A DNA stretch of 64,000 nucleotides from Onchidella celtica. Its lineage: Eukaryota > Mollusca > Gastropoda > Systellommatophora > Onchidiidae. Below are positions 1 to 64,000 of the stretch, piece after piece (the first letter of the stretch is position 1; every line of letters begins with the position of its first letter). Location: contig OZ007576.1 in NCBI GenBank assembly GCA_963931925.1, forward strand, positions 18,427,811 through 18,491,810. Direction: 5' to 3'. A model generated the notes under the pieces. The model had not been told where the DNA came from, ran no database searches, and was given only the letters and a program-made list of their open reading frames with translations. The translations under genes were made by a program, and so were the position numbers.

Positions 1-735
1 AGCCAATGCCCATCTAGACAAGCGTGGGCTGGACGAACGATTCTTCGACAAAAATGTCAGTGGCTTGTGGTCTGTCTGGATACAAAATTCTCGTCCCATG
101 AGATAACGTCCTAGTTTCTGGACGGACCAGACAATGGCAAGACACTCACGCTCTATCACAGAATACTTTCTTTCTCTCTGCAATAACTTCCTACTGACAT
201 AACATACAGGATGGAGACATTCGTTCTTCTCCTGTAGAAGACAAGCGCCGACACCAGAGTCCGACGCATCCGTTCTGAGGATAAAATTAGATCGAAAATC
301 GGGTAATATCAGAATGGGTGACGATGATAATGCTGTCACCAAATTATCAAATGATGTCTGACATTCAGACGTCCACTGGACCTTATCGGGTTGTCCCTTC
401 TTAGTAAGGTCAGTAAGAGAAGATGACAAGGAGGAAAAATTTGGAATGAACTTTCTGTAATAATTTAAAATTCCCACTAAGCTTCTGACTTGTTTCTTTG
501 TTTTTGGGATTTGCAACCCTACTAACTTGTCAATTTTTGTTTCTTCAGGTCTCTGAACACCTCTACCCACAATATGTCCTAAGAATATTATCTCTGGACA
601 TGCCAACTCCATCTTTGCGGGTTTAGCAGTTAACCCAAAATGACGTAATCGTTGAAAAATTACTGTTAGTGTCTGAATATGATCAGACCATGTCGACGTA
701 TGGCATGCTCTATCATCAAAGAATGACACGACATT
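1..735 (-). pseudogene. Reverse transcriptase / RNase H remnant of the LTR element
   Basis: Minus-strand translation shows the end of a Gypsy-type reverse transcriptase palm (FFDD followed by TWSDHIQTL), the thumb motif FGLTAKPAKMEL then FLGH, and a connection region (VRSLVGILNYYRKFIP). An RNase H start follows (LRTDASDSGVGACLLQEK) with YSVIERECLAIVW and TDHKPLTFL. The enzyme copies the element RNA and removes the RNA strand. The domain begins incomplete and runs off the window edge. It lies after integrase in the element sense. Fossil. Confidence 0.8.
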
Positions 736-964
736 AGGTATGTCCTTTAATACCAGTATGAGAATACAGATACTCTGGTCTCTCATGAAACCTCTGCAGC
801 ATATCAACCTGGAAAACTCTTACTGATCCATCAATGTGGATAGCGTAATCTACATTCGAAACAACTCGCTCAATAACATAAGGGCCTTTCCATGTCATCA
901 ATAACTTATTATGGTCCGTAGGTAACAACAATAGGACCTTGTCTCCTGGCTTAAAAATTCCCAA
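734..964 (-). pseudogene. Integrase C-terminal (GPY/F-like) part of the LTR element
   Basis: The minus-strand frame contains FKPGDKVLLLLP, then WKGPYVIERV and a short C-terminal beta-rich stretch. This matches the pattern of the DNA-binding C-terminal domain of Ty3/Gypsy integrases (GDxVLLxLP ... GPYxV). It sits downstream, in the element sense, of the integrase zinc-binding domain and upstream of the reverse transcriptase remnant. Fossil. Confidence 0.75.
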
Positions 965-3369
965 TTTGGAACCTCTATCTTTATAGTCTTTGCTCTTGCT
1001 GAAGCGATACTAGACGCTTCTTCTGCTATAGTGCGCGCTGAAGATAATCTTTCTCTTAAATCAACAAGGTCTATCGAAACCTTTTTAAACGGTTCCGAAA
1101 CCGTGGGGATCTTTTGACGAGGAGCCTGGGGTGAACGACCCTTGTGCGTCGTCTTTTGGCACGCACTGCACGTCTTACAATATAACCGCACATCTCTGTA
1201 TACTGACGGCCAATAACAATCTTTCAGAACTCTCTCCTTGGTTCTAGTACTTCCCATATGACCCGCTAATGGAACATCATGGGCCAGACGCAATACTGTA
1301 GCAATTAACGACCGTGGCACGACGACCTGCTTTTGAATGGAAGCCACTGTGACGTACCTACGGAACAGAATGCCCCCCTGGACAAAAAAAGAAGATGATC
1401 CGTTCTTATATCTCCTCGTTTTCTCGGTTCGCGCTTTCCCAAAGCATGGGTCTAATGATGGGTCCTCCCTTTGTAATCTCGCCAAGCGCTCTGGCGTGAT
1501 ATCTAGGTTGACCGCTGGCGTAGCCAAAGGTCTAATCTTATCTTTATCAGCTACCCGTCGACGTGTCTCGACCGCGGCGCAAAAGTCAATACCTTTTGAT
1601 TGCGACCATGCTTGCACGTTCTCATCGGACGGGGAAACTACCCGCGATACATTCCCAATGATGAGCTGGGCGCCTGGAAAACAACCAACGACTGCTTCGA
1701 CTTCCCCGCTAAGGAAAGGTGTATCTATCATTATTCTTGCCATGGGTAATTTCTCAATGGCCCCCGAAAATTGGATGCACGGGACAGTCTCACCTGTAAG
1801 CTGTGAATCCCGAATGCAGTCTCTATGCACTCCCACAACGGTAGATCCTGTATCTCGTAAAACCGAGACCGGTTCGTCCCCAACAAACCCCGGATAAACC
1901 CTAAGACCACCTCCTGTATGACATGAATTTATAACGGGGATCTTTCTCCCACAAGGTAAAACACCGGAAGATAATAACTTCTCACAACTGGGACACTTAG
2001 AATACTGTCCGCCTCCGTTGTCCGATGTAACACACGCAGCCGCATGATGAAATTTATTTGGGGAACATGGACTGGAGCTACTGTCCACGTTCGCCGCTAT
2101 CCTACCTGCAGGGCAGTTCACGCTGATGTGATCTGCTCTTCCGCAGTTCCAACACTTCGCGGCCCTACACTCGCGCGAAAAATGACCCACGCGTCCGCAA
2201 GTCCAACACTCCGCTCCCTGTGCTGCCCTAGGCCTGGGTCCCCGTGACCCCTCGCGACCGGAACTAGAGTCCCTATGCCGTCGGTCCTCGGCAAAGGTCA
2301 CAACTCGCCCCCGGCCATTACCGCGACCCAGCCCTCCTGCTCGGTCAAACTTACCGGATCCATATGCCGGTGATTGGTGATAGCCCCTATGCTGCCCCTG
2401 GGCTTGCCCACTATAGGCACCACGCTGACGCGACCTGTCCCTAAGTCCTGCCGGCGACCCCTCGACAACGGCGACGTACCCAGCATCTTGGACGTACGCC
2501 CTGGCGACTGGTTTGGACGGATGCGCCGTACGGTATGCCTCCGCCAACTTAGACGCCTCCTGCACCGTCGCGGGTTCGTTCTCTTTCAGGAAAGCCACCA
2601 GATCTTTGTGGCACGACGCGTACAGCTGGTCACGGATCATTAAGTCTTTCAGTTTAGCAAAATCCGCGCCCACATGCGCCAAGTCTACCCAGTTCGCGAA
2701 ATACTCCGTTAGTCTCGCGACGAAGGCAGCAAAGTCCTCCCTGGTATCTGCACGTGCTCGCCTAAACTGCTCCCGGAAATATTCCTCGGTACGCGCAAAT
2801 CGGCGAAGCAGCAAAGCCTTCAGCTTATCGTAGTCTTGCACGTCTTCGCGCTGTAGCTCTTTAAAGTAGGTTAACGCTCGCCCCTGCAACAAGGAAGCCA
2901 GGTACGTGGACCATAATTCCTTATTTTCCCCCCATTGCAATTGTGCGTTCAGTTCGAACCTGTAAAGGAAGGCGTCTATGTCGTCCTTCCGGTCGTCGAA
3001 CGTAGGGAGCTTAATCCTAACGCCACCTTTATTGTGTACCTGCCGCTCAACTGCTTCTGTTGGCGCATTCTTTTGGCTTTCCAACTCCGCGATTCTCATT
3101 CGCGTCTCTCTCTCCTGTTGGTTATCCCTAGCTTCTATCTCCCTTAGCTTTAACTCCCTCTCCTGCTCCCGTTCCTTAGCCTCTCTTTCCTGTTGCTTAA
3201 ACTCCCTTTCCTCTTCTCTCTGTCGCTCTTGAGCCTCTTTTTCTCGCTCTCTATCCTTAGCACGCTCATCGCGCAAATCCGCCTGCTGTTCTTTAATCCA
3301 GCCGCGTAGCTCTTCTCCCTCCAGGCCAAGTTCCTTACCCAACTTCATTAGTTGTTGGAGTTCCGCCAT
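898..3369 (-). pseudogene. gag-protease-integrase part of the LTR element (fossil)
   Basis: An open frame of about 823 residues starting at the first ATG after the leader. Residues about 25-100 are a Glu/Arg/Lys-rich charged helix, probably coiled coil. Residues about 115-260 resemble a retrotransposon gag capsid (FDDRKDDIDAFLYRFE and following). Two CCHC zinc knuckles follow near residues 385-420 (CWTCGRVGHFSREC and CWNCGRADHISVNC; about 2115-2215). A retropepsin-like active-site DTGS lies near 1850. An integrase H2C2 zinc-binding domain follows at about 1140-1290 (HDVPLAGH ... CKTCSACQ). Gag would form the virus-like particle, protease cut the polyprotein and integrase insert the DNA copy. 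No reverse transcriptase lies between protease and integrase, which is the unusual order. The product is incomplete and treated as a fossil. Confidence 0.85.
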
Positions 3370-4289
3370 TTCACAGATTTATGGTTATGGTATCTATTAT
3401 AAGACGACCAACCTGTCGGTATGATCACTAACGATACGACCAGAGACCTGAGATCACACCAGATATAACAATACCCAGTTGTCTAAAATACAATTCAGAA
3501 ATTTACCTTTACAGCACAACTAATTCTATATCTATAAAATGTATAGCACTATTAATTATAAAAGAAAATAGAAACGACAAGAATGAAGAAATACAGTAGA
3601 AGGACCACAAGTACGTCAAGGACAACGAACCAGACTAGGACAAAGCTTCTACAAAAAAAAACTATAATGGAAAAAAAAATGCAACCTACTACGCCGATTA
3701 CACTACAAGGTACGAACAAGAACAGAGTCTGAAAAAAAAGAACGTATCTACAGAAAGGTAGAAGAGGGACAAGAGAAACGTCTTCCTAAAACAACGAGGA
3801 AGATAGAACGCTACAATCTAAACAAAAATACAGGTCCCTACAGAACTGGTCACTGTGATGAACGAAGTTCCAAAGTTTACCACACCTTTTTAAAAGGATA
3901 AACTAAGTTCAACACAGCAAACCCGCGTCACCGCCCGTATAACCTATAACGACAACAAAAACAGCAAAAACAGGGAAAAGGACAGATTAAAGGAACAGCC
4001 CACAATCCAGGGCACAAAAATTTTGACTTTTACTTAACTTTGACCCTAGATTTCAATTTCTCCCCTTCCTCGGAACTCTGGCTGCTTGACCTCTACAGGC
4101 TGGCACGCACACTCTGCAGAAATTTAAGTACACATTAATACATATTATTATTCATAAACATACATAAATCATATCATCATGAAATTCCCATTCATCCCAC
4201 GAACAAGGATAACAGCACGAATTCCTAGCACGACAGAAAAACAACTAGATATAACGAATACACAATGTCAAAATGACCACAGGTAAACA
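3370..4289 (-). other. Non-coding leader of the LTR element
   Basis: A/C-rich stretch between the gag start and the primer-binding site, with no open frame. About 3761-3872 aligns by eye (roughly 70%) with 13751-13866 in the internal region of the tandem array. The shared landmarks are the words CTTCCTAAA, GAGGAAG and ACAATCTA in the same order, and the distance to the respective LTR is similar. This is the evidence that the two elements are related. Confidence 0.6.
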
Positions 4290-4302
4290 GGACGAGCCCC
4301 CA
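4290..4302 (-). promoter_or_regulatory. Primer-binding site matching tRNA-Pro
   Basis: Minus strand reads TGGGGGCTCGTCC one base after the LTR end. This is the same 13-base start as the proline-tRNA primer-binding site of murine leukaemia virus, recognised from memory. It would bind the 3' end of tRNA-Pro to prime minus-strand DNA synthesis. Its place next to the LTR end fixes the LTR border at 4304. Confidence 0.75.
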
Positions 4303-4303
4303 G

Positions 4304-5504
4304 TGTCACAAATCCCAGACTGGGAGATGTAATAAGTTATGACAGGACAACAATCACGAACAAACAAGTTTAACACTTAACAGAACAACCCATCAGACTC
4401 ACACATTTATTAAACATAATTATACATATAATAGCGCAATTACATACATTATATTATTGAAATGCACTGCCGTACAACGGCCTTATTCTCACACACACTC
4501 TCCCTCGGATCCACAATCCGGTAGTTACTCCTAAAGGCACTTCGGCCTCAGCCTCTCCCCTCAGGGTCTTAATAGCACATTAATAATTTACTGGCACCGC
4601 AGTCTCTCAATATCACCTTCCTATTGTCATACACATTAGCATTCCCCTCGCACCTCAGCAGGGCAATAACACATTATTATTTCCATAGCCATCAACATGG
4701 CAACAACATAGTATCTCATTCACTCTCATATCTACGTCCCTGTCCGCGGCCTGACTGCCACGACTTTATGTGCCTCTACTGTCCTGCATTGACAGCCTCA
4801 CTTCTGGCCTATGTGTGGCCTCCGGCCCTATGCTGGCCTATCCCCTGTGCTCATCGAGGTGGCTCTGCGGCCCGTCCCCGACACCTACAAGAATAACATT
4901 ACATTGGTATAATACCCTACCATTTCTATTCACTCCACCTCTCCTTACAACCCATGAAGCGTACACACACTAGTTCACCTTTCACTCACCACACATCTTA
5001 CGGTAACACACCTCCATCGGAGTACACACTACTCACTCGCGCTACAAATCCATGAACTCACTTTCATCTATCGCTCATGGCGCACATTGCTATCTCCAAT
5101 ATCAAGGACTTCCACATTCCTCACATATACTTATTTACATCATGGTAATAGACGAATATAATATAATACATCAATCATAATAATCAATCAACGTTCTACA
5201 TACCAGTCATTACTGGAAAGACTCTCACTAGTCTTCTCGACTGCTTCCCTTATGTCCGCCCGATGGGCTCTTATTCACAGGTCCGATCCGTAGGACCTTC
5301 TAACTTGCAGTGATAGTAATCCAGCGCTTTCGCCTCATTCAGACTTCCACACCACTCATACACGCACGCTTTTCCCACTTGTCTGCATGAGTTATTTTTA
5401 CTCTTCCCCTTTCACGTCTTTTCCTATCCGTCTGTCGTGAGCTCTTCTTATTCTACACCCGCTCTGTAGCAATCCCCTTAATTGCACTCACTCCACTCGT
5501 GACA
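4304..5504 (-). repeat. 5' LTR of the Gmr1-like element
   Basis: The block starts TGTCAC and ends GTGACA on the plus strand, a perfect 6-bp terminal inverted repeat with canonical TG...CA ends, 1201 bp long. The left edge is set by the adjacent primer-binding site. The right edge is inferred from the inverted repeat; a slightly longer LTR ending near 5560 is possible. The partner LTR is outside the window, so the target-site duplication cannot be tested. Open frames inside are chance frames. Confidence 0.6.
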
Positions 5505-5691
5505 TACAACTTGATTTAGAGACATACACATTTACACAATTCCTTCTGGATCAATACAAATCAGTTGTTGTTTTTTTTTTTTTGAGAACGTTACTAATGT
5601 AATCAGTTTTATGTGGAACTGTCAAAATGTAAGTCATGAAATTTGAGTTGAAGAAGCTCGGAACATCAAACCTAAGTAGGGTCCAAATACA

Positions 5692-5797
5692 CCGCGAAAG
5701 ATGCAAAATGGGTGTTATCTTGCCGACGCGTTTTTGAAGCTTAGTTTTGGCTTAACGGCGTGTCGGCACGATAAGGGCTAATTTGCACATTTCGCGG
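5692..5797. repeat. Imperfect palindrome of a dispersed inverted-repeat family
   Basis: Two arms of about 49 bp (5692-5740 and 5749-5797) are imperfect reverse complements around an 8-base centre. Key words are CCGCGAAA, TTATCTTGCCGACGCG and, on the other arm, GTCGGCACGATAAG. The same motif recurs at 6069-6106, 6850-6896 and 44594-44648, so it is a dispersed family, probably the ends of a MITE. Confidence 0.6.
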
Positions 5798-6068
5798 TTT
5801 TTTTGGTTATTTCTCTTTGGGCTAGCTTTCAGTCCTCAGATGCCTACAGGTAATTTCAAATAAAAATGAAGTTAAAGATTTAACGGAAAAAGTCCCCTAT
5901 TAAAAATCTAACGGGAAAAGGTGTGTACTGTAGAATATGTCTATGTGAATTTTGTAAATGTGATAGATATCTGTTAAATTAACTTGTAGAGTTCGATCTC
6001 TTTCAATTCAGAAATGACAAGATGCGCTGTGGGTCCACGTCAGAGGGTAATTCTTTCATGGATCTGCA

Positions 6069-6896
6069 GGCAAAATGCCTTCTTGCCGATGCGCCATAAA
6101 ACCAAAAAACAAGCTCAGAACTCCCTCTCCTGTCATGGCATCATCTTTACTGAAATCGTTTGTTCTTGATGTGTTGTTGTTAGAAGAGCAAGGGTTATTC
6201 ATCTTTCTTTGGTATAACCAGCTCAGAAAGTGGCAGTCCCATCAGCACTCACACGGAGAGTGTGGCAAAGAGGTTTCAATACGTATGCATCATGTTCTCC
6301 TGCAGGAACTGATACTTTATTGCGACAAATTTCATGCGTATTTTAGACTTACAGGATCGTACGAAACGTATCGCGTTTAACAGATTCGTTTCCGCATCGA
6401 TCATAAACAAACAGATGGGATCGCCACATGCGACTAAATCATGAGGAGCAGAAGGGCGTTGATTGGCTGTTATTTTTGGTATCGCATTTTGCGGTGGCCA
6501 TTGACGGTACGTCGATCGCCAATGGCTACCCCAGCCCCTTTTCGCCTGATTAGACAATCTGACTACCGCCCATTGATACAAACTGACTAGACCCTCACGC
6601 CCCCAGGTCCATCTGACCATTCCAATGCACACTTGAATCGACAATGGACACCGTATTCCGCGGTGGCAATTGTAACAGCCAATCAACGCCCGGCTGCTCC
6701 TCACGATTTAGTCGCAAGTGGAATCGCCCTTTAGTGGTCAGAATGGACAAAATGAATGGTTGAACCGAGGAACAGTGATCTTCTGCATAATGAACGGAAC
6801 CATCACTCAGGTACACCTGTGTACATGTCGCCTATGTTTGAATTTGGGTATTGCGGCGCGTCGGCACAATAACGACGACTTTGCACCTTTCACGGT
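6069..6896. mobile_element. Putative non-autonomous element bounded by the GCCGAYGCGCC inverted motif
   Basis: The left arm 6069-6106 (CTTGCCGATGCGCCATAAAA) and the right arm 6850-6896 (GCGGCGCGTCGGCACAATAA) are approximate reverse complements and match the palindrome at 5692-5797. The interior of about 740 bp carries another MITE at 6417-6730 and no credible gene. No target-site duplication was found, so the pairing of the two arms is an inference. Confidence 0.35.
6417..6730. mobile_element. MITE-like element with ~75-90 bp terminal inverted repeats
   Basis: The left arm (about 6417-6506) and right arm (about 6641-6730) are near-perfect reverse complements over at least 45 bp, including GCGACTAAATC and GGGCGTTGATTGGCTGTTA, with weaker outer and inner extensions. 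The centre of about 130 bp is unique here. Superfamily and target-site duplication were not determined. A minus-strand frame of 142 codons across it is produced by the repeat and is not called as a gene. Confidence 0.65.
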
Positions 6897-7156
6897 CTAT
6901 TTGGGTATTTTATTCATGTTTGGATTCAGAGCTTCAGCAAATTTAAATTTCACAAATTATAGAATTAAATAGTTCCGTATAGACCACTGGTAAAGTTCTC
7001 CCAAAATTATTTCGTACAGATCGGAAAAGAGTTTTGTAAATGTGTTTAAAAGTCTTTAAATCAGGTTGTAGATCTTAGCCTCTGAAAACTTCGTGAAAGT
7101 GAATTTCCTTCAAGGGATAATAAAGTGATTCTTATCTGATTTATCTAATTTCACAG

Positions 7157-7219
7157 CAGACACGACGATCAACCAAAAGTACATTCAGGGAAGACGACGA
7201 CTCCTCAGATGCTAGTACA
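7157..7219 (+). CDS. Small phase-0 exon 1, charged Ser/Lys-rich module
   Basis: 63 bp (21 codons) between a good acceptor (TTATCTAATTTCACAG) and a consensus donor (GTGAGTAC). It is open in the frame that starts with its first base. The peptide has a basic half (TRRSTKST) followed by an acidic Ser-rich half (EDDDSSDAS). Length divisible by three and phase 0 at both ends match the ten other exons listed between here and 60492. The RRSTKST core resembles the RRKSKKST core of the exon at 58332. Function is unknown; the peptide looks disordered, with several Ser next to acidic or basic residues that could be phosphorylated. It may belong to a different gene from the downstream exons, since 33 kb of inserted repeat lies further along. 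Confidence 0.55.
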
Positions 7220-7392
7220 GTGAGTACATTACAGTCACCATTTTGTTACCGTCTGTTTCTATCCACCTAATTCCGATTTTGAATTTTTAAATTGTTTTTT
7301 ATTGTAGGTATAAAAACATAAAAATGATCAAAGCTGGCAATTGTTTGAATTCCAGGAAATGGATTAAGTGATTGAAAATGCCACCTTAAATC

Positions 7393-7633
7393 GCGAGCTT
7401 AGTTCTTGTTTGTTCCAACTCCAATTTTTGCACAACTGAAAAATTCGACGTTAATCGTTTGCGGCTTTAGTATTATGAAAAAGAGTTGGAATAAATGGGA
7501 ACTATGAAACAGCTTAATGAATGCTACAAAGCATTTTACACAAGTGTCAAAGTGTGCATTAGTTATACCTCTTCTCCATACTAAAAGATCTCCAATTTCT
7601 CAGGAAATGGAGATAGAACAAACAAGAAATGTC
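7393..7633. mobile_element. Short MITE, uninterrupted copy of the element at 45339
   Basis: About 240 bp with terminal inverted repeats near TTAGTTCTTGTTTGTTCC and its complement at 7605-7630. It aligns along its length, in reverse orientation, with 45339-45941, sharing words such as TTTTTGCACAACTGA, AATTCGAC and GTTATACCTCTT. The interior site GTATTAT (about 7471-7477) is the empty version of the site where a second element inserted in the other copy. Confidence 0.65.
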
Positions 7634-8314
7634 AAATTTTGGCTTGAACTGTAGCATGGCTGCGGATGGTCTGTGTACTTGTAAGCTAAACAGTATTTCT
7701 CCAAAAGCCGAATCAGGTGGATAGAAATAATATGCAGTAAGGAAATCAGGCTTGATATTGTGGTGAGTGCTTGAAATGATGTCGCTGAGTGCAAAGTGTG
7801 TGCTTTATCGATGGAAGCGGTGCAAGACTGATGCTTTGACGGAAGGACATCGTGGTATTGTACAAAGGCAGAAAGTGATTGTTGTTACTGATGGACAGCG
7901 ACTAGATGTAGGAACAGATAAAAGTATCACTCTGATTAATGAATAGTCACGGTGGATTAGAGGAACGAAGAGAAAAGTCAGTGAGTAAACAGGTCCTTGA
8001 GGAAGGGGATGCACTGACAGTTATATGAACCAGCTGGCCCGCTGGTTCTGAGAATACACAGATGTGGTTTTTTTAAAGTTGAGTTTCGATCACCCGTGCG
8101 TAAATTGAGGCGCAGAACGAAATTTCCAGCCACAGTTTTAAATTCTACGCGATGAAAATGCGTCTTTTGTTTTTCGGCCCAAAATGTCGGAACACTGACT
8201 TTCTTCTGTTCAACTCAGATGTGGCTCAAAATCAACAAAAGTATTACAAATATAGCGAACTCCCTAGACCTTTCAAAAAAGCCCACGTACATTAATTTGT
8301 AATATTGTATTTTG

Positions 8315-8721
8315 TATGCTTCTTTAATCCCATTAGGAAAATTTGCCTTTGTGACATTGCAGCCCAGTTACAACTGGAGCAGGCACTTCGTCGCCACAGT
8401 GCAGCGCCGGTGGAAGGGGGGGGGGGGGGTTGGGGGGGGCGGGAAGGGGAAGGGAGTTGAATTTTATTTAATTTTCCCCGGGCAGCGGCCTGTTCGGCCT
8501 GGTCTTTTCGATTAGCAACTGCCAAGGTATCTTTAACGTGTGCAACGTGCACACGGGCCCTCCGAGATTTTCATCCTTATCCGAGAAGACTAGGTGCTCG
8601 ATCCTACCTCCCATAGGATCAGGGACAGGAAAATATCAGAAAATCCCAAAATTTCAACATGTACCGATCAGGATTTGAACCCGGTACCTTCGGCATGAGA
8701 GCCTCTAGACCACGGTGTCTT
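8315..8721 (-). mobile_element. tRNA-derived SINE (probably Meta-SINE type)
   Basis: On the minus strand the 5' end has a tRNA-like pol III promoter: an A-box-like TGGTCTAGAGG and a B box GGTTCAAATCC, at about 8665-8720. A central part contains CACGTTAAAGATACCTTGGC, which I recall from the invertebrate Meta-SINE central domain. The 3' part reads GGCGCTGCACTGTGGCGACG and then CCAGTTGTAACTGG. The 3' part recurs alone at 45597-45705. A G-run at 8407-8440 interrupts the middle. SINEs are copied by LINE enzymes and carry no gene. The family assignment is from memory. Confidence 0.7.
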
Positions 8722-9827
8722 GAATTTTTTTTTTTTTTTTTTTACATCTTTCTATGTGTAATGTGATATTATGTAGAATATAAGGCTTGGCGGTTAAAAT
8801 TACCTTTCACGATTGGAGACCTTAATTGCTTAGTACTTTGATAAGAGGGAAGGCAAACTCCCAGCTAACAACCCTACAGTCAGACTAGGTATGACTGATC
8901 CTCAGTTGGCTCGTAGGAATGATGCCCTTCCGACGTAGATAGGCTGGTTATGACTTGGCATCGCAGTCGGTTTGAGGTACGAAATCTGCCTCTGCAGTAA
9001 CCCCACCAAATCCTATACGAATCGATAAACCCGATCAGGAGAATTTGATCTAATTATCTAAATGATTGTATCAGCGGCTCATCATGATTTGTTCATTAGG
9101 CAGAGTGAATAGGGTCTTCGAGTGTTGGCAAAGCACGGATCCCAAATAAACGAAAGAATGAGAGAGAGAGCGAGGGAGCGCCTTTGCTTATTAACTGAAA
9201 CATTTAAAATTCAACATGGGGACAAGTTTGTTTTTCTCGGCAAATGGCGCCCGCGGGCATTGTCAACAGAGGACAGTCTTGCTTCTTTGTAAGCCATACT
9301 GTTGATCGTAGTACAAATGCATCAAGCTGGAGGGACGCAGGGCCAGTACTGTATTCGGACCGTTCCCGGAACGGAAAATCTCAGGAGCTTGTGAGAGCAA
9401 AACTCCATGGCTGCTTTTATAAGTACGTATGCACCCCAAGCGTTTTGCACTAGGGGCGCGACATACTATACTTACCTCCGTCTTTATCCTCGGTCCTAAA
9501 TCATATCGAATCCCTAACCCTGCCCCGTAACTTTTCAACCTAAAAACATGAGGAAAACAAAAAGGACATCCGAAAGAATACTTAATCATAATTAATTAAT
9601 GCTACTGTCAAGGAGCATTTCAGGAGGAGCTCTCTAGCTCTGGGGTCACAAAAGGCTTTAAAATACGTACCCCTAGCGCGAAAGTCTTTGGCGACTTACG
9701 TACTTGTATCAACATTTAAACCATCAAGCCACATTCACATAGGTAACTGCACCAATGGAGTATTGTTTCGGAAATATCAGATAATTTCCGCTGCTGTACA
9801 ATGTATTCTCATCATTGCACATTGCAG

Positions 9828-9872
9828 AAAAGACAATCCAGAAAGAGCAAGAAGGAAGATGACAAATCATCG
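9828..9872 (+). CDS. Small phase-0 exon 2, KRQSRKSKKEDDKSS
   Basis: 45 bp (15 codons). The acceptor is CATTGCACATTGCAG, the donor GTTAGTAA, a usable but less common form. The peptide KRQSRKSKKEDDKSS is the same basic-then-acidic Ser module as in the exons at 7157, 56220 and 58332, which is the main reason for calling it. Both borders are phase 0. The retrotransposon array begins about 510 bp downstream, inside the following intron. Function is not recognised; a longer chance frame overlaps it on the same strand. Confidence 0.55.
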
Positions 9873-10378
9873 GTTAGTAACACTGGACTATGTTCAGCTG
9901 TTAATCAAAGAGCTTATTGAACAGACTAGAGTCAGAACTCCCACGGTGTGCATGGTTCGCGAAGTGTGCCGAATTGAAACTCAAACCTTCCGCCATGTTT
10001 AGGGCAAGGTGCTTATGTTATTTTCTATACCAAGGGAAAGGTAGCAATGGCCAGCTTTGTTTTGCGCTGGTTGTGTGGCGGAACGCACTATAAGCTCTTA
10101 GCTGTTAATAGAAACAGCGAATTTACTTTTAAAGAAAGAAAGAAACAAACATAAAACCCAGCAAAAATTTGTGGACTCACATCAGGGCTTCGAACAAAGT
10201 TAGAGGGGGAAGTATCATATGAGTTACATAACTTCAGTCTTGCACCTATTTCATGTTCTGTGTGATAATCGCTGAACTCCGCATCTATCTATACTTTATA
10301 TATTTGTGGACTTGAGATTTTTCGTTGCAAAAGGCTTCTGAACCACTCTACACTCAGACTTCAAATTTTATATGGTGC
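9873..10378. other. Intron-like left flank of the LTR array
   Basis: AT-rich, with no gene, repeat or RNA recognised, up to the target-site duplication at 10379. Confidence 0.5.
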
Positions 10379-10383
10379 ATCAG
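10379..10383. repeat. Left target-site duplication ATCAG
   Basis: The five bases ATCAG directly abut the first LTR. The identical five bases directly follow the last LTR at 43820-43824. Ty3/Gypsy integrases typically make 4-6 bp duplications. The pair marks the whole array as one insertion locus. Confidence 0.8.
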
Positions 10384-11788
10384 TGTTACGGGTCTGGTCT
10401 GGGTGGTAGTGTTACAGAGTGGGTGTTATGAATTATTGGTTTTATGACTGCATTTAAAAATCGAGAGGTATTTACTAATTAAGCTTTCGTACCATGCCAC
10501 ACACTAAGAACAATCTGAATAAGTTTTATCAACAGACCTGCAGGGCCACAAATTTAATTACCTTAAATGTCCTAACAATTTTGTCTAGATCTCTTACATA
10601 TTAAAAAGACAACATCAGCAGCATCAAATGAAAATTCCATAATATGTCACTAGAAGTCTCCTCTAGATTCCTTTAAGATTAAGATCATTCTGACTCTCTA
10701 ACAATTTAAGTATGAATTGTCTATCTCTCAGATATAGTCTGCCTACTATCTATCAAGCAATATACTAATGTCTCTGGCGACAATGTCATCTCAGCTATTT
10801 GTGCCTACCGCTTATAATGGATCAAGCTCGTCAATACAAACTGACGTAGTTAAGTCTATTAGATCTACTCTAGGATGGGCTGGCAATCCCCAGCCTCATC
10901 CAGACAAATCAATTCCAATTCACAGATGTGTATGCCAAACATTCATACTAGATCTAGTTGCAAGTTAATATACATCTTTGTCTTGCATTCTTGGGTAGCA
11001 CTCCTAGCATATGCGGCAATCCTGTTCTACTGGATAAATTATGGTCAGCTCCTCGTTCATTGTTGAATCAACAGACAAACACTTACACTTGGTCCCTGAT
11101 AAGGAATCAGGGAACAGTAGACAACAGCAGTGGGTAAATCATAATCGAGCACATGGCTTCATCTCAATGCCTATAATGGACATAGACATAAAAAACAACA
11201 GTCTTCTGATTCTTCTGGCAGAATCACGCCGACGCCTGCACAGATGGAATTTTCTGTATGGAGTGATGAACATAGGAATGGCTACGCTTTTATACTGTGC
11301 GGCCAACTGCAAATTACCGTCCAAATGCCTAGATTTGATTGGTGCATCCATTCGAGCTCAGCTCGCAGTATTAATAGATTCTGCATGGAAGTTGGTCACG
11401 GCCTTGTACTAGAAACAGACAAGGTCAAATTAAAATGTCAAAACCATTACTAAAATCTCTAAACCCTCGTGCTTTCTACGTTTTATGTACGAATTTCTGA
11501 ACGCGACTAAGCGTCTTAAACTATCTATCCTTATTCACCCCTTCTCTTCCCTTGTAAGAGTTCATCAAAATCACGGGGTCGAGAATTGCACTGTCACTCC
11601 TAACTTATCCATTTATTCTATCTTGCCCCACTTTCTTTCCATCTCTAAGAAAAAGTGTTACAAAAACAAACTGTTCACGAGAACAGTTCAAGGACATTTT
11701 ACGCTGGTTATAATCAACGAAACCGTGAAAAAAAACAAGTCTTTTCAAGTCGTGACCCAGCACGACAATTATAGTATTAACCTTGACA
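10384..11788 (-). repeat. Array LTR 1 (outermost left; 3' LTR in element sense)
   Basis: 1405 bp. It is the reference copy for LTR parts: TATA box at 11287-11294 (minus strand), and the chance frames that recur in every LTR. It carries a few private substitutions not seen in the inner LTRs, as expected of an outer copy that exchanges less. Confidence 0.88.
11287..11294 (-). promoter_or_regulatory. LTR TATA box (repeated in all nine LTRs)
   Basis: Minus strand reads AGTATAAAAGCG, a strong TATA box, about 500 bp from the LTR start in the element sense. Transcription would start about 25-30 bp further, near 11260, moving left. The same site recurs every 4004 bp, so the array carries nine copies of a possible pol II promoter, all antisense to the small-exon gene. 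Confidence 0.5.
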
Positions 11789-11802
11789 TCCCCCACCCCA
11801 GT
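11789..11802 (-). promoter_or_regulatory. Polypurine tract beside the LTR
   Basis: Minus strand reads ACTGGGGTGGGGGA, directly followed by the LTR start TGTCAAGG. Such tracts prime plus-strand DNA synthesis and always abut the 3' LTR, so this fixes both the orientation and the LTR edge. It recurs beside each LTR at the array period except after the last one, where host DNA begins. Confidence 0.8.
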
Positions 11803-12853
11803 GGAAATTTTAAGAAAAAATTTACACGATAGGATCCAAGAAACCACAAAGTTATTGTGGTAGGGGCTTAAGTACTACTCTAGAAAAACGAGCCTTAAGC
11901 TTGAGAATAAAAATTTTTTTTAACTAAGAACGTGCATATTGGATGGACAAAAAGCATACAATTATTGATGCCACGTTCTATAGAATCTAGTCTATCGAAA
12001 CATTCTTACTGCACACAATCAAACTTCTCACGAACATTTATAATAACAATGAGTATATCACTGTATACTGCTGAATTAAAGTATAACTACTATCAAACAA
12101 TCAGGCCTTACTGAAGGAATCGGCTCATAATTATCTCGTCAACACACATAATTGCTGCTTATATACACATTCACAAACAATATATTGCTAATTAAAATAC
12201 TGTGGTATCCAATGGCAGCAGTAGCTCTGGTAGCTTGGTTTGCCATGTCTCCATCTCATTGACCCGCTGACAAGGGCGTCAGGTTTGTCAGAAGTTCAGG
12301 TCACAGTCCGGAATGACGCTGGTGGAAAGAGGATATTCACAAAAAAAAAGGATTGTAAAATTGGTTCATATAGTAATGAACAAGATAAATGTGAATCCAT
12401 CCACCGTCTAGAATTGAGGGGGAAAAGCACTATCCAACCCCAATATAAGACAGACTCTGTAATAGAGTAATGAAATTTTTGGTCTGTCTTACATTTTACA
12501 ACGAATTTCCGTATAATGAAGCCGAAACAACCAAAACGGCGAAAAGTTAATTAGCTTAACGTTTACATTTCAAACTCGCGTGGTGCTGCGTTAAATGCAA
12601 CAATAGTATAGAACTTTCTCAATTTAATAACAATATGATTATTTAATCTCCGTATCGAATCCGGTATAGATGAGATGGCACGAGGCGATAGCTAGTTAAT
12701 TTAATGCGCTTTACGCAAGCCATGCACACGTCAAGTGTCACAGTCATCTCGGTATATAGTCATATCTGGCATTACGTTAGCTGGTCCACGGAACGCGGAC
12801 AGCCTAAGACATAATCGGTTATATAATAAAAAAACAACTCTTCTCCACAACTT

Positions 12854-13010
12854 AAAACGCGACCACGCAGTGTCCTCTGTTACCACTGCAAAAAACTCTC
12901 AAAAACGCGAACACGCAGTCTCCTCTGTTACCACTGCAAAAATATATCTCTCTCTCAACGCGACGAATCAGTGTTCTCTGTTAGCACTGGAAAAACTCTC
13001 AAAACGCGAA
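12854..13010. repeat. ~50-bp tandem repeat inside the array unit
   Basis: Three to four diverged copies of a 44-54 bp unit, each starting with AACGCG and containing CTCTGTTACCACTGCAAAAA or a close variant. It recurs in every internal region (for example about 16858-17014). A 169-codon plus-strand frame that repeats eight times in the array is generated by this and the next repeat. Confidence 0.7.
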
Positions 13011-13024
13011 AATTCCCTTTCTTA

Positions 13025-13172
13025 CCGGTCGGTCTTACACTGCCCGTCGGTCTTACACTGCCTGCGGCCTTACACTGCCCATAGGTCTTACACTGCATCT
13101 CCGCGTCTTACACTGCCTGCGGCCTTACACTGCCCTGAGGCCTTACACTGCCCTGTGGGGCTTACAATGCCT
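13025..13172. repeat. 17-bp GC-rich minisatellite inside the array unit
   Basis: About eight to nine copies of a 16-19 bp unit such as GGCCTTACACTGCCCTG, with the core CTTACACTGCC nearly invariant. GC-rich against an AT-rich unit. A CT tract follows at 13186-13201. Present in all eight internal regions. Confidence 0.75.
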
Positions 13173-14373
13173 GTAAGAAGGTTCAACTCTCTCTCTCTCT
13201 CAATATACCACGTGTCTTTTATAATGACATTACCTCAATACTGATACGAACAAGTCCCATGAGACAATAAACTCTTTGCTCCTCGGGCGGCCGCTCAGCC
13301 GAAAATAACACCAATATTCACCACATATCCCTACTAAAAAAAAAGTCACCCCCCTAAGCAGCCTAGTACTGCCCTCTCGGGGGCTCGTCAATGTTAAGAC
13401 GAGATCGGTTATACATAACGCTTAATAAGCTCCATAGAACAGGCAGCATGGTAACTGCACGGGTTCCAACAATTCAATAAAAATCCTCACTCAAGCAGTG
13501 TTGCTACTGTACAACATAGGAGGATTAATTAACCCTCACTGCTTATTAACCCAGAATACACATGAACTCACTCACCGTGTCACAACACGTGAACGAATTC
13601 AGGTATGCAAGAAAAATTAAGTATAAACAAAAAAGGTAAATACGATATAACGAATGTATAAAAAGAGGTACATTACAAACAAGACGCAAGACTCACAAGC
13701 AAAACGAACGATAACAGACCCTACAAGTCCTAACTTATGTTACAGAAAGTTTAAGAAAAAGACAGGAGAGACATCTTCCTAAAGAAATGTGAGGAAGCAA
13801 TAGAAACGCCACAATCTATACGAATAATGGATCCCTAATAGAACTATTCACAGTGAAGCAAATCCCCCCGAGTTATCAATAGCCACCAAGGCACTCCAAT
13901 ATCCTTCGTAATGGCAAAGAAGATATGCTAAACTATGATCCCATCCAACCTCCCGCTCTTAAACTAAACATATAGTAAATGGAAAAAAAGCCTGGAAAGA
14001 CTGAGAGCGGAAAGTACCTCGCCCTCCTCAAGACTGACAATCAGATGGTTCACTTAACTTTCTTTTGAGGAATTCAGATGGTAATGTCCTCAATCCATAG
14101 CTCGTTCCAAGCCCCAAAAAAATGTGTTTCTGTCTCAGGTAGATCTCTAAGGTGAATGGTGTCCCTCGCCGGTGTCGTCGGGTCAATGGGATGATCAGCT
14201 CACCATATGAAATTGAACCAAAATGTTATATTAATACAAATTGCCTATAATCTAAAGTATAAAGGACCTGAAATCACAATGTTATAACAGAACAATATGA
14301 AATAATGGAATAAAATGCAATAGGTTTTAGAATAATTTACCTAAATGGCATGGCGTTATTTAAGTTCTTTAAG

Positions 14374-14386
14374 GGGTCCCTCTCCA
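14374..14386 (-). promoter_or_regulatory. Primer-binding-site candidate of the array element
   Basis: Minus strand reads TGGAGAGGGACCC starting one base after the LTR end, the same one-base spacing as in the element at 4290-4302. I do not recognise the matching tRNA; it is not the proline site used by the element at 1-5504. Confidence 0.5.
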
Positions 14387-14387
14387 G

Positions 14388-15792
14388 TGTTACGGGTCTG
14401 GTCTGGGTGGTAGTGTTACAGAGTGGGTGTTATGAATTATTGGTTTTATGACTGCATTTAAAAATCGAGAGGTATTTACTAATTAAGCTTTCGTACCATG
14501 CCACACACTAAGAACAATCTGAATAAGTTTTATCAACAGACCTGCAGGGCCACAAATTTAATTACCTTAAATGTCCTAACAATTTTGTCTAGATCTCTTA
14601 CATATTAAAAAGACAACATCAGCAGCATCAAATGAAAATTCAATAATATGTCACTAGAAGTCTCCTCTAGATTCCTGTAAGATTAAGATCATTCTGACTC
14701 TCTAACAATTTAAGTATGAATTGTCTATCTCTCAGATATAGTCTGCCTACTATCTATCAAGCAATATACTAATGTCTCTGGCGACAATGTCATCTCAGCT
14801 ATTTGTGCCTACCGCTTATAATGGATCAAGCTCGTCAATACAAACTGACGTAGTTAAGTCTATTAGATCTACTCTAGGATGGGCTGGCAATCCCCAGCCT
14901 CATCCAGACAAATCAATTCCAATTCACAGATGTGTATGCCAAACATTCATACTAGATCTAGTTGCAAGTTAATATACATCTTTGTCTTGCATTCTTGGGT
15001 AGCACTCCTAGCATATGCGGCAATCCTGTCCTACTGGATAAATTATGGTCAGCTCCTCGTTCATTGTTGAATCAACAGACAAACACTTACACTTGGTCCC
15101 TGATAAGGAATCAGGGAACAGTAGACAACAGCAGTGGGTAAATCATAATCGAGCACATGGCTTCATCTCAATGCCTATAATGGACATAGACATAAAAAAC
15201 AACAGTCTTCTGATTCTTCTGGCAGAATCACGCCGACGCCTGCACAGATGGAATTTTCTGTATGGAGTGATGAACATAGGAATGGCTACGCTTTTATACT
15301 GTGCGGCCAACTGCAAATTACCGTCCAAATGCCTAGATTTGATTGGTGCATCCATTCGAGCTCAGCTCGCAGTATTAATAGATTCTGCATGGAAGTTGGT
15401 CACGGCCTTGTACTAGAAACAGACAAGGTCAAATTAAAATGTCAAAACCATTACTAAAATCTCTAAACCCTCGTGCTTTCTACGTTTTATGTACGAATTT
15501 CTGAACGCGACTAAGCGTCTTAAACTATCTATCCTTATTCACCCCTTCTCTTCCCTTGTAAGAGTTCATCAAAATCACGGGGTCGAGAATTGCACTGTCA
15601 CTCCTAACTTATCCATTTATTCTATCTTGCCCCACTTTCTTTCCATCTCTAAGAAAAAGTGTTACAAAAACAAACTGTTCACGAGAACAGTTCAAGGACA
15701 TTTTACGCTGGTTATAATCAACGAAACCGTGAAAAAAAACAAGTCTTTTCAAGTCGTGACCCAGCACGACAATTATAGTATTAACCTTGACA
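14388..15792 (-). repeat. Array LTR 2
   Basis: 1405 bp, essentially identical to the inner LTRs. Confidence 0.88.
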
Positions 15793-18391
15793 TCCCCCAC
15801 CCCAGTGGAAATTTTAAGAAAAAATTTACACGATAGGATCGAAGAAACCACAAAGTTATTGTGGTAGGGGCTTAAGTACTACTCTAGAAAAACGAGCCTT
15901 AAGCTTGAGAATAAAAATTTTTTTTAACTAAGAACGTGCATATTGGATGGACAAAAAGCATACAATTATTGATGCCACGTTCTATAGAATCTAGTCTATC
16001 GAAACATTCTTACTGCACACAATCAAACTTCTCACGAACATTTATAATAACAATGAGTATATCACTGTATACTGCTGAATTAAAGTATAACTACTATCAA
16101 ACAATCAGGCCTTACTGAAGGAATCGGCTCATAATTATCTCGTCAACACACATAATTGCTGCTTATATACACATTCACAAACAATATATTGCTAATTAAA
16201 ATACTGTGGTATCCAATGGCAGCAGTAGCTCTGGTAGCTTGGTTTGCCATGTCTCCATCTCATTGACCCGCTGACAAGGGCGTCAGGTTTGTCAGAAGTT
16301 CAGGTCACAGTCCGGAATGACGCTGGTGGAAAGAGGATATTCACAAAAAAAAAGGATTGTAAAATTGGTTCATATAGTAATGAACAAGATAAATGTGAAT
16401 CCATCCACCGTCTAGAATTGAGGGGGAAAAGCACTATCCAACCCCAATATAAGACAGACTCTGTAATAGAGTAATGACATTTTTGGTCTGTCTTACATTT
16501 TACAACGAATTTCCGTATAATGAAGCCGAAACAACCAAAACGGCGAAAAGTTAATTAGCTTAACGTTTACATTTCAAACTCGCGTGGTGCTGCGTTAAAT
16601 GCAACAATAGTATAGAACTTTCTCAATTTAATAACAATATGATTATTTAATCTCCGTATCGAATCCGGTATAGATGAGATGGCACGAGGCGATAGCTAGT
16701 TAATTTAATGCGCTTTACGCAAGCCATGCACACGTCAAGTGTCACAGTCATCTCGGTATATAGTCATATCTGGCATTACGTTAGCTGGTCCACGGAACGC
16801 GGACAGCCTAAGACATAATCGGTTATATAATAAAAAAACAACTCTTCTCCACAACTTAAAACGCGACCACGCAGTGTCCTCTGTTACCACTGCAAAAAAC
16901 TCTCAAAAACGCGAACACGCAGTCTCCTCTGTTACCACTGCAAAAATATATCTCTCTCTCAACGCGACGAATCAGTGTTCTCTGTTAGCACTGGAAAAAC
17001 TCTCAAAACGCGAAAATTCCCTTTCTTACCGGTCGGTCTTACACTGCCCGTCGGTCTTACACTGCCTGCGGCCTTACACTGCCCATAGGTCTTACACTGC
17101 ATCTCCGCGTCTTACACTGCCTGCGGCCTTACACTGCCCTGAGGCCTTACACTGCCCTGTGGGGCTTACAATGCCTGTAAGAAGGTTCAACTCTCTCTCT
17201 CTCTCAATATACCACGTGTCTTTTATAATGACATTACCTCAATACTGATACGAACAAGTCCCATGAGACAATAAACTCTTTGCTCCTCGGGCGGCCGCTC
17301 AGCCGAAAATAACACCAATATTCACCACATATCCCTACTAAAAAAAAAGTCACCTCCCTAAGCAGCCTAGTACTGCCCTCTCGGGGGCTCGTCAATGTTA
17401 AGACGAGATCGGTTATACATAACGCTTAATAAGCTCCATAGAACAGGCAGCATGGTAACTGCACGGGTTCCAACAATTCAATAAAAATCCTCACTCAAGC
17501 AGTGTTGCTACTGTACAACATAGGAGGATTAATTAACCCTCACTGCTTATTAACCCAGAATACACATGAACTCACTCACCGTGTCACAACACGTGAACGA
17601 ATTCAGGTATGCAAGAAAAATTAAGTATAAACAAAAAAGGTAAATACGATATAACGAATGTATAAAAAGAGGTACATTACAAACAAGACGCAAGACTCAC
17701 AAGCAAAACGAACGATAACAGACCCTACAAGTCCTAACTTATGTTACAGAAAGTTTAAGAAAAAGACAGGAGAGACATCTTCCTAAAGAAATGTGAGGAA
17801 GCAATAGAAACGCCACAATCTATACGAATAATGGATCCCTAATAGAACTATTCACAGTGAAGCAAATCCCCCCGAGTTATCAATAGCCACCAAGGCACTC
17901 CAATATCCTTCGTAATGGCAAAGAAGATATGCTAAACTATGATCCCATCCAACCTCCCGCTCTTAAACTAAACATATAGTAAATGGAAAAAAAGCCTGGA
18001 AAGACTGAGAGCGGAAAGTACCTCGCCCTCCTCAAGACTGACAATCAGATGGTTCACTTAACTTTCTTTTGAGGAATTCAGATGGTAATGTCCTCAATCC
18101 ATAGCTCGTTCCAAGCCCCAAAAAAATGTGTTTCTGTCTCAGGTAGATCTCTAAGGTGAATGGTGTCCCTCTCCGGTGTCGTCGGGTCAATGGGATGATC
18201 AGCTCACCATATGAAATTGAACCAAAATGTTATATTAATACAAATTGCCTATAATCTAAAGTATAAAGGACCTGAAATCACAATGTTATAACAGAACAAT
18301 ATGAAATAATGGAATAAAATGCAATAGGTTTTAGAATAATTTACCTAAATGGCATGGCGTTATTTAAGTTCTTTAAGGGGTCCCTCTCCAG
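15793..18391 (-). mobile_element. Array internal region 2
   Basis: 2599 bp, variant class A. Shares with unit 1 a C-rather-than-A variant in the A-run near its right end that units 3-8 lack. Confidence 0.85.
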
Positions 18392-19797
18392 TGTTACGGG
18401 TCTGGTCTGGGTGGTAGTGTTACAGAGTGGGTGTTATGAATTATTGGTTTTATGACTGCATTTAAAAATCGAGAGGTATTTACTAATTAAGCTTTCGTAC
18501 CATGCCACACACTAAGAACAATCTGAATAAGTTTTATCAACAGACCTGCAGGGCCACAAATTTAATTACCTTAAATGTCCTAAAAATTTTGTCTAGATCT
18601 CTTACATATTAAAAAGACAACATCAGCAGCATCAAATGAAAATTCAATAATATGTCACTAGAAGTCTCCTCTAGATTCCTGTAAGATTAAGATCATTCTG
18701 ACTCTCTAACAATTTAAGTATGAATTGTCTATCTCTCAGATATAGTCTGCCTACTATCTATCAAGCAATATACTAATGTCTCTGGCGACAATGTCATCTC
18801 AGCTATTTGTGCCTACCGCTTATAATGGATCAAGCTCGTCAATACAAACTGACGTAGTTAAGTCTATTAGATCTACTCTAGGATGGGCTGGCAATCCCCA
18901 GCCTCATCCAGACAAATCAATTCCAATTCACAGATGTGTATGCCAAACATTCATACTAGATCTAGTTGCAAGTTAATATACATCTTTGTCTTGCATTCTT
19001 GGGTAGCACTCCTAGCATATGCGGCAATCCTGTCCTACTGGATAAATTATGGTCAGCTCCTCGTTCATTGTTGAATCAACAGACAAACACTTACACTTGG
19101 TCCCTGATAAGGAATCAGGGAACAGTAGACAACAGCAGTGGGTAAATCATAATCGAGCACATGGCTTCATCTCAATGCCTATAATGGACATAGACATAAA
19201 AAACAACAGTCTTCTGATTCTTCTGGCAGAATCACGCCGACGCCTGCACAGATGGAATTTTCTGTATGGAGTGATGAACATAGGAATGGCTACGCTTTTA
19301 TACTGTGCGGCCAACTGCAAATTACCGTCCAAATGCCTAGATTTGATTGGTGCATCCATTCGAGCTCAGCTCGCAGTATTAATAGATTCTGCATGGAAGT
19401 TGGTCACGGCCTTGTACTAGAAACAGACAAGGTCAAATTAAAATGTCAAAACCATTACTAAAATCTCTAAACCCTCGTGCTTTCTACGTTTTATGTACGA
19501 ATTTCTGAACGCGACTAAGCGTCTTAAACTATCTATCCTTATTCACCCCTTCTCTTCCCTTGTAAGAGTTCATCAAAATCACGGGGTCGAGAATTGCACT
19601 GTCACTCCTAACTTATCCATTTATTCTATCTTGCCCCACTTTCTTTCCATCTCTAAGAAAAAGTGTTACAAAAACAAACTGTTCACGAGAACAGTTCAAG
19701 GACATTTTACGCTGGTTATAATCAACGAAACCGTGAAAAAAAAACAAGTCTTTTCAAGTCGTGACCCAGCACGACAATTATAGTATTAACCTTGACA
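18392..19797 (-). repeat. Array LTR 3
   Basis: 1406 bp, one base longer than the others in a homopolymer A run; this accounts for the single 4005-bp step. Confidence 0.88.
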
Positions 19798-22396
19798 TCC
19801 CCCACCCCAGTGGAAATTTTAAGAAAAAATTTACACGATAGGATCCAAGAAACCACAAAGTTATTGTGGTAGGGGCTTAAGTACTAATGTAGAAAAACGA
19901 GCCTTAAGCTTGAGAATAAAATTTTTTTTTAACTAAGAACGTGCATATTGGATGGACAAAAAGCATACAATTATTGATGCCACGTTCTATAGAATCTAGT
20001 CTATCGAAACATTCTTACTGCACACAATCAAACTTCTCACGAACATTTATAATAACAATGAGTATATCACTGTATACTGCTGAATTAAAGTATAACTACT
20101 ATCAAACAATCAGGCCTTACTGAAGGAATCGGTTCATAATTATCTCGTCAACACACATAATTGCTGCTTATATACACATTCACAAACAATATATTGCTAA
20201 TTAAAATACTGTGGTATCCAATGGCAGCAGTAGCCCTGGTAGCTTGGTTTGCCATGTCTCCATCTCATTGACCCGCTGACAAGGGCGTCAGGTTTGTCAG
20301 AAGTTCAGGTCACAGTCCGGAATGACGCTGGTGGAAAGAGGATATTCACAAAAAAAAAGGATTGTAAAATTGGTTCATATAGTAATGAACAAGATAAATG
20401 TGAATCCATCCACCGTCTAGAATTGAGGGGGAAAAGCACTATCCAACCCCAATATAAGACAGACTCTGTAATAGAGTAATGAAATTTTTGGTCTGTCTTA
20501 CATTTTACAACGAATTTCCGTATAATGAAGCCGAAACAACCAAAACGGCGAAAAGTTAATTAGCTTAACGTTTACATTTCAAACTCGCGTGGTGCTGCGT
20601 TAAATGCAACAATAGTATAGAACTTTCTCAATTTAATAACAATATGATTATTTAATCTCCGTATCGAATCCGGTATAGATGAGATGGCACGAGGCGATAG
20701 CTAGTTAATTTAATGCGCTTTACGCAAGCCATGCACACGTCAAGTGTCACAGTCATCTCGGTATATAGTCATATCTGGCATTACGTTAGCTGGTCCACGG
20801 AACGCGGACAGCCTAAGACATAATCGGTTATATAATAAAAAAACAACTCTTCTCCACAACTTAAAACGCGACCACGCAGTGTCCTCTGTTACCACTGCAA
20901 AAAACTCTCAAAAACGCGAACACGCAGTCTCCTCTGTTACCACTGCAAAAATATATCTCTCTCTCAACGCGACGAATCAGTGTTCTCTGTTAGCACTGGA
21001 AAAACTCTCAAAACGCGAAAATTCCCTTTCTTACCGGTCGGTCTTACACTGCCCGTCGGTCTTACACTGCCTGCGGCCTTACACTGCCCATAGGTCTTAC
21101 ACTGCATCTCCGCGTCTTACACTGCCTGCGGCCTTACACTGCCCTGAGGCCTTACACTGCCCTGTGGGGCTTACAATGCCTGTAAGAAGGTTCAACTCTC
21201 TCTCTCTCTCAATATACCACGTGTCTTTTATAATGACATTACCTCAATACTGATACGAACAAGTCCCATGAGACAATAAACTCTTTGCTCCTCGGGCGGC
21301 CGCTCAGCCGAAAATAACACCAATATTCACCACATATCCCTACTAAAAAAAAAGTCACCTCCCTAAGCAGCCTAGTACTGCCCTCTCGGGGGCTCGTCAA
21401 TGTTAAGACGAGATCGGTTATACATAACGCTTAATAAGCTCCATAGAACAGGCAGCATGGTAACTGCACGGGTTCCAACAATTCAATAAAAATCCTCACT
21501 CAAGCAGTGTTGCTACTGTACAACATAGGAGGATTAATTAACCCTCACTGCTTATTAACCCAGAATACACATGAACTCACTCACCGTGTCACAACACGTG
21601 AACGAATTCAGGTATGCAAGAAAAATTAAGTATAAACAAAAAAGGTAAATACGATATAACGAATGTATAAAAAGAGGTACATTACAAACAAGACGCAAGA
21701 CTCACAAGCAAAACGAACGATAACAGACCCTACAAGTCCTAACTTATGTTACAGAAAGTTTAAGAAAAAGACAGGAGAGACATCTTCCTAAAGAAATGTG
21801 AGGAAGCAATAGAAACGCCACAATCTATACGAATAATGGATCCCTAATAGAACTATTCACAGTGAAGCAAATCCCCCCGAGTTATCAATAGCCACCAAGG
21901 CACTCCAATATCCTTCGTAATGGCAAAGAAGATATGCTAAACTATGATCCCATCCAACCTCCCGCTCTTAAACTAAACATATAGTAAATGGAAAAAAAGC
22001 CTGGAAAGACTGAGAGCGGAAAGTACCTCGCCCTCCTCAAGACTGACAATCAGATGGTTCACTTAACTTTCTTTTGAGGAATTCAGATGGTAATGTCCTC
22101 AATCCATAGCTCGTTCCAAGCCCAAAAAAAATGTGTTTCTGTCTCAGGTAGATCTCTAAGGTGAATGGTGTCCCTCTCCGGTGTCGTCGGGTCAATGGGA
22201 TGATCAGCTCACCATATGAAATTGAACCAAAATGTTATATTAATACAAATTGCCTATAATCTAAAGTATAAAGGACCTGAAATCACAATGTTATAACAGA
22301 ACAATATGAAATAATGGAATAAAATGCAATAGGTTTTAGAATAATTTACCTAAATGGCATGGCGTTATTTAAGTTCTTTAAGGGGTCCCTCTCCAG
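19798..22396 (-). mobile_element. Array internal region 3
   Basis: 2599 bp, variant class B: it shares at least two private variants with unit 7, four units away, and with no other unit. Confidence 0.85.
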
Positions 22397-23801
22397 TGTT
22401 ACGGGTCTGGTCTGGGTGGTAGTGTTACAGAGTGGGTGTTATGAATTATTGGTTTTATGACTGCATTTAAAAATCGAGAGGTATTTACTAATTAAGCTTT
22501 CGTACCATGCCACACACTAAGAACAATCTGAATAAGTTTTATCAACAGACCTGCAGGGCCACAAATTTAATTACCTTAAATGTCCTAACAATTTTGTCTA
22601 GATCTCTTACATATTAAAAAGACAACATCAGCAGCATCAAATGAAAATTCAATAATATGTCACTAGAAGTCTCCTCTAGATTCCTGTAAGATTAAGATCA
22701 TTCTGACTCTCTAACAATTTAAGTATGAATTGTCTATCTCTCAGATATAGTCTGCCTACTATCTATCAAGCAATATACTAATGTCTCTGGCGACAATGTC
22801 ATCTCAGCTATTTGTGCCTACCGCTTATAATGGATCAAGCTCGTCAATACAAACTGACGTAGTTAAGTCTATTAGATCTACTCTAGGATGGGCTGGCAAT
22901 CCCCAGCCTCATCCAGACAAATCAATTCCAATTCACAGATGTGTATGCCAAACATTCATACTAGATCTAGTTGCAAGTTAATATACATCTTTGTCTTGCA
23001 TTCTTGGGTAGCACTCCTAGCATATGCGGCAATCCTGTCCTACTGGATAAATTATGGTCAGCTCCTCGTTCATTGTTGAATCAACAGACAAACACTTACA
23101 CTTGGTCCCTGATAAGGAATCAGGGAACAGTAGACAACAGCAGTGGGTAAATCATAATCGAGCACATGGCTTCATCTCAATGCCTATAATGGACATAGAC
23201 ATAAAAAACAACAGTCTTCTGATTCTTCTGGCAGAATCACGCCGACGCCTGCACAGATGGAATTTTCTGTATGGAGTGATGAACATAGGAATGGCTACGC
23301 TTTTATACTGTGCGGCCAACTGCAAATTACCGTCCAAATGCCTAGATTTGATTGGTGCATCCATTCGAGCTCAGCTCGCAGTATTAATAGATTCTGCATG
23401 GAAGTTGGTCACGGCCTTGTACTAGAAACAGACAAGGTCAAATTAAAATGTCAAAACCATTACTAAAATCTCTAAACCCTCGTGCTTTCTACGTTTTATG
23501 TACGAATTTCTGAACGCGACTAAGCGTCTTAAACTATCTATCCTTATTCACCCCTTCTCTTCCCTTGTAAGAGTTCATCAAAATCACGGGGTCGAGAATT
23601 GCACTGTCACTCCTAACTTATCCATTTATTCTATCTTGCCCCACTTTCTTTCCATCTCTAAGAAAAAGTGTTACAAAAACAAACTGTTCACGAGAACAGT
23701 TCAAGGACATTTTACGCTGGTTATAATCAACGAAACCGTGAAAAAAAACAAGTCTTTTCAAGTCGTGACCCAGCACGACAATTATAGTATTAACCTTGAC
23801 A
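22397..23801 (-). repeat. Array LTR 4
   Basis: 1405 bp, essentially identical to LTR 2. Confidence 0.88.
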
Positions 23802-26400
23802 TCCCCCACCCCAGTGGAAATTTTAAGAAAAAATTTACACGATAGGATCCAAGAAACCACAAAGTTATTGTGGTAGGGGCTTAAGTACTACTCTAGAAAA
23901 ACGAGCCTTAAGCTTGAGAATAAAAATTTTTTTTAACTAAGAACGTGCATATTGGATGGACAAAAAGCATACAATTATTGATGCCACGTTCTATAGAATC
24001 TAGTCTATCGAAACATTCTTACTGCACACAATCAAACTTCTCACGAACATTTATAATAACAATGAGTATATCACTGTATACTGCTGAATTAAAGTATAAC
24101 TACTATCAAACAATCAGGCCTTACTGAAGGAATCGGCTCATAATTATCTCGTCAACACACATAATTGCTGCTTATATACACATTCACAAACAATATATTG
24201 CTAATTAAAATACTGTGGTATCCAATGGCAGCAGTAGCTCTGGTAGCTTGGTTTGCCATGTCTCCATCTCATTGACCCGCTGACAAGGGCGTCAGGTTTG
24301 TCAGAAGTTCAGGTCACAGTCCGGAATGACGCTGGTGGAAAGAGGATATTCACAAAAAAAAAGGATTGTAAAATTGGTTCATATAGTAATGAACAAGATA
24401 AATGTGAATCCATCCACCGTCTAGAATTGAGGGGGAAAAGCACTATCCAACCCCAATATAAGACAGACTCTGTAATAGAGTAATGAAATTTTTGGTCTGT
24501 CTTACATTTTACAACGAATTTCCGTATAATGAAGCCGAAACAACCAAAACGGCGAAAAGTTAATTAGCTTAACGTTTACATTTCAAACTCGCGTGGTGCT
24601 GCGTTAAATGCAACAATAGTATAGAACTTTCTCAATTTAATAACAATATGATTATTTAATCTCCGTATCGAATCCGGTATAGATGAGATGGCACGAGGCG
24701 ATAGCTAGTTAATTTAATGCGCTTTACGCAAGCCATGCACACGTCAAGTGTCACAGTCATCTCGGTATATAGTCATATCTGGCATTACGTTAGCTGGTCC
24801 ACGGAACGCGGACAGCCTAAGACATAATCGGTTATATAATAAAAAAACAACTCTTCTCCACAACTTAAAACGCGACCACGCAGTGTCCTCTGTTACCACT
24901 GCAAAAAACTCTCAAAAACGCGAACACGCAGTCTCCTCTGTTACCACTGCAAAAATATATCTCTCTCTCAACGCGACGAATCAGTGTTCTCTGTTAGCAC
25001 TGGAAAAACTCTCAAAACGCGAAAATTCCCTTTCTTACCGGTCGGTCTTACACTGCCCGTCGGTCTTACACTGCCTGCGGCCTTACACTGCCCATAGGTC
25101 TTACACTGCATCTCCGCGTCTTACACTGCCTGCGGCCTTACACTGCCCTGAGGCCTTACACTGCCCTGTGGGGCTTACAATGCCTGTAAGAAGGTTCAAC
25201 TCTCTCTCTCTCTCAATATACCACGTGTCTTTTATAATGACATTACCTCAATACTGATACGAACAAGTCCCATGAGACAATAAACTCTTTGCTCCTCGGG
25301 CGGCCGCTCAGCCGAAAATAACACCAATATTCACCACATATCCCTACTAAAAAAAAAGTCACCTCCCTAAGCAGCCTAGTACTGCCCTCTCGGGGGCTCG
25401 TCAATGTTAAGACGAGATCGGTTATACATAACGCTTAATAAGCTCCATAGAACAGGCAGCATGGTAACTGCACGGGTTCCAACAATTCAATAAAAATCCT
25501 CACTCAAGCAGTGTTGCTACTGTACAACATTGGAGGATTAATTAACCCTCAATGCTTATTAACCCAGATTACACATGAACTCACTCACCGTGTCACAACA
25601 CGTGAACGAATTCAGGTATGCAAGAAAAATTAAGTATAAACAAAAAAGGTAAATACGATATAACGAATGTATAAAAAGAGGTACATTACAAACAAGACGC
25701 AAGACTCACAAGCAAAACGAACGATAACAGACCCTACAAGTCCTAACTTATGTTACAGAAAGTTTAAGAAAAAGACAGGAGAGACATCTTCCTAAAGAAA
25801 TGTGAGGAAGCAATAGAAACGCCACAATCTATACGAATAATGGATCCCTAATAGAACTATTCACAGTGAAGCAAATCCCCCCGAGTTATCAATAGCCACC
25901 AAGGCACTCCAATATCCTTCGTAATGGCAAAGAAGATATGCTAAACTATGATCCCATCCAACCTCCCGCTCTTAAACTAAACATATAGTAAATGGAAAAA
26001 AAGCCTGGAAAGACTGAGAGCGGAAAGTACCTCGCCCTCCTCAAGACTGACAATCAGATGGTTCACTTAACTTTCTTTTGAGGAATTCAGATGGTAATGT
26101 CCTCAATCCATAGCTCGTTCCAAGCCCAAAAAAAATGTGTTTCTGTCTCAGGTAGATCTCTAAGGTGAATGGTGTCCCTCGCCGGTGTCGTCGGGTCAAT
26201 GGGATGATCAGCTCACCATATGAAATTGAACCAAAATGTTATATTAATACAAATTGCCTATAATCTAAAGTATAAAGGACCTGAAATCACAATGTTATAA
26301 CAGAACAATATGAAATAATGGAATAAAATGCAATAGCTTTTAGAATAATTTACCTAAATGGCATGGCGTTATTTAAGTTCTTTAAGGGGTCCCTCTCCAG
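23802..26400 (-). mobile_element. Array internal region 4
   Basis: 2599 bp, variant class A in its left half. Towards its right end it shares two variants only with unit 5. Confidence 0.85.
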
Positions 26401-27805
26401 TGTTACGGGTCTGGTCTGGGTGGTAGTGTTACAGAGTGGGTGTTATGAATTATTGGTTTTATGACTGCATTTAAAAATCGAGAGGTATTTACTAATTAAG
26501 CTTTCGTACCATGCCACACACTAAGAACAATCTGAATAAGTTTTATCAACAGACCTGCAGGGCCACAAATTTAATTACCTTAAATGTCCTAACAATTTTG
26601 TCTAGATCTCTTACATATTAAAAAGACAACATCAGCAGCATCAAATGAAAATTCAATAATATGTCACTAGAAGTCTCCTCTAGATTCCTGTAAGATTAAG
26701 ATCATTCTGACTCTCTAACAATTTAAGTATGAATTGTCTATCTCTCAGATATAGTCTGCCTACTATCTATCAAGCAATATACTAATGTCTCTGGCGACAA
26801 TGTCATCTCAGCTATTTGTGCCTACCGCTTATAATGGATCAAGCTCGTCAATACAAACTGACGTAGTTAAGTCTATTAGATCTACTCTAGGATGGGCTGG
26901 CAATCCCCAGCCTCATCCAGACAAATCAATTCCAATTCACAGATGTGTATGCCAAACATTCATACTAGATCTAGTTGCAAGTTAATATACATCTTTGTCT
27001 TGCATTCTTGGGTAGCACTCCTAGCATATGCGGCAATCCTGTCCTACTGGATAAATTATGGTCAGCTCCTCGTTCATTGTTGAATCAACAGACAAACACT
27101 TACACTTGGTCCCTGATAAGGAATCAGGGAACAGTAGACAACAGCAGTGGGTAAATCATAATCGAGCACATGGCTTCATCTCAATGCCTATAATGGACAT
27201 AGACATAAAAAACAACAGTCTTCTGATTCTTCTGGCAGAATCACGCCGACGCCTGCACAGATGGAATTTTCTGTATGGAGTGATGAACATAGGAATGGCT
27301 ACGCTTTTATACTGTGCGGCCAACTGCAAATTACCGTCCAAATGCCTAGATTTGATTGGTGCATCCATTCGAGCTCAGCTCGCAGTATTAATAGATTCTG
27401 CATGGAAGTTGGTCACGGCCTTGTACTAGAAACAGACAAGGTCAAATTAAAATGTCAAAACCATTACTAAAATCTCTAAACCCTCGTGCTTTCTACGTTT
27501 TATGTACGAATTTCTGAACGCGACTAAGCGTCTTAAACTATCTATCCTTATTCACCCCTTCTCTTCCCTTGTAAGAGTTCATCAAAATCACGGGGTCGAG
27601 AATTGCACTGTCACTCCTAACTTATCCATTTATTCTATCTTGCCCCACTTTCTTTCCATCTCTAAGAAAAAGTGTTACAAAAACAAACTGTTCACGAGAA
27701 CAGTTCAAGGACATTTTACGCTGGTTATAATCAACGAAACCGTGAAAAAAAAAAAGTCTTTTCAAGTCGTGACCCAGCACGACAATTATAGTATTAACCT
27801 TGACA
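26401..27805 (-). repeat. Array LTR 5
   Basis: 1405 bp. One difference in the A-rich run near its right end; otherwise like LTR 2. Confidence 0.88.
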
Positions 27806-30404
27806 TCCCCCACCCCAGTGGAAATTTTAAGAAAAAATTTACACGATAGGATCCAAGAAACCACAAAGTTATTGTGGTAGGGGCTTAAGTACTACTGTAG
27901 AAAAACGAGCCTTAAGCTTGAGAATAAAAATTTTTTTTAACTAAGAACGTGCATATTGGATGGACAAAAAGCATACAATTATTGATGCCACGTTCTATAG
28001 AATCTAGTCTATCGAAACATTCTTACTGCACACAATCAAACTTCTCACGAACATTTATAATAACAATGAGTATATCACTGTATACTGCTGAATTAAAGTA
28101 TAACTACTATCAAACAATCAGGCCTTACTGAAGGAATCGGCTCATGATTATCTCGTCAACACACATAATTGCTGCTTATATACACATTCACAAACAATAT
28201 ATTGCTAATTAAAATACTGTGGTATCCAATGGCAGCAGTAGCTCTGGTAGCTTGGTTTGCCATGTCTCCATCTCATTGACCCGCTGACAAGGGCGTCAGG
28301 TTTGTCAGAAGTTCAGGTCACAGTCCGGAATGACGCTGGTGGAAAGAGGATATTCACAAAAAAAAAGGATTGTAAAATTGGTTAATATAGTAATGAACAA
28401 GATAAATGTGAATCCATCCACCGTCTAGAATTGAGGGGGAAAAGCACTATCCAACCCCAATATAAGACAGACTCTGTAATAGAGTAATGAAATTTTTGGT
28501 CTGTCTTACATTTTACAACGAATTTCCGTATAATGAAGCCGAAACAACCAAAACGGCGAAAAGTTAATTAGCTTAACGTTTACATTTCAAACTCGCGTGG
28601 TGCTGCGTTAAATGCAACAATAGTATAGAACTTTCTCAATTTAATAACAATATGATTATTTAATCTCCGTATCGAATCCGGTATAGATGAGATGGCACGA
28701 GGCGATAGCTAGTTAATTTAATGCGCTTTACGCAAGCCATGCACACGTCAAGTGTCACAGTCATCTCGGTATATAGTCATATCTGGCATTACGTTAGCTG
28801 GTCCACGGAACGCGGACAGCCTAAGACATAATCGGTTATATAATAAAAAAACAACTCTTCTCCACAACTTAAAACGCGACCACGCAGTGTCCTCTGTTAC
28901 CACTGCAAAAAACTCTCAAAAACGCGAACACGCAGTCTCCTCTGTTACCACTGCAAAAATATATCTCTCTCTCAACGCGACGAATCAGTGTTCTCTGTTA
29001 GCACTGGAAAAACTCTCAAAACGCGAAAATTCCCTTTCTTACCGGTCGGTCTTACACTGCCCGTCGGTCTTACACTGCCTGCGGCCTTACACTGCCCATA
29101 GGTCTTACACTGCATCTCCGCGTCTTACACTGCCTGCGGCCTTACACTGCCCTGAGGCCTTACACTGCCCTGTGGGGCTTACAATGCCTGTAAGAAGGTT
29201 CAACTCTCTCTCTCTCTCAATATACCACGTGTCTTTTATAATGACATTACCTCAATACTGATACGAACAAGTCCCATGAGACAATAAACTCTTTGCTCCG
29301 CGGGCGGCCGCTCAGCCGAAAATAACACCAATATTCACCACATATCCCTACTAAAAAAAAAGTCACCTCCCTAAGCAGCCTAGTACTGCCCTCTCGGGGG
29401 CTCGTCAATGTTAAGACGAGATCGGTTATACATAACGCTTAATAAGCTCCATAGAACAGGCAGCATGGTAACTGCACGGGTTCCAACAATTCAATAAAAA
29501 TCCTCACTCAAGCAGTGTTGCTACTGTACAACATAGGAGGATTAATTAACCCTCATTGCTTATTAACCCAGATTACACATGAACTCACTCACCGTGTCAC
29601 AACACGTGAACGAATTCAGGTATGCAAGAAAAATTAAGTATAAACAAAAAAGGTAAATACGATATAACGAATGTATAAAAAGAGGTACATTACAAACAAG
29701 ACGCAAGACTCACAAGCAAAACGAACGATAACAGACCCTACAAGTCCTAACTTATGTTACAGAAAGTTTAAGAAAAAGACAGGAGAGACATCTTCCTAAA
29801 GAAATGTGAGGAAGCAATAGAAACGCCACAATCTATACGAATAATGGATCCCTAATAGAACTATTCACAGTGAAGCAAATCCCCCCGAGTTATCAATAGC
29901 CACCAAGGCACTCCAATATCCTTCGTAATGGCAAAGAAGATATGCTAAACTATGATCCCATCCAACCTCCCGCTCTTAAACTAAACATATAGTAAATGGA
30001 AAAAAAGCCTGGAAAGACTGAGAGCGGAAAGTACCTCGCCCTCCTCAAGACTGACAATCAGATGATTCACTTAACTTTCTTTTGAGGAATTCAGATGGTA
30101 ATGTCCTCAATCCATAGCTCGTTCCAAGCCCAAAAAAAATGTGTTTCTGTCTCAGGTAGATCTCTAAGGTGAATGGTGTCCCTCGCCGGTGTCGTCGGGT
30201 CAATGGGATGATCAGCTCACCATATGAAATTGAACCAAAATGTTATATTAATACAAATTGCCTATAATCTAAAGTATAAAGGACCTGGAATCACAATGTT
30301 ATAACAGAACAATATGAAATAATGGAATAAAATGCAGTAGCTTTTAGAATAATTTACCTAAATGGCATGGCGTTATTTAAGTTCTTTAAGGGGTCCCTCT
30401 CCAG
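27806..30404 (-). mobile_element. Array internal region 5
   Basis: 2599 bp, variant class C (with units 6 and 8). Also shares variants with unit 4 at its right end. Confidence 0.85.
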
Positions 30405-31809
30405 TGTTACGGGTCTGGTCTGGGTGGTAGTGTTACAGAGTGGGTGTTATGAATTATTGGTTTTATGACTGCATTTAAAAATCGAGAGGTATTTACTAAT
30501 TAAGCTTTCGTACCATGCCACACACTAAGAACAATCTGAATAAGTTTTATCAACAGACCTGCAGGGCCACAAATTTAATTACCTTAAATGTCCTAACAAT
30601 TTTGTCTAGATCTCTTACATATTAAAAAGACAACATCAGCAGCATCAAATGAAAATTCAATAATATGTCACTAGAAGTCTCCTCTAGATTCCTGTAAGAT
30701 TAAGATCATTCTGACTCTCTAACAATTTAAGTATGAATTGTCTATCTCTCAGATATAGTCTGCCTACTATCTATCAAGCAATATACTAATGTCTCTGGCG
30801 ACAATGTCATCTCAGCTATTTGTGCCTACCGCTTATAATGGATCAAGCTCGTCAATACAAACTGACGTAGTTAAGTCTATTAGATCTACTCTAGGATGGG
30901 CTGGCAATCCCCAGCCTCATCCAGACAAATCAATTCCAATTCACAGATGTGTATGCCAAACATTCATACTAGATCTAGTTGCAAGTTAATATACATCTTT
31001 GTCTTGCATTCTTGGGTAGCACTCCTAGCATATGCGGCAATCCTGTCCTACTGGATAAATTATGGTCAGCTCCTCGTTCATTGTTGAATCAACAGACAAA
31101 CACTTACACTTGGTCCCTGATAAGGAATCAGGGAACAGTAGACAACAGCAGTGGGTAAATCATAATCGAGCACATGGCTTCATCTCAATGCCTATAATGG
31201 ACATAGACATAAAAAACAACAGTCTTCTGATTCTTCTGGCAGAATCACGCCGACGCCTGCACAGATGGAATTTTCTGTATGGAGTGATGAACATAGGAAT
31301 GGCTACGCTTTTATACTGTGCGGCCAACTGCAAATTACCGTCCAAATGCCTAGATTTGATTGGTGCATCCATTCGAGCTCAGCTCGCAGTATTAATAGAT
31401 TCTGCATGGAAGTTGGTCACGGCCTTGTACTAGAAACAGACAAGGTCAAATTAAAATGTCAAAACCATTACTAAAATCTCTAAACCCTCGTGCTTTCTAC
31501 GTTTTATGTACGAATTTCTGAACGCGACTAAGCGTCTTAAACTATCTATCCTTATTCACCCCTTCTCTTCCCTTGTAAGAGTTCATCAAAATCACGGGGT
31601 CGAGAATTGCACTGTCACTCCTAACTTATCCATTTATTCTATCTTGCCCCACTTTCTTTCCATCTCTAAGAAAAAGTGTTACAAAAACAAACTGTTCACG
31701 AGAACAGTTCAAGGACATTTTACGCTGGTTATAATCAACGAAACCGTGAAAAAAAACAAGTCTTTTCAAGTCGTGACCCAGCACGACAATTATAGTATTA
31801 ACCTTGACA
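30405..31809 (-). repeat. Array LTR 6
   Basis: 1405 bp, essentially identical to LTR 2. Confidence 0.88.
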
Positions 31810-34408
31810 TCCCCCACCCCAGTGGAAATTTTAAGAAAAAATTTACACGATAGGATCCAAGAAACCACAAAGTTATTGTGGTAGGGGCTTAAGTACTACT
31901 GTAGAAAAACGAGCCTTAAGCTTGAGAATAAAAAATTTTTTTAACTAAGAACGTGCATATTGGATGGACAAAAAGCATACAATTATTGATGCCACGTTCT
32001 ATAGAATCTAGTCTATCGAAACATTCTTACTGCACACAATCAAACTTCTCACGAACATTTATAATAACAATGAGTATATCACTGTATACTGCTGAATTAA
32101 AGTATAACTACTATCAAACAATCAGGCCTTACTGAAGGAATCGGCTCATAATTATCTCGTCAACACACATAATTGCTGCTTATATACACATTCACAAACA
32201 ATATATTGCTAATTAAAATACTGTGGTATCCAATGGCAGCAGTAGCTCTGGTAGCTTGGTTTGCCATGTCTCCATCTCATTGACCCGCTGACAAGGGCGT
32301 CAGGTTTGTCAGAAGTTCAGGTCACAGTCCGGAATGACGCTGGTGGAAAGAGGATATTCACAAAAAAAAAGGATTGTAAAATTGGTTAATATAGTAATGA
32401 ACAAGATAAATGTGAATCCATCCACCGTCTAGAATTGAGGGGGAAAAGCACTATCCAACCCCAATATAAGACAGACTCTGTAATAGAGTAATGAAATTTT
32501 TGGTCTGTCTTACATTTTACAACGAATTTCCGTATAATGAAGCCGAAACAACCAAAACGGCGAAAAGTTAATTAGCTTAACGTTTACATTTCAAACTCGC
32601 GTGGTGCTGCGTTAAATGCAACAATAGTATAGAACTTTCTCAATTTAATAACAATATGATTATTTAATCTCCGTATCGAATCCGGTATAGATGAGATGGC
32701 ACGAGGCGATAGCTAGTTAATTTAATGCGCTTTACGCAAGCCATGCACACGTCAAGTGTCACAGTCATCTCGGTATATAGTCATATCTGGCATTACGTTA
32801 GCTGGTCCACGGAACGCGGACAGCCTAAGACATAATCGGTTATATAATAAAAAAACAACTCTTCTCCACAACTTAAAACGCGACCACGCAGTGTCCTCTG
32901 TTACCACTGCAAAAAACTCTCAAAAACGCGAACACGCAGTCTCCTCTGTTACCACTGCAAAAATATATCTCTCTCTCAACGCGACGAATCAGTGTTCTCT
33001 GTTAGCACTGGAAAAACTCTCAAAACGCGAAAATTCCCTTTCTTACCGGTCGGTCTTACACTGCCCGTCGGTCTTACACTGCCTGCGGCCTTACACTGCC
33101 CATAGGTCTTACACTGCATCTCCGCGTCTTACACTGCCTGCGGCCTTACACTGCCCTGAGGCCTTACACTGCCCTGTGGGGCTTACAATGCCTGTAAGAA
33201 GGTTCAACTCTCTCTCTCTCTCAATATACCACGTGTCTTTTATAATGACATTACCTCAATACTGATACGAACAAGTCCCATGAGACAATAAACTCTTTGC
33301 TCCTCGGGCGGCCGCTCAGCCGAAAATAACACCAATATTCACCACATATCCCTACTAAAAAAAAAGTCACCTCCCTAAGCAGCCTAGTACTGCCCTCTCG
33401 GGGGCTCGTCAATGTTAAGACGAGATCGGTTATACATAACGCTTAATAAGCTCCATAGAACAGGCAGCATGGTAACTGCACGGGTTCCAACAATTCAATA
33501 AAAATCCTCACTCAAGCAGTGTTGCTACTGTACAACATAGGAGGATTAATTAACCCTCATTGCTTATTAACCCAGAATACACATGAACTCACTCACCGTG
33601 TCACAACACGTGAACGAATTCAGGTATGCAAGAAAAATTAAGTATAAACAAAAAAGGTAAATACGATATAACGAATGTATAAAAAGAGGTACATTACAAA
33701 CAAGACGCAAGACTCACAAGCAAAACGAACGATAACAGACCCTACAAGTCCTAACTTATGTTACAGAAAGTTTAAGAAAAAGACAGGAGAGACATCTTCC
33801 TAAAGAAATGTGAGGAAGCAATAGAAACGCCACAATCTATACGAATAATGGATCCCTAATAGAACTATTCACAGTGAAGCAAATCCCCCCGAGTTATCAA
33901 TAGCCACCAAGGCACTCCAATATCCTTCGTAATGGCAAAGAAGATATGCTAAACTATGATCCCATCCAACCTCCCGCTCTTAAACTAAACATATAGTAAA
34001 TGGAAAAAAAGCCTGGAAAGACTGAGAGCGGAAAGTACCTCGCCCTCCTCAAGACTGACAATCAGATGGTTCACTTAACTTTCTTTTGAGGAATTCAGAT
34101 GGTAATGTCCTCAATCCATAGCTCGTTCCAAGCCCAAAAAAAATGTGTTTCTGTCTCAGGTAGATCTCTAAGGTGAATGGTGTCCCTCGCCGGTGTCGTC
34201 GGGTCAATGGGATGATCAGCTCACCATATGAAATTGAACCAAAATGTTATATTAATACAAATTGCCTATAATCTAAAGTATAAAGGACCTGAAATCACAA
34301 TGTTATAACAGAACAATATGAAATAATGGAATAAAATGCAATAGGTTTTAGAATAATTTACCTAAATGGCATGGCGTTATTTAAGTTCTTTAAGGGGTCC
34401 CTCTCCAG
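31810..34408 (-). mobile_element. Array internal region 6
   Basis: 2599 bp, variant class C. Shares an A/T-run variant near its left end with units 7 and 8. Confidence 0.85.
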
Positions 34409-35813
34409 TGTTACGGGTCTGGTCTGGGTGGTAGTGTTACAGAGTGGGTGTTATGAATTATTGGTTTTATGACTGCATTTAAAAATCGAGAGGTATTTAC
34501 TAATTAAGCTTTCGTACCATGCCACACACTAAGAACAATCTGAATAAGTTTTATCAACAGACCTGCAGGGCCACAAATTTAATTACCTTAAATGTCCTAA
34601 CAATTTTGTCTAGATCTCTTACATATTAAAAAGACAACATCAGCAGCATCAAATGAAAATTCAATAATATGTCACTAGAAGTCTCCTCTAGATTCCTGTA
34701 AGATTAAGATCATTCTGACTCTCTAACAATTTAAGTATGAATTGTCTATCTCTCAGATATAGTCTGCCTACTATCTATCAAGCAATATACTAATGTCTCT
34801 GGCGACAATGTCATCTCAGCTATTTGTGCCTACCGCTTATAATGGATCAAGCTCGTCAATACAAACTGACGTAGTTAAGTCTATTAGATCTACTCTAGGA
34901 TGGGCTGGCAATCCCCAGCCTCATCCAGACAAATCAATTCCAATTCACAGATGTGTATGCCAAACATTCATACTAGATCTAGTTGCAAGTTAATATACAT
35001 CTTTGTCTTGCATTCTTGGGTAGCACTCCTAGCATATGCGGCAATCCTGTCCTACTGGATAAATTATGGTCAGCTCCTCGTTCATTGTTGAATCAACAGA
35101 CAAACACTTACACTTGGTCCCTGATAAGGAATCAGGGAACAGTAGACAACAGCAGTGGGTAAATCATAATCGAGCACATGGCTTCATCTCAATGCCTATA
35201 ATGGACATAGACATAAAAAACAACAGTCTTCTGATTCTTCTGGCAGAATCACGCCGACGCCTGCACAGATGGAATTTTCTGTATGGAGTGATGAACATAG
35301 GAATGGCTACGCTTTTATACTGTGCGGCCAACTGCAAATTACCGTCCAAATGCCTAGATTTGATTGGTGCATCCATTCGAGCTCAGCTCGCAGTATTAAT
35401 AGATTCTGCATGGAAGTTGGTCACGGCCTTGTACTAGAAACAGACAAGGTCAAATTAAAATGTCAAAACCATTACTAAAATCTCTAAACCCTCGTGCTTT
35501 CTACGTTTTATGTACGAATTTCTGAACGCGACTAAGCGTCTTAAACTATCTATCCTTATTCACCCCTTCTCTTCCCTTGTAAGAGTTCATCAAAATCACG
35601 GGGTCGAGAATTGCACTGTCACTCCTAACTTATCCATTTATTCTATCTTGCCCCACTTTCTTTCCATCTCTAAGAAAAAGTGTTACAAAAACAAACTGTT
35701 CACGAGAACAGTTCAAGGACATTTTACGCTGGTTATAATCAACGAAACCGTGAAAAAAAACAAGTCTTTTCAAGTCGTGACCCAGCACGACAATTATAGT
35801 ATTAACCTTGACA
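34409..35813 (-). repeat. Array LTR 7
   Basis: 1405 bp, essentially identical to LTR 2. Confidence 0.88.
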
Positions 35814-38412
35814 TCCCCCACCCCAGTGGAAATTTTAAGAAAAAATTTACACGATAGGATCCAAGAAACCACAAAGTTATTGTGGTAGGGGCTTAAGTAC
35901 TAATGTAGAAAAACGAGCCTTAAGCTTGAGAATAAAAAATTTTTTTAACTAAGAACGTGCATATTGGATGGACAAAAAGCATACAATTATTGATGCCACG
36001 TTCTATAGAATCTAGTCTATCGAAACATTCTTACTGCACACAATCAAACTTCTCACGAACATTTATAATAACAATGAGTATATCACTGTATACTGCTGAA
36101 TTAAAGTATAACTACTATCAAACAATCAGGCCTTACTGAAGGAATCGGCTCATAATTATCTCGTCAACACACATAATTGCTGCTTATATACACATTCACA
36201 AACAATATATTGCTAATTAAAATACTGTGGTATCCAATGGCAGCAGTAGCCCTGGTAGCTTGGTTTGCCATGTCTCCATCTCATTGACCCGCTGACAAGG
36301 GCGTCAGGTTTGTCAGAAGTTCAGGTCACAGTCCGGAATGACGCTGGTGGAAAGAGGATATTCACCAAAAAAAAGGATTGTAAAATTGGTTCATATAGTA
36401 ATGAACAAGATAAATGTGAATCCATCCACCGTCTAGAATTGAGGGGGAAAAGCACTATCCAACCCCAATATAAGACAGACTCTGTAATAGAGTAATGAAA
36501 TTTTTGGTCTGTCTTACATTTTACAACGAATTTCCGTATAATGAAGCCGAAACAACCAAAACGGCGAAAAGTTAATTAGCTTAACGTTTACATTTCAAAC
36601 TCGCGTGGTGCTGCGTTAAATGCAACAATAGTATAGAACTTTCTCAATTTAATAACAATATGATTATTTAATCTCCGTATCGAATCCGGTATAGATGAGA
36701 TGGCACGAGGCGATAGCTAGTTAATTTAATGCGCTTTACGCAAGCCATGCACACGTCAAGTGTCACAGTCATCTCGGTATATAGTCATATCTGGCATTAC
36801 GTTAGCTGGTCCACGGAACGCGGACAGCCTAAGACATAATCGGTTATATAATAAAAAAACAACTCTTCTCCACAACTTAAAACGCGACCACGCAGTGTCC
36901 TCTGTTACCACTGCAAAAAACTCTCAAAAACGCGAACACGCAGTCTCCTCTGTTACCACTGCAAAAATATATCTCTCTCTCAACGCGACGAATCAGTGTT
37001 CTCTGTTAGCACTGGAAAAACTCTCAAAACGCGAAAATTCCCTTTCTTACCGGTCGGTCTTACACTGCCCGTCGGTCTTACACTGCCTGCGGCCTTACAC
37101 TGCCCATAGGTCTTACACTGCATCTCCGCGTCTTACACTGCCTGCGGCCTTACACTGCCCTGAGGCCTTACACTGCCCTGTGGGGCTTACAATGCCTGTA
37201 AGAAGGTTCAACTCTCTCTCTCTCTCAATATACCACGTGTCTTTTATAATGACATTACCTCAATACTGATACGAACAAGTCCCATGAGACAATAAACTCT
37301 TTGCTCCTCGGGCGGCCGCTCAGCCGAAAATAACACCAATATTCACCACATATCCCTACTAAAAAAAAAGTCACCTCCCTAAGCAGCCTAGTACTGCCCT
37401 CTCGGGGGCTCGTCAATGTTAAGACGAGATCGGTTATACATAACGCTTAATAAGCTCCATAGAACAGGCAGCATGGTAACTGCACGGGTTCCAACAATTC
37501 AATAAAAATCCTCACTCAAGCAGTGTTGCTACTGTACAACATAGGAGGATTAATTAACCCTCACTGCTTATTAACCCAGAATACACATGAACTCACTCAC
37601 CGTGTCACAACACGTGAACGAATTCAGGTATGCAAGAAAAATTAAGTATAAACAAAAAAGGTAAATACGATATAACGAATGTATAAAAAGAGGTACATTA
37701 CAAACAAGACGCAAGACTCACAAGCAAAACGAACGATAACAGACCCTACAAGTCCTAACTTATGTTACAGAAAGTTTAAGAAAAAGACAGGAGAGACATC
37801 TTCCTAAAGAAATGTGAGGAAGCAATAGAAACGCCACAATCTATACGAATAATGGATCCCTAATAGAACTATTCACAGTGAAGCAAATCCCCCCGAGTTA
37901 TCAATAGCCACCAAGGCACTCCAATATCCTTCGTAATGGCAAAGAAGATATGCTAAACTATGATCCCATCCAACCTCCCGCTCTTAAACTAAACATATAG
38001 TAAATGGAAAAAAAGCCTGGAAAGACTGAGAGCGGAAAGTACCTCGCCCTCCTCAAGACTGACAATCAGATGGTTCACTTAACTTTCTTTTGAGGAATTC
38101 AGATGGTAATGTCCTCAATCCATAGCTCGTTCCAAGCCCAAAAAAAATGTGTTTCTGTCTCAGGTAGATCTCTAAGGTGAATGGTGTCCCTCTCCGGTGT
38201 CGTCGGGTCAATGGGATGATCAGCTCACCATATGAAATTGAACCAAAATGTTATATTAATACAAATTGCCTATAATCTAAAGTATAAAGGACCTGAAATC
38301 ACAATGTTATAACAGAACAATATGAAATAATGGAATAAAATGCAATAGGTTTTAGAATAATTTACCTAAATGGCATGGCGTTATTTAAGTTCTTTAAGGG
38401 GTCCCTCTCCAG
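35814..38412 (-). mobile_element. Array internal region 7
   Basis: 2599 bp, variant class B, the partner of unit 3. Confidence 0.85.
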
Positions 38413-39817
38413 TGTTACGGGTCTGGTCTGGGTGGTAGTGTTACAGAGTGGGTGTTATGAATTATTGGTTTTATGACTGCATTTAAAAATCGAGAGGTAT
38501 TTACTAATTAAGCTTTCGTACCATGCCACACACTAAGAACAATCTGAATAAGTTTTATCAACAGACCTGCAGGGCCACAAATTTAATTACCTTAAATGTC
38601 CTAACAATTTTGTCTAGATCTCTTACATATTAAAAAGACAACATCAGCAGCATCAAATGAAAATTCAATAATATGTCACTAGAAGTCTCCTCTAGATTCC
38701 TGTAAGATTAAGATCATTCTGACTCTCTAACAATTTAAGTATGAATTGTCTATCTCTCAGATATAGTCTGCCTACTATCTATCAAGCAATATACTAATGT
38801 CTCTGGCGACAATGTCATCTCAGCTATTTGTGCCTACCGCTTATAATGGATCAAGCTCGTCAATACAAACTGACGTAGTTAAGTCTATTAGATCTACTCT
38901 AGGATGGGCTGGCAATCCCCAGCCTCATCCAGACAAATCAATTCCAATTCACAGATGTGTATGCCAAACATTCATACTAGATCTAGTTGCAAGTTAATAT
39001 ACATCTTTGTCTTGCATTCTTGGGTAGCACTCCTAGCATATGCGGCAATCCTGTCCTACTGGATAAATTATGGTCAGCTCCTCGTTCATTGTTGAATCAA
39101 CAGACAAACACTTACACTTGGTCCCTGATAAGGAATCAGGGAACAGTAGACAACAGCAGTGGGTAAATCATAATAGAGCTCATGGCTTCATCTCAATGCC
39201 TATAATGGACATAGACATAAAAAACAACAGTCTTCTGATTCTTCTGGCAGAATCACGCCGACGCCTGCACAGATGGAATTTTCTGTATGGAGTGATGAAC
39301 ATAGGAATGGCTACGCTTTTATACTGTGCGGCCAACTGCAAATTACCGTCCAAATGCCTAGATTTGATTGGTGCATCCATTCGAGCTCAGCTCGCAGTAT
39401 TAATAGATTCTGCATGGAAGTTGGTCACGGCCTTGTACTAGAAACAGACAAGGTCAAATTAAAATGTCAAAACCATTACTAAAATCTCTAAACCCTCGTG
39501 CTTTCTACGTTTTATGTACGAATTTCTGAACGCGACTAAGCGTCTTAAACTATCTATCCTTATTCACCCCTTCTCTTCCCTTGTAAGAGTTCATCAAAAT
39601 CACGGGGTCGAGAATTGCACTGTCACTCCTAACTTATCCATTTATTCTATCTTGCCCCACTTTCTTTCCATCTCTAAGAAAAAGTGTTACAAAAACAAAC
39701 TGTTCACGAGAACAGTTCAAGGACATTTTACGCTGGTTATAATCAACGAAACCGTGAAAAAAAACAAGTCTTTTCAAGTCGTGACCCAGCACGACAATTA
39801 TAGTATTAACCTTGACA
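38413..39817 (-). repeat. Array LTR 8
   Basis: 1405 bp. Two private substitutions a few bases apart distinguish it from all other LTRs. Confidence 0.88.
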
Positions 39818-42416
39818 TCCCCCACCCCAGTGGAAATTTTAAGAAAAAATTTACACGATAGGATCCAAGAAACCACAAAGTTATTGTGGTAGGGGCTTAA
39901 GTACTACTGTAGAAAAACGAGCCTTAAGCTTGAGAATAAAAAATTTTTTTAACTAAGAACGTGCATATTGGATGGACAAAAAGCATACAATTATTGATGC
40001 CACGTTCTATAGAATCTAGTCTATCGAAACATTCTTACTGCACACAATCAAACTTCTCACGAACATTTATAATAACAATGAGTATATCACTGTATACTGC
40101 TGAATTAAAGTATAACTACTATCAAACAATCAGGCCTTACTGAAGGAATCGGCTCATAATTATCTCGTCAACACACATAATTGCTGCTTATATACACATT
40201 CACAAACAATATATTGCTAATTAAAATACTGTGGTATCCAATGGCAGCAGTAGCTCTGGTAGCTTGGTTTGCCATGTCTCCATCTCATTGACCCGCTGAC
40301 AAGGGCGTCAGGTTTGTCAGAAGTTCAGGTCACAGTCCGGAATGACGCTGGTGGAAAGAGGATATTCACAAAAAAAAAGGATTGTAAAATTGGTTAATAT
40401 AGTAATGAACAAGATAAATGTGAATCCATCCACCGTCTAGAATTGAGGGGGAAAAGCACTATCCAACCCCAATATAAGACAGACTCTGTAATAGAGTAAT
40501 GAAATTTTTGGTCTGTCTTACATTTTACAACGAATTTCCGTATAATGAAGCCGAAACAACCAAAACGGCGAAAAGTTAATTAGCTTAACGTTTACATTTC
40601 AAACTCGCGTGGTGCTGCGTTAAATGCAACAATAGTATAGAACTTTCTCAATTTAATAACAATATGATTATTTAATCTCCGTATCGAATCCGGTATAGAT
40701 GAGATGGCACGAGGCGATAGCTAGTTAATTTAATGCGCTTTACGCAAGCCATGCACACGTCAAGTGTCACAGTCATCTCGGTATATAGTCATATCTGGCA
40801 TTACGTTAGCTGGTCCACGGAACGCGGACAGCCTAAGACATAATCGGTTATATAATAAAAAAACAACTCTTCTCCACAACTTAAAACGCGACCACGCAGT
40901 GTCCTCTGTTACCACTGCAAAAAACTCTCAAAAACGCGAACACGCAGTCTCCTCTGTTACCACTGCAAAAATATATCTCTCTCTCAACGCGACGAATCAG
41001 TGTTCTCTGTTAGCACTGGAAAAACTCTCAAAACGCGAAAATTCCCTTTCTTACCGGTCGGTCTTACACTGCCCGTCGGTCTTACACTGCCTGCGGCCTT
41101 ACACTGCCCATAGGTCTTACACTGCATCTCCGCGTCTTACACTGCCTGCGGCCTTACACTGCCCTGAGGCCTTACACTGCCCTGTGGGGCTTACAATGCC
41201 TGTAAGAAGGTTCAACTCTCTCTCTCTCTCAATATACCACGTGTCTTTTATAATGACATTACCTCAATACTGATACGAACAAGTCCCATGAGACAATAAA
41301 CTCTTTGCTCCTCGGGCGGCCGCTCAGCCGAAAATAACACCAATATTCACCACATATCCCTACTAAAAAAAAAGTCACCTCCCTAAGCAGCCTAGTACTG
41401 CCCTCTCGGGGGCTCGTCAATGTTAAGACGAGATCGGTTATACATAACGCTTAATAAGCTCCATAGAACAGGCAGCATGGTAACTGCACGGGTTCCAACA
41501 ATTCAATAAAAATCCTCACTCAAGCAGTGTTGCTACTGTACAACATAGGAGGATTAATTAACCCTCATTGCTTATTAACCCAGAATACACATGAACTCAC
41601 TCACCGTGTCACAACACGTGAACGAATTCAGGTATGCAAGAAAAATTAAGTATAAACAAAAAAGGTAAATACGATATAACGAATGTATAAAAAGAGGTAC
41701 ATTACAAACAAGACGCAAGACTCACAAGCAAAACGAACGATAACAGACCCTACAAGTCCTAACTTATGTTACAGAAAGTTTAAGAAAAAGACAGGAGAGA
41801 CATCTTCCTAAAGAAATGTGAGGAAGCAATAGAAACGCCACAATCTATACGAATAATGGATCCCTAATAGAACTATTCACAGTGAAGCAAATCCCCCCGA
41901 GTTATCAATAGCCACCAAGGCACTCCAATATCCTTCGTAATGGCAAAGAAGATATGCTAAACTATGATCCCATCCAACCTCCCGCTCTTAAACTAAACAT
42001 ATAGTAAATGGAAAAAAAGCCTGGAAAGACTGAGAGCGGAAAGTACCTCGCCCTCCTCAAGACTGACAATCAGATGGTTCACTTAACTTTCTTTTGAGGA
42101 ATTCAGATGGTAATGTCCTCAATCCATAGCTCGTTCCAAGCCCAAAAAAAATGTGTTTCTGTCTCAGGTAGATCTCTAAGGTGAATGGTGTCCCTCGCCG
42201 GTGTCGTCGGGTCAATGGGATGATCAGCTCACCATATGAAATTGAACCAAAATGTTATATTAATACAAATTGCCTATAATCTAAAGTATAAAGGACCTGA
42301 AATCACAATGTTATAACAGAACAATATGAAATAATGGAATAAAATGCAATAGGTTTTAGAATAATTTACCTAAATGGCATGGCGTTATTTAAGTTCTTTA
42401 AGGGGTCCCTCTCCAG
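39818..42416 (-). mobile_element. Array internal region 8
   Basis: 2599 bp, variant class C. It is the internal region next to the outermost 5' LTR in the element sense. Confidence 0.85.
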
Positions 42417-43819
42417 TGTTACGGGTCTGGTCTGGGTGGTAGTGTTACAGAGTGGGTGTTATGAATTATTGGTTTTATGACTGCATTTAAAAATCGAGAG
42501 GTATTTACTAATTAAGCTTTCGTACCATGCCACACACTAAGAACAATCTGAATAAGTTTTATCAACAGACCTGCAGGGCCACAAATTTAATTACCTTAAA
42601 TGTCCTAACAATTTTGTCTAGATCTCTTACATATTAAAAAGACAACATCAGCAGCATCAAATGAAAATTCAATAATATGTCACTAGAAGTCTCCTCTAGA
42701 TTCCTGTAAGATTAAGATCATTCTGACTCTCTAACAATTTAAGTATGAATTGTCTATCTCTCAGATATAGTCTGCCTACTATCTATCAAGCAATATACTA
42801 ATGTCTCTGGCGACAATGTCATCTCAGCTATTTGTGCCTACCGCTTATAATGGATCAAGCTCGTCAATACAAACTGACGTAGTTAAGTCTATTAGATCTA
42901 CTCTAGGATGGGCTGGCAATCCCCAGCCTCATCCAGACAAATCAATTCCAATTCACAGATGTGTATGCCAAACATTCATACTAGATCTAGTTGCAAGTTA
43001 ATATACATCTTTGTCTTGCATTCTTGGGTAGCACTCCTAGCATATGCGGCAATCCTGTCCTACTGGATAAATTATGGTCAGCTCCTCGTTCATTGTTGAA
43101 TCAACAGACAAACACTTACACTTGGTCCCTGATAAGGAATCAGGGAACAGTAGACAACAGCAGTGGGTAAATCATAATCGAGCACATGGCTTCATCTCAA
43201 TGCCTATAATGGACATAGACATAAAAAACAACAGTCTTCTGATTCTTCTGGCAGAATCACGCCGACGCCTGCACAGATGGAATTTTCTGTATGGAGTGAT
43301 GAACATAGGAATGGCTACGCTTTTATACTGTGCGGCCAACTGCAAATTACCGTCCAAATGCCTAGATTTGATTGGTGCATCCATTCGAGCTCAGCTCGCA
43401 GTATTAATAGATTCTGCATGGAAGTTGGTCACGGCCTTGTACTAGAAACAGACAAGGTCAAATTAAAATGTCAAAACCATTACTAAAATCTCTAAACCCT
43501 CGTGCTTTCTACGTTTTATGTACGAATTTCTGAACGCGACTAAGCGTCTTAAACTATCTATCCTTATTCACCCCTTCTCTTCCCTTGTAAGAGTTCATCA
43601 AAATCACGGGGTCGAGAATTGCACTGTCACTCCTAACTTATCCATTTATTCTATCTTGCCCCACTTTCTTTTCATCTCTAAGAAAAAGTTACAAAAACAA
43701 ACTGTTCACGAGAACAGTTCAAGGACATTTTACGCTGGTTATAATCAACGAAACCGTGAAAAAAAACAAGTCTTTTCAAGTCGTGACCCAGCACGACAAT
43801 TATAGTATTAACCTTGACA
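42417..43819 (-). repeat. Array LTR 9 (outermost right; 5' LTR in element sense)
   Basis: 1403 bp. It ends in CCTTGACA exactly where host sequence resumes, with no polypurine tract after it, so it closes the array. It has private differences near its right end. Like LTR 1 it is more diverged than the inner LTRs. Confidence 0.88.
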
Positions 43820-43824
43820 ATCAG
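43820..43824. repeat. Right target-site duplication ATCAG
   Basis: Identical to 10379-10383 and immediately adjacent to the last LTR. Confidence 0.8.
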
Positions 43825-44677
43825 AATGGATGTAAGGGTGCACAGTTTTTAATAGAAGTCTCAAATTGGTGTGATTTTTTTTATTGGAAATTTATTGTTT
43901 CGCCATCATTCAGATCTGTTTCGAGTCATGGTTCGACATTTTAAAGTTTCGTTATCACTTCCTGCGATGTGTTCACTATCAAACACACTAACACGTGCGC
44001 AAATCATGCTGTTGTACGGGATGCGCAAGGTGTCAAGTCACAAAGGCAGCGCAGTAAGACTTATTTAAAAACAAACAAACAAAAATAAAATAAACAAATA
44101 GGAACAGGCCAGATGAGGCAGGTCCATAATAACCACCCAGAACTGAAACCAATATTCAAACCGATTTATCCTGGGCAGGGCCGGGGACCTCAGCTAGTTT
44201 ACTATAACAACATCCCTTTAGAGGAGTAACTTGCGCTGCCCCTCTGCGGCCTCCCGCGCACGGTCGATCCTAAAGCCGCGCCCTTGTAATATCCCTCTTG
44301 TATAATTCAAATGGAACTCCTTCCAAGTTAGAAAGAATTATTTTCTGACTTGGACCCACAGCGCATCCTGTCCAACCTTAGGGAGACTGAAATCTTCGGG
44401 TTAAATTAAAGATATTTAACATAATATTGACGGTTTCCATTCTATACAAAGCCGCCTTTAAAAAAAAAAAAATGTGCAAGTAAAACTATTTCATAGACGC
44501 CTTTCCCCTTTAGATTTTTGTTTGTGAAATATTAGTTGATCGAGTTCTGAAAGTCAAGGTACAGTAAGGTATCCAAAACAACAACAACAAAATCTGTGAA
44601 AGGTGCATAGTGGCCATTATCGTGCCGATGTGCCGTAAAACTCAAACTCTTTGTAACATGTTGATTATGTTCTACAG
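43825..44677. other. Intron-like right flank of the array
   Basis: Resumes host DNA directly after the target-site duplication. It contains an A-tract near 44460 and one arm of the GCCGAYGCGCC inverted-repeat family (44594-44648). No gene seen. Confidence 0.5.
44594..44648. repeat. Single arm of the dispersed inverted-repeat family
   Basis: Reads CTGTGAAAGGTGCATAGTGG and then ATTATCGTGCCGATGTGCCG, matching the arms at 5692-5797 and the complement of 6850-6896. No second arm was found nearby. Confidence 0.55.
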
Positions 44678-44770
44678 AAATCATCCAGACAAAGTAGTGG
44701 CCGGGGGCAGGGTGAAGCGGATTCGCTTTGGGAAGGATCATCACAGGTGTCAGGAGATTCGAGGCGTACA
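44678..44770 (+). CDS. Small phase-0 exon 3, Ser/Gly/Gln-rich
   Basis: 93 bp (31 codons). The acceptor is TTGATTATGTTCTACAG and the donor the strong consensus GTAAGTAT. The peptide starts KSSRQSSGRGQGEADS and ends with a basic RRT. Both ends are phase 0. It is less Lys-rich than its fellows but keeps the Ser-Arg then acidic pattern. It is the first exon after the 33-kb array, so if these exons form one gene the array sits in a single intron between 9872 and 44678. Function not recognised. Confidence 0.5.
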
Positions 44771-44802
44771 GTAAGTATGTATGTCCATGGAAAAAAACAA
44801 GA

Positions 44803-44829
44803 TCTCACACACACACACACACACACACA
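44803..44829. repeat. (CA)n microsatellite
   Basis: Uninterrupted CA dinucleotides just downstream of the exon at 44678-44770. Confidence 0.9.
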
Positions 44830-45338
44830 AAGATCACTATCTTGTAGCTCAGGACAAACTTGGAAACTCACCACCGAACTTACTCTCTCCCCTGTACATC
44901 AGGGCTAGGGTTAAGGTTAGGATCAAGCTCAGGGTCTGGGTCAGGGCAGTGATGCCATTACTCAAGCACGTCAACCCAAAAGGGTCGTTGTTACGTCACC
45001 GTGATATTTTACATAGTAAGCTGTAGCTGGACAGCGAACACAAGTCAGATTTTTGTGTCTTCGAATTTGCAATTAGACTTACGGTCCCCAGAACTCCCCC
45101 AACCCCCCAAACAACAACAACAACAACAACAACGACAGCAGCAACAGCAACAAGAAAACAAAAGAAAATTGATTTCCAGGCATTAATTTAGACATCACTA
45201 CCTTAAAGCAAACCCTGTCCATAACTCTAACCCAAACCCACGATGACAAGTACACCTAAAGGGATAATCGTCAGTACCGAAGCACTTTCTTTTCATTCAG
45301 TTTTTGGTTCACTGCATTTTTGTTATACGTCTGTTAAG
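44830..45338. other. Non-coding stretch with CAA/CAG repeat
   Basis: Contains a CAA/CAG trinucleotide tract at about 45108-45157 within a C-rich context. No acceptor or donor pair supports a coding poly-Gln exon. Confidence 0.5.
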
Positions 45339-45530
45339 GCAACTTTAGTTCTTGTTGGTTCTATCTCCATCTTCTGAAAAAAAAAAAAAAAACCACACCA
45401 AAAATCAACAATCTGGAGAGCTTTTACTTAGTATGTACAAGAGGTATAACAAATGCACATTTTGACACTGGGTTAAAATGCATTGTAGCAGTTTCACAGT
45501 TCCGAATAATTCCAAGTCTTATGATAATAC

Positions 45531-45856
45531 CCGAGACACAGGATACCGAGACGAATCAATTTGTCATATTCTCGCCGTCGACTTGCACGCATACCATTAA
45601 TTTACTACATTAATCCCAATTGAGAAATGTGCCTTTGTGTCATCGCACCCAGTTACAACTGGAGCAGGCACGTCGTCGCCACAATGCAGCGCCGGTCGGC
45701 GGTTGTTTTTTGGGGGATGGGGGGGGGGGGAGTGACGTCAACAGTGCAACAATTCGCATCATACCCGAAAAAGAGTAGCCCTCACCATATAACGCACGCA
45801 ATTTGTGGAGGTAAAATGGGAAAAGGAGTGGTTCGTCCCGGCACTCAGTGTCTCGG
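45531..45856. mobile_element. Nested MITE with 7-bp target-site duplication ATAATAC
   Basis: Bounded by CCGAGACAC and its complement GTGTCTCGG, with weaker inverted similarity continuing to about 27 bp (GACGAA). ATAATAC is present at 45524-45530 and again at 45857-45863, while the uninterrupted host copy near 7471 has it once. If the adjacent G is counted in the duplication rather than in the ends, it is 8 bp. The superfamily is unassigned. Its interior contains the 3' part of the SINE. Confidence 0.75.
45597..45705 (-). mobile_element. 3' fragment of the same SINE as at 8315-8721
   Basis: Matches about 8320-8415 with the shared core CAGTTACAACTGGAGCAGGC and TCGTCGCCACA. It lacks the tRNA-like head. 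Lies inside the nested MITE, so either it inserted there or the MITE recruited it. Confidence 0.6.
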
Positions 45857-45941
45857 ATAATACTGAAGGCTGCAAACGTTTAGTGTCGAATTTCTCAGTT
45901 GTGCAAAAAGTGGAGTTGGAACAAACAAGAACTAAGGTTGC

Positions 45942-46670
45942 GATTTTGAGCGATGTAGGCAGTATCAAAGATTGGGAGCTTTGAAGTAATTGTAGTTTTT
46001 TTTATTTTTATTTTAAATTTCTTCAACTTGAAGCAAGTAAAATCTTGAAATTCCCAGAAATTTGGGGAAATTCCGTAGCAGGGAATAAAAATATATAGAG
46101 TTGGCTCATAAATCTTGAAACTTACCTACATAATAATATTTTCTGTAACTGGTTCAGAATTGAAATTGAAGTTTTGTCACAAGGATTGTTACTTTGGGAC
46201 AATGGGCACATAAAAGTTTGGGCCTGGCAGTGAAGTATGTACGCTCGATTATGGCGATTTTGTAACTTCTCATCCTTTTCGGCCATAATACCATCTTCAT
46301 ACGCAGCGTTCCTTCCCCATTCACGAAAGACTGTACGTCCATTAGAAGGGTGAATGTCCATGAAAGGATTATGACATGATAAACTTATTTAAATGCAATT
46401 GTGCATGGACTGTTAATGACAGCTTCATCGAAAACATGTTTTTTAAAATTTATTTTTCTTAAATTCTCTTGCGACTTAGGCCTACGCTGTTGAAACAAAA
46501 ATAAAATCACACTGCCGTGACCGAACTCGTGAAGTAAAAGTACGTGCGCTACCCAGAAACCACCCCCTCCCCATCTTGCACGGTTTTTATAAGCCGGCCG
46601 CATAACCTTTTCCCCCCGCCCCGCCCGCCACACATACACATCCCAAGCGTACATGCTTTACGAAGGGCCC
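45942..46670. other. No feature recognised
   Basis: AT-rich with a C/G-rich patch near 46560-46630. Short frames on the minus strand lack family features. Confidence 0.4.
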
Positions 46671-47052
46671 TTTTCAGCAGCAGATAGATATCGACCTTTT
46701 ATTGGATGGCATTCAGCAGTAGGTAGGTATCAACCTTCATTGGATGGCATTCAGCAGCAGGTAGGTATCAACCTTCATTGGATGGCATTCAGCAGCAGGT
46801 AGGTATCAACCGTCATTGGACGGCATTCAGCAGCAGGTAGGTATCAACCTTCATTGGATGGCATTCAGCAGCAGGTAGGTATCAACTTTCATTGGATGGC
46901 ATTCAGCAGCAGGTAGGTATCAACTTTCATTGGATGGCATTCAGCAGCAGGTCGTACGAGTTTCATTGGCTCACATTAAGCAGCAGGTAGGTATCGATCT
47001 TTCATTGGATGGCATTCAGCAGTAGGTTGGTATCGATCTTTCATTGGATGAA
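46671..47052. repeat. 38-bp minisatellite
   Basis: About ten copies of a 38-bp unit containing CAGCAGCAGGTAGGTATC and TTCATTGGATGGCATT. Inner copies are nearly identical and the edges are more diverged, with one copy (about 46950-46985) partly replaced. Confidence 0.9.
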
Positions 47053-50000
47053 TTTTACCAAAGGAAGGCGCTGCAGATTTTATTAGAAATATTTCCAATC
47101 CTGTGACACAGAAAATGCTGAGGAAGTCTACGACAACTTGCATGCTGTTTTACTGGGCAAGACATGTGGACAATGCAAACGTTAAACAGAATCGTAGGCT
47201 ACATCAAAGTTTCTGCATCAACAGCTTTCCTACTCCATCAATATTTAATTAGTATCGATTCCTAACAAGTGGATATTAGAAAACCTCCTCCCACAGGCGA
47301 CTGTTGCCTGAAGAACAGTTAACCACTGGCGGCCAAGGCGATACACAACCAATCCATTGACTTTCCGCCATAGTTTTTATTTGGCTTCTGTCCTCACGTC
47401 AGCTTTAAAAGTATTGGTTTGATACTCGCACAATGAAAGAAATATTGCCATGAAAAGACATGCACAGTAGATAGATAATATTAAAAACAAATAAAAAACA
47501 TTAATTTGGCTTGACACTCAATTTGATTCATGCACGGTCAATCCTTTAAAGTCTTTTGAATCTTTTTAATGTTATTTTATTTTGTCTTGTTTCGGGCGCT
47601 CCTGATGACGGAGTGCACGCAGTTGCAGCAAGACTGTATTTGACAAGCAAACCATCTGGTATACATATCGAGTTTTCCTGTGCCCTAAAATATGGTCTCA
47701 TCACAAATTTTATGGTGCCACATTATGCAAACAATCAAAATATCAAAAAAAATTATTAAAAAAAGAAAATTGCGATATGAATATGGTGTGATAGTGGTTT
47801 CTCCGAAAGTTATGAAGATCCTAACAACTTTCACCTTGCCAAATCCACGTCAGCAAAAACAAACTAACAAACAAAGAAGGAAACCCAAAACAGTATTATC
47901 CACAGCAATGCTGGGTGCGATGGCTGTGATCTTACAAACACCACACTCAGGTAAAGGCACAAATAAATCGCCGGGTGTTTTCCATATTGCTGTGTGCATT
48001 TTTGCCTTCTTGAGAAAATGAGGATTGAAAGTAGGTGGACAAAAGAGCCAAAACGCATACGGGCATTTCCATCACAAACACACATCTCGAGAAGATTTTT
48101 ACCGATTGGAATGACACCTATAGGTAGAATGTGCATATCCACCATCTTGTCTGTCCGGACCCACTTAAGGCGTCGCGAACCAATCGCCGGCGAGTTCACT
48201 ACTGTAAACAATTACACGTGTGTATACGCACATGGGAGACGTTCGGTCAATTCTTTCACTTCCGTTCTCTTGTTTACACGGATGGTAGGGAATATGATCA
48301 GCTTGGATCCATCCTTTCCACCCCTGTCACAACGGTCAACTGCAATGCAACCAGCAGGCATTTTAACTGCTTAGACACATCTCAAAGTTACACTCATCAG
48401 CTGATCCACCAGCCATCTTGTTTGGCGGAAGTCCAAAACAAAAACTCTGTGACGTCATGCGCATTCTACCTATACATAATAAAATTAGAAGTGAGAGAAC
48501 TACTTTCATAACAAAACCTCAAAATCAGCAAAATGGCAAATAATATGGTAAATACTCCTCAAATTGATGTATTCAAATAGTTCGCTGGAGAAAAGTAGTT
48601 AATGTTGCACGCTCTTGCCACAAGCAGCTGTAATTCGATCAGTGTTAACGGACGTACGAACTGCAGAAAATCTGACAGGTCAAAACAGAAAAAAACAACA
48701 AAAAACACTATCAATGTTTACAAATGACCGTAATAAGTAATAGAAATCTAATCTCTTTGTTACTGGTAATTGAAGGCGGTTTGGGGGGCCCCCCAAAGTA
48801 TTGTTTTGCAATAAAGTTCCAGACAATCCTGAAATGTTTTTCTGTTGTTCGTTCAAGTTTTGGGACGTCTTTAACATGAGCCCGTCTTTAGCAGTCTCCG
48901 CCCATGCAACTGGACGTCTTGGGAGAGCCTACACCAGATCTTCAGAGACAAAGTACTGCAGTCAAACGTGTATTTCACCGCTACGTTTCCTTACGGTTCA
49001 TGGAGGCCGGATAACTCCCAGGTCATGAATCAAATTGGTAAAAAAATTGTGTTGCTGATAGCGGTATCTATGCGGTCCACTATTTACTTTGTATCAATCT
49101 GAAGCCGTTTCTGTAAAAGCGTCTGGCACTGTGTATATCTCTCTATCACCACATTGTATTTGAGAATGAAATTGTCATTCGGATGGAGTTTATAATGTCA
49201 CCACAGTTTCCAAGTTGCCCTGGGCGTCAAGTGATGTTGAAGTTTATGAATGCTTATGGTCCAATGGCAAACTCACGTAAAGTCTCGGCTGATGAATAGA
49301 AATGGCATTTTGTATCACTCTCGTTAAAAAAAAAAAAGCAAACTTTGGGTATCATTTCGATAAGCAGTTGTTGTTTTAGTGAAGCCAAGGTTTGCAGACA
49401 CCGTGTGTCACATACTATTTTTCCCTCGTTGAAGATTTTTGCAAAGTCATCCTTGATTTGGGAGTAACTAACTTAAGCTTACAACAAAAGCAACCATTCC
49501 GAGTAACAGGGTACCGCATTTTCCCTTTGATTGATTTGGTCATCGGTTCTCGGAATTTTACCCCGCAAGCTACAAGGGCTGTAAAATCAAAGTTGTTGTG
49601 TCTGGACTATGTATAGCACGTAACATAGACTAGTAACGCCGCTTGATTACCGCGTAGTAGGCCTAATGACACTTGGTTTCAAGGATCGTAGAAGCCCCCT
49701 CCCCCACCGCCCCACTAAAACAGATATGATGATAAGTTCAACCCCCCCCCCCAAAAAAGAGGGTCAACACCTCACTGTTTTTAATTTCTCTCGAATCTGT
49801 AGCTGACGTAGCGTTTTTGTTGCTTTAGTCGTTGTTGCTTTTGTGCGGGGCTTTGCGAAATGCTATTTAATTGCATTTTGCCACGTTTATTTTAGCGAAC
49901 AGGGTCTTGGCCTTGGAGAGTCCGTTTCATTGGCTATCATATCATCTCACTTTCCTTCTCATTCCTGACTGGTTAACAAAATCTCTGGTGAGTGTAATTA

Positions 50001-50416
50001 TTATTATACGTTATTTAATACACCTTTATTTCACTCAATTTGGAAATCTCCAACCTGTTTGAATCTAGGCCAATAAGATACTGACCTAAAATAATGAGAA
50101 AATAGAGAATGGGTAAATGTCTTGTTGCTTTTTAGAAAAGTCTTGAAAATTATTAATTTACCGTAAGCAGGTTGTCAGTGGATGGAGATAACAGTAATTA
50201 GCTAAGCCCCCACCCTCCCCTTTGCCCGAGAAACACAGACCTCAGCGAGATCATTGTATCGATATTTCTGTGAAAAACATTTGCTTTTTTGTCTCGTTCC
50301 CTCTGCCTATATTTTGATACTTCCCAATCGGCCATTCAGAAACTATTGGAGCCCAGGGGAAGTTACTCTGAAAGTAATGAAACTGGCGTTCAAGGACGTG
50401 TCAAGTTTCAATTAAC
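47053..50416. other. No gene recognised; intron-like
   Basis: AT-rich sequence. Contains an 18-bp perfect palindrome at 48780-48797 (TTTGGGGGG and its complement) and a C/A tract near 49743-49757. Several short open frames exist on both strands, but none has family features or matching splice sites with a compatible phase. Confidence 0.4.
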
Positions 50417-50726
50417 GTGAACCGTTAATTTGGTGGAGGATGATGTTCTCTTGACCGAGTCAAGATGGTTTCACAAAAGGCGTCAGGAGACGGACTGACG
50501 CCTGACTTTGATTATTTAAGTATTCCTTGTGTTGACTTCGTTTACAGACTAGATCTATAACTAGATCTAGACTAGATCTAGATCTAGATCTAGGAGTGAA
50601 CCGTTGATTTGGTGGAGGCTGATCTTCTCTTCATCGAGTCGATGGTTTCACAAAAAGCGACGGACTGACGCCTGACTTTGATTTTGATTATTTTTAAGTA
50701 TTCCTTGTGTTGATTTCGTTCATAGA
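50417..50726. repeat. Duplicated ~130-bp segment
   Basis: Copy 1 (50417-50549) and copy 2 (50596-50726) align throughout, sharing GTGAACCGTT, TTTGGTGGAGG, GGTTTCACAAAA, GACGGACTGACGCCTGACTT and TATTCCTTGTGTTGA. They are separated by about 46 bp of GATCTA repeats. The copies differ by substitutions and small gaps, so the duplication is not recent. Confidence 0.8.
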
Positions 50727-51735
50727 ATAAATAGGCTATAGCCAGGGGTATAGATCTAGAGTTAGATCTACTCATTTAGATTCTAGATCTAGAATCTAGA
50801 ACTAGGCTAGATATCTAGATGCCTAGTGTAGAATCTAGACTAGATCTAGACTCTAGATCTAGATCTAGATCTAGATATAGATTTCTAGATTTTTTTTCAG
50901 TAACAAAAACTGGCGCTTTTTCGGTGGGAACAACCGAAAAAGCGCCCAAAAACTAAGGGTCTAGAATCTAGATCTAGATCTTATGTAGTTTACCAGATCT
51001 TACTCAATAGGGCTAGGCTACTCAAAATAATTAGGGGCCTAGTCTACCAGACGTCTAGTCTAGATCTAGATTATCTAAATCTGGTCTAGATCTAGATCTA
51101 GACTCTAGATCTAGACATATATTCTAAATCTAGATCTAGTCTAAATTTCTAAAACCCTAGATCGTGTCTGGATTTAGATGTTATTTTGAGTACAAACAGT
51201 AGGCCTATAAACATTGAATTACTGGATCAATTTGCTGCCCCCAAATAGCGAAGAGATCTAGACTAGGTTCTTTGGCCACGCAGAAACTATCTTGGCCCAA
51301 AACAGTAAGTGATATATCTAAATCTAGATCTACATGTTTTTCACCAGTAATATTTGCCAAAGCTTTTTCACATTCATAACCATCAAGACTAGATCTAGAT
51401 CTAGATCTAGCTAGATCTAGATCTAGTCAAAACGCTTAGCCGCCAAATTGTGTTAGCTCAAACCTAGATCTATCTAGGCTCTAAATCTATACATAGATCT
51501 AGATTTTAATTATCTTTTCAGTTCTTGGTCCTTTCCCATTTAATTTGTTATGGGTTCCTTGCAAATTGTTGTAACATTCTTCATCTAGAACTGGTAATGC
51601 CTAAGGCGGGAGCCGGCTAATTCCTGCGATTGACTCTCTCTTTTGATTGTTGAATTTTTACTATAAATCTAGATGTGCATCGAGGTTGTGCCTTTTTTAG
51701 CAGCATCAAGCAAACTTAGATCTAGATCTAGTTAC
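50549..51735. repeat. GATCTA-rich low-complexity zone
   Basis: Many runs of the hexamer GATCTA (equivalently TCTAGA/AGATCT), for example 50549-50594, 50750-50890, 50968-51160, 51388-51425 and 51718-51731, with unique sequence between them. The hexamer is its own near-reverse complement, so each run is a string of overlapping palindromes. Confidence 0.85.
50912..50946. repeat. Perfect 14-bp stem, 7-base loop hairpin
   Basis: GGCGCTTTTTCGGT, loop GGGAACA, then the exact complement ACCGAAAAAGCGCC. GC-rich ends inside the AT-rich GATCTA zone. Function unknown. Confidence 0.85.
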
Positions 51736-54331
51736 TGTTCATATTTTGTCACAAAATATAACCTCATCATACCAGAGGTGTGGTAGATCAAGATCTGCAT
51801 CAATTTGACCGTAAGCAGTGAATGCCAGTAAAATTTATTTAAGATGAAAGAAAAGATTTGAATGTCTTTTTGTTGTTGTTGTTGTCTTAAACTTAGCAGG
51901 AAACGTTCATGCTGTAGAGTGGAATGACAGACAAAAACTTACCAACACCTTTATTCCAAAAACTAAGATCACTTGACATGAATTTTTTGACCAGACAACT
52001 CATTATAATGAAGCAAGGTGTAATTCTTGTCTTGCAGTGGTGATTTGCTTGGAACACACATCAAGATCTATGTCTTTGTAATCTCTTCATTGGTCCGAAT
52101 GTCCATCTAATGCTGATTGTATTTGACTGAAAATTATTTCGTCTCTCTCGGCTACATTTTTAACTTTACACAGAAACTGTAATAATTACTGTTGTTCTAG
52201 CTTTGGTCTTTATATTTCTGCAGAACATACTTAAAAGCATAAACTGAATCGTCAGCACGGTTGTCAAGAAATTTGATTTCAAGGCAATGGGAGAACAATA
52301 TGCATTCACTCCAGAAGTTATCTTCCATCTACAAAAGTTGAATAGAGTCTTAATGGCAAATATGAATTAAAGATTTCAAAAGAAAATTTCACAACTAATG
52401 AAAATAGTTGGTAAGTATTTGACAAAGTAATTGTTAAGTTTTTTGTTAAAATTTTGTTTTTTTGTAAATCACTCCAGATGCTGTGGCATGCATCAGTGGT
52501 TGAGTAATAGCACCTAGTCGCCACTGCCATGTAAACATAATGTGCAAGGTTGAAGCTCCTCCCTATTTCTTGGGTTTAAGAGAATTTAAGAGAAAATGCT
52601 GAGACGGTAGTTGTTTTCTTTTCTTTATTATTCTGGTGCCGATGCTGTAGTGATTGGATTTGGATAAAGAAGTTCACGTTACACATTCCTGCTGTAAATA
52701 TTGTAGGCTACTTACATTCTAGTCGGAAATATTATACTGATCTTTGAATCTATACATGGAAACTTCAACACTGTGAGAGAAATGCTGCCATGTCATGGGG
52801 TACAAACGCATAATTATGAAATAATTTTGATAATTTGATAAGATGGTTCCTCATAAGGACCTAACATGTCATCTTCTTTCAACGCTGTGTTCCATGACTC
52901 CAGTACAGTGAAAACTACCACAATAATCTATTATAAATGGGACTGGACCAGAAAGACCCTCTTTGGTTATGCTTTGCCAATAATCTTTAGAATTCATGGT
53001 CTTCCTCCTGAGCCTGCTGTTGTTAAGTTTTTGTCTATCATTCATTAATACAGCTTGAAATTTTATGCTGAGTTGTGTTGGGCGGGTGGAAGAAAGAACT
53101 AAAGGAGTTATCATTATTGTACTCAATTTTGTTTTTAATGAATAATGTGAATGTAGCAATATGAATGGTACTTGTGTTGTTGTTTTTTAGGTGACAATTA
53201 CTAGATCCCAACCATAAATTCTGTTGAATAAATTGCAGGTGAATTGTGATGTCTTTGGTTCATAAACAGTCTTCGTTTATGGGTTCCAAGTTCCATTATG
53301 CCTGGTTATTCCTAACACTTCGTCACATGTTATCAATCAGAGAATGTCCGAGCCCCCCCCCCCCCCCCCCCCCACACACACACATTTTACTGGTATCCTA
53401 AGAACTATGGTGGTTTCTAAACTCGTGCATACTTAGATGTGGGAGTGCTCAATAAGACAGGCTTGTAATTGTGATTATTGTATGAGTAGGTAAGCAATGA
53501 ATGTGTATTAAAATGTATTTTGGGTGTTGGCAGTCATTTGCTGTCGTATTTTCAATTCATTGGAGCTCATTGGTAGTTCAGAGTTGTCTATGTGCATCTA
53601 TAAGGGCACCATACCTTCTTGCTTAAGAGGCGATCAATCATCTTGCTGGCTTCAGCATACGTTACTTGGTAGTTCTGTTATGCCATGATGTTGATTGCAA
53701 AGTGCCTGTCTGTTGCAGCCACTTCCTTCATTTTGTTTCATGCCCGGGACTGGAGAATTGAATCAGCTCCTTCTATATGCTAGGCCTTACAGTGCTTCCA
53801 TTGTTTCTGCTTTCAAGAAATTGCAGTTTTAGGTATTTTACAGTACCATTGAATTTATGATTGGCATTCTTTGGTAAACTTAGATGAAAATGTTCCATTT
53901 CTGGAACCTGTGTTCAGGGCACGGTTGATGCCTTTTGTAAGATAGGAATAATGTGATCTATTGTGTCTCATTTGCTTCTTGGACAATACATCTCAATTAT
54001 GTTGGTACAGGTTTGATTGGTCATACTAAGATCTGCTGTTTTCAGTGCTGTATTCAAGAGTTTTCTCAGTTTTTGATTCATCAAGTTTTTGATAACATTA
54101 AATGAAGTTTGCCTTTGACTTTGATTACCAGGATTTGCATATGAACCAAACTTCCCATCCAAAATTGAATTTGTAAACAGCCAATCTTTAATCTCAGAAA
54201 CGGTTCTTAGGGTCATGTTCGTCATGCACAATTCTGTACATCAGAATGACTCGAATTGTCATCGAATAATGAACATAGAGATTTCATTTTGTATAGGAAA
54301 GTTGAGATGTCATTGTGTTCTGATTTTACAG
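51736..54331. other. No gene recognised; intron-like
   Basis: AT-rich. Contains a long C-tract (about 53347-53373) followed by a short CA run. No exon-like segment with a consistent phase was found. Confidence 0.4.
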
Positions 54332-54439
54332 AAGGCATCTAAAAATTCTTCAAAAGAGGCACCAGATGAGGCAACTCGTGGTAACCCATCCGATACGCCC
54401 AAAAGGAAGGGGAGTGTTACTTTCTCAATCTCAGAAAAG
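54332..54439 (+). CDS. Small phase-0 exon 4, KASKNSSKEAPDEAT...
   Basis: 108 bp (36 codons) if the donor is AAG|GTGAAAAC at 54440. The acceptor is TGTTCTGATTTTACAG. The peptide begins KASKNSSKEAPDEAT, passes through PSDTPKRKGS and ends SISEK, again with Lys/Ser and acidic residues mixed. The donor is weak, and its surrounding 32 bp has been multiplied downstream as a minisatellite, so the true 3' border is uncertain; one of the later copies could serve as donor. Start and proposed end are phase 0. Function not recognised. Confidence 0.45.
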
Positions 54440-54670
54440 GTGAAAACGTTAGTTTGTCAATCTCAGAAAAGCTGAAAACGTTACTTTCTCAATCTAAGAA
54501 AAGTTCAAGACTTGTTTCTCAATCTCAGAAAAGTTAAAGGCGTTATTTTCTCAATCTCAGAAAAGTTGAAGGCGTTATTTTCTCAATCTCAGAAAAGTTG
54601 AAGATGTTGCTTTCTCAATCTCAGGAAACAAAAACGTTAGTTTCTCAATCTCAGAAAGGTGAATGGGGTG
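54412..54670. repeat. 32-bp minisatellite seeded at the exon 4 donor
   Basis: About eight copies of a 30-36 bp unit with core TTTCTCAATCTCAGAAAAG followed by a variable GTGAAAACG-like tail. The first copy overlaps the last 28 bp of exon 4 and its proposed donor. Confidence 0.85.
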
Positions 54671-55772
54671 TAGGAAACACCAGGGCACTTAATCGTATTA
54701 TTAAAAAAAATAGTGGCGGGAGTAATTCATTATGGTGCAATTTTGGTCCGTTTTTTTTTTTTTGCTCGATGCTACAGCCTAAGTGACAGTTTTAAAAATT
54801 ATAGATTTAATTTCCTTAATTGTCAACTAATTCGGTCCAATGGCTTTTGTATCGACCGATGGCGTTGATTCAAGTTTCAGGTGTTTTAAACTCAAAGTTT
54901 AAAAATGTAAAATACAATGATCTTTGTTTTGGCTCCCTGTAGTACGCCCACCGCACCGGAAACGATATAAATACGCGTTCATTTCTGTGCGCACAATTTC
55001 CCTATCACAAATGTGCGTAGTGCTCTAGAGCGCATGGAATCTGTAGGAAGACTATTATGGGAAGCTTTGTAGATCAAAGAGATAGAGAGACAGACAGAAC
55101 GGTGAGTTCACAGGTTTATCCCGGATAAGGCCGGGAACTCCATGTAGTTGTAGCACCAAAAAAAAAAATTCAAGAAATTAGTTTTTCATTTATTAAGTGA
55201 ATGACCAAGTCGCACAGAGATATTGGTCGTTAGTATTACGCAATGTATTATTTTGGTCAGTATGGAATTCTGGTTTAGTAAGTCTTTGATATCTGGGGAT
55301 TATCCACCAAGTGAAGATTTATTTTCAGGCCCAAAATAAACGAAATAAGTCCTTTCCAAAATTCTTTGTAACACGTCAACAGGTCGCATCCATTGTGCAT
55401 ATTATGTGCAAAATCCTGGTTGCGATGTAGCGATGTGCGACAAAAAATTCGAGGAAAACCCGATTCCATTTATTCTGGACATGACTATAATTTATTTTTG
55501 CAAGGCACCTTGACTCACACTGCATTTTTAGAAAGAAACAAAGGAGGACCAGATCAATATGTCATATCTTTGAGATAATTATGTATTAATTTTCAAAGTT
55601 GGCATTTACTGAAGGTTAGCTACTCCCTTGTGTTGGTATCATGTCAAGGATGGTCGTGAACGTTACATTATTAATATTCCAGCAATGCTTTCTGGTGACT
55701 GTTGAAGTTCTTGCTCCTTTCATGTTTGTGATTTAAAGACTTGTCAATCTGCACTGAATTGATGTATTTCAG
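54671..55772. other. Intron-like stretch
   Basis: No exon found. T- and A-tracts near 54751 and 55160. A segment at 55109-55150 (GTTTATCCCGGATAAGGCCG) resembles 44160-44200 and may be the end of a shared dispersed repeat. Confidence 0.4.
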
Positions 55773-55838
55773 CTGAATGTATCAGGTAATAAACCTGCTA
55801 AGAAGAAAGACAGCGTGGAAAGTGACGCCAGCGGTGTA
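55773..55838 (+). CDS. Small phase-0 exon 5, NKPAKKKDSVESDAS
   Basis: 66 bp (22 codons). The acceptor is TTGATGTATTTCAG and the donor GTAAGTAG. The peptide has LNVSG, then NKPAKKKDSVESDAS, then GV: a Lys cluster followed by alternating Ser and acidic residues. Both borders are phase 0. The acceptor closely resembles those at 56219, 58331 and 58974 (GATGT-TTCAG), as expected if the exons arose by duplication with their flanks. Function unknown; disordered, charged. Confidence 0.6.
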
Positions 55839-56219
55839 GTAAGTAGTAAATACGCCACTATTTTACTGATGTTATTTTGTTTTGGATGAAAATATTATTT
55901 TCTTTCCAAGAATGTGATCTGCATCTGTCAGTTCCAATGGTAGGCATTGTGAATGCCTGTTTTATGTTGTCTTTTTTTTAAAAAGTGTGCTCTGGTGTTG
56001 TGACGGAACTATTTCAAATCTGGACTTAACTGATCACTGTTAAAAAGGAGCACTGAGCTAATGCTGACTACCTGGAATACAAATGAATATTTTTGTTTAA
56101 GGAAATCTGGTATTTTGACGGTGCACTGCATAACACTGACATTGATTTTTTTTTAATCAGATGTATTGGTCTGTGCTTCAAAGAGACTCATTATCAAACA
56201 TTGTGTAAATGTATTTCAG

Positions 56220-56267
56220 AAACGAAAGACATCTAAGAAAGATAGTGCTGCAAGTAAAGACTCTGCT
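56220..56267 (+). CDS. Small phase-0 exon 6, KRKTSKKDSAASKDSA
   Basis: 48 bp (16 codons), acceptor GTAAATGTATTTCAG, donor GTGAGTAA. The whole peptide is KRKTSKKDSAASKDSA, with two KDSA repeats. Both borders are phase 0, so skipping it would keep the frame. It follows exon 5 after an intron of about 380 bp. Function unknown. Confidence 0.6.
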
Positions 56268-56858
56268 GTGAGTAACAGGTCTTTCTAGAAAAAAATGTTA
56301 GGATCTTATTGAGGAATTTATCCTGATAACATATCTACGCTTGTAGAATAGATGTACTTGTTTCACAATCTGTGCTCAGCACTGTGGTGGCTCTGTTTGG
56401 GATCAGAATGGCCTTACTGTTGGGGTTTTATTCAGAGTTTAACTTTGCTCATTACTATGAATAAAGCTAGTGGGCATTGTTCAGGCTTGGCTGTGTATGT
56501 TTTGAAGAACCCATGAAAGAATAGGGTATTCTGGCACCGCTTTTTATTGTTAGACCTTACTCTTTGTATACTGGAGGTTATGAGTTATTCATTATTTAAA
56601 AAAATATATATGATACGAATGTATATACTTTACGTCGGGTAGGGTTTACTTTACTCATTCAACATATTGGAAGAAAACCCAAGTAATAGTTCTTTGCGGG
56701 TGGTGAGCAATGTGAAGATTTTTGGCTTCGTGCATGAGTCCTTTGAGGGTAGATTGTACTGTGGCGATGTCGTATTAATGTGGAATGATTGGCACGTGGG
56801 CGGTAATGCTTCTTATAAGGTTTCTCACGTGCAGGTTGAAGGTGTTGATGTGATTCAG

Positions 56859-56924
56859 TTAAAGAAAGGACGCTCTAAGAAAAGTTCAAAAGACACCCTG
56901 GGCAGTGCAGCAGGGTCGGATAGT
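56859..56924 (+). CDS. Small phase-0 exon 7, KKGRSKKSSKD...
   Basis: 66 bp (22 codons) from the acceptor GATGTGATTCAG, or 90 bp from a more pyrimidine-rich acceptor ending at 56834 (TTTCTCACGTGCAG). Both choices keep phase 0. The donor is GTAAGTAA. The peptide contains KKGRSKKSSKD and ends GSAAGSDS. The short start is preferred because its acceptor matches those of the neighbouring exons; the longer one would add VEGVDVIQ. A chance frame continues upstream through the intron. Function unknown. Confidence 0.55.
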
Positions 56925-58331
56925 GTAAGTAAAACGTGTCGGACTGAGGTGAAAAACACAGTGTTCTAAAAATGTTTTCTCTCGGGGGGAGGGGGTGGTT
57001 GGGGGGGGGGGGGAATAAAGTGCAGATGCTGTGTTAAATACTGTTGTTAGTATTTACTTGGATCTCAAGAGTTCACTTTGTGCTTGTAATCTTTCCAACT
57101 ACTCCGTGCCTTTCTTTCTTTTTTTACTTCTGCACCAAGAGGCAGAGAATGACAGCAGGGTTTTGGTACAAAATTATGATGTGCAATGTAATAATCAGAG
57201 ACGTAATTTGGCCGATATTCTTCGGTTTTCCATTATATAATTTATTTTTTTTTGGATTGGGGGGGGGGGGGGGCATGGGAATGAGACAGAACATTCTTAA
57301 TAATTACAGACTATAACGCTATAACACTGACTGAGAGGAACTTCTACAAAGCAAAGATTTGATTTTGAATGAAGCATCACCTAATACTGTGTATTCGAAA
57401 TACAAGTATCTTTGTTCCAGTGTAAGTTGATCTTGTTCACTGCAGCCGTGTTCCGCAATAATTACACATACTGATAGTTTTCTTTCCGTTTCAAGTTGCT
57501 GTGTCATAGCGTGGCAGTGTTGAATAAAATAAAGGAGAAACCGTTATCTGCAAGGGTTCCTACGTGTCCTTAAAAGTCCTTGAAGACCATGTCTTTCTCG
57601 AAATTGATCTTGGAATCTTAAAAAGTCTTTAATTTTCAATCTTTTACTCAGAATATCCGTGAACTATCAGATCTTCGTAGCTTTCTTTGCTTTGTTGTAA
57701 TTAGGAAAAGACATTATAATGTTCTTATTCTTTGTCAAAAAAGTCCTTGAAATTACTTTCTACCTTTAAGGATATGTGGGAACCCTAGTCTGTTATGGGA
57801 CGCCACAAGAACCCCAAGAAATTTAACATTCTATGCATGGACTGTGGCATTTATCATCTGTTAGGAGCATGGTATAGCTGGTGTCTGTTGTATGAAGCCA
57901 CATTATTTCTTGTTTGGATCTTGACTTAAATGCTCTGATAATGGTCTTACCTTTGCCGCTTTGGCTGAATTGACATGAGAAATCCACGTATTAGTTTTAC
58001 GAACAATCTATGGAAATCATTACTAAGTAACAACTTCAGTTTGCTTCATGGTGTGTCTCTAATTATTGGAGTGGTCATTCAGTTAGGGAATTGAATGAGG
58101 CCGAAAAAAAAAAAAAAAAAGAAAGACATCAGTCTTTTAAGCATACCCGAATTATGATAAGAAATAATTTAAAGAATGTACGGCACATGTTTGGGCAGAG
58201 AAGATTTGAACTGTTGGTGGTAAAAATGCATAGGGGCATGAGATTAGATGGTATCCAAACATTGCGCCATGACAATCTTGATGTTGCCAGTAAGTTCCTA
58301 TCTGTCCTGCTTGTACTTCTTGATGTTTCAG
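56925..58331. other. Intron-like stretch
   Basis: Holds G-tracts (about 57001-57012 and 57261-57273), an A-tract (about 58105-58120) and a hAT-like MITE (57551-57788). No exon found. Confidence 0.45.
57551..57788. mobile_element. hAT-like MITE
   Basis: About 238 bp. The ends CAAGGGTTCCTACGTGTCCT and the complement of CTAGGGTTCCCACATATCCT form an imperfect inverted repeat of about 24 bp. Internal CTTGAA and GTCTTTAA words occur near both ends. The ends resemble the CAGGGTTCC-type hAT MITEs known from many animals (from memory). A clean 8-bp target-site duplication is not visible. Confidence 0.6.
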
Positions 58332-58391
58332 CCAGAGAAAGACCGTCGTAAATCCAAAAAGTCTACGAAAGGAAGTAAAGAGAGTGACATT
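58332..58391 (+). CDS. Small phase-0 exon 8, DRRKSKKSTKGSKESD
   Basis: 60 bp (20 codons), acceptor CTTGATGTTTCAG, donor GTGAGTAA. The core DRRKSKKSTKGSKESD is the clearest form of the module: Arg/Lys-Ser repeats followed by acidic Ser. It is closely paralogous to exon 10 at 58975 (EKDRRKS-KKST against EKDRRKS-RKST) and both are followed by an exon of the exon 9 type, so the exon pair was duplicated in tandem. Both borders are phase 0. Function unknown. Confidence 0.65.
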
Positions 58392-58644
58392 GTGAGTAAC
58401 ATAAAATAACAGCTTGTTGTTGCAGAACGTTTCACAAGCATCAGTTTGTCGTTGTTAGAGAAGCCACGTTTTTCAAAGCAATGTATTTTGGTACATGGAA
58501 ATGGAGTATACATTTTATGGTACATTGTTAATTTGTTTCGAGAAAAAAAAATACTGTGAGATTTTGTGGCATTGCCTTTAAATATCAATGACAGTTCAGT
58601 GCTTTTGAAGACCAGTGACCAAAGATTGTTGCAATGTGTTTCAG

Positions 58645-58695
58645 ACAGGGTCAGATCACCCCGCGTCGCAAGAAGACAAAGAAAGTGAAGGCAGT
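58645..58695 (+). CDS. Small phase-0 exon 9, TGSDHPASQEDKESEGS
   Basis: 51 bp (17 codons), acceptor GCAATGTGTTTCAG, donor GTGAGTGA. The peptide TGSDHPASQEDKESEGS is the acidic counterpart of the basic exons. It has a decayed duplicate at 59167-59228. Both borders are phase 0, so it can be included or skipped without a frame change. Function unknown. Confidence 0.6.
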
Positions 58696-58974
58696 GTGAG
58701 TGATAAGTATCAGATTGTTGTCGTGAAAACCCTCTATTATTGTTTAGAATTTGCCATTTCTCGGTGTCATGCAATTTGTACTTGCGCTATTGTGTGAAAC
58801 ATTACAATGTGTGAGGCAAGGAAACTGAGCACGAACATATCTATTGACGGGGAGAACTGTATGAATTCTTAGCTAAGATGATGAGGTCATTATATGAGAA
58901 TAATAATCTGTGGCAGCCGTGAAGAAAATGCCAGCAGTTTCAATCTGTCCTGATTGTACCGCTCGATGTTTCAG

Positions 58975-59043
58975 GCTGAGAAAGATCGTCGTAAATCTAG
59001 GAAGTCTACGAAAAGTGACCAGAGAATTGAGGAGGGAGGCAAT
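58975..59043 (+). CDS. Small phase-0 exon 10, DRRKSRKSTKSDQR...
   Basis: 69 bp (23 codons), acceptor GCTCGATGTTTCAG, donor GTGAGTAA. Begins AEKDRRKSRKSTKSDQR and ends with EEGGN. It is the duplicate of exon 8, with conservation of the first 39 bases and of the acceptor. Both borders are phase 0. Conserved coding similarity with preserved splice sites suggests it is used. Function unknown. Confidence 0.65.
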
Positions 59044-59166
59044 GTGAGTAAACCTGTGTGGTTGTACTGATTAAGGAAACACAAACACAGTTTAAATATC
59101 CACCAAAAAAAAAAAAAAAACACGAAAGTCGCAAATTGATTGTTACCGCGCGGACTCCCCATTCAG

Positions 59167-59228
59167 CCAGGGACAGAGCAGTGCATGCCGTAAGAGGACA
59201 AAGAAAGTGAAAAAGGGTCGGGCAGTAT
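59167..59228 (+). pseudogene. Decayed duplicate of exon 9
   Basis: Aligns with exon 9 (shared GAGGACAAAGAAAGTGAA-like core and the sequence after the exon, GTGACAAGTATC against GTGATAAGTATC). In the expected frame it has a TAA at codon 9, and the donor position reads AT instead of GT, so it cannot be spliced or translated as exon 9 is. Confidence 0.6.
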
Positions 59229-59832
59229 GAGTGACAAGTATCAAGCTGTTGTTGTGAAAACCCCCTGGTGGTGTAAATAGAATTTAATACTCCTCGATGA
59301 CATGGAATATTTAGTCTTTGAGATGTTGTTTGAAGCTCCCTTGGTACATTATGTGAAATCTTGAGACCCGATTTAGTTTGTGTATTATTGTTGTTTAAAT
59401 ACCGTAGAACTTACAAAGAAGGTGCGCTGTGGTCAGTTATGGCTAAATGTTTGTGATACCATTGGGAGAGGTTGATAATCTCACAATGCTGTTTGTTAGA
59501 ATGTGTTTTTGGAGGAAAAAAAAGTTGCATTTTGCAAAGCCCCGCGTTAGAGGCAAGAAGAAAAAGTTAGAATAACTCAGAAAAGAATTGGAACGGAGAA
59601 AACGAATTTTCGCTCCTGGTAGACCTTCCACGTGAGAAAAAAAAAAGAAAAAAATCCAAACGACTACTTGAAAAACTACGTACCACTTATCTGTTGCGAG
59701 TGCACCGACAAGGAAGAAAGCCTGTCGGTCTGTCGGTCTTGGCACTGCCTTATGGTGACATTGACTGACCTACAAATTTCGAGCTGCACGTTTTGAAGAT
59801 CAGTAACTTAACTTTCTACTGGTGTCTTTCAG

Positions 59833-60100
59833 CCAGTTAGAAGGCATTGGAAGTCATCATAGGAAGAAGGTCAGGAAATCAAAATAGGAGAGAACACTGT
59901 GACATAATTATAAGAAATCATACTTTGATTAGTTAAAGCCAGTAAAGAAAATGTGTCTGAGTTTCTGACGAAGATAAATGCATGTACTTCCACTTCAGGT
60001 AAATGAACTATTTACATGATTGTTATTTATGTTATTATTCCAGTAATGTTTCAGACTTTGTAGGACAGTCAAAACAAGGCGTCGCAAAATATACATACTT
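59833..60100 (+). pseudogene. Probable third, decayed copy of the exon 8/9 pair
   Basis: After GGTGTCTTTCAG at 59832, the sequence CCAGTTAGAAGGCATTGG loosely follows exon 8, reaches an in-frame TAG at codon 10 and has no good donor. After GTAATGTTTCAG at 60054, ACTTTGTAGGACAGTC and GGCGTCGCAAAA loosely follow exon 9, with an in-frame TAG at codon 3. Order and spacing match the two better-preserved pairs. The alignment is weak and by eye. Confidence 0.35.
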
Positions 60101-60429
60101 TGAATGATTATTAAGGTAATGCCAAATTAAGATGCATCGAAGGTTTATACTTCAGATTAAAGAGGACAGGCGTGTAATTATTTGAGTTATGGCATGCTCT
60201 CAAACCGGTGTCCGTTGTGGGCTGGATACTAATGACAGTGCAGTTCCGTAAACTTTAAGCAGTTCATTTGTGTATACATTATTTAGAGACACCTCGTGCA
60301 GTGGTAATGTTTGGTCCATATTTTTAGTAAGATGATATACCATTGCTAGGAAAGTTGGTTTTTGGACACTACTGTCTGTGGAGATGAATATCTCAGTGAC
60401 ATCGACATCGTGTTTGTGCCTCTCTGCAG

Positions 60430-60492
60430 CGGAAGTCGGAGCGCAAATCTAGGGCCTCCGCTCATGGGGACAGTAAAGAAGTGAGGAAAAAA
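60430..60492 (+). CDS. Small phase-0 exon 11, RKSERKSRASAHGDSKE...
   Basis: 63 bp (21 codons), acceptor GTGCCTCTCTGCAG (the most pyrimidine-rich in the set), donor GTAAGTAA. The peptide starts RKSERKSRASAHGDSKE and ends with VRKK. Both borders are phase 0. It is the last exon recognised; no stop-bearing terminal exon is seen before 64000, so the gene probably continues. Function unknown. Confidence 0.6.
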
Positions 60493-63076
60493 GTAAGTAA
60501 TATTTCAACTAAAAATGTACAGTGTATTTTGCTGTGTAGACAAATCTGAGCGTGTTTAAGTTGCACATACCATCTAAGGCCTCACACCTTGACAGAGACT
60601 ATGCCGTACTGTAAGGTTAGTTATGTTTTACTGGGAATGTGCCAGCACTTGTCTACGCCTGTGAAATTATTCTCTGCTCATTCTGATTTTAAAAACAAAA
60701 GTAAAAATAAATATGTCAACAGATTAGCTTAAGACATGAATGAGAAGGATATATTATCACTTTTAGCAGATTGTGAAACTAGGTCGTACGGTAAACAAAA
60801 TTGGAAGGGGTCGCCAACACCATACAGGATGTGCAGATCTGATAACTGTGGTCTGTTCATATTTTGAGGTCACTGGACTTGTTGAAAGCCGCCTGTGAGC
60901 TCTTTCACCACTGCAAACGTTCATACGCGCATTGTTTACCGCGGTGAGCTACTTTTCTCGCCATGCCAATGTCGGTCTCCCTGAGTCTCCCCAAAAATAC
61001 CAGAAATAATAAGATGGGACAGCTCGGGGTTTTCGCGTGCACAGGTTTGGCAGCCTCACTTTGTGGCGTGAGCGTGAGAGAAGTAAACTACGGCATTTTT
61101 GACAAAGCCGAATAGAGAAAATGCAGTTTTGTTCATCCTAGAAATTGCTGGAAGTCGCTTACTTTGTAATTATAAAGTATTTCGTTGTAGGAAATCTCTG
61201 GCTATTTTTTTTCTTTTTGAATGTGGCAGCAATTTCCCAATCGTTTTATTAGTTTACCATCATACCGAATATAGACCTAGTATATTAATTTTAGAGTAAC
61301 ATGGGAACGAGGCTGGATTTTCCGTTCATGACGAAACTCACACGCACCCTATCTCCCAGTAGCAAAGTAAACACTAGCGGGAACTATGGATGGTTTTTGT
61401 AAACGTTTAAGGACTTTCCTTTAATAATAACAACAGACTAACCTTGGATTTTCCTTGTCCTCGTTCTTCCCCTTCTTCTTTTTCTTCTCCAAACTCACGA
61501 AAAATACCCCATCGTCGAGAACCACATCAACCGTGTGCATCAGAGACACATTACATTACAATCTCTAGCAGTCCAGTCCCAAACGCTGTAGGTAGGCTAA
61601 AAATAACTTCTCGCGGGAGAGGCCGGTGAAGCCGCATGCACATTATTAGATCTATTCCTAAGCCGTCTCGTGAAAAATCTGTTTCTTCCTCTTTTTCCTT
61701 CCTTCACTCGCCCTTTTTAGCCTTACTTTAAAGAAAAATTCATCATTATTTACATACTACATATTTTAAAAATATTTTGACGGTGAAACTGCCTCTGAGC
61801 TGGAAGCGAAACCGTTGCCCGCGACCGGATTTAAACGGTATTTTATGAGACCCGAAGAAGGGAGTGTCTAATCTTATCAATCTTGTATCTTTGGTCTCCC
61901 GTGTCTGCCAGTACAATGTACCAATAGTGATTCCCCTCGTTACCTCCTTACTGGAACCAACAGCGGGGTGGTCTTTAATTCACTGAGTGAAAAAAAAGTA
62001 TGTAAACGCATATAATGTCAGAGGAATTAGAGCATCTGGCCATTTTATGATTCCAGTAATAGGGCATTCCAAAGAACGGCTTTCACTTCTTTTGTCAGTC
62101 ATACAAACGTGAACTATTCAGACATGTCATGTACTGGTAATTTAATTCCACCTTTTATTTCCGAGGTCAGATGAGTCATTTTTGTCATATACTCCACAAG
62201 CAAATCAGTTGGATTAATATAGAAACTATGATGGTGTTATTAAATGAAGAACACAATACATATTGAACTTTCATTCTGGTATGACAATACCACCTATAGA
62301 ACAAATTCAGAAGAAACACCTTCTGTTAATTGCCTTTTCATTGGATGCAACATCAGTTTCAACGTTATGTGTTAGAATTTACGTCCAAGGGTCTGTAGTG
62401 ACATTGGTCTTGCCGAACACTCACTAATGCCTATTTCTGATTATTGCTTTTGGGATTGGGGAAAAAAAAGGGAGGAGGGGGATATCTTTATTCCAAACTA
62501 TGTAATTTTATATTCATGTCATTGTCCGAAGTAGCGTATTATCTAGAACACAACGTATAACCAATGTTCAAACATGTAACTATATGTTTATGTCAGTCCG
62601 ACAGTGCAGCCTGTTTCATGTGAACTATTTTAAATGGGGGCAGTTAACGAAGTGCCAAACTCATATAATACCAGGGTTGAGGTAGACTTAGACGTCGATG
62701 GTTTCCCTTACTGAAGAGAGACTGAAGTCAATGTATTACAGCATGGCAGCATTTTTCTCACGTATAGAAGCAATTAAACCGAACTGTCAGGATATGAAAC
62801 CTGAGGACATGATACTGTCAGTGTCTTACACCAGAGGTAGTGACGGGTGTGGGTAGTTCTTATAATTATTCTACACAGTAAATATAGTATGTTTGAAGCG
62901 AAAATATATGATTACTCTGGCATTGGAATTTAATCAGACAGATGCATTCCATGATATTGAGTAACACTTTCTAGTCGGGGGGCCAACTTGCTCAATCTCT
63001 TCAAATTAGCTTTGAACCTTGCCCTGAAAAATGTACTCTTGTTTGTTGTATTTTCATTTAAAGTGATCCCCTGAGC

Positions 63077-63107
<31 letters not shown>

Positions 63108-64000
63108 AAACTGCCGGATATAATTGGCTAAAGGGTGGCATTACGTACATAGACACGATAATGTCCCCTATTTTACTCGGATAATATAGCTCATTTTTAA
63201 CGGGGGTGGGGTAAGAAAATATTCACTACTTTCTTGGCATTTTAGCAAAAGTTGTGATACTCTCCACACCTACTCTCAAATAGACAGACCAGGAATTGAA
63301 CGCTTCAGATGTATTATTTTTTTCGTTATTCTGCGTATCATGGATCCAGAACTCTGTACACATTAAAAAATCTGAAAATTTCGAATACATTATTTCGGAT
63401 CAGTATTTATAGTGACTAATATGGCACTATCTCAATATTTTTACCACCAGTATGTTTGAAAGATGCTACTAACAGTTTCTAATTTGTTAATTGTAAGATT
63501 AATCCCCCAGGAATGTAAATTTAGAATTTCTAAACGTCCTAAAATTTTTTGCCACTTAGAATTATAGCACTCATTTGCCTGCTCCGCCATTCTGAGTACT
63601 AAGAATAACCAGTACCATTTCAATAACTTTCTGTAGCTTTACCAATCTATCACCAGTTATTTGGCTTTTAGATACTGTCCGTACCATTGTTACCTCTTAA
63701 CAACAAATTGCTTTCATACTGATGCAATATAGTTCGAGTGTGGCTCCTATGTAAGGCAGTCTGAGCCTAGCGTTTGGACTCACTGAACATTTTATTGCTG
63801 AATTGGTTTGTCAGATAGTTACTGATCTCGGTTCAGTTTGATGGCACCTGATACCAGTCGAGTGTTTTTTGTTTTTTTTTGAGAGGCCAAAATGTTTCGC
63901 TTTCATCAGAAACAATGCCGTCTTAGGCACCGATATCAGGCACTCACGATACTGCATCCTAGCGATCATTTGATGTTCCATTTTGTGTCGTTACAATATC
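60493..64000. other. No gene recognised; intron-like
   Basis: AT-rich sequence with a C-tract followed by an A-tract (about 63079-63110). No further phase-0 small exon with good splice sites was found. Short frames on either strand lack family features. Confidence 0.4.

Follow-up and report, generated by a model that had tools for sequence, protein, structure and literature searches.

The C10 array of Onchidella celtica clearly exemplifies the turning of mobile DNA into satellite-like DNA. It occupies positions 10384-43819 of the window (the whole 64,000-nucleotide stretch that was analysed, C10:18427811-18491810 of a 1.14 Gb assembly in 43 contigs) and consists of nine LTRs (1403-1406 bp, seven of them 1405 bp) alternating with eight interiors (2599 bp each), all on the minus strand (Table 1). 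It has an LTR at both ends and one 5-bp target-site duplication (TSD), ATCAG, around the whole, as befits a tandem LTR retrotransposon, and its eight head-to-tail units, with a period of 4004-4005 bp, also make it a satellite or macrosatellite array. A single insertion, followed by in-place multiplication through misaligned exchange and conversion, is its probable origin.

On the + strand the LTRs read TGTTACGG...CCTTGACA, that is, they are direct repeats with the TG...CA termini of LTR retrotransposons. A purine tract, GGGGTGGGGGA (minus strand, letters from unit 1), adjoins the LTR in the manner of a polypurine tract, and interior positions 1-48, which cover it, have no variable column among the eight units. 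The motif TGGAGAGGGACCCC stands one C away from the other LTR end at all eight interior-LTR junctions. The C7 array also has a polypurine tract adjoining its LTR, and a motif near-identical to TGGAGAGGGACCCC, though its LTR is only 72% identical. ARAGORN finds no tRNA within the window and none in 24 of 41 loci. The earlier note had described nine LTRs, eight interiors and one TSD, with ATCAG-framed bounds at exact LTR ends, and this is what the window contains; of the junction motifs that it named, the purine tract is invariant and TGGAGAGGGACCCC is a putative primer-binding-site-like motif, assigned by position and conservation.

Table 1. Features of the C10 array in window positions.
Feature	Position	Strand	Remark
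Left target-site duplication ATCAG	10379..10383	.	single ATCAG in 4/4 paralogous empty sites
LTR 1 (edge; 3 private variants)	10384..11788	-	
Interior 1 (2599 bp; coding not found)	11789..14387	-	
Polypurine tract adjoining LTR 1	11789..11810	-	identical letters in 8/8 interiors
Conserved core (interior 1 positions 751-1050)	12539..12838	-	site of genome-wide marker patterns
Short internal tandem repeats of interior 1 (48-bp and 18/35/55-bp units)	12854..13174	.	present in 8/8 interiors
Primer-binding-site-like motif TGGAGAGGGACCCC, one C off LTR end	14373..14387	-	8/8 junctions
LTR 2 (identical to LTR 4, 6, 7)	14388..15792	-	
Interior 2	15793..18391	-	
LTR 3 (1406 bp)	18392..19797	-	
Interior 3 (nearest to interior 7)	19798..22396	-	
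LTR 4	22397..23801	-	
Interior 4	23802..26400	-	
LTR 5	26401..27805	-	
Interior 5	27806..30404	-	
LTR 6	30405..31809	-	
Interior 6 (identical to interior 8)	31810..34408	-	
LTR 7	34409..35813	-	
Interior 7 (nearest to interior 3)	35814..38412	-	
LTR 8	38413..39817	-	
Interior 8 (identical to interior 6)	39818..42416	-	
LTR 9 (edge; 1403 bp; 2 private events)	42417..43819	-	
Right target-site duplication ATCAG	43820..43824	.	single ATCAG in paralogous empty sites

The array lies inside a copy of a different dispersed repeat, whose uninterrupted paralogous copies in the same genome provide empty sites. With the joined flanks as query, all 40 scored matches (1337 first-look candidates) cross the junction at query position 197, and each of the four copies read has one ATCAG exactly there. 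Because these empty sites show one ATCAG, duplicated around the array to a TSD within the usual 4-6 bp, the array represents one insertion. Eight separate insertions are ruled out by the shared internal LTRs, by the abutting of LTR and interior at every internal junction and by the one empty site. The earlier note's proposal of one insertion and subsequent in-place multiplication thus draws support from the empty-site check, and also from units that are locus-specific and carry later shared variants.

Pairwise differences within the array range from 0 to 6 for LTRs and from 0 to 14 for interiors (mean divergence 0.13 and 0.31%), whereas distances to the other arrays and LTRs in the comparison are 2.3-5.1%. 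All C10 units are separated from the compared sequences by 54 interior and 11 LTR columns; judged by sequence, they are specific to this locus. Of the eight interiors, six carry private variants, as do five of the nine LTRs. Other variants, absent from the other compared loci, are confined to subsets of units (3 and 7; 5, 6 and 8), and interiors 3 and 7 have in common two that are absent from the other arrays. Such locus-specific variants, restricted to some non-adjacent units, imply that at least some of the present units arose later. Units 1 and 3 of the C9 array have derived variants in common in both LTR and interior. Recombination between units is evident from the informative sites, of which 10 of 36 pairs are incompatible in the C10 array and 2 of 3 in the C9 array. 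Edge LTRs are weakly more diverged than inner ones: private LTR events in three arrays average 2.83 at edges (n=6) versus 0.83 inside (n=12; permutation p 0.03), with none in the leftmost LTR of the C9 array. Non-adjacent shared derived variants, incompatible sites and, weakly, edge-LTR divergence point to stepwise in-place exchange. On the other hand, LTRs are less diverged than interiors in the C10 array and more diverged in the C9 array (0.45 versus 0.07%), a reversal not expected from simple exchange.

The unit has no frame of 110 or more codons on the element's strand, and none of the three + strand ORFs of unit 1 has a Pfam match, and a coding unit is rejected on this evidence; lacking gag and pol coding, the unit is non-autonomous. 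A retrozyme or other known structured RNA is also ruled out, as a search of window 10384-14500 yields no Rfam match, and no hammerhead ribozyme, at E up to 1. LARD elements are characterized by long LTRs. The 2599-bp interior without coding found and the 1405-bp LTR are of LARD size; a 4-kb unit with a 1.4-kb LTR is not of the miniature size of a TRIM. In single form the element is 5.4 kb long. A long partner at C17:45384903-45395214 (TSD GCGAA) has a 96% identical LTR and interior ends that are 92 and 95% identical; it carries RT and integrase domains and so constitutes the coding relative expected of a LARD. In this one copy the integrase (Integrase_H2C2/rve, L017:8743-9906) is upstream of RT (RVT_1/RNase H, L018:1519-3132) on the same strand. 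This domain order is what likens the partner to the Gmr1 clade of Ty3/gypsy as described in PMC6238403, from which the C10 unit differs in that no coding is found in it. LARDs, in the definition given in PMC7215508, have an internal core domain without protein coding; the likeness to them lies in the non-coding interior and long LTRs, and the difference in the tandem arrays found here. On sequence evidence the C10 unit is LARD-like and non-autonomous, and is related to a longer Ty3/gypsy element; its proteins were presumably supplied by this long partner.

A census that uses three exact variants of the conserved core as marker (core identity between subfamilies is 91-99% in all seven compared) counts 264 units at 215 loci. 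Single units occupy 197 loci, and the other 67 units form 18 clusters, equivalent to 17 arrays. Two-unit clusters are the commonest class (10 of 18, one of which, on C2, belongs to a larger block). The largest array extends over 52.9 kb with ~15 LTRs, and long arrays have been published, so that nine LTRs are less unusual than the earlier note had held. Unit spacing is uniform in some arrays (all six units 4031 in the C17 array, all five 4147 in the C13 array). Both ends were read for nine of the 17 arrays, and seven of these are framed by a perfect 5-bp TSD, different in every case (ATCAG, ACATT, CTTAC, TCCCA, GCCGC, CTAGG, GCGGG). The two arrays without one have probably lost an edge: in C11 the loss is on the left, within another element's gag, and the left LTR of C1:1.137M is truncated. 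The other eight (C1:25.75M, C13:7.7M, C13:9.9M, C13:48.8M, C14:3.1M, C14:32.2M, C16 and C18) are, with the exception of C13:48.8M (8 kb read), called arrays solely from core spacing. Among the first 100 of 364 matches to a 46-letter core pattern there are further clusters outside the 17 arrays, at C4:58861220 (2) and C5:1610810 (2), as well as a pair 7.8 kb apart at C5:18423075 and 18430856, and four matches on alternating strands at C5:4165817-4178563.

Among the 71 loci in the window's LTR group (from 100 of the 106 LTR starts), 53 hold a lone LTR. Such LTRs are candidate reciprocal products, some of which may be LTRs whose partner's motif has changed; the one LTR without interior that was checked, at C4:75713874, has no TSD. 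Evidence that array formation is limited to the short form is suggestive but weak. Arrays account for 2 of 13 short-form and 0 of 33 other primer-site junction loci on C1-C6 (p 0.075), for 8 of 81 core loci against those same 33 (p 0.10) and, in the LTR-start list, for 2 of 4 short and 0 of 14 long loci (p 0.039); these lists overlap and comprise exact or one-mismatch motif matches only. The short, protein-less form might be a tandem-prone lineage that regularly makes arrays, with about one quarter of units arrayed and subfamily LTRs ~70% alike, while the long partner does not, but this must be regarded as tentative and somewhat doubtful.

Growth of the array can be pictured as follows. A LARD-like element would have been inserted once by integrase, on the minus strand, into the dispersed-repeat copy, with duplication of ATCAG. 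Its LTRs would then have undergone misaligned exchange, which added units in place, and later whole units would have done so too, across sister chromatids or homologues. Conversion would mix variants among units; the outermost LTRs, hard for exchange to replace, would retain more private mutations. We infer LTR-driven unequal crossing-over as the form of exchange, in preference to other means of amplification in place (excised circles that re-integrate, for example); the step from one unit to two is seen at no locus.

A tandem cDNA, arising from template switching or from transcription that read through a one-LTR circle, might instead have been integrated as several units in one step and reworked later. 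This predicts one TSD equally, and the possibility is raised, and left undecided, for rice tandems (PMC11899658). Uniform unit spacing in the C17 and C13 arrays would suit a fast event, as would low variation in the portion read of the 14-unit C7 array (4 variable LTR and 5 variable interior columns). However, the locus-only variants of non-adjacent units and the prevalence of two-unit clusters speak against insertion of a multi-unit cDNA and make it unlikely. Integrase-independent homologous re-integration of the element's own circles or cDNA into its LTRs would also expand an array in place with identical anatomy, and has a yeast precedent (named in PMC11899658), but in the compared sets units group with others of their own locus, so that the donor would need to be the locus itself; the probability of this origin is low indeed.

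Near-identical 4-kb units are a classic assembly risk, the unit count is that of the assembly, and the identity of interiors 6 and 8 makes a small miscount possible. That the assembler falsely expanded an insertion of one or two units is nevertheless improbable in the extreme: private variants in most units argue against simple assembly duplication, and other arrays differ in period, variants and number. Insertion of one element with later growth by exchange and conversion is the preferred reading.

Tandems of LTR elements are on record from plants, clams and kangaroos. Those of rice and other plants (PMC11899658) resemble the present arrays in LTR-interior alternation with an LTR at both ends, shared internal LTRs, one TSD and high identity. 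In contrast to the C10 unit, in which no coding is found, 28 of 28 clear plant cases encode protein domains (10 of 28 have perfect TSDs); both loci detailed have two interiors, whereas arrays here reach 14 units, and the variants in them bear on a mechanism left undecided for the plant tandems. Plant TRIM arrays, in the account of PMC4717578, reach L5I4 with TSD in maize, where L3I2 is most frequent (63 of 93); they are likewise non-autonomous with a single TSD, but miniature, unlike the 4-kb unit and 1.4-kb LTR here. The biv-TRIM of bivalves is described in PMC6934838 as a non-autonomous LTR element in long arrays of an animal host, comparable in these respects; its longest locus, TDR58_I57 of Ruditapes philippinarum (a number derived from span length), measures 16.6 kb with a small unit, and that account reports no autonomous partner found, whereas here unit and array are larger and a long partner is present. 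Plant Cassandra, as presented in PMC7215508, is another non-autonomous LTR element in long arrays, with at least 12 repeated LTRs; these contain 5S RNA sequence, unlike the C10 unit, which has no Rfam match over the range already given. What is new in relation to known tandems is the unit size, the array length and the recurrence within one animal family.

It is still undecided (PMC11899658) by what route mobile elements turn into satellite DNA, and whether LTR tandems arise as such or expand once inserted. The one genome analysed here holds 17 arrays, of two to many units, and 197 single-unit loci. TSDs that differ between loci, variants that can be read and empty sites in paralogous copies make the question testable on this series, given long-read genomes from a few more animals of the species. 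If the tandem-prone lineage is real, it would provide a natural series, from 1 unit to 14 and with a separate TSD at every member, along which the birth of a satellite could be traced step by step.

The block in the window is laid out as the earlier note described, nine LTRs alternating with eight interiors and framed on each side by ATCAG, and is real. Its element reads along the minus strand. There one side of the LTR adjoins a purine tract, and at all 8 junctions a primer-site-like motif sits a single base off the opposite LTR end. Both flanks belong to a dispersed repeat that is common in the genome (1337 first-look candidates, of which 40 were scored). When the flanks are fused over one ATCAG, which puts the junction at query position 197, all 40 of the matches scored from these 1337 candidates run continuously over it elsewhere in the genome, and the four empty sites that were read all carry ...GGTGC ATCAG AATGG... 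(These empty sites are paralogous rather than allelic.) The proposal that the whole block goes back to one insertion is upheld by these sites, and the main reading of the array holds. Further repeats of the window are entered in the table.

Features of the window and of related loci (C followed by a number denotes a contig of the same assembly; TSD, target-site duplication)
Feature	Position	Strand	TSD	Description
Window array (C10)	10384-43819	-	ATCAG	interiors of 2599 bp; period 4004-4005
Flanks of window array	about 10282-10383, 43825-44000			dispersed repeat
Conserved interior stretch	12539-12838			interior positions 751-1050; non-coding
Gag-integrase ORF	898-3378	-		826 codons; SCAN, zinc knuckle, in-frame Integrase_H2C2
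Tandem repeat	46673-47050			38 bp x 9.9 copies
Repeat tracts	50546-51426			several, TCTAGA/CTAGAT
Tandem repeat	54416-54657			32 bp x 7.7 copies
C7 array	G000:C7:56038317-56091217 (L029, L030, L033)		GCCGC	14 core units; 52,901 bp
C9 array			ACATT
C1:22.7M array			CTTAC
C6 array			TCCCA
C17 array			CTAGG
C2 array			GCGGG
Reversed interior piece in C2 block	G000:C2:79936700-79936950 (L038)			76% identical
Alternating core matches	G000:C5:4165817-4178563		 	four; 4.0-4.7 kb apart
C17 long copy	C17:45384903-45395214		GCGAA	coding relative

Arrays of this kind recur. The genome holds 1308 matches to the primer-site junction (at most 2 mismatches) and 364 to a 46-letter interior core (at most 3 mismatches). 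A census built on three 28-letter variants of the core, matched exactly (92, 75 and 97 matches, all listed), gives 264 units at 215 loci, 197 of them single-unit and 18 of them clusters of at least two (ten of two units, three of three, two of five, and single clusters with six, eight and fourteen units). Chance alone would yield about 0.09 close pairs. The counts are lower bounds, since units bearing other core letters escape exact patterns. Because two C2 clusters sit in one framed block, the 18 clusters amount to 17 arrays. Periods range from 3.0 to 4.15 kb, with one core variant per cluster. The core matches of alternating strand on C5 possibly represent an inverted arrangement.

Both ends were read for 9 of the 17 arrays, the window's included, and seven of the nine have a perfect 5-bp TSD, different in each. 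In the C1:1.137M array the left LTR is truncated. The flanks of the C11 array match the gag ORF of the window element at 898-3378 (positions 594-696 and 700-759), and its host sequence is a relative of that gag; the gap in the match implies the loss of three bases of the host together with the left TSD that would be expected and the tip of the LTR, so that the left end appears to be lost. Of the C7 array, the largest seen, the reading covered LTRs 1-5 with their interiors, a portion of LTR 6 and the final LTR; judged from spacing, the array would have 15 LTRs.

Full-length matches to the window LTR at other loci are 96-98% identical to it (40 of 5021 candidates scored). The LTRs of the C7 (72%), C6 and C11 arrays are only ~67-73% like it where alignable (over as little as 150 bp for C11), and their interiors 78-88%. 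Interior positions 751-1050 show 91-99% identity in all 7 arrays that were compared, these three divergent ones among them, and were not found at 11 loci examined that carry long copies or copies of another kind; one might guess at a packaging signal.

On the element's strand of the window array there is no frame of 110 or more codons, and Pfam returns no match for three plus-strand ORFs of unit 1, two of which lie wholly or mostly within the LTR. The long copy on C17 has a weak gag match (PNMA, under the Pfam cut-off) and integrase domains, followed further down that strand by reverse transcriptase and RNase H. Its interior and the unit have in common only ~680 bp at the purine-tract side and ~740 bp at the primer-site side, and other loci have only the latter stretch in common with the unit. 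Gypsy-type elements with integrase upstream of reverse transcriptase are characteristic of the Gmr1 clade (PMC6238403), and we read the unit as a LARD-like non-autonomous derivative of such an element. The window ORF at 898-3378 likewise has the Gmr1-type order, gag then integrase.

Units resemble others of their own array far more than units elsewhere. Mean differences within arrays are 0.13% for LTRs and 0.31% for interiors (window), 0.45% and 0.07% (C9) and 0.33% and 0.54% (C1:22.7M), as against 2.3-5.1% between arrays, and units are locus-private at 54, 32 and 47 diagnostic interior columns in three arrays. (We have no explanation for LTR variation being lower than interior variation in the window array and higher in C9.) In the window array interior 6 equals interior 8, and interiors 3 and 7 have two variants in common that are absent from the other arrays compared; units 1 and 3 of the C9 array have both LTR and interior variants in common. 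The locus had thus already acquired mutations when some of its units were copied. Units also exchange sequence, as 10 of 36 pairs of informative sites in the window array are incompatible with one tree. Under Smith's model, unequal exchange predicts more private events in edge than in inner LTRs. Across three arrays the excess is as predicted (2.83 vs 0.83; p 0.03), although the left edge of the C9 array opposes it. In the LTR group to which the window array belongs (100 of 106 starts listed), 53 of 71 loci are lone LTRs, candidate reciprocal products of exchange; the one LTR without interior that was checked has no TSD.

The kind of structure is already known. Rice and other plants have LTR elements in tandem that carry a single TSD, the mechanism being left open (PMC11899658, which also cites kangaroo centromeres); maize TRIMs form tandems of up to five LTRs (PMC4717578), Cassandra tandems have at least 12 (PMC7215508), and a clam TRIM tandem is given as TDR58_I57 (PMC6934838). 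Among the titles and abstract openings listed, no LARD-like array of comparable size was found, which is no proof of absence. The novelty lies in how large unit and array are, in the recurrence within a single animal family and in the evidence that growth was stepwise.
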